A stretch of DNA of 37,278 nucleotides from Saccoglossus kowalevskii (Eukaryota; Hemichordata; Enteropneusta; Harrimaniidae). The notes under the pieces are model-generated. The model saw only the letters and a program-made list of their open reading frames with translations. It was not told the origin of the DNA and did not search any database. Location of the stretch: the NCBI RefSeq assembly GCF_000003605.2, contig NW_003148241.1:1-37278 (forward strand). Reading direction: 5' to 3'. The translations under genes and the position numbers were made by a program. Of this stretch, positions 1 to 37,278 are shown one piece after another (position 1 is the stretch's first letter; each line of letters opens with the position of its first letter).

Positions 1-12
1 CTTAAAGAGAGC

Positions 13-97
13 CATCCCCGGTGGGATTCGAACCCACAGCCCCCGAATAACTTTTTCAACTAGAATTCCGACTCGCTATCCGTTGCGCCACAGAGAC
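13..97 (-). tRNA. tRNA-Arg(UCU): tRNA-Arg(UCU), intron-containing, partly decayed
   Basis: This is the same 85-nt gene as the canonical copy at 2672, with changes that weaken it. Position 32 is A instead of C, the D-stem pair 10-25 is broken (GCGC against GCGA), and the acceptor stem relies on several G-U pairs. The downstream terminator is only TTT rather than TTTT. The A and B boxes remain recognisable. It may be a pseudogene. Confidence 0.65.
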
Positions 98-233
98 ACT
101 GCATAACGCCTGCTTCGTATGCAAGGTAATTTTTATTTTTTACATCACAACGTTTGACCAGATCACACTGTTCCTTTCGATCTTGACTCATAATTGAATA
201 CACAATATGTATTTTGAATAACAAAATTTATAT

Positions 234-239
234 TTTATT
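234..239 (-). terminator. Polyadenylation signal AATAAA of the unit 1 homeobox gene
   Basis: AATAAA on the minus strand lies 55 nt beyond the stop codon at 294-296. The same hexamer lies at the same offset (60 below the exon 3 lower end) in the other full copies, for example 2884-2889 and 5167-5172. It ends the homeobox transcript before the tRNA gene. Confidence 0.6.
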
Positions 240-293
240 ATAACGTATTATGTACACGAAATTAGAATGACTAACCACGAATAAATGCTTTTC

Positions 294-1246
294 TCAAACA
301 GAATATGAAGCTTCGCAAATGACTAATGGACACAAAGTACGATCTAAATCAGTAATTCCATTAAATGACAAATCTGATGACACGTCTTTACAAGGTGTAC
401 TATATATTTCTATTTCACTTTGATAGACGTCTGTCAGGATACCACTGGAATGTGTACTGCAATTTTGTATCTTCGTATCACTACAATGCCTTGGTGTACT
501 ACTGGATTGTGTAACACTAATATATTCACTGAGGGAAGGCGTTGCTGGTAGGACATCAAGTCGAGTGTCCACTGATTTTCCTCGACTTTGCACGGACGGA
601 AAACGCGTCGTCGATTCTTTCAACTTTTGTATTGGTGCTTGATGGTGCTTAGCATATAACACGGCATCTCTTTCCCGTTTTTGCCTCCGTTTTTGACTCC
701 GACGATTCTGAAACCACTTCTGAAAAGTGAATAAAATAGATTATTGTATAATATAATGAACAACAAGAAACTGTTCGCTTACATTATAACATACTTTGGT
801 GCATACATAATGCTCTCACTTACCATAATTGACTTTTCCGATAAGTTGGTAATTATGGCGATACGCTTGCGCATGTCGCGATTTAGATACTCTGTAGTAG
901 TTGTAAATATTACTTCTAATAAAACCGACTGTGTCTCGCTGTAGATATAGCGACTTGATTTCCTGCCAACATAACTACCTGTAAAAATAAAAAAAAAACA
1001 TATTTGTGTCTGTAGCAATCGTGATACAACATTACGTGACCTAAACCACTATAATCCATTTTGAAGTTAATTCGGTGAGACATAATTATTTAAAGTAGAG
1101 CACATTTACTTACCTTTGCTGTGCGATTTACCATCTACGTAACCGCAGACATTCTTCCAATCAAACCGACCAGCAATATCTAACACCGGTAATAAGTTCA
1201 ACATAACATTGGCTGTGAAATGGGTGTTGTCAATATGTAATGCCAT
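294..1246 (-). CDS. Divergent homeodomain protein, unit 1 (three exons, intact)
   Basis: Exons read on the minus strand are 1246-1114, 978-824 and 719-294, giving 237 codons plus TGA. Both introns are GT-AG: intron 1 is phase 1 (135 bp) and intron 2 is phase 0 (104 bp). The start at 1246 was chosen for its good context (A at -3, G at +4). The frame stays open upstream but shows no earlier ATG. Residues 50-110 form a homeodomain: R5, Y8, Q12, L16 and F20 in the arm and helix 1, then Y25, L26, R31, A35 and L40, and the recognition helix with WFQNRR (W48, F49, Q50, N51, R53). Intron 2 falls between homeodomain codons 46 and 47. The tail is Ser/Thr-rich with no domain I recognise. A nuclear DNA-binding regulator is inferred from the family. 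Variants of this copy are Q140, S164, T166 and Y202, a basic tail reading QKRERD where most copies have QERKRD, and a 5-bp longer intron 2. Confidence 0.85.
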
Positions 1247-2308
1247 AGTATTCTTTATACGATACACATGGGACGAGAAAGCGTGTAGCAATGATACACA
1301 TGTGGTATGTTTTGGTTGGTTTATAGTTTCGAATTCTTATACCAATTTTCGCATTTGTAAGGATATTCAAGAAAACTTTGTCAATGGATTGCCGCCCCCT
1401 TCTGTAAAATGCCGTCTGTTTACTTGCGCCATAAATGTGTTAACTCGCAGTGTTGTTATGCCAATTAACACTCCATATAACGTGAAAAGACACAGGAACT
1501 CGGATGTGTAATGCTGTTGATGATTGAACTTGCCGGTATTCACCGAGTGATGGCGCTTCGACAAAACAAAAAAAAAAACGTCTACTGGCTGCGGCGATTT
1601 TGTTGTGTTTATTAATGAGTATACCATTTCAAAATGTGTATGGAATTATAAATCTCATCCGACGCTCTTCTCTCGTTGGTGTTCTTTAATTATTGATACA
1701 TAGGTAAGATACTGCTGTTTAATTCGGACAGAACACTGACGTTAAATTGAACAAAACAATCCAATAGAGAACTGCTTTTCTTTCAAAAATGCCGGCTTTC
1801 TAATATCATGGCAAATGTGTTAACTTTTGGCAAATGTGTTAATAATTGGAATGCTAATTAATAATCCGCGGATCGTGAAAACTCACTAACTCTGTGATTG
1901 TTCCGGTTGATTATGTTTCAACTCACCAACATTTACCGAGTGACGGTGCTTCAACAACATGTTAAAGAGCATTCAACGTTATTCCATGTAGACGTTGGGG
2001 ATAAGCAAGGACATGTATGTTGATGGAATTAGGTAATTATTTTTATATTTCGGTTGATCTTACAAAGGCTCGTGTAGAACACGTATCAAACACCTAGTAT
2101 CGCTACAATCAGTTGGCTTTTTATACCATTAGTAGCCATTTTTGTATTTGGTTCATTACATCAAAATCCGTGTAGAATATTTTAATCTCAGTCGACGGTC
2201 TCGGTCTTTCTAATTATTAGCACCGAGGAGAGCTACAACTGTCCAATATGTTAAGACCATTGACGACAATTTGAACAAAACATGTCCATCGTGACTTAAA
2301 AGAAGAGC
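1247..2308. promoter_or_regulatory. Upstream spacer of the unit 1 homeobox gene
   Basis: I see no convincing gene here. Reading toward the gene, a TATA-like TATAAAC lies at 1325-1319, 73 nt upstream of the ATG; most other copies have TATAAAT there. An A-tract lies near 1568-1577. A 14-bp direct repeat (ggcaaatgtgttaa) occurs at 1810-1823 and 1829-1842, followed by a cluster of TAAT/ATTA homeodomain cores at 1841-1866. Imperfect hairpin arms CAACGTT/GACGTTG sit at 1974-1997. CTCGGT/ACCGAG inverted arms at 2200-2227 flank a TAATTA. Two stretches of about 27 bp (1538-1564 and 1931-1957) differ at four positions and look like an old internal duplication. Promoter function is inferred from position only. 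Confidence 0.45.
1319..1325 (-). promoter_or_regulatory. TATA-like element of unit 1 gene
   Basis: TATAAAC lies 73-79 nt upstream of the proposed ATG. In other copies the same place reads TATAAAT. A start site about 30 nt downstream would give a 5' UTR of about 45 nt. No transcript evidence is available, and AT-rich DNA produces such matches by chance. Confidence 0.35.
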
Positions 2309-2393
2309 CATCTCCGGTGGGATTCGAACACACAGCCTCCGAATAACTTTTTCAACTAGAAGTCCGACGCGCTATCCGTTGCGCCACGGAGAC
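2309..2393 (-). tRNA. tRNA-Arg(UCU): tRNA-Arg(UCU), intron-containing, T-stem mismatch
   Basis: Same fold as the copy at 2672, but the T stem reads GTGTG against CCCAC, which breaks one pair and alters the B box. Expression is doubtful. Confidence 0.7.
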
Positions 2394-2671
2394 ACAGCAT
2401 ACCGCCTGCTTCATATGCAAGATATTTTTATTTGTTACATCACAACACCAAACACCTTGTATCGCTACAACCAGTTGGCTTTTTATACCATTGGTAGCCA
2501 TTTTTTATATTGGTTCATTCCATCAAAATGCATGCAGAATATTTTAATCTCAGTCGACGGTCTCGGTCTTTCCTAATTATTAGTACCGAGGAGAGCTACA
2601 ACTGTCCAATATGTTAAGACTATTGACGACAATTTGAACAAAACATGTCCATCGTGACTTAAAAGAAGAGC
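2309..2671 (-). repeat. Short unit 1 (tRNA-only, 363 bp)
   Basis: A tRNA-Arg is followed directly by the distal part of the spacer. The sequence jumps from the tRNA 5' flank (...catcacaac) to the spacer position reading accaaacacc, skipping the homeobox gene and the proximal spacer. Its tRNA flank reads gcaagatatttttatttg, where full units read gcaaggtatttttatttt. This marks short units as one family. Confidence 0.9.
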
Positions 2672-2756
2672 CATCTCCGGTGGGATTCGAACCCACAGCC
2701 TCCGAATAACTGTTTCAACTAGAAGTCCGACGCGCTATCCGTTGCGCCACGGAGAC
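2672..2756 (-). tRNA. tRNA-Arg(UCU): tRNA-Arg(UCU), intron-containing, canonical copy
   Basis: This 85-nt gene decodes AGA. The acceptor stem GTCTCCG pairs with CGGAGAT and G is the discriminator. The D arm is GCGC/GCGC. The anticodon loop starts CT-TCT-A, and a 12-nt intron follows position 37, the usual eukaryotic site. The anticodon stem TCGGA/TTCGG uses two wobbles. The variable loop is AGGCT and the T arm is GTGGG/CCCAC around TTCGAAT. The A box TGGCGCAACGG and B box GGTTCGAATCC are well matched. A TTTT terminator begins 8 nt beyond the 3' end (2664-2661). It lies about 190 bp downstream of the homeobox stop, on the same strand. Confidence 0.95.
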
Positions 2757-2943
2757 ACTACATATCGCCTGCTTCGTGTGCAAGGTATTTTTATTTTTTA
2801 CATCACAACGTTTGACCAGATCACACTGCTCCTTTCGATCTTGACTCATAATTGAATACACAATATGTATTTTTTATTTATATTTTATTATAACGTATTA
2901 TGTACACGAAATTAAAATGACTAACCACGAATAAATGCTTTTC

Positions 2944-3891
2944 TCAAACAGAATATGAAGCTTCGCAAATGACTAATGGACACAGAGTACGATCTAAATC
3001 AGTAATTCCATTAAATGACAAATCTGATGACACGTCTTTACAAGGTGTACTACATATTTCTATTTCACTTTGACAGACGTCTGTCAGGATACCACTGGAA
3101 TGTGTACTGCAATTTTGTATCTTCGTATCACTACAATGCCTTGGTGTACTACTGGATTGTGGAACACCAATATATTCCCGGAGGGAAGGCGTTGCTGGTA
3201 GGACATCAAGTCGAGTGTCCACTGATTTTCCTCGACTTCGCACGGACGGAAAACGCGTCGTCGATTCTTTCAACTTTTGTATTGGTGCTTGATGGTGCTT
3301 AGCATATAACACGGCATCTCTTTTCCGTTCTTGCCTCCGTTTTTGACTCCGACGATTCTGAAACCACTTCTGAAAAGTGAATAAAATAGATTATTGTATA
3401 ATGAACAACAAGAAACTGTTCGCTTACATTATAACATACTTTGGTGCATACATAATGCTCTCACTTACCATAATTGACTTTTCCGATAATTTGGTAATTA
3501 TGGCGATACGCTTGCGCATGTCGCGATTTAGATACTCCGTAGTAGTTGTAAATATTACTTCTAATAAAACCGACTGTGTTTCGCTGTAGATATAGCGACT
3601 TGATTTCCTGCCAACATAACTACCTGTAAAAATAAAAAAAAAACATATTTGTGTCTGTAGCAATCGTGATACAACATTACGTGACCTAAACCACTATAAT
3701 CCATTTTGAAGTTAATTCGGTGAGACATAATTATTTAAAGTAGAGCACATTTACTTACCTTTGCTGTGCGATGTACCATCTACGTAACGGCAGACATTCT
3801 TCCAATCAAACCGACCAGCAATATCTAACACCGGTAATAAGTTCAACATAACATTGGCTGTTAAATGGGTGTTGTCAATATGTAATGCCAT
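2944..3891 (-). CDS. Divergent homeodomain protein, unit 2 (intact)
   Basis: Exons are 3891-3759, 3623-3469 and 3369-2944, 237 codons plus stop, with GT-AG introns of 135 and 99 bp. This copy carries exon 1 variants L10, R35 and T40, shared only with unit 4, so the two exon 1 segments have a common recent origin. In the homeodomain it has K at position 39 (N in most copies) and S54-Q55. In the tail it has R160 and C195. AATAAA lies at 2884-2889. All three exons are open, so it is a candidate functional gene; no further function can be assigned than homeodomain DNA binding. Confidence 0.84.
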
Positions 3892-4954
3892 AGTATTCTT
3901 TATACGATACGCATGGGACGAGAAAGCGTGTAGCAATGATACACATGTGGTATGTTTTGGTTGATTTATAGTTTCGAATTCCTATACCAATTTTCGCATT
4001 TGTAAGGATATTCAATAAAACTTTGTCAATGGATTGCCGCCTCCTTCTGTAAAATGCCGCCTGTATAATTACGCTACAAATGTGTTAACTGGCAGTGTTG
4101 TTATGCCAATTAACACTCCATATAACGTGAAAAGACATTGGAACTCGGATGTGTGAAGCTGTTAATGATTGATCTTGCCGGCATTCACCGAGTGATGGCG
4201 CTTCGACAAAACAAAAAAAACGTATACTGGCTGCGGCGATTTTGTTGTGTTTATTAATTGAGTATACCATTTCAAAATGTGTATGGAATTATAAATCTCA
4301 TCCGACGCTCTTCTCTATTTGGTGTTCTTTAATTATTGACACTTAGATAAGATACTGCTGTTTAATTCGGACAGAACACTGACGTTAAATTGAACAAAAC
4401 AATCCAATAGAGAACTGCTTTTCTTTCAAAAATGCCGGCTTTCTAATATCATGGCAAATGTGTTAACTTTTGGCAAATGTGTTATCAATTGGAATGCAAA
4501 TTAATAATCCGCGGATCGTGAAAACTCACTATCTCTGTGATTGTTCCGGTTGATTATGTTTCAACTCACCAACATTTACCGTGTGACGGTGCTTCAATAA
4601 CATGTTAAAGAGCATTCAACGTCACTCCATGTAGACGTTGGGGATAAGCAAGGACATGTATGTTGATGGAATTAGGTAATTAATTTTATATTTCGGTTGA
4701 TCTTACAAAGGCTCGTGTAGAACACATATTAAACACCTTGTATCGCTACAACCAGTTGGCTTTTTATACCATTGGTAGCCATTTTTTTTATATTGGTTCA
4801 TTCCATCAAAATGCGTGCAGAATATTTTAATCTCAGTCGACGGTCTCGGTCTTTCCTAATTATTAGTACCGAGGAGAGCTACAACTGTCCAATATGTTAA
4901 GACTATTGACGACAATTTGAACAAAACATGTCCATCGTGACTTAAAAGAAGAGC
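3892..4954. promoter_or_regulatory. Upstream spacer of unit 2
   Basis: The layout matches the unit 1 spacer. A TATAAAT box candidate is at 3970-3964, the A-tract is near 4212, and a perfect CAACGTC/GACGTTG hairpin with a 10-nt loop lies at 4617-4640. The second ggcaaatgtgtt repeat is changed at its end. No gene was recognised. A 61-codon minus-strand frame near 4085-4270 is not open in all copies. Confidence 0.45.
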
Positions 4955-5039
4955 CATCTCCGGTGGGATTCGAACCCACAGCCTCCGAATAACTGTTTCA
5001 ACTAGAAGTCCGACGCGCTATCCGTTGCGCCACGGAGAC
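4955..5039 (-). tRNA. tRNA-Arg(UCU): tRNA-Arg(UCU), intron-containing
   Basis: Identical to the canonical copy at 2672 in stems, loops, 12-nt intron, promoter boxes and TTTT terminator. Confidence 0.95.
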
Positions 5040-5226
5040 ACTGCATATCGCCTGCTTCGTATGCAAGGTATTTTTATTTTTTACATCACAACGTTTGACC
5101 AGATCACACTGTTCCTTTCGATCTTGACTCATAATTGAATACACAATATGTATTTTGTATTCATATTTTATTATAACGTATTATGTACACGAAATTAAAA
5201 TGACTAACCACGAATAAATGCTTTTC

Positions 5227-6175
5227 TCAAACAGAATATGAAGCTTCGCAAATGACTAATGGACACAGAGTACGATCTAAATCAGTAATTCCATTAAATG
5301 ACAAATCTGATGACACGTCTTTACAAGGTGTACTACATATTTCTATTTCACTTTGATAGACGTCTGTCAGGATACCACTGGAATGTGTACTGCAATTTTG
5401 TATCTTCGTATCACTACAATGCCTTGGTGTACTACTGGATTGTGGAACACCAATATATTCACTGAGGGAAGGCGTTGCTGGTAGGACATCAAGTCGAGTG
5501 TCCACTGATTTTCCTCGACTTCGCACGGACGGAAAACGCGTCGTCGATTCTTTCAACTTTTGTATTGGTGCTTGATGGTGCTTAGCATATAACACGGCAT
5601 CTCTTTTCCGTTCTTGCCTCCGTTTTTGACCCCGACGATTCTGAAACCACTTCTGAAAAGTGAATAAAATAGATTATTGTATAATGAACAACAAGAAACA
5701 GTTCGCTTACATTATAACATACTTTGGTGCATACATAATGCTCTCACTTACCATAATTGACTTTTCCGATAAGTTGGTAATTATGGCGATACGCTTGCGC
5801 ATGTCGCGATTTAGATACTCCGTAGTAGTTGTAAATATTACTTCTAATAAAACCGACTGTGTCTCGCTGTAGATATAGCGACTTGATTTCCTGCCAACAT
5901 AACTACCTGTAAAAATAAAAAAACCCACATATTTGTGTCTGTAGCAATCGTGATACAACATTACGTGACCTAAACCACTATAATCCATTTTGAAGTTAAT
6001 TCGGTGAGACATAATTATTTAAAGTAGAGCACATTTACTTACCTTTGCTGTGCGATTCACCATCTACGTAACCGCAGACATTCTTCCAATCAAACCGACC
6101 AGCAATATCTAACACCGGTAATAAGTTCAACATAACATTGGCTGTAAAATGGGTGTTGTCAATATGTAATGCCAT
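5227..6175 (-). CDS. Divergent homeodomain protein, unit 3 (intact)
   Basis: Exons are 6175-6043, 5906-5752 and 5652-5227, 237 codons plus stop, with intact GT-AG junctions. It differs from unit 1 at G54 in the homeodomain (S in units 1, 2, 7, 14 and 16) and E40 in exon 1. The tail is the standard form (R140, G164, P166). Intron 1 contains the variant aaaaccc before the acceptor, shared with unit 5, which points to common ancestry of those segments. AATAAA is at 5167-5172. All reading frames are open. Confidence 0.84.
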
Positions 6176-7236
6176 AGTATTCTTTATACGATACGCATGG
6201 GACGAGAAAGCGTGTAGCAATGATACACATGTGGTATGTTTTGGTTGATTTATAGTTTCGAATTCCTATACCAATTTTCGCATTTGTAAGGATATTCAAG
6301 AAAACTTTGTCAATGGATTGCCGCCCCCTTCTTTAAAATGCCGTCTGTTTACTTGCGCTACAAATGTGTTAACTCGCAGTGTTGTTATGCCAATTAACAC
6401 TCCATATAACGTGAAAAGACACAGGAACTCGGATGTGTAAAGCTGTTAATGATTGAACTTGCCGGCATTCACCGAGTGATGGCGCTTCGACAAAACAATA
6501 AAAACGTCTACTGGCTGCGGCGATTTTGTTGTGTTTATTAATGAGTATACCATTTAAAAATGTGTATGGAATTATAAATCTCATCCGACGCTCTTCTCTA
6601 TTTGGTGTTCTTTAATTATTGACACATAGGTAAGATACTGCTGTTTAATTCGGACAGAACACTGACGTTAAATTGAACAAAACAATCCAATAGAGAACTG
6701 CTTTTCTTTCAAAAATGACCGGCTTTCTAATATCATGGCAAATGTGTTAACTTTTGGCAAATGTGTTAACAATTGGAATGCTAATTAATAATCCGCGGAT
6801 CGTGAAAACTCACTAACTCTGTGATTGTTCCGGTTGATTATGTTTCAACTCACCAACATTTACCGAGTGACGGTGCTTCAACAACATGTTAAAGAGCATT
6901 CAACGTCATTCCATGTAGACGTTGGAGATAAGCAAGGACATGTATGTTGATGGAATTAGGTAATTATTTTTATATTTCGGTTGATCTTACAAAGGCTCGT
7001 GTAGAACACGTATCAAACACCTAGTATCGCTACAATCAGTTGGCTTTTTATACCATTAGTAGCCATTTTTGTATTTGGTTCATTACATCAAAATCCGTGT
7101 AGAATATTTTAATCTCAGTCGACGGTCTCGGTCTTTCCTAATTATTAGCACCGAGGAGAGCTACAACTGTCCAATATGTTAAGACCATTGACGACAATTT
7201 GAACAAAACATGTCCATCGTGACTTAAAAGAAGAGC
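6176..7236. promoter_or_regulatory. Upstream spacer of unit 3
   Basis: TATAAAT candidate at 6254-6248. The direct-repeat pair, TAAT cluster and CAACGTC hairpin are present in the same order as in unit 1. The A-tract is interrupted (aataaaaac near 6496). No gene was recognised. Confidence 0.45.
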
Positions 7237-7321
7237 CATCTCCGGTGGGATTCGAACCCACAGCCTCCGAATAACTGTTTCAACTAGAAGTCCGACGCGC
7301 TATCCGTTGCGCCACGGAGAC
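7237..7321 (-). tRNA. tRNA-Arg(UCU): tRNA-Arg(UCU), intron-containing
   Basis: Canonical in all stems, anticodon TCT, 12-nt intron and TTTT terminator. It is the tRNA of a short unit. Confidence 0.95.
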
Positions 7322-7600
7322 ACAGCATACCGCCTGCTTCATATGCAAGATATTTTTATTTGTTACATCACAACACCAAACACCTTGTATCGCTACAACC
7401 AGTTGGCTTTTTATATCATTGGTAGCCATTTTTTTATATTGGTTCATTCCGTCAAAATGCGTGCAGAATATTTTAATCTCTGTCGACGGTCTCGGTCTTT
7501 CCTAATTATTAGTACCGAGGAGAGCTACAACTGTCCAATATGTTAAGACTATTGACGACAATTTGAACAAAACATGTCCATCGTGACTTAAAAGAAGAGA
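7237..7600 (-). repeat. Short unit 2 (tRNA-only, about 364 bp)
   Basis: A tRNA joined to distal spacer by the same internal junction (catcacaac to accaaacacc) as the other short units. It is followed at once by another tRNA, so three tRNA genes lie between the unit 3 and unit 4 genes if the unit 4 tRNA is included with its neighbours. Confidence 0.9.
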
Positions 7601-7685
7601 CATCTCTGGTGGGATTCGAACCCACAGCCTCCGAATAACTTTTTCAACTAGAAGTCCGACGCGCTATCCGTTGCGCCACGGAGAC
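7601..7685 (-). tRNA. tRNA-Arg(UCU): tRNA-Arg(UCU), acceptor mismatch
   Basis: Same gene with CAGAGAT on the 3' acceptor side, giving one C-A mismatch at pair 6-67. The rest is normal. Confidence 0.8.
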
Positions 7686-7891
7686 ACAGCATACCGCCTG
7701 CTTCGTATGCAAGATATTTTTATTTGTTACATCACAACACCAAACACCTTGTATCGCTACAACCAGTTGGCTTTTTATACCATTGGTAGCCATTTTTTTT
7801 ATTGGTTCATTCCATCAAAATGCGTGCAGAATATTTTAATCTCAGTCGACGGTCTCGGTCTTTCCTAATTATTAGTACCGAGGAGAGCTAC
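7686..7891 (-). repeat. Truncated short-unit spacer joined to exon 3
   Basis: Short-unit spacer runs to the sequence gagctac and then jumps straight into exon 3 of the unit 4 homeobox gene, with at most one extra base at the seam (7891-7892). The usual rest of the spacer, a tRNA, the 3' UTR and most of exon 3 are missing. Confidence 0.85.
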
Positions 7892-8452
7892 CTGCCTCCG
7901 TTTTTGACACCGACGATTCTGAAACCACTTCTGAAAAGTGAATAAAATAGATTATTGTATAATGAACAACAAGAAACTGTTCGCTTACATTATAACATAC
8001 TTTGGTGCATACATAATGCTCTCACTTACCATAATTGACTTTTCCGATAAGTTGGTAATTATGGCGATACGCTTGCGCATGTCGCGATTTAGATACTCCG
8101 TAGTAGTTGTAAATATTACTTCTAATAAAACCGACTGTGTCTCGCTGTAGATATAGCGACTTGATTTCCTGCCAACATAACTACCTGTAAAAATAAAAAA
8201 AACACATATATGTGTCTGTAGCAATCGTGATACAACATTACGTGACCTAAACCACTATAATCCATTTTGAAGTTAATTCGGTGAGACATAATTATTTAAA
8301 GTAGAGCACATTTACTTACCTTTGCTGTGCGATGTACCATCTACGTAACGGCAGACATTCTTCCAATCAAACCGACCAGCAATATCTAACACCGGTAATA
8401 AGTTCAACATAACATTGGCTGTTAAATGGGTGTTGTCAATATGTAATGCCAT
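7865..8452 (-). pseudogene. Homeobox gene, unit 4, exon 3 truncated by deletion
   Basis: Exons 8452-8320 and 8184-8030 are complete, with the L10, R35 and T40 variants shared with unit 2. Exon 3 starts normally at 7930 but only about 39 nt remain before the deletion seam. The frame then runs through foreign spacer and stops at TAG 7867-7865, adding 8 unrelated residues. The predicted product is 117 residues and still contains nearly the whole homeodomain (WFQNRR present, C54), but lacks the Ser/Thr tail and its own AATAAA. It could be a dead copy or a short DNA-binding form; sequence alone does not decide. Confidence 0.8.
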
Positions 8453-9510
8453 AGTATTCTTTATACGATACGCATGGGACGAGAAAGCGTGTAGCAATGA
8501 TACACATGTGGTATGTTTTGGTTGATTTATAGTTTCGAATTCCTATACCAATTTTCGCATTTGTAAGGATATTCAAAAAAACTTTGTCAATGGATTGCCG
8601 CCCCCTTCTGTAAAATGCCGTCTGTTTACTTGCGCTACAAATGTGTTAACTCGCAATGTTGTTATGCCAATTAACACTCCATATAACGTGAAAAGACACA
8701 GGAACTCGGATGTGTAAAGCTGTTAATGATTGAACTTGCCGGCATTCACCGAGTGATGGCGCTTCGACAAAACAAAAAAACGTTTACTGGCTGCGGCGAT
8801 TTTGTTGTGTTTATTAATGAGTATACCATTTAAAAATGTGTATGGAATTATAAATCTCATCCGACGCTCTTCTCTATTTGGTGTTCTTTAATTATTGACA
8901 CATAGGTAAGATACTGCTGTTTAATTCGGACAGAACACTGACGTTAAATTGAACAAAACAATCCAATAGAGAACTGCTTTTCTTTCAAAATGACCGGCTT
9001 TCTAATATCATGGCAAATGTGTTAACTTTTGGCAAATGTGTAAGAATTTGAATGCTAATTAATAATCCGCGGATCGTGAAAACTCACTAACACTGTGATT
9101 GTTCCGGTTGATTATGTTTCAACTCACCAACATTTACCGTGTGACGGTGCTTCAATAACATGTTAAAGAGCATTCAACGTCATTCCATGTAGACGTTGGG
9201 GATAAGCAAGGACATGTATGTTGATGGAATTAGGTAATTTTTTTTATATTTCGGTTGATCTTACAAAGGCTCGTGTAGAACATATATCAAACACCTAGTA
9301 TCGCTACAATCAGTTGGCTTTTTATACCATTAGTAGCCTTTTTTTGTATTTGGTTCATTACATCAAAATCCGTGCAGAATATTTTAATCTCAGTCGACGG
9401 TCTCGGTCTTTCTAATTATTAGCACCGAGGAGAGCTATAACTGTCCAATATGATAAGACCATTGACGACGATTTTAACAAAACAAATCCATCGTGACTTA
9501 AAAGAAGAAG
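8453..9510. promoter_or_regulatory. Upstream spacer of unit 4
   Basis: TATAAAT candidate at 8531-8525. The second ggcaaatgtgtt repeat is degraded (ggcaaatgtgtaag near 9030). The TAAT cluster and CAACGTC hairpin persist. No gene was recognised. Confidence 0.42.
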
Positions 9511-9595
9511 CATCTCTGGTGGGATTCGAACCCATAGCCTCCGAATAACTTTTTCAACTAGAAGTCTGACGCGCTATCCGTTGCGCCATGGAGAC
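9511..9595 (-). pseudogene. Decayed tRNA-Arg(UCU)
   Basis: Four stem mismatches relative to the canonical copy: acceptor pairs 7-66 (A-C) and 6-67 (C-A), anticodon stem 29-41 (A-C), and T stem 49-65 (A-C). The anticodon and intron are still readable. Probably a tRNA pseudogene. Confidence 0.75.
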
Positions 9596-9873
9596 ACAGC
9601 ATACCGCCTGTTTCATATGCAAGATATTTTTATTTGTAACATCACAACACCAAACACCTTGTATCGCTACAACCAGTTGGCTTTTTATACCATAGGAAGC
9701 CATTTTTTATATTGGTTCATTCCATCAAAATGCGTGCAGAATATTTTAATCTCAGTCGACGGTCTCGGTCTTTCCTAATTATTAGTACCGAGGAGAGCTA
9801 CAACTGTCCAATATGTTAAGACTATTGACGACAATTTGAACAAAACATGTCCATCGTGACTTAAAAGAAGAGC
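9511..9873 (-). repeat. Short unit 3 (tRNA-only, 363 bp)
   Basis: Same internal junction as the other short units. It shows more private changes, including in its tRNA, so it is among the older or least corrected short units. Confidence 0.88.
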
Positions 9874-9958
9874 CATCTCCGGTGGGATTCGAACCCACAG
9901 ACTCCGAATAACTGTTTCAACTAGAAGTCCGACGCGCTATCCGTTGCGCCACGGAGAC
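9874..9958 (-). tRNA. tRNA-Arg(UCU): tRNA-Arg(UCU), intron-containing
   Basis: Canonical stems and promoter boxes. The only change is AGTCT instead of AGGCT in the variable loop, which does not affect pairing. Confidence 0.92.
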
Positions 9959-10145
9959 ACTGCATATCGCCTGCTTCGTATGCAAGGTATTTTTATTTTT
10001 TACATCACAACGTTTGACCAGATCACACTGTTCCTTTCGATCTTGACTCATAATTGAATACACAATATGTATTTTGTATTCATATTTTATTATAACGTAT
10101 TATGTACACGAAAATAAAATGACTAACCACGAATAAATGCTTTTC

Positions 10146-11094
10146 TCAAACAGAATATGAAGCTTCGCAAATGACTAATGGACACAGAGTACGATCTAAA
10201 TCAGTAATTCCATTAAATGACAAATCTGATGACACGTCTTTACAAGGTGTACTACATATTTCTATTTCACTTTGATAGACGTCTGTCAGGATACCACTGG
10301 AATGTGTACTGCAATTTTGTATCTTCGTATCACTACAATGCCTTGGTGTACTACTGGATTGTGGAACACCAATATATTCACTGAGGGAAGGTGTTGCTGG
10401 TAGGACATCAAGTCGAGTGTCCACTGATTTTCCTCGACTTCGCACGGACGGAAAACGCGTCGTCGATTCTTTCAACTTTTGTATTGGTGCTTGATGGTGC
10501 TTAGCATACAACACGGCATCTCTTTTCCGTTCTTGCCTCCGTTTTGGACCCCGACGATTCTGAAACCACTTCTGAAAAGTGAATAAAATAGATTATTGTA
10601 TAATGAACAACAATAAACTGTTCGCTTACATTATAACATACTTTGGTGCATACATAATGCTCTCACTTACCATAATTGACTTTTCCGATAAGTTGGTAAT
10701 TATGGCGATACGCTTGCGCATGTCGCGATTTAGATACTCCGTAGTAGTTGTAAATATTACTTCTAATAAAACCGACTGTGTCTCGCTGTAGATATAGCGA
10801 CTTGATTTCCTGCCAACATAACTACCTGTAAAAATAAAAAAACCCACATATTTGTGTCTGTAGCAATCGTGATACAACATTACGTGACCTAAACCACTAT
10901 AATCCATTTTGAAGTTAATTCGGTGAGACATAATTATTTAAAGTAGAGCACATTTACTTACCTTTGCTGTGCGATTTACCATCTACGTAACCGCAGACAT
11001 TCTTCCAATCAAACCGACCAGCAATATCTAACACCGGTAATAAGTTCAACATAACATTGGCTGTAAAATGGGTGTTGTCAATATGTAATGCCAT
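10146..11094 (-). CDS. Divergent homeodomain protein, unit 5 (intact, G54-P55 form)
   Basis: Exons are 11094-10962, 10825-10671 and 10571-10146, 237 codons plus stop, with all splice sites conserved. Exons 1 and 2 and the tail are the standard form. The recognition helix carries G54-P55 instead of S/G54-Q55, shared with units 6 and 12. A proline at homeodomain position 55 would be expected to disturb helix 3, so DNA binding may differ. Intron 1 shares the aaaaccc variant with unit 3. AATAAA lies at 10086-10091. Confidence 0.83.
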
Positions 11095-12154
11095 AGTATT
11101 CTTTATACGATACGCATGGGACGAGAAAGCGTGTAGCAATGATACACATGTGGTATGTTTTGGTTGATTTATAGTTTCGAATTCCTATACCAATTTTCGC
11201 ATTTGTAAGGATATTCAAGAAAACTTTGTCAATGGATTGCCGCCCCCTTCTGTAAAATGCCGTCTGTTTACTTGCGCTACAAATGTGTTAACTCGCAGTG
11301 TTGTTATGCCAATTAACACTCTATATAACGTGAAAAGACACAGGAACTCGGATGTGTAAAGCTGTTAATGATTGAACTTGCCGGCATTCACCGAGTGATG
11401 GCGCTTCGACAAAACAAAAAAAAACGTCTACTGGCTGCGGCGATTTTGTTGTGTTTATTAATGAGTATACCATTTCAAAATGTGTATGGAATTATAAATC
11501 TCATCCGACGCTCTTCTCTCGTTGGTGTTCTTTAATTATTGACACATAGGTAAGATACTGCTGTTTAATTCGGACAGAACACTGACGTTAAATTGAACAA
11601 AACAATCCAATAGAGAACTGCTTTTCTTTCAAAGATGCCGGCTTTCTAATATCATGGCAAATGTGTTAACTTTTGGCAAATGTGTTAACAATTGGAATGC
11701 TAATTAATAATCCGCGGATCGTGAAAACTCACTAACTCTGTGATTGTTCCGGTTGATTATGTTTCAACTCACCAACATTTACCGAGTGACGGTGCTTCAA
11801 CAACATGTTAAAGAGCATTCAACGTCATTCCATGTAGACGTTGGGGATAAGCAAGGACATGTATGTTGATGGAATTAGGTAATTATTTTTATATTTCGGT
11901 TGATCTTACAAAGGCTCGTGTAGAACACATATCAAACACCTAGTATCGCTACAATCAGTTGGCTTTTTATACCATTAGTAGCCATTTTTGTATTTGGTTC
12001 ATTACATCAAAATCCGTGTAGAATATTTTAATCTCAGTCGTCGGTCTCGGTCTTTCTAATTATTAGCACCGAGGAGAGCTATAACTGTCCAATATGTTAA
12101 GACCATTGACGACGATTTTAACAAAACAAATCCATCGTGACTTAAAAGAAGAAC
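11095..12154. promoter_or_regulatory. Upstream spacer of unit 5
   Basis: TATAAAT candidate at 11173-11167. Distal variants (cagtcgtcgg near 12036, and aaagatgccgg near 11632) are shared with the unit 11 spacer. The other landmarks are as in unit 1. No gene was recognised. Confidence 0.45.
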
Positions 12155-12239
12155 CATCTCCGGTGGGATTCGAACCCACAGCCTCCCAATAACTTTTTCA
12201 ACTAGAAGTCCGACGCGCTATCCGTTGCGCCATGGAGAC
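12155..12239 (-). tRNA. tRNA-Arg(UCU): tRNA-Arg(UCU), two stem mismatches
   Basis: A7 against C66 in the acceptor stem, and a G-G at 29-41 in the anticodon stem because the 3' strand reads TTGGG. Possibly non-functional. Confidence 0.6.
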
Positions 12240-12517
12240 ACAGCATACCGCCTGCTTCATATGCAAGATATTTTTATTTGTTACATCACAACACCAAACA
12301 CCTTGTATCGCTACAACCAGTTGGCTTTTTATACCATTAGTAGCCATTTTTGTATTTGGTTCATTACATCAAAATGCGTGCAGAATATTTTAATCTCAGT
12401 CGACGGTCTCGGTCTTTCCTAATTATTAGCACCGAGGAGAGCTACAACTGTCTAATATGTTAAGACTATTGACGACAATTTGAACAAAACATGTCCATCG
12501 TGACTTAAACGAAGAGC
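12155..12517 (-). repeat. Short unit 4 (tRNA-only, 363 bp)
   Basis: Standard short-unit junction, lying between units 5 and 6. The related pair of units 11-12 lacks a short unit here. The unit 11 spacer instead reads like unit 5 on one side and like this short unit on the other, as expected if a short unit was lost by exchange between spacers. Confidence 0.88.
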
Positions 12518-12602
12518 CATCTTCGGTGGGATTCGAAACCACAGCCTCCGAATAACTGTTTCAACTAGAAGTCCGACGCGCTATCCGTTGCGCCACGGAG
12601 AC
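12518..12602 (-). pseudogene. Probably decayed tRNA-Arg(UCU)
   Basis: Acceptor C5-A68 mismatch, T-stem T53-C61 mismatch that also alters the B box, and only TTT as terminator. The anticodon arm and intron are intact. Confidence 0.65.
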
Positions 12603-12789
12603 ACTGCATATCGCCTGCTTCGTATGCAAGGTATTTTTATTTTTTACATCACAACGTTTGACAAGATCACACTGCTCCTTTCGATCTTGACTCATAATTG
12701 AATACACAATATGTATTTTTTATTTATATTTTATTATAACGTATTATGTACACGAAATTAAAATGACTAACCAAGAATAAATGCTTTTC

Positions 12790-13737
12790 TCAAACAGAAT
12801 ATGAAGCTTCGCAAATGACTAATGGACACAGAGTACGATCTAAATCAGTAATTCCATTAAATGACAAATCAGATGACACGTCTTTACAAGGTGTACTACA
12901 TATTTCTATTTCATTTTGATAGTCGTCTGTCAGGATACCACTGGAATGTGTACTGCAATTTTGTATCTTCGTATCACTACAATGCCTTGGTGCACTACTG
13001 GATTGTGGAACACCAATATATTCACTGAGGGAAGGCGTTGCTGGTAGGACATCAAGTCGAGTGTCCACTGATTTTCCTCGACTTCGCACGGACGGAAAAC
13101 GCGTCGTCGATTCTTTCAACTTTTGTATTGGTGCTTGATGGTGCTTAGCATACAACACGGCATCTCTTTTCCGTTCTTGCCTCCGTTTTGGACCCCGACG
13201 ATTCTGAAACCACTTCTGAAAAGTGAATAAAATAGATTATTGTATAATGAACAACAAGAAACTGTTCGCTTACATTATAACATACTTTGGTGCATACATA
13301 ATGCTCTCACTTACCATAATTGACTTTTCCGATAAGTTGGTAATTATGGCGATACGCTTGCGCATGTCGCGATTTAGATACTCCGTAGTAGTTGTAAATA
13401 TTACTTCTAATAAAACCGACTGTGTCTCGCTGTAGATATAGCGACTTGATTTCCTGCCAACGTAACTACCTGTAAAAATAAAAAAAACACATATTTGTGT
13501 CTGTAGCAATCGTGATACAACATTACGTGACCTAAACCACTATAATCCATTTTGAAGTTAATTCGGTGAGACATAATTATTTAAAGTAGAGCACATTTAC
13601 TTACCTTTGCTGTGCGATTTACCATCTACGTAACCGCAGACATTCTTCCAATCAAACCGACCAGCAATATCTAACACCGGTAATAAGTTCAACATAACAT
13701 TGGCTGTAAAATGGGTGTTGTCAATATGTAATGCCAT
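12790..13737 (-). CDS. Divergent homeodomain protein, unit 6 (intact, G54-P55 form)
   Basis: Exons are 13737-13605, 13469-13315 and 13215-12790, 237 codons plus stop, with good splice sites. It has G54-P55 in the recognition helix. The tail variants A171, D194 and N197 include two (A171, N197) shared with unit 12, as are 3' UTR changes (gacaagatc, accaagaataaa) and the tRNA flank. Unit 6 and unit 12 are therefore sister copies. AATAAA is at 12730-12735. Confidence 0.83.
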
Positions 13738-15529
13738 AGTATTCTTTATACGATACGCATGGGACGAGAAAGCGTGTAGCAATGATACACATGTGGTATG
13801 TTTTGGTTGATTTATAGTTTCGAATTCCTATACCAATTTTCGCATTTGTAAGGATATTCAAGAAAACTTTGTCAATGGATTGCCGCCCCCTTCTGTAAAA
13901 TGCCGTCTGTTTACTTGCGCTACAAATGTGTTAACTCGCAGTGTTGTTATGCCAATTAACACTCCATATAACGTGAAAAGACACAGGAACTCGGATGTGT
14001 AAAGCTGTTAATGATTGAACTTGCCGGCATTCACCGAGTGATGGCGCTTCGACAAAACAAAAAAAAACGTCTACTGGCTGCGGCGATTTTGTTGTGTTTA
14101 TTAATGAGTATACCATTTCAAAATGTGTATGGAATTATAAATCTCATCCGACGCTCTTCTCTCTTTGGTGTTCTTTAATTATTGACACTTAGGTAAGATA
14201 CTGCTGTTTAATTCGGACAGAAGACTGACGTTAAATTGAACAAAACAAGCCAATAGAGAACTGCTTTTCTTTCAAAAATGCCGGCTTTCTAATATCATGG
14301 CAAATGTGTTAACTTTTGGCAAATGTGTTAATAATTGGAATGCTAATTAATAATCCGCGGATCGTGAAAACTCACTAACTCTGTGATTGTTCTGGTTGAT
14401 TATGTTTCAACTCACCAACATTTACCGAGTGACGGTGTTTCAACAACATGTTAAAGAGCATTCAACGTCATTCCATGTAGACGTTGGGGATAAGCAAGGA
14501 CATGTATGTTGATGGAATTAGGTAATTATTTTTATATTTCGGTTGATCTTACAAAGGCTCGTGTAGAACACGTATCAAACACCTAGTATCGCTACAATCA
14601 GTTGGCTTTTTATACAATTAGTAGCCATTTTTGTATTTGGTTCATTACATCAAAATCCGTGTAGAATATTTTAATCTCAGTCGACGGTCTCGGTCTTTCT
14701 AATTATTAGCACCGAGGAGAGCTACAACTGTAATGTTGTTGATGATTGAACTTGCCGGTATTCACCTAGTGATGGCGCTTCGACAAAACAAAAAAAAAAC
14801 GTCTACTGGCTGCGGCGATTTTGTTGTGTTTATTAATGAGTATACCATTTCAAAATGTGTATGGAATTATAAATCTCATCCGACGCTCTTCTCTCGTTGG
14901 TGTTCTTTAATTATTGATACATAGGTAAGATACTGCTGTTTAATTCGGACAGAACACTGACGTTAAATTGAACAAAACAATCCAATAGAGAACTGCTTTT
15001 CTTTCAAAAATGCCGGCTTTCTAATATCATGGCAAATGTGTTAATTTTTGGCAAATGTGTTAATAATTGGAATGCTAATTAATAATCCGCGGATCGTGAA
15101 AACTCACTAACTCTGTGATTGTTCCGGTTGATTATGTTTCAACTCACCAACATTTACCGAGTGACGGTGCTTCAACAACATGTTAAAGAGCATTCAACGT
15201 CATTCCATGTAGACGTTGGGGATAAGCAAGGACATGTATGTTGATGGAATTAGGTAATTATTTTTATATTTCGGTTGATCTTACAAAGGCTCGTGTAGAA
15301 CACGTATCAAACACCTAGTATCGCTACAATCAGTTGGCTTTTTATACCATTAGTAGCCATTTTTGTATATGGTTCATTACATCAAAATCCGTGTAGAATA
15401 TTTTAATCTCAGTCGACGGTCTTGGTCTTTCTAATTATTAGCACCGAGGAGAGCTACAACTGTCCAATATGTTAAGACCATTGACAACAATTTGAACAAA
15501 ACATGTCCATCGTGACTTAAAAGAAGAGC
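13738..15529. promoter_or_regulatory. Upstream spacer of unit 6 with internal duplication
   Basis: TATAAAT candidate at 13816-13810. The spacer is about 730 bp longer than normal because the segment 14000-14730 is followed by a second copy at 14731-15463. TAAT clusters, the paired ggcaaatgtgtt repeats and the CAACGTC hairpin therefore occur twice. No gene was recognised; the 63-codon plus-strand frame at 14733 depends on the length of an A-tract. Confidence 0.45.
14731..15463. repeat. Duplicated spacer segment (about 733 bp) in unit 6
   Basis: The sequence runs from gagctacaactgt straight back into aatgttgttgatgattg, which normally lies about 730 bp earlier. Both parents share TGT at the seam, so the joint has 3-bp microhomology. 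The second copy resembles the spacer type of units 1, 7 and 10 (gccggtattc) more than the first copy does (gccggcattc), so it came from a different repeat type by exchange rather than by simple self-duplication. Confidence 0.9.
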
Positions 15530-15614
15530 CATCTCCGGTGGGATTCGAACCCACAGCCTCCGAATAACTGTTTCAACTAGAAGTCCGACGCGCTATCCGT
15601 TGCGCCACGGAGAC
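15530..15614 (-). tRNA. tRNA-Arg(UCU): tRNA-Arg(UCU), intron-containing
   Basis: Canonical in all stems, boxes and intron, with a TTTT terminator downstream. Confidence 0.95.
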
Positions 15615-15894
15615 ACAGCATACCGCCTGCTTCATATGCAAGATATTTTTATTTGTTACATCACAACACCAAACACCTTGTATCGCTACAACCAGTTGGC
15701 TTTTTATACCATTGGTAGCCATTTTTTTTATATTGGTTCATTCCATCAAAATGCGTGCAGAATATTTTAATCTCAGTCGACGGTCTCGGTCTTTCCTAAT
15801 TATTAGTACCGAGGAGAGCTACAACTGTCCAATATGTTAAGACTATTGACGACAATTTGAACAAAACATGTCCATCGTGACTTAAAAGAAGAGC
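15530..15894 (-). repeat. Short unit 5 (tRNA-only, 365 bp)
   Basis: Same junction and same gcaagatattt tRNA flank as the other short units. Confidence 0.9.
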
Positions 15895-15979
15895 CATCTC
15901 CGGTGGGATTCGAACCCACAGCCTCCGAATAACTGTTTCAACTAGAAGTCCGACGCGCTATCCGTTGCGCCACGGAGAC
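15895..15979 (-). tRNA. tRNA-Arg(UCU): tRNA-Arg(UCU), intron-containing
   Basis: Canonical copy. It lies just downstream of the rearranged unit 7 gene. Confidence 0.95.
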
Positions 15980-16006
15980 ACTGCATATCGTCCGCTTCGT
16001 ATGCAA

Positions 16007-16110
16007 GTAGTTGTAAATATTACTTCTAATAAAACCGACTGTGTTTCGCTGTAGATATAGCGACTTGATTTCCTGTCAACATAACTACCTGTAAAAATAA
16101 AAAAAACACT
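16007..16110 (-). pseudogene. Stray fragment of homeobox exon 2 and intron 1
   Basis: An out-of-place second piece of exon 2 (16088-16007) and the intron 1 acceptor tract (to about 16110) is inserted between the tRNA flank and exon 3 of unit 7. It replaces the 3' UTR, the AATAAA and the last part of exon 3. The left joint (gcaag|tagttg) shares AG with both parents; the right joint has about three extra T. It carries the change ctgtcaac, not seen in the proper exon 2 copies. Confidence 0.88.
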
Positions 16111-16184
16111 TTTATTTCACTTTGATAGACGTCGGTCAGGATACCACTGGAATGTGTACTGCAATTTTGTATCTTCGTATCACT

Positions 16185-16943
16185 TCAATGCCTTGGTGTA
16201 CTACTGGATTGTGGAACACCAATATATTCACTGAGGGAAGGCGTTGCTGGTAGGACATCAAGTCGAGTGTCCACTGATTTTCCTCGACTTCGCACGGACG
16301 GAAAACGCGTCGTCGATTCGTTCAACATTTGTATTGGTGCTTGATGGTGCTTAGCATATAACACGGCATCTCTTTTCCGTTCTTGCCTCCGTTTTTGACT
16401 CCGACGATTCTGAAACCACTTCTGAAAAGTGAATAAAATAGATTATTGTATAATGAACAACAAGAAACTGTTCGCTTACATTATAACATACTTTGGTGCA
16501 TACATAATGCTCTCACTTACCATAATTGACTTTTCCGATAAGTTGGTAATTATGGCGATACGCTTGCGCATGTCGCGATTTAGATACTCCGTAGTAGTTG
16601 TAAATATTACTTCTAATAAAACCGACTGTGTCTCGCTGTAGATATAGCGACTTGATTTCCTGCCAACATAACTACCTGTAAAAATTAAAAAAAAACATAT
16701 TTGTGTCTGTAGCAATCGTGATACAACATTACGTGACCTAAACCACTATAATCCATTTTGAAGTTAATTCGGTGAGACATAATTATTTAAAGTAGAGCAC
16801 ATTTACTTACCTTTGCTGTGCGATTTACCATCTACGTAACCGCAGACATTCTTCCAATCAAACCGACCAGCAATATCTAACACCGGTAATAAGTTCAACA
16901 TAACATTGGCTGTAAAATGGGTGTTGTCAATATGTAATGCCAT
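16185..16943 (-). pseudogene. Homeobox gene, unit 7, nonsense mutation and lost 3' end
   Basis: Exons 16943-16811 and 16675-16521 are intact, and exon 3 starts normally at 16421 (S54-Q55, M128, N130). A codon change TGT to TGA at 16187-16185 (position of residue 175) stops the frame, leaving 174 residues with a complete homeodomain. Further down, the C-terminal coding part is replaced by the stray exon 2 fragment, so the normal stop and polyadenylation signal are gone. Probably a pseudogene, though the DNA-binding part is undamaged. Confidence 0.82.
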
Positions 16944-18004
16944 AGTATTCTTTATACGATACACATGGGACGAGAAAGCGTGTAGCAATGATACACATGT
17001 GGTATGTTTTGGTTGATTTATAGTTTCGAATTCCTATACCAATTTTCGCATTTGTAAGGATATTCAAGAAAACTTTGTCAATGGATTGCCGCCCCCTTCT
17101 GTAAAATGCCGCCTGTTTACTTGCGCTATAAATGTGTTAACTCGCAGTGTTGTTATGCCAATTAACACTCCATATAACGTGAAAAGACACAGGAACTCGG
17201 ATATGTAATGCTGTTGATGATTGAACTTGCCGGTATTCACCGAGTGATGGCGCTTCGACAAAACAAAAAAAAAACGTCTACTGGCTGCGGCGATTTTGTT
17301 GTGTTTATTAATGAGTATACCATTTCAAAATGTGTATGGAATTATAAATCTCATCCGACGCTCTTCTCCCGTTGGTGTTCTTTAATTATTGATACATAGG
17401 TAAGATACTGCTGTTTAATTCGGACAGAACACTGACGTTAAATTGAACAAAACAATCCAATAGAGAACTGCTTTTCTTTCAAAAATGCCGGCTTTCTAAT
17501 ATCATGGCAAATGTGTTAACTTTTGGCAAATGTGTTAATAATTGGAATGCTAATTAATAATCCGCGGATCGTGAAAACTCACTAACTCTGTGATTGTTCC
17601 GGTTGATTATGTTTCAACTCACCAACATTTACCGAGTGACGGTGCTTCAACAACATGTTAAAGAGCATTCAACGTCATTCCATGTAGACGTTGGGGATAA
17701 GCAAGGACATGTATGTTGATGGAATTAGGTAATTATTTTTATATTTCGGTTGATCTTACAAAGGCTCGTGTAGAACACGTATCAAACACCTAGTGTCGCT
17801 ACAATCAGTTGGCTTTTTATACCATTAGTAGCCATTTTTGTATTTGGTTCCTTACATCAAAATGCATGCAGAATATTTTAATCTCAGTCGACGGTCTCGG
17901 TCTTTCTAATTATTAGTACCGAGGAGAGCTACAACTGTCCAATATGTTAAGACTATTGACGACAATTTGAACAAAACATGTCCATCGTGACTTAAAAGAA
18001 GAGC
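16944..18004. promoter_or_regulatory. Upstream spacer of unit 7
   Basis: TATAAAT candidate at 17022-17016. It belongs to the gccggtattc spacer type shared with units 1 and 10. The usual direct repeats, TAAT cluster and hairpin are present. No gene was recognised. Confidence 0.45.
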
Positions 18005-18089
18005 CATCTCCGGTGGTATTCGAACCCACAGCCTCCGAATAACTGTTTCAACTAGAAGTCCGACGCGCTATCCGTTGCGCCACGGAGAC
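18005..18089 (-). tRNA. tRNA-Arg(UCU): tRNA-Arg(UCU), one T-stem mismatch
   Basis: The 3' side of the T stem reads ACCAC instead of CCCAC, giving a G-A mismatch at 53-61 and a B-box change. Otherwise canonical. Confidence 0.78.
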
Positions 18090-18276
18090 ACTGCATATCG
18101 CCTGCTTCGTATGCAAGGTATTTTTATTTTTTACATCACAACGTTTGACCAGATCACACTGCTCCTTTCGATCTTGACTCATAATTGAATACACAATATG
18201 TATTTTTTATTTATATTTTATTATAACGTATTATGTACACGAAATTAAAATGACTAACCACGAATAAATGCTTTTC

Positions 18277-19226
18277 TCAAACAGAATATGAAGCTTCGCA
18301 AATGACTAATGGACACAGAGTACGATCTAAATCAGTAATTCCATTAAATGACAAATCTGATGACACGTCTTTACAAGGTGTACTACATATTTCTATTTCA
18401 CTTTGATAGACGTCTGTCAGGATACCACTGGAATGTGTACTGCAATTTTGTATCTTCGTATCACTACAATGCCTTGGTGTACTACTGGATTGTGGAACAC
18501 CAATATATTCACTGAGGGAAGGCGTTGCTGGTAGGACATCAAGTCGAGTGTCCACTGATTTTCCTCGACTTCGCACGGACGGAAAACGCGTCGTCGATTC
18601 TTTCAACATTTGTATTGGTGCTTGATGGTGCTTAGCATATAACACGGCATCTCTTTTCCGTTCTTGCCTCCGTTTTTGACCCCGACGATTCTGAAACCAC
18701 TTCTGAAAAGTGAATAAAATAGATTATTGTATAATGAACAACAAGAAACTGTTCGCTTACATTATAACATACTTTGGTGCATACATAATGCTCTCACTTA
18801 CCATAATTGACTTTTCCGATAATTTGGTAATTATGGCGATACGCTTGCGCATGTCGCGATTTAGATACTCCGTAGTAGTTGTAAATATTACTTCTAATAA
18901 AACCGACTGTGTTTCGCTGTAGATATAGCGACTTGATTTCCTGCCAACATAACTACCTGTAAAAATAAAAAAACAACACATATTTGTGTCTGTAGCAATC
19001 GTGATACAACATTACGTGACCTAAACCACTATAATCCATTTTGAAGTTAATTCGGTGAGACATAATTATTTAAAGTAGAGCACATTTACTTACCTTTGCT
19101 GTGCGATTTACCGTCTACGTAACCGCAGACATTCTTCCAATCAAACCGACCAGCAATATCTAACACCCGTAATAAGTTCAACATAACATTGGCTGTAAAA
19201 TGGGTGTTGTCAATATGCAATGCCAT
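18277..19226 (-). CDS. Divergent homeodomain protein, unit 8 (intact)
   Basis: Exons are 19226-19094, 18956-18802 and 18702-18277, 237 codons plus stop, with all junctions conserved. It carries R20 in exon 1, K39 and G54 in the homeodomain and M128 in the tail. The same R20/K39/M128 set occurs in unit 13, so these two are sister copies. AATAAA is at 18217-18222. Confidence 0.84.
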
Positions 19227-20285
19227 AGTATTCTTTATACGATACGCATGGGACGAGAAAGCGTGTAGCAATGATACACATGTGGTATGTTTTGGTTGAT
19301 TTATAGTTTCGAATTCCTATACCAATTTTCGCATTTGTAAGGATATTCAAGAAAACTTTGTCAATGGATTGCCGCCCCCATCTGTAAAATGCCGGCTGTT
19401 TACTTGTGCTACAAATGTGTTAACTCGCAGTGTTGTTATGCCAATTAACACTCCATATAACGTGAAAAGACACTGGCACTCGGATGTGTAAAGCTGTTAA
19501 TGATTGAACTTGCCGGCATTCACCGAGTGATGGCGCTTCGACAAAACAAAAAAACGTATACTGGCTGCGGCGATTTTGTTGTGTTTATTAATGAGTATAC
19601 CATTTCAAAATGTGTATGGAATTATAAATCTCATCCGACGCTCTTCTCTATTTGGTGTTCTTTAATTATTGACACTTAAGTAAGATACTGCTGTTTAATT
19701 CGGACAGAACACTGACGTTAAATTGAACAAGACACCAATAGAGAACTGCTTTTCTTTCAAAAATGCCGGCTTTCTAATATCATGGCAAATGTGTTAACTT
19801 TTGGCAAATGTGTTAATAATTGGAATGCTAATTAATAATCCGCGGATCGTGAAAACTCACTAACTCTGTGATTGTTCCGGTTGATTATGTTTCAACTCAC
19901 CAACATTTACCGAGTGACGGTGCTTCAACAACATGTTAAAGAGCATTCAACGTCATTCCATGTAGACGTTGGGGATAAGCAAGGACATGTATGTTGATGG
20001 AATTAGGTAATTATTTTTATATTTCGGTTGATCTTACAAAGGCTCGTGTAGAACACGTATCAAACACCTAGTATCGCTACAACCAGTTGGCTTTTTATAC
20101 CATTGGTAGCCATTTTTTTTATATTGGTTCATTCCATCAAAATGCGTGCAGAATATTTTAATCTCAGTCGACGGTCTCGGTCTTTCCTAATTATTAGTAC
20201 CGAGGAGAGCTACAACTGTCCAATATGTTAAGACTATTGACGACAATTTGAACAAAACATGTCCATCGTGACTTAAAAGAAGAGC
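19227..20285. promoter_or_regulatory. Upstream spacer of unit 8
   Basis: TATAAAT candidate at 19305-19299. A small deletion is seen near 19731 (gacaccaatag). The distal end switches to the short-unit spacer type (accagttggc, ttggtagcc near 20090), so this spacer is a recombinant of full-unit and short-unit sequence. No gene was recognised. Confidence 0.45.
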
Positions 20286-20370
20286 CATCTCCGGTGGGAT
20301 TCGAACCCACAGCCTCCGAATAACTGTTTCAACTAGAAGTCCGACGCGCTATCCGTTGCACCACGGAGAC
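20286..20370 (-). tRNA. tRNA-Arg(UCU): tRNA-Arg(UCU), intron-containing
   Basis: One change in the D stem (GTGC against GCGC) leaves a G-U pair, so the fold is kept. It alters one A-box base. The rest is canonical. Confidence 0.88.
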
Positions 20371-20557
20371 ACTACATATCGCCTGCTTCGTATGCAAGGT
20401 ATTTTTAATTTTTACATCACAACGTTTGACCAGATCACACTGTTCCTTTCGATCTTGACTAATAATTGAATACACAATATGTATTTTTTATTTATATTTT
20501 ATTATAACGTATTATGTACACGAAATTAAAATGACTAACCACGAATAAATGCTTTTC

Positions 20558-21504
20558 TCAAACAGAATATGAAGCTTCGCAAATGACTAATGGACACAGA
20601 GTACGATCTAAATCAGTAATTCCATTAAATGACAAATCTGATGACACGTCTTTACAAGATGTACTACATATTTCTATTTCACTTTGATAGACGTCTGTCA
20701 GGATACCACTGGAATGTGTACTGCAATTTTGTATCTTCGTATCACTACAATGCCTTGGTGTACTACTGGATTGTGGAACACCAATATATTCACTGAGGGA
20801 AGGCGTTGCTGGTAGGACATCAAGTCGAGTGTCCACTGATTTTCCTCGACTTCGCACGGACGGAAAACGCGTCGTCGATTCTTTCAACTTTTGTATTGGT
20901 GCTTGATGGTGCTTAGCATATAACACGGCATCTCTTTTCCGTTCTTGCCTCCGTTTTTGACCCCGACGATTCTGAAACCACTTCTGAAAAGAGAATAAAA
21001 TAGATTATTGTATAATGAACAACAAGAAACAGTTCGCTTACATTATAACATACTTTGGTGCATACATAATGCTCTGACTTACCATAATTGACTTTTCCGA
21101 TAAGTTGGTAATTATGGCGATACGCTTGCGCATGTCGCGATTTAGATACTCCGTAGTAGTTGTAAATATTACTTCTAATAAAACCGACTGTGTCTCGCTG
21201 TAGATATAGCGACTTGATTTCCTGCCAACATAACTACCTGTAAAAATAAAAAAACACATATTTGTGTCTGTAGCAATCGTGATACAACATTACGTGACCT
21301 AAACCACTATAATCCATTTTGAAGTTAATTCGGTGAGACATAATTATTTAAAGTAGAGCACATTTACTTACCTTTGCTGTGCGATTTACCATCTACGTAA
21401 CCGCAGACATTCTTCCAATCAAACCGACCAGCAATATCTAACACCGGTAATATGTTCAACATAACATTGGCTGTAAAATGGGAGTTGTCAATATGTAATG
21501 CCAT
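20558..21504 (-). CDS. Divergent homeodomain protein, unit 9 (intact)
   Basis: Exons are 21504-21372, 21237-21083 and 20983-20558, 237 codons plus stop. The intron 2 donor reads GTAAGTCAG rather than GTAAGTGAG, still a good donor. Private changes are S8 and I18 in exon 1 and S205 in the tail. The homeodomain has N39 and G54-Q55. AATAAA is at 20498-20503. All frames are open. Confidence 0.84.
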
Positions 21505-23293
21505 AGTATTCTTTATACGATACGCATGGGACGAGAAAGCGTGTAGCAATGATACACATGTGGTATGTTTTGGTGCTTTATAGTTTCGAATTCCTATACC
21601 AATTTTCGCATTGTAAGGATATTCAAGAAAACTTTGTCAATGGATTGCCGCCTCCTTCTGTAAAATGCCGTCTGTTTACTTGCGCTACAAATGTGTTAAC
21701 TGGCAGTGTTGTTATGCCAATTAACACTCCACATAACGTGAAAAGACACAGGAACTCGGATGTGTAAAGCTGTTAATGATTGAACTTGCCGGCATTCACC
21801 GAGTGATGGCGCTTCGACAAAACAAAAAAAACGTCTACTGGCTGCGGCGATTTTGTTGTGTTTATTAATGAGTATACCATTTCAAAATGTGTATGGAATT
21901 ATAAATCTCATCCGACGCTCTTCTCTCTTTGGTGTTCTTTAATTATTGACACTTAGGTAAGATACTGCTGTTTAATTCGGACAGAAGACTGACGTTAAAT
22001 TGAACAAAACAAGCCAATAGAGAACTGCTTTTCTTTCAAAAATGCCGGCTTTCTAATATCATGGCAAATGTGTTAACTTTTGGCAAATGTGTTAATAATT
22101 GGAATGCTAATTAATAATCCGCGGATCGTGAAAACTCACTAACTCTGTGATTGTTCTGGTTGATTATGTTTCAACTCACCAACATTTACCGAGTGACGGT
22201 GTTTCAACAACATGTTAAAGAGCATTCAACGTCATTCCATGTAGACGTTGGGGATAAGCAAGGACATGTATGTTGATGGAATTAGGTAATTATTTTTATA
22301 TTTCGGTTGATCTTACAAAGGCTCGTGTAGAACACGTATCAAACACCTAGTATCGCTACAATCAGTTGGCTTTTTATACCATTAGTAGCCATTTTTGTAT
22401 TTGGTTCATTACATCAAAATCCGTGTAGAATATTTTAATCTCAGTCGACGGTCTCGGTCTTTCTAATTATTAGCACCGAGGAGAGCTACAACTGTAATGC
22501 TGTTGATGATTGAACTTGCCGGTATTCACCTAGTGATGGCGCTTCGACAAAACAAAAAAAAAACGTCTACTGGCTGCGGCGATTTTGTTGTGTTTATTAA
22601 TGAGTATACCATTTCAAAATGTGTATGGAATTATAAATCTCATCCGACGCTCTTCTCTCGTTGGTGTTCTTTAATTATTGATACATAGGTAAGATACTGC
22701 TGTTTAATTCGGACAGAACACTGACGTTAAATTGAACAAAACAATCCAATAGAGAACTGCTTTTCTTTCAAAAATGCCGGCTTTCTAATATCATGGCAAA
22801 TGTGTTAATTTTTGGCAAATGTGTTAATAATTGGAATGCTAATTAATAATCCGCGGATCGTGAAAACTCACTAACTCTGTGATTGTTCCGGTTGATTATG
22901 TTTCAACTCACCAACATTTACCGAGTGACGGTGCTTCAACAACATGTTAAAGAGCATTCAACGTCATTCCATGTAGACGTTGGGGATAAGCAAGGACATG
23001 TATGTTGATGGAATTAGGTAATTATTTTTATATTTCGGTTGATCTTACAAAGGCTCGTGTAGAACACGTATCAAACACCTAGTATCGCTACAATCAGTTG
23101 GCTTTTTATACCATTAGTAGCCATTTTTGTATTTGGTTCATTACATCAAAATCCGTGTAGAATATTTTAATCTCAGTCGACGGTCTCGGTCTTTCTAATT
23201 ATTAGCACCGAGGAGAGCTACAACTGTCCAATATGTTAAGACCATTGAGGACAATTTGAACAAAACATGTCCATCGTGACTTAAAAGAAGAGC
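21505..23293. promoter_or_regulatory. Upstream spacer of unit 9 with internal duplication
   Basis: The TATA candidate reads TATAAAG at 21582-21576. As in unit 6, an extra segment makes the spacer about 730 bp longer: 21765-22494 is followed by 22495-23227. Regulatory-looking motifs are therefore doubled. No gene was recognised. Confidence 0.45.
22495..23227. repeat. Duplicated spacer segment (about 733 bp) in unit 9
   Basis: Same seam (aactgt joined to aatg) and same private variants in both halves as the unit 6 duplication (gtgtttcaac in the first half, ttaatttttggc in the second). The two duplications therefore descend from one event that was later copied to a second place in the array. 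Confidence 0.9.
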
Positions 23294-23378
23294 CATCTCC
23301 GGTGGGATTCGAACCCACAGCCTCCGAATAACTGTTTCAACTAGAAGTCCGACGCGCTATCCGTTGCGCCACGGAGAC
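23294..23378 (-). tRNA. tRNA-Arg(UCU): tRNA-Arg(UCU), intron-containing
   Basis: Canonical in stems, promoter boxes, intron and terminator. Confidence 0.95.
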
Positions 23379-23565
23379 ACTGCATATCGCCTGCTTCGTA
23401 TGCAAGGTATTTTTATTTTTTACATCACAACGTTTGACCAGATCACACTGTTCCTTTCGATCTTGACTCATAATTGAATACACAATATGTATTTTTTATT
23501 TATATTTTATTATAACGTATTATGTACACGAAATTAAAATGACTAACCACGAATAAATGCTTTTC

Positions 23566-24513
23566 TCAAACAGAATATGAAGCTTCGCAAATGACTAATG
23601 GACACAGAGTACGATCTAAATCAGTAATTCCATTAAATGACAAATCTGATGACACGTCTTTACAAGGTGTACTACATGTTTCTATTTCACTTTGATAGAC
23701 GTCTGTCAGGATACCACTGGAATGTGTACTGCAATTTTGTATCTTCGTATCACTACAATGCCTTGGTGTACTACTGGATTGTGGAACACCAATATATTCA
23801 CTGAGGGAAAGGCGTTGCTGGTAGGACATCAAGTCGAGTGTCCACTGATTTTCCTCGACTTCGCACGGACGGAAAACGCGTCGTCGATTCTTTCAACTTT
23901 TGTATTGGTGCTTGATGGTGCTTAGCATATAACACGGCATCTCTTTTCCGTTCTTGCCTCCGTTTTTGACCCCGACGATTCTGAAACCACTTCTGAAAAG
24001 TGAATAAAATAGATTATTGTATAATGAACAACAAGAAACAGTTCGCTTACATTATAACATACTTTGGTGCATACATAATGCTCTCACTTACCATAATTGA
24101 CTTTTCCGATAAGTTGGTAATTATGGCGATACGCTTGCGCATGTCGCGATTTAGATACTCCGTAGTAGTTGTAAATATTACTTCTAATAAAACCGACTGT
24201 GTCTCGCTGTAGATATAGCGACTTGATTTCCTGCCAACATAACTACCTGTAAAAATAAAAAAACACATATTTGTGTCTGTAGCAATCGTGATACAACATT
24301 ACGTGACCTAAACCACTATAATCCATTTTGAAGTTAATTCGGTGAGACATAATTATTTAAAGTAGAGCACATTTACTTACCTTTGCTGTGCGATTTACCA
24401 TCTACGTAACCGCAGACATTCTTCCAATCAAACCGACCAGCAATATCTAACACCGGTAATAAGTTCAACATAACATTGGCTGTAAAATGGGTGTTGTCAA
24501 TATGTAATGCCAT
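23566..24513 (-). pseudogene. Homeobox gene, unit 10, frameshift in exon 3
   Basis: Exons 24513-24381 and 24246-24092 are intact, with N39. Exon 3 spans 23992-23566 and has one extra A in gggaaagg (near 23808; seven bases read gggaagg in other copies). The frame shifts after residue 157 and meets TGA at 23800-23798, giving about 160 residues with a full homeodomain (G54-Q55) but no tail. Beyond the shift the old frame stays open to the normal stop, so the mutation is recent or a sequencing error. T201 is a private change in the now unread tail. AATAAA is at 23506-23511. Confidence 0.82.
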
Positions 24514-25571
24514 AGTATTCTTTATACGATACACATGGGACGAGAAAGCGTGTAGCAATGATACACATGTGGTATGTTTTGGTTGATTTATAGTTTCGAA
24601 TTCCTATACCAATTTTCGCATTTGTAAGGATATTCAAGAAAACTTTGTCAATGGATTGCCGCCCCCTTCCGTAAAATGCCGACCGTTTACTTGCGCTACA
24701 AATGTGTTAACTCGCAGTGTTGTTATGCCAATTAACACTCCATATAACGTGAAAAGACACAGGAACTCGGATGTGTAATGCTGTTGATGATTGAACTTGC
24801 CGGTATTCACCGAGTGATGGCGCTTCGACAAAACAAAAAAAAAACGTTTACTGGCTGCGGCGATTTTGTTGTGTTTATTAATGAGTATACCATTTCAAAA
24901 TGTGTATGGAATTATAAATCTCATCCGACGCTCTTCTCTCGTTGGTGTTCTTTAATTATTGATACATAGGTAAGATACTGCTGTTTAATTCGGACAGAAC
25001 ACTGACGTTAAATTGAACAAAACAATCCAATAGAGAACTGCTTTTCTTTCAAAATGCCGGCTTTCTATATCATGGCAATGTGTTAACTTTTGGCAAATGT
25101 GTTAACAATTTGAATGCTAATTAATAATCCGCGGATCGTGAAAACTCACTAACTCTGTGATTGTTCCGGTTGATTATGTTTCAACTCACCAACATTTACC
25201 GAGTGACGGTGCTTCAACAACATGTTAAAGAGCATTCAACGTCATTCCATGTAGACGTTGGGGATAAGCAAGGACATGTATGTTGATGGAATTAGGTAAT
25301 TATTTTTATATTTCGGTTGATCTTACAAAGGCTCGTGTAGAACACGTATCAAACACCTAGTATCGCTACAATCAGTTGGCTTTTTATACCATTAGTAGCC
25401 ATTTTTGTATTTGGTTCATTACATCAAAATCCGTGTAGAATATTTTAATCTCAGTCGACGGTCTCGGTCTTTCTAATTATTAGCACCGAGGAGAGCTACA
25501 ACTGTCCAATATGTTAAGACCATTGACGACAATTTGAACAAAACATGTCCATCGTGACTTAAAAGAAGAGC
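24514..25571. promoter_or_regulatory. Upstream spacer of unit 10
   Basis: TATAAAT candidate at 24592-24586. It is the gccggtattc type, like units 1 and 7. Single-base losses shorten the first ggcaaatgtgtt repeat (atggcaatgtg near 25073). No gene was recognised. Confidence 0.45.
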
Positions 25572-25656
25572 CATCTCCGGTGGGATTCGAACCCACAGCC
25601 TCCGAATAACTGTTTCAACTAGAAGTCCGACGCGCTATCCGTTGCGCCACGGAGAC
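25572..25656 (-). tRNA. tRNA-Arg(UCU): tRNA-Arg(UCU), intron-containing
   Basis: Canonical in all parts. Confidence 0.95.
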
Positions 25657-25935
25657 ACAGCATACCGCCTGCTTCATATGCAAGATATTTTTATTTGTTA
25701 CATCACAACACCAAACACCTTGTATCGCTACAACCAGTTGGCTTTTTATACCATTGGTAGCCAATTTTTTATATTGGTTCATTCCATCAAAATGCATGCA
25801 GAATATTTTAATCTCAGTCGACGGTCTCGGTCTTTCCTAATTATTAGTACCGAGGAGAGCTACAACTGTCCAATATGTTAAGACTATTGACGACAATTTG
25901 AACAAAACATGTCCATCGTGACTTAAAAGAAGAGC
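25572..25935 (-). repeat. Short unit 6 (tRNA-only, 364 bp)
   Basis: Standard short-unit junction and gcaagatattt flank, between units 10 and 11. Confidence 0.9.
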
Positions 25936-26020
25936 CATCTCCGGTGGGATTCGAACCCACAGCCTCCGAATAACTGTTTCAACTAGAAGTCCGACGCGCT
26001 ATCCGTTGCGCCACGGAGAC
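25936..26020 (-). tRNA. tRNA-Arg(UCU): tRNA-Arg(UCU), intron-containing
   Basis: Canonical in all parts. Confidence 0.95.
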
Positions 26021-26207
26021 ACTGCATATCGCCTGCTTCGTATGCAAGGTATTTTTATTTTTTACATCACAACGTTTGACCAGATCACACTGTTCCTTTC
26101 GATCTTGACTCATAATTGAATACACAATATGTATTTTTTATTTATATTTTATTATAACGTATTATGTACACGAAATTAAAATGACTAACCACGAATAAAT
26201 GCTTTTC

Positions 26208-27153
26208 TCAAACAGAATATGAAGCTTCGCAAATGACTAATGGACACAGAGTACGATCTAAATCAGTAATTCCATTAAATGACAAATCTGATGACACGTC
26301 TTTACAAGGTGTACTACATATTTCTATTTCACTTTGATAGACGTCTGTCAGGATACCACTGGAATGTGTACTGCAATTTTGTATCTTCGTATCACTACAA
26401 TGCCTTGGTGTACTACTGGATTGTGGAACACCAATATATTCACTGAGGGAAGGCGTTGCTGGTAGGACATCAAGTCGAGTGTCCACTGATTTTCCTCGAC
26501 TTCGCACGGACGGAAAACGCGTCGTCGATTCTTTCAACTTTTGTATTGTTGCTTGGTGGTGCTTAGCATATAACACGGCATCTCTTTTCCGTTCTTGCCT
26601 CCGTTTTTGACCCCGACGATTCTGAAACCACTTCTGAAAGTGAATAAATAGATTATTGTATAATGAACAACAAGAAACTGTTCGCTTACATTATAACATA
26701 CTTTGGTGCATACATAATGCTCTCACTTACCATAATTGACTTTTCCGATAAGTTGGTAATTATGGTGATACGCTTGCGCATGTCGCGATTTAGATACTCC
26801 GTAGTAGTTGTAAATATTACTTCTAATAAAACCGACTGTGTCTCGCTGTAGATATAGCGACTTGATTTCCTGCCAACATAACTACCTGTAAAAATAAAAA
26901 AAAAACATATTTGTGTCTGTAGCAATCGTGATACAACATTACGTGACCTAAACCACTATAATCCATTTTGAAGTTAATTCGGTGAGACATAATTATTTAA
27001 AGTAGAGCACATTTACTTACCTTTGCTGTGCGATTTACCATCTACGTAACCGCAGACATTCTTCCAATCAAACCGACCAGCAATATCTAACACCGGTAAT
27101 AAGTTCAACATAACATTGGCTGTAAAATGGGTGTTGTCAATATGTAATGCCAT
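26208..27153 (-). CDS. Divergent homeodomain protein, unit 11 (intact, T35)
   Basis: Exons are 27153-27021, 26885-26731 and 26633-26208, 237 codons plus stop. Intron 2 is two bases shorter than in sister copies but has normal ends. Homeodomain position 35, normally Ala and buried in helix 2, is Thr here, which may weaken folding. It has G54-Q55, N39, and T125 in the tail. Spacer variants link this unit to unit 5. AATAAA is at 26148-26153. Confidence 0.83.
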
Positions 27154-28212
27154 AGTATTCTTTATACGATACGCATGGGACGAGAAAGCGTATAGCAATG
27201 ATACACATGTGGTATGTTTTGGTTGATTTATAGTTTCGAATTCCTATACCAATTTTCGCATTTGTAAGGATATTCAAGAAAACTTTGTCAATGGATTGCC
27301 GCCCCCTTCTGTAAAATGCCGTCTGTTTACTTGCGCTACAAATGTGTTAACTCGCAGTGTTGTTATGCCAATTAACACTCCATATAACGTGAAAAGACAC
27401 AGGAACTCGGATGTGTAAAGCTGTTAATGATTGAACTTGCCGGCATTCACCGAGTGATGGCGCTTCGACAAAACAAAACAAAAACGTCTACTGGCTGCGG
27501 CGATTTTGTTGTGTTTATTAATGAGTATACCATTTCAAAATGTGTATGGAATTATAAATCTCATCCGACGCTCTTCTCTTGTTGGTGTTCTTTAATTATT
27601 GACACATATGTAAGATACTGCTGTTTAATTCGGACAGAACACTGACGTTAAATTGAACAAACAATCCAATAGAGAACTGCTTTTCTTCAAAGATGCCGGC
27701 TTTCTAATATCATGGCAAATGTGTTAACTTTTGGCAAATGTGTTAACAATTGGAATGCTAATTAATAATCCGCAGATCGTGAAAACTCACTAACTCTGTG
27801 ATTGTTCCGGTTGATTATGTTTCAACTCACCAACATTTACCGAGTGACGGTGCTTCAACAACATGTTAAAGAGCATTCAACGTCATTCCATGTAGACGTT
27901 GGGGATAAGCAAGGACATGTATGTTGATGGAATTAGGTAATTATTTTTATATTTCGGTTGATCTTACAAAGGCTCGTGTATAACACATATCAAACACCTA
28001 GTATCGCTACAATCAGTTGGCTTTTTATACCATTAGTAGCCATTTTTGTATTTGGTTCATTACATCAAAATCCGTGTAGAATATTTTAATCTCAGTCGTC
28101 GGTCTCGGTCTTTCTAATTATTAGCACCGAGGAGAGCTACAACTGTCCAATATGTTAAGACTATTGACGACAATTTGAACAAAACATGTCCATCGTGACT
28201 TAAACGAAGAGC
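27154..28212. promoter_or_regulatory. Upstream spacer of unit 11
   Basis: TATAAAT candidate at 27232-27226. The A-tract is interrupted (aaaacaaaa near 27478). The left part matches the unit 5 spacer and the right part, next to the tRNA, matches the end of short unit 4, consistent with loss of a short unit. No gene was recognised. Confidence 0.45.
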
Positions 28213-28297
28213 CATCTTCGGTGGGATTCGAACCCACAGCCTCCGAATAACTGTTTCAACTAGAAGTCCGACGCGCTATCCGTTGCGCCACGGAGAC
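28213..28297 (-). tRNA. tRNA-Arg(UCU): tRNA-Arg(UCU), acceptor mismatch
   Basis: Acceptor C5-A68 mismatch (3' side CGAAGAT) and TTT instead of TTTT at the terminator, both shared with the unit 6 copy at 12518. The T arm is intact here. Confidence 0.72.
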
Positions 28298-28484
28298 ACT
28301 GCATATCGCCTGCTTCGTATGCAAGGTATTTTTATTTTTTACATCACAACGTTTGACAAGATCACACTGCTCCTTTCGATCTTGACTCATAATTGAATAC
28401 ACAATATGTATTTTTTATTTATATTTTATTATAACGTATTATGTACACGAAATTAAAATGACTAACCAAGAATAAATGCTTTTC

Positions 28485-29431
28485 TCAAACAGAATATGAA
28501 GCTTCGCAAATGACTAATGGACACAGAGTACGATCTAAATCAGTAATTCCATTAAATGACAAATCTGATGACACGTCTTTACAAGGTGTACCACATATTT
28601 CTATTTCATTTTGATAGACGTCTGTCAGGATACCACTGGAATGTGTACTGCAATTTTGTATCTTCGTATCACTACAATGCCTTGGTGCACTACTGGATTG
28701 TGGAACACCAATATATTCACTGAGGGAAGGCGTTGCTGGTAGGACATCAAGTCGAGTGTCCACTGATTTTCCTCGACTTCGCACGGACGGAAAACGCGTC
28801 GTCGATTCTTTCAACTTTTGTATTGGTGCTTGATGGTGCTTAGCATACAACACGGCATCTCTTTTCCGTTCTTGCCTCCGTTTTGGACCCCGACGATTCT
28901 GAAACCACTTCTGAAAAGTGAATAAAATAGATTATTGTATAATGAACAACAAGAAACTGTTCGCTTACATTATAACATACTTTGGTGCATACATAATGCT
29001 CTCACTTACCATAATTGACTTTTCCGATAAGTTGGTAATTATGGCGATACGCTTGCGCATGTCGCGATTTAGATACTCCGTAGTAGTTGTAAATATTACT
29101 TCTAATAAAACCGACTGTGTCTCGCTGTAGATATAGCGACTTGATTTCCTGCCAATATAACTACCTGTAAAAATAAAAAAACACATATTTGTGTCTGTAG
29201 CAATCGTGATACAACATTACGTGACCTAAACCACTGTAATCCATTTTGAAGTTAATTCGGTGAGACATAATTATTTAAAGTAGAGCACATTTACTTACCT
29301 TTGCTGTGCGATTTACCATCTACGTAACCGCAGACATTCTTCCAATCAAACCGACCAGCAATATCTAACACCGGTAATAAGTTCAACATAGCATTGGCTG
29401 TAAAATGGGTGTTGTCAATATGTAATGCCAT
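28485..29431 (-). CDS. Divergent homeodomain protein, unit 12 (intact, G54-P55 form)
   Basis: Exons are 29431-29299, 29164-29010 and 28910-28485, 237 codons plus stop. It is the sister of unit 6 (G54-P55, A171, N197). Private changes are A14 in exon 1, I48 just before the homeodomain, and G203 in the tail. All splice junctions are conserved. AATAAA is at 28425-28430. Confidence 0.83.
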
Positions 29432-30491
29432 AGTATTCTTTATACGATACGCATGGGACGAGAAAGCGTGTAGCAATGACACACATGTGGTATGTTTTGG
29501 TTGATTTATAGTTTCGAATTCCTATACCAATTTTCGCATTTGTAAGGATATTCAAGAAAACTTTGTCAATGGATTGCCGCCCCCTTCTGTAAAATGCCGG
29601 CTGTTTACTTGCGCTACAAATGTGTTAACTCGCAGTGTTGTTATGCCAATTAACACTCCATATAACGTGAAAAGACACAGGAACTCGGATGTGTAAAGCT
29701 GTTAATGATTGAACTTGCCGGCATTCACCGAGTGATGGCGCTTCGACAAAACAAAAAAAACGTCTACTGGCTGCGGCGATTTTGTTGTGTTTATTATTGA
29801 GTATACCATTTCAAAATGTGTATGGAATTATAAATCTCATCCGACGCTCTTCTCTCTTTGGTGTTCTTTAATTATTGACACTTAGGTAAGATACTGCTGT
29901 TTAATTCGGACAGAAGACTGACGTTAAATTGAACAAAACAAGCCAATAGAGAACTGCTTTTCTTTCAAAAATGCCGGCTTTCTAATATCGTGGCAAATGT
30001 GTTAACTATTGGCAAATGTGTTAACAATTGGAATGCTAATTAATAATCCGCGGGTCGTGAAAACTCACTAACTCTGTGATTGTTCTGGTTGATTATGTTT
30101 CAACTCACCAACATTTGTCGAGTGACGGTGCTTCAATAACATGTTAAAGAGCATTCAACGTCATTCCATGTAGACGTTGGGGATAAGCAAGGACATGTAT
30201 GTTGATGGAATTAGGTAATTTTTTTTATATTTCGGTTGATCTTACAAAGGCTCGTGTAGAACACATATCAAACACCTAGTATCGCTACAATCAGTTGGCT
30301 TTTTATACCATTAGTAGCCATTTTTTTATATTTGTTCATTCCATCAAAATGCATGCAGAATATTTTAATCTCAGTCGACGGTCTCGGTCTTTCCTAATTA
30401 TTCGTACCGAGGAGAGCTACAACTGTCCAATATGTTAGACTATTGACGACAATTTGAACAAAACATGTCCATCGTGACTTAAAAGAAGAGC
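29432..30491. promoter_or_regulatory. Upstream spacer of unit 12
   Basis: TATAAAT candidate at 29510-29504. It shares cagaagactg and aagccaatag with the first spacer halves of units 6 and 9. The distal part mixes full-unit and short-unit variants. No gene was recognised. Confidence 0.45.
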
Positions 30492-30576
30492 CATCTCCGG
30501 TGGGATTCGAACCCACAGCCTCCGAATAACTTTTTCAACTAGAAGTCCGACGCGCTATCCGTTGCGCCACGGAGAC
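30492..30576 (-). tRNA. tRNA-Arg(UCU): tRNA-Arg(UCU), intron-containing
   Basis: Canonical stems and boxes. The only change is one base in the intron, as in several other copies. Confidence 0.93.
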
Positions 30577-30763
30577 ACTGCATATCGCCTGCTTCGTATG
30601 CAAGGTATTTTTATTTTTTACATCACAACGTTTGACCAGATCACACTGCTCCTTTCGATCTTGACTCATAATTGAATACACAATATGTGTTTTTTATTTA
30701 TATTTTATTATAACGTATTATGTACACGAAATTAAAATGACTAACCACGAATAAATGCTTTTC

Positions 30764-31712
30764 TCAAACAGAATATGAAGCTTCGCAAATGACTAATGGA
30801 CACAGAGTACGATCTAAATCAGTAATTCCATTAAATGACAAATCTGATGACACGTCTTTACAAGGTGTACTACATATTTCTATTTCACTTTGATAGACGT
30901 CTGTCAGGATACCACTGGAAAATGTACTGCAATTTTGTTTCTTCGTATCACTACAATGCCTTGGTGTACTACTGGATTGTGGAACACCAATATATTCACT
31001 GAGGGAAGGCGTTGCTGGTAGGACATCAAGTCGAGTGTCCACTGATTTTCCTCGACTTCGCACGGACGGAAAACGCGTCGTCGATTCTTTCAACATTTGT
31101 ATTGGTGCTTGATGGTGCTTAGCATATAACACGGCATCTCTTTTCCGTTCTTGCCTCCGTTTTTGACCCCGACGATTCTGAAACCACTTCTGAAAAGTGA
31201 ATAAAATAGATTATTGTATAATGAACAACAAGAAACTGTTCGCTTACATTATAACATACTTTGGTGCATACATAATGCTCTCACTTACCATAATTGACTT
31301 TTCCGATAATTTGGTAATTATGGCGATACGCTTGCGCATGTCGCGATTTAGATACTCCGTAGTAGTTGTAAATATTACTTCTAATAAAACCGACTGTGTT
31401 TCGCTGTAGATATAGCGACTTGATTTCCTGCCAACATAACTACCTGTAAAAATAAAAAAAAACACATATTTGTGTCTGTAGCAATCGTGATACAACATTA
31501 CGTGACCTAAACCACTATAATCCATTTTGAAGTTAATTCGGTGAGACATAATTATTTAAAGTAGAGCACATTTACTTACCTTTGCTGTGCGATTTACCAT
31601 CTACGTAACCGCAGACATTCTTCCAATCAAACCGACCAGCAATATCTAACACCCGTAATAAGTTCAACATAACATTCGCTGTATAATGGGTGTTGTCAAT
31701 ATGTAATGCCAT
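30764..31712 (-). CDS. Divergent homeodomain protein, unit 13 (intact)
   Basis: Exons are 31712-31580, 31443-31289 and 31189-30764, 237 codons plus stop. It is the sister of unit 8 (R20, K39, M128). Private changes are Y10 in exon 1, and K180 and F186 in the tail. G54-Q55 in the recognition helix. AATAAA is at 30704-30709. All frames and splice sites are intact. Confidence 0.83.
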
Positions 31713-32768
31713 AGTATTCTTTATACGATACGCAAGGGACGAGAAAGCGTGTAGCAATGATACACATGTGGTATGTTTTGGTTGATTTATAGTTTCGAAT
31801 TCCTATACCAATTTTCGCATTTGTAAGGATATTCAAGAAAACTTTGTCAATGGATTGCCGCCCCTTCTGTAAAATGCCGGCTGTTCACTTGTGCTACAAA
31901 TGTGTTAACTCGCAGTGTTGTTATGCCAATTAACACTCCATATAACGTGCAAAGACATAGGCACTCGGATGTGTAAAGCTGTTAATGATTGAACTTGCCG
32001 GCATTCACCGAGTGATGGCGCTTCGACAAAACAAAAAAACGTATACTGGCTGCGGCGATTTTGTTGTGTTTATTAATGAGTATACATTTCAAAATGTGTA
32101 TGGAATTATAAATCTCATCCGACGCTCTTCTCTATTTGGTGTTCTTTAATTATTGACACTTAAGTAAGATACTGCTGTTTAATTCGGACAGAACACTGAC
32201 GTTAAATTGAACAAAACAAGCCAATAGAGAACTGCTTTTCTTTCAAAAATGCCGGCTTTCTAATATCATGGCAAATGTGTTAACTTTTGGCAAATGTGTT
32301 AATAATTGGAATGCTAATTAATAATCCGCGGATCGTGAAAACTCACTAACTCTGTGATTGTTCCGGTTGATTATGTTTCAACTCACCAACATTTACCGAG
32401 TGACGGTGCTTCAACAACATGTTAAAGAGCATTCAACGTCATTCCATGTAGACGTTGGGGATAAGCAAGGACATGTATGTTGATGGAATTAGGTAATTAT
32501 TTTTATATTTCGGTTGATCTTACAAAGGCTCGTGTAGAACACGTATCAAACACCTAGTATCGCTACAATCAGTTGGCTTTTTATACCATTAGTAGCCATT
32601 TTTGTATTTGGTTCATGACATCAAAATCCGTGTAGAATATTTTAATCTCAGTCGACGGTCTCGGTCTTTCTAATTATTAGCACCGAGGAGAGCTACAACT
32701 GTCCAATATGTTAAGACCATTGACGACAATTTGAACAAAACATGTCCATCGTGACTTAAAAGAAGAGC
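31713..32768. promoter_or_regulatory. Upstream spacer of unit 13
   Basis: TATAAAT candidate at 31791-31785. The gcactcgg variant near 31960 is shared with unit 8. The direct repeats, TAAT cluster and CAACGTC hairpin are present. No gene was recognised. Confidence 0.45.
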
Positions 32769-32853
32769 CATCTCCGGTGGGATTCGAACCCACAGCCTCC
32801 GAATAACTGTTTCAACTAGAAGTCCGACGCGCTATCCGTTGCGCCACGAAGAC
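32769..32853 (-). tRNA. tRNA-Arg(UCU): tRNA-Arg(UCU), intron-containing
   Basis: One acceptor change gives a U-G pair at 5-68; otherwise canonical. Its 5' flank (gcaagatatttttatttg) is of the short-unit type, yet a full homeobox unit follows, so the unit 13/14 boundary is a recombinant. Confidence 0.9.
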
Positions 32854-33040
32854 ACAGCATACCGCCTGCTTCATATGCAAGATATTTTTATTTGTTACAT
32901 CACAACGTTTGACCAGATCACACTGTTCCTTTCGATCTTGACTCATAATTGAATACACAATATGTATTTTTTATTTATATTTTATTATAACGTATTATGT
33001 ACACGATATTAAAATGACTAACCACGAATAAATGCTTTTC

Positions 33041-33948
33041 TCAAACAGAATATGAAGCTTCGCAAATGACTAATGGACACAGAGTACGATCTAAATCAGT
33101 AATTCCATTAAATGACAAATCTGATGACACGTCTTTACAAGGTGTACTACATATTTCTATTTCACTTTGATAGACGTCTCTCAGGATACCACTGGAATGT
33201 GTATTGCAATTTTGTATCTTCGTATCACTACAATGCCTTGGTGTACTACTGGATTGTGGAACACCAAGTCGAGTATCCACTGATTTTCCTCGACTTCGCA
33301 CGGACGGAAAACGCGTCGTCGATTCTTTCAACTTTGGTATTGGTGCTTGATGGTGCTTAGCATATAACACGGCATCTCTTTTCCGTTTTTGCCTCCGTTT
33401 TTGACTCCGACGATTCTGAAACCACTTCTGAAAAGTGAATAAAATAGATTATTGTATAATGAACAACAAGAAACTGTTCGCTTACATTATAACATACTTT
33501 GGTGCATACATAATGCTCTCACTTACCATAATTGACTTTTCCGATAACTTGGTGATTATGGCGATACCCTTGCGCATGTCGCGATTTAGATACTCTGTTG
33601 TAGTTGTAAATATTACTTCTAATAAAACCGACTGTGTCTCGCTGTAGATATAGCGACTTGATTTCCTGCCAACATAACTATCTGTAAAAATAAAAAAAAA
33701 CATATTTGTGTCTGTAGTAATTGTGATACAACATTACGTGACCTAAACCACTATAATCCATTTTGAAGTTAATTCGGTGAGACATAATTATTTAAAGTAG
33801 AGCACATTTACTTACCTTTGCTGTGCGATTTACCATCTACGTAACCGCAGACATTCTTCCAATCAAACCGATCAGCAATATCTAACACCGGTAATAAGTT
33901 CGACATAACATTGGCTGTAAAATGGGTGTTGTCAATATGTAATGCAAT
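33041..33948 (-). pseudogene. Homeobox gene, unit 14, start codon lost and 13-codon deletion
   Basis: Exons match 33948-33816, 33681-33527 and 33427-33041. The ATG of all other copies is ATT here (33948-33946), and the next in-frame ATG is at 33906, which would remove 14 residues. Otherwise the frame is open: S16, D26, D45, G33 and K39 of the homeodomain numbering, S54-Q55, P127, N184, R192. Exon 3 lacks 39 bp (residues 151-163), shared with unit 16. It could still be translated from the internal ATG; the homeodomain is complete. AATAAA is near 32981. Confidence 0.75.
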
Positions 33949-35006
33949 AGTATTCTTTATACGATACGCATGGGACGAGAAAGCGTGTAGCAATGATACA
34001 CATGTGGTATGTTTTGGTTGATTTATAGTTTCGAATTCCTATACCAATTTTCGCATTTGTAAGGATGTTCAAGAAAACTTTGTCAATGGATTGCCGCCTC
34101 CTTCTGTAAAATGCCGCCTGTTTAATTGCGCTACAAACGTGTTAACTCGCAGTGTTGTTATGCCAATTAACACTCTTAATAACGTGAATAGACACTGGAA
34201 CTCGGATGTGTGAAGCTGTTAATGATTGAACTTGCCGGCATTCACCGAGTGATGGCGCTTCGACAAAACAAAAAAACGTATACTGGCTGCGGCGATTTTG
34301 TTGTGTTTATTAATGAGTATACCATATCAAAATGTGTATGGAATTATAAATCTCATCCGACGCTCTTCTCTCATTGGTGTTCTTTAATTTTTGACACTTA
34401 GGTAATATACTGCTGTTTAATTCGGACAGAACACTGACGTTAAATTGAACAAAACAAGCCAATAGAGAACTGCTTTTTTTTCAAAAATGCCGGCTTTCTA
34501 ATATCATGGCAAATGTGTTAACTGTTGGCAAATGTGTTAACAATTGGAATGCTAATTAATAATCCGCGGGTCGTGAAAACTCACTAACTCTGTGATTGTT
34601 CTGGTTGATTATGTTTCAACTCACCAACATTTGCCGAGTGACGGCGCTTCAATAACATGTTAAAGAGCATTCAACGTCATTCCATGTAGACGTTTGGGAT
34701 AGGCAAGGACATGTATGTTGATGGAATTAGGTAATAATTTTATATTTCGGTTGATCTTACAAAGGCTCCTGTAGAACATATATCAAACACATAGTATCGC
34801 TACAACCAGATGGCTTTTTATACCATTAGTAGCCATTTTTGTATTTGGTTCCTTACATCAACATGCGTGCAGAATATTTTAATCTCAGTCGACGGTCTCG
34901 GTCTTTCCTAATTATTAGCACCGAGGAGAGCTACAACTGTATAATATGTTAAGATTATTGACGACGATTTGAACAAAACAAGTCCATCGTGACTTAAAAG
35001 AAGAGA
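33949..35006. promoter_or_regulatory. Upstream spacer of unit 14
   Basis: TATAAAT candidate at 34027-34021. It has more private changes than most spacers (for example actcttaataacg near 34171). Hairpin arm 2 is altered (gacgtttggg near 34690), leaving a weaker stem. No gene was recognised; the 63-codon plus-strand frame near 34210 overlaps the A-tract. Confidence 0.42.
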
Positions 35007-35091
35007 CATCTCTGGTGGGATTCGAACCCACAGCCTCCGAATAACTTGTTCAACTAGAAGTCCGACGCGCTATCCGTTGCGCCACGGAGAC
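35007..35091 (-). tRNA. tRNA-Arg(UCU): tRNA-Arg(UCU), acceptor mismatch
   Basis: C6-A67 acceptor mismatch like the copy at 7601, plus one intron change. The anticodon, T arm and TTTT terminator are intact. Confidence 0.78.
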
Positions 35092-35245
35092 ACTGCATAC
35101 CGCCTGATTCGTATGCAAGATATTTTTATTTGTTACATCACAACACCAAACACCTTGTATCGCTACAACCAGTTGGCTTTTTATACCATTGGTAGCCAAT
35201 ACCTGTAAAAATAAAAAAAAAAAAACATATTTGTGTCTGTGGCAT
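35092..35245 (-). pseudogene. Unit 15 relic: short-unit spacer joined to an intron 1 scrap
   Basis: Short-unit spacer runs to ggtagcca and then jumps near 35199 to the exon 2/intron 1 boundary tract. About 45 bp of intron 1 remain (35200-35245, with an A-tract of 13). A second jump near 35244 lands in the promoter region (tcctataccaatt). Exons 1 and 3, nearly all of exon 2, and the TATA-like element are gone, so no homeobox product is possible. Confidence 0.85.
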
Positions 35246-36214
35246 CCTATACCAATTGTCGCATTTGTAAGGATATTCAAGAAAACTGTGTCAATGGATT
35301 GCCGCCTCCTTCCGTAAAATGCCGCCTGTTTAATTGCGCTACAAATGTGTTAACTCGCAGTGTTGTTATGCCAATTAACACTCCATATAACGTGAAAAGA
35401 CACTGGAACTCGGATGTGTGAATCTGTTAATGATTGAACTTGCCGGCATTCACCGAGTGATGGCGCTTCGACAAAACAAAAAAACGTATATTGGCTGCGG
35501 CGATTTTGTTGTGTTTATTAATGAGTATACCATTTCAAAATGTGTATGGAATTATAAATCTCATCCGACGCTCTTCTCTATTTGGTGTTCTTTAATTATT
35601 GACACTTAGTAAAATACTGCTGTGTAATTCGGACAGAACAGTGACGTTAAATTGAACAAAACAATCCAACAGAGAACTGCTTTTCTTTCAAAAATGCCGG
35701 CTTTCTAATATCATGGCAAATGTGTTAACTTTTGGCAAATGTGTTAACAATTGGAATGCTAATTAATAATCCGCGGGTCGTGAAAACTCACTAACTCTGT
35801 GATTGTTCTGGTTGATTATGTTTCAACTCATCAACATTGGCCGAGTGACGGCGCTTCAATAACATGTTAAAGAGCATTCAACGTCATTCCATGTAGACGT
35901 TGGGGATAGGCAAGGACATGTATGTTGATGGAATTAGGTAATAATTTTATATTTCGGTTGATCTTACAAAGGCTCCTGTAGAACATATATCAAACACCTA
36001 GTATCGCTACAACCAGTTGGCTTTTTTATACCATTAGTAGCCATTTTTGTATTTGGTTCATTACATCAAAATGCGTGCAGAATATTTTAATCTCAGTCGA
36101 CGGTCTCGGTCTTTCCTAATTATTAGCACCGAGGAGAGCTACAACTGTCTAATATGTTAAGACTATTGAAGACGATGTGAACAAAACAAGTCCATCGTGA
36201 CTAAAAAGAAGAGC
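35246..36214. other. Orphan spacer of relic unit 15
   Basis: This is ordinary upstream spacer without a gene to serve. The direct-repeat pair, TAAT cluster and CAACGTC hairpin are still present. Shared variants with the unit 14 spacer (ataggcaagg, gctcctgtag, acggcgcttcaa) show these two are close relatives. No gene was recognised. Confidence 0.6.
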
Positions 36215-36299
36215 CATCTCCGGTGGGATTCGAACCCACAGCCTCCGAATAACTTTTTCAACTAGAAGTCCGATGCGCTATCCGTTGCGCCTCGGAGAC
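36215..36299 (-). tRNA. tRNA-Arg(UCU): tRNA-Arg(UCU), position 8 changed
   Basis: The nearly invariant U8 is A here and position 26 is A instead of G. Stems pair normally. The terminator is TTTTT. U8 normally pairs with A14 in the core, so function may be reduced. Confidence 0.75.
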
Positions 36300-36486
36300 A
36301 CTGCTTATCGCCTGCTTCGTATGCAAGGTATTTTTATTTTTTACATCACAACGTTTGACCAAATCACACTGTTCCTTTCGATCTTGACTCATAATTGAAT
36401 ACACAATATGTATTTTTTATTTATATTTTATTATAACGTATTATGTACACGAAATTAAAATGACTAACCACGAATAAATGCTTTTC

Positions 36487-37278
36487 TCAAACAGAATATG
36501 AAGCTTCGCAAATGACTAATGGACACAGAGTACGATCTAAATCAGTAATTCCATTAAATGACAAATCTGATGACACGTCTTTACAAGGTGTACTACATAT
36601 TTCTATTTCACTTTGATAGACGTCTGTCAGGATACCACTGGAATGTGTACTGCAATTTTGTATCTTCGTATCACTACAATGCCTTGGTGTACTACTGGAT
36701 TGTGGAACACCAAGTCGAGTGTCCACTGATTTTCCTCGACTTCGCACGGACGGAAAACGCGTCGTCGATTCTTTCATCTTTTGTATTGGTGCTTGATGGT
36801 GCTTAGCATATAATACGGCATCTCTTTTCCGTTTTTGTCTCCGTTTTTGACTCCGACGATTCTGAAACCACTTCTGAAAAGTGAATAAAATAGATTATTG
36901 TATAATGAACAACAAGAAACTGTTCGCTTACATTATAACATACTTTGGTGCATACATAATGCTCTCACTTACCATAATTGACTTTTCCGATAAGTTGGTG
37001 ATTATGGCGATACCCTTGCGCATGTCGCGATTTAGATACTCTGTAGTAGTTGTAAATATTACTTCTAATAAAACCGACTGTGTCTCGCTGTAGATATAGC
37101 GACTTGATTTCCTGCCAACATAACTACCTGTAAAAATAAAAAAACAAACATATTTGTGTCTGTAGCATTCGTGATACAAGATTACGTGACCTAAACCACT
37201 ATAATCCATTTTGAAGTTAATTCGGAGAGACATAATTATTTAAAGTAGAGCACATTTACTTACCTTTGTTGTGCGATT
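36487..37278 (-). CDS. Divergent homeodomain protein, unit 16 (partial, runs off window)
   Basis: Exon 3 is 36873-36487, exon 2 is 37127-36973, and exon 1 is cut by the window end (visible 37278-37264). The visible frame is open and splice sites are normal. Exon 3 lacks the same 39 bp (residues 151-163) as unit 14, so the full protein would be about 224 residues. The homeodomain has G33 (R elsewhere, except unit 14), N39 and S54-Q55. M replaces L at residue 129. AATAAA is at 36427-36432. Whether the start codon is present cannot be seen. Confidence 0.8.

Follow-up and report, generated by a model that had tools for sequence, protein, structure and literature searches.

The 37,278-nucleotide (nt) stretch of DNA analysed here (the window) is, from end to end, a tandem array in which a three-exon homeobox gene shares its repeat unit with tRNA-Arg(UCU) genes. 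The window is a single contig (C3844) of a 572-Mb animal assembly, and one unit used as a blastn query covered 99.93% of it, on one strand only. Five further contigs are also entirely array, each wholly-array contig being 99.9% covered by the unit, and a seventh (C1554, 577 kb) has an end that lies inside a copy, its other side running into non-array DNA. The six wholly-array contigs hold 60 three-exon homeobox copies and 94 full-length tRNA copies; the co-amplification of homeobox and tRNA-Arg genes as a macrosatellite, proposed in a first-pass annotation, thus reaches far past the window. A lineage-specific origin of the amplification, and a dosage, germline or early-embryo role for it, are conjectures of that annotation.

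Architecture of the array

Gene copies in the array follow one another in a single orientation at a spacing of 1.9–3.5 kb, the arrangement of a macrosatellite (head-to-tail units longer than 1 kb in a large array). Exon-2 copies were confined to the seven contigs and no other paralogue was found in the genome, the best exon-2 match outside the array contigs having E 0.5 and 38% identity. This macrosatellite probably occupies one locus.

Spacing in the window is mostly ~2.28 kb or ~2.64 kb, the longer value belonging to units with a second 363-bp tRNA module (Table 1). The 16 homeobox-bearing units previously counted in these 37 kb correspond to 16 places: 14 sets with all three exons (12 full length and 2 with a truncated exon 3), an exon-2 fragment and one copy that runs off the contig. 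Ten of the 12 full-length copies are fully open, as had been claimed; one of the others carries a 1-nt frameshift, and one has ATA for its start codon and a 39-nt deletion. Across the six wholly-array contigs, 43 of 60 copies are fully open with both GT-AG introns and 17 are broken, figures that replace those from an earlier set of 28 copies (26 open) biased to high-scoring copies. The twelve full window units are 96.0–99.2% alike (pairwise difference about 1–4%). Unit lengths and junctions vary between units, an identical junction is present at 14729 and at 22493, and contig C3970 has one spot with four consecutive tRNAs. As a separate observation, the same genome holds at least two further tandem repeats of homeobox genes, which suggests a wider tendency.

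Table 1. Homeobox and tRNA features of the window, in order of position
Feature	Position	Strand	Details	Source
tRNA-Arg(UCU)	13..97	-	6 changes from array consensus	Rfam
homeobox copy	294..1246	-	open; exons 1114-1246, 824-978, 294-719	
doubled tRNA module (example)	2087..2809	-	period 363 bp, 94% matches	
tRNA-Arg(UCU)	2309..2393	-		Rfam
tRNA-Arg(UCU)	2672..2756	-	consensus sequence	Rfam
homeobox copy	2944..3891	-	open; exons 3759-3891, 3469-3623, 2944-3369	
tRNA-Arg(UCU)	4955..5039	-	consensus sequence	Rfam
homeobox copy	5227..6175	-	open; exons 6043-6175, 5752-5906, 5227-5652	
tRNA-Arg(UCU)	7237..7321	-	consensus sequence	Rfam
tRNA-Arg(UCU)	7601..7685	-		Rfam
homeobox copy	7893..8452	-	exon 3 truncated after 38 nt, fused to part of tRNA module	
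tRNA-Arg(UCU)	9511..9595	-	5 changes	Rfam, 31.2 bits
tRNA-Arg(UCU)	9874..9958	-		Rfam
homeobox copy	10146..11094	-	open	
tRNA-Arg(UCU)	12155..12239	-		Rfam
tRNA-Arg(UCU)	12518..12602	-	B box changed	Rfam, missed by ARAGORN
homeobox copy	12790..13737	-	open	
tRNA-Arg(UCU)	15530..15614	-	consensus sequence	Rfam
tRNA-Arg(UCU)	15895..15979	-	consensus sequence	Rfam
exon-2 fragment	16006..16088	-	83 nt	
homeobox copy	16110..16943	-	exon 3 truncated after 312 nt	
tRNA-Arg(UCU)	18005..18089	-		Rfam
homeobox copy	18277..19226	-	open	
tRNA-Arg(UCU)	20286..20370	-		Rfam
homeobox copy	20558..21504	-	open	
tRNA-Arg(UCU)	23294..23378	-	consensus sequence	Rfam
homeobox copy	23566..24513	-	1-nt frameshift in exon 3	
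tRNA-Arg(UCU)	25572..25656	-	consensus sequence	Rfam
tRNA-Arg(UCU)	25936..26020	-	consensus sequence	Rfam
homeobox copy	26208..27153	-	open	
tRNA-Arg(UCU)	28213..28297	-		Rfam
homeobox copy	28485..29431	-	open	
tRNA-Arg(UCU)	30492..30576	-		Rfam
homeobox copy	30764..31712	-	open	
tRNA-Arg(UCU)	32769..32853	-		Rfam
homeobox copy	33041..33948	-	ATA for start codon, 39-nt deletion in exon 3	
tRNA-Arg(UCU)	35007..35091	-		Rfam
tRNA-Arg(UCU)	36215..36299	-		Rfam
homeobox copy	36487..37127	-	exons 2+3 only, exon 1 would fall past contig end	

A divergent homeodomain gene

The three exons of the homeobox gene (133, 155 and 426 nt) are joined across GT-AG introns and encode a product of 237 amino acids (aa). 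This product matched Pfam PF00046 (Homeodomain) with E 4e-11 and 43 bits, against a gathering cut-off of 22.9, and PDB homeodomains down to E 4e-7, and it carries the WFxNRR recognition helix and the core residues of a homeodomain. TATAAA lies 50–110 nt upstream of the start in all 60 copies, and AATAAA follows the stop by exactly 54 nt in each of the 57 copies (of 60) in which the stop was located.

Identity to the homeodomains compared was at most 41%, and no PRD-type row among them exceeded 36%. The best trees, built with a largely hand-entered set of reference homeodomains, grouped the array homeodomain with the ANTP class (98/99; 96/99), the array row forming a long branch; a PRD placement was not rejected (p-AU 0.414). 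Exon 2 ends directly before KWFQNRR, and homeodomain positions 46 and 47 are thereby separated by an intron, a place typical of PRD genes. In the alignments, loop 1 holds one extra residue only; according to PMC4901127, extra residues have been gained several times over and have no diagnostic value. The 237 aa contain one homeodomain stretch, against the two of a DUX protein. When the spliced protein was compared with a collection of 5.8 billion proteins, which may hold few animal proteins, none of 126 candidates reached E <= 10. The array gene is a divergent homeobox gene without close kin in its own genome.

Variation between copies

Coding variation gave a mixed picture, with frame-breaking changes rarer than expected and amino-acid changes showing no constraint. 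Counting variants as independent, though the copies have a common history, we found 10 indels in 714 coding versus 98 in 1,272 non-coding positions (P 1e-10) and, outside simple sequence, 8 in 506 coding versus 42 in 715 flanking positions (P 1e-4). On the same count, exons and introns outside simple sequence did not differ significantly (8/506 versus 5/141, P 0.17), nor did the share of indels common to several copies (1/10 in exons versus 8/17 in introns, P 0.09, and 20/81 in flanks, P 0.44). Stop variants numbered 2 among 130 coding variants, where ~7 were expected (P 0.025). Relative to the non-coding spectrum, replacement changes were not depleted (98 non-synonymous versus 30 synonymous, P 0.67), and a first, smaller copy set gave the same result (47 versus 20, P 0.24). 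A first 60-unit alignment (253 non-synonymous, 81 synonymous and 10 stops; stop deficit P 0.020, no synonymous excess) was set aside, since misalignment of the truncated units had inflated exon 3. Introns are as homogeneous as exons, and the low substitution density of the gene body may therefore reflect conversion, not selection.

The lack of a synonymous excess would fit a neutral, selfish or decaying macrosatellite, in which a once-working homeobox gene was passively amplified in copies that are not needed; so would the 17 broken copies among 60 and the tRNA copies, which vary about as much as the sequence around them and have a changed anticodon in two cases. Such an array would not readily explain coding indels fewer than in the flanks even outside simple sequence, the deficit of stop codons, or the retention of TATAAA and AATAAA in all copies that could be assessed, and we regard it as possible, if on the unlikely side.

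The tRNA-Arg(UCU) genes

Rfam RF00005 identified 22 tRNA-Arg(UCU) copies in the window (31.2–54.5 bits) and ARAGORN 21. All are on the minus strand, 3′ of a homeobox gene, with one or two after each three-exon gene; the earlier pairing of one homeobox gene with one tRNA gene was right about the shared strand and wrong about the number. Array-wide, nearly all homeobox copies have a tRNA gene after them, mostly at a fixed 188 nt past the homeobox stop (47 copies of the 56 measured). The genes show the hallmarks of a tRNA-Arg(UCU), namely a cloverleaf with a UCU anticodon, both internal boxes (A and B) and a Pol III terminator, and extra bases directly after the anticodon fit a putative tRNA intron. 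Among the 94 full-length copies, the anticodon is UCU in 92 and UUU in 2, the A box is present in 93, the B box in 83 and TTTT within 25 nt in 84; 34 copies are identical to the consensus. The tRNA sequence varies to about the same degree as its surroundings, with 22 variants over 85 sites, compared with 251 over 850 sites in the 5′ flank and 39 over 187 in the 3′ flank. A link from tRNA to protein through arginine codon use is not favoured, because AGA and AGG make up only about 4 of 18 arginine codons per open copy (26-copy set).

Origin of the array

The explanation that we prefer, and consider rather probable, is a macrosatellite of a divergent homeodomain gene, homogenised by unequal exchange, with the tRNA carried along and reading frames kept for a putative high dosage. 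Both the preserved core of the homeodomain and the intron that splits it suggest that the homeobox gene had long been coding before it was amplified. The unit of the macrosatellite would be a compact complete gene (TATA-like site, three exons, poly(A) signal) with one or two Pol III tRNA-Arg(UCU) genes downstream in the same orientation. Near-identity, mixed unit lengths, truncations and the common odd junction point to unequal exchange together with gene conversion as the processes by which units may have spread and been homogenised. Reading frames have seemingly been kept beyond expectation since amplification, and a large number of redundant copies could then yield a single transcription factor at high dosage; a high output of one factor would parallel what is thought of the Obox, LEUTX and Dux arrays. 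The tRNA is most likely a passenger within the unit.

Compatible with this explanation, the tRNA could be a working part, either through TFIIIC/Pol III insulation or termination between homeobox copies or because the array supplies tRNA-Arg(UCU), with the homeobox gene as passenger or co-regulated partner. The many full-length copies with boxes and TTTT mostly kept, the 34 consensus-identical sequences and the fixed position past the stop would agree with such a role; an initial genome search also gave 96 candidates, a number equal to the array's, and a human tRNA macrosatellite at 1q23.3 has been proposed as a boundary element in the parts of PMC4041453 drawn on here. Flank-like variability, the altered anticodon or B box of some copies and two other tandem homeobox repeats of the same genome, tRNA-free in the portions examined, weigh against it, and we think it unlikely. 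The tRNA gene might also have caused the amplification, as a Pol III replication-fork barrier or recombination hotspot that led to repeated unequal exchange, which would again be compatible with the preferred explanation. Duplication of the 363-bp tRNA module on its own and the four consecutive tRNAs in C3970 are in keeping with this proposal; truncation and junction points do not all fall at tRNAs, and the same two repeats, tRNA-free in the portions examined, indicate that homeobox amplification does not need a tRNA, which leaves this cause doubtful. It is similarly doubtful that transcription factor gene and tRNA gene form one co-selected unit for insulated, redundant, high-dosage expression of an orphan homeodomain (for example, in the egg or early embryo), with the tRNA as Pol III boundary or terminator and perhaps the main source of tRNA-Arg(UCU). 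Multiplication of one or a few units by the assembler, which six contigs ending within the array might hint at, is very improbable because units differ in sequence, length and junctions, the array contains no N and C1554 leaves it.

Relation to known arrays

Precedents exist for tandem homeobox arrays and, separately, for tRNA macrosatellites. The tandem homeobox arrays known to us (Dux, Obox, LEUTX) are all mammalian and act around embryonic genome activation. Histone and 5S rRNA genes form linked tandem arrays in which one unit combines a protein gene transcribed by Pol II with a gene transcribed by Pol III; these are housekeeping genes, whereas the present unit encodes a transcription factor. 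Searches of the open-licence PMC literature found no unit with both a homeobox and a tRNA gene.

Like the genes here, the rodent Obox and rabbit LEUTX (ETCHbox) genes are fast-evolving homeobox genes that lie in large tandem arrays and include numerous pseudogenes; the portions of PMC8208926 and PMC4904359 used give 66 or about 67 loci for mouse Obox and, for rabbit LEUTX, 27 copies, 45% of them pseudogenised. Those genes are mammalian PRD-class and derive from Crx in eutherian mammals; for the array gene the trees allow more than one class, and its units are ~98% alike, with 17/60 copies broken and a tRNA in the unit. The word tRNA is absent from the main text of PMC8208926. D4Z4 likewise has a homeobox open reading frame inside a macrosatellite unit, but that unit is 3.3 kb and its DUX4 a double-homeobox retrogene, in contrast to the present three-exon gene with its single homeodomain and accompanying tRNA gene. 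The human 1q23.3 repeat shares tRNA genes inside a macrosatellite unit (9–43 units per allele, 98% alike) and differs in its 7.3-kb unit of five tRNA genes, with no other transcription unit detected according to the passages of PMC4041453 used; the word homeobox is absent from that main text. The oyster has novel lophotrochozoan homeobox genes of a similar lineage-restricted, divergent character, with expression that peaks early or late in development, but neither macrosatellite nor tRNA linkage is described for them in the relevant parts of PMC5322547.

An animal homeobox array of ~60 copies with a Pol III gene in its unit would put two ideas to the test, namely that dosage repeatedly gives rise to such arrays and that the built-in boundary of a gene macrosatellite can be a tRNA gene.

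Extent of the array

The window is a whole contig (C3844; 37,278 bases, zero N) made up entirely of tandem array: a blastn search with a single unit matches 99.93% of its length on one strand, with no coverage on the opposite strand. It holds 14 three-exon homeobox sets (12 full length, 10 of those open), together with a fragment of exon 2, a copy that runs off the contig end and 22 tRNA copies. We searched the genome assembly (572,110,611 bases in 4,830 contigs) with exon 2, and 67 of the 69 matches listed fell within the seven contigs of the array: 63 are full length and 4 partial, down to a stretch of 16 residues at E 0.4. The other two matches listed have E 0.5 and 8 and 38–40% identity. 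A homeodomain search of the genome returned at least 95 matches (209 candidates, 150 scored), and the matches listed include genes that we take to be Hox-, Gbx-, Msx-, Lbx- and Barx-like, which marks the genome as that of a bilaterian.

Besides the window, we analysed C3970, C1193, C2584, C3211 and C4681 whole, plus the end of C1554. The six wholly array contigs sum to 154,833 bases, each at least 99.9% unit-covered in one orientation, and carry 60 three-exon homeobox copies (43/60 fully open) and 96 tRNA matches, 94 of them full length. We infer that all array contigs represent one locus; because the assembly breaks inside the array, the true copy number is probably higher than the assembled count, and the contigs could follow one another in any order. 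The seventh contig, C1554 (576,650 bases), terminates in an array copy without exon 1, since array homology begins inside intron 1, and the 3,931 bases of its analysed end (L037) that precede the array edge show no match to the unit. Because C1554 anchors the array in non-array DNA, the array is unlikely to be an assembly illusion.

Coordinates and dimensions of features in the array and its flank
Feature	Sequence	Position	Details
Homeobox gene exons	array unit		133, 155 and 426 nt; introns about 135 and about 100 nt; GT-AG borders
19-bp direct repeat	window	1809–1849	about 2.2 copies, unit 5′ flank; similar sites in other units
Odd junction	window	14729	
Odd junction, recurrence	window	22493	
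Array flank and edge copy (L037)	C1554	572000–576650	apparent exons of another protein gene in the flank
Short tandem repeat	L037	about 3400–3700	array flank; seen by eye
Start of array homology	L037	3932	intron 1 of edge copy
tRNA with UUU (Lys) anticodon	C2584	5590	Arg tRNA body
tRNA with UUU (Lys) anticodon	C3970	35796	Arg tRNA body

Layout of the unit

In minus-strand orientation, a unit runs from a 5′ flank of about 1 kb through the three-exon homeobox gene and an AATAAA signal to the tRNA gene. Two putative promoter elements were identified by motif match: TATAAA, 50–110 nt 5′ of the start codon in 60/60 copies, and a GGGGGCGG box near it in 49/60. The AATAAA lies at +54 nt from the stop in all 57 array copies whose stop was located by script, and the tRNA gene is placed 188 nt past the stop in 47 of the 56 copies measured. 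A 363-bp tRNA module is often present twice in a unit, which explains why gene copies are commonly spaced either about 2.28 kb or about 2.64 kb apart.

The encoded homeodomain retains an intact WFQNRR helix and carries a single additional residue in loop 1. Its top identity among 32 homeodomains compared is 40.7%, to HHEX, GSX2 and a Hox gene of the same genome. In a tree of 33 homeodomains the array protein groups with the ANTP class (98/99), though its branch is very long; with 29 homeodomains in the tree, a PRD placement was not rejected (p-AU 0.414). The intron at homeodomain position 46/47 occupies what we take to be a PRD-like place.

Probable homogenization and tests for selection

The 12 full units of the window are 96.0–99.2% identical (mean 97.9%), identity falls slightly as units lie further apart (Spearman −0.32, P = 0.009, with pairs that are not independent), an odd junction recurs, and three-exon copies are spaced 1.9 to 3.5 kb apart. 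This near-identity, neighbour likeness, common junction and varying spacing fit an array that evolves by unequal exchange and gene conversion.

With the non-coding DNA of the array itself as the mutation spectrum, we found no synonymous excess among 26 open copies (20 synonymous, 47 non-synonymous, P = 0.24) or all 60 copies (30 and 98, P = 0.67), and introns are as homogeneous as exons. Stop variants were fewer than expected (2 of 130 coding variants versus about 7, P = 0.025), in a 60-copy alignment with mean coverage of 58/60 copies, down to 3 at some columns, and with singletons that may include assembly errors. Indels, called relative to a single reference unit, were scarcer in coding sequence (10 in 714 positions versus 98 in 1,272 non-coding, P = 1e-10). 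With simple sequence excluded, the depletion persisted against flanks (8/506 versus 42/715, P = 1e-4) and was not significant against introns (5/141, P = 0.17); sharing of exon indels among copies was not significantly lower than in introns (P = 0.09) or flanks (P = 0.44). These patterns suggest that reading frames have to some degree been preserved and amino-acid residues recently have not. Selection on a small number of source copies that conversion spreads through the array would produce this combination.

The tRNA gene

The tRNA-Arg(UCU) match in Rfam is 85 nt long, whereas the model has 71 positions, and the extra bases directly 3′ of the anticodon fit a putative tRNA intron. The first acceptor-stem pair of the consensus reads as G-U. 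Among the 94 full-length copies, 92 have UCU and 2 have UUU anticodons, the latter two having three further changes in common; 34 are identical to the consensus, and an A box is present in 93, a B box in 83 and a downstream TTTT in 84. The variant density of the tRNA copies resembles that of the flanks. Searching the genome with the tRNA sequence yielded 96 candidates at first look, as many as the array is known to contain. The 40 candidates that were scored all lie inside the array, and no near-identical copy was seen outside it. We consider a co-amplified passenger more likely than a functional tRNA. A boundary role within the array is a less likely alternative; the constant order of homeobox and tRNA genes would agree with it, as would Pol III signals that are largely intact.

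Relation to other arrays

The same genome contains other homeobox repeats. C2714 (10.2 kb, 10.0 kb analysed) carries tandem 3.8–4.0 kb repeats, about 98% alike, each with two PRD-like homeodomain exons in opposite orientations, and its sequence reappears over bases 1–527 of C4084; C837 (10.7 kb, 10.0 kb analysed) contains a pair of 5.4 kb homeobox repeats that are about 99% alike. ARAGORN detected no tRNA in the 10.0 kb of either.

The mouse Obox array of about 67 loci (PMC4904359), the rabbit LEUTX array of 27 copies, 45% pseudogenized (PMC8208926), and DUX4, which resides in D4Z4, are tandem homeobox arrays like this one, and human 1q23.3 likewise has tRNA genes within a macrosatellite (PMC4041453). 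We found no report in the open literature of a homeobox gene and a tRNA gene in one repeat unit.
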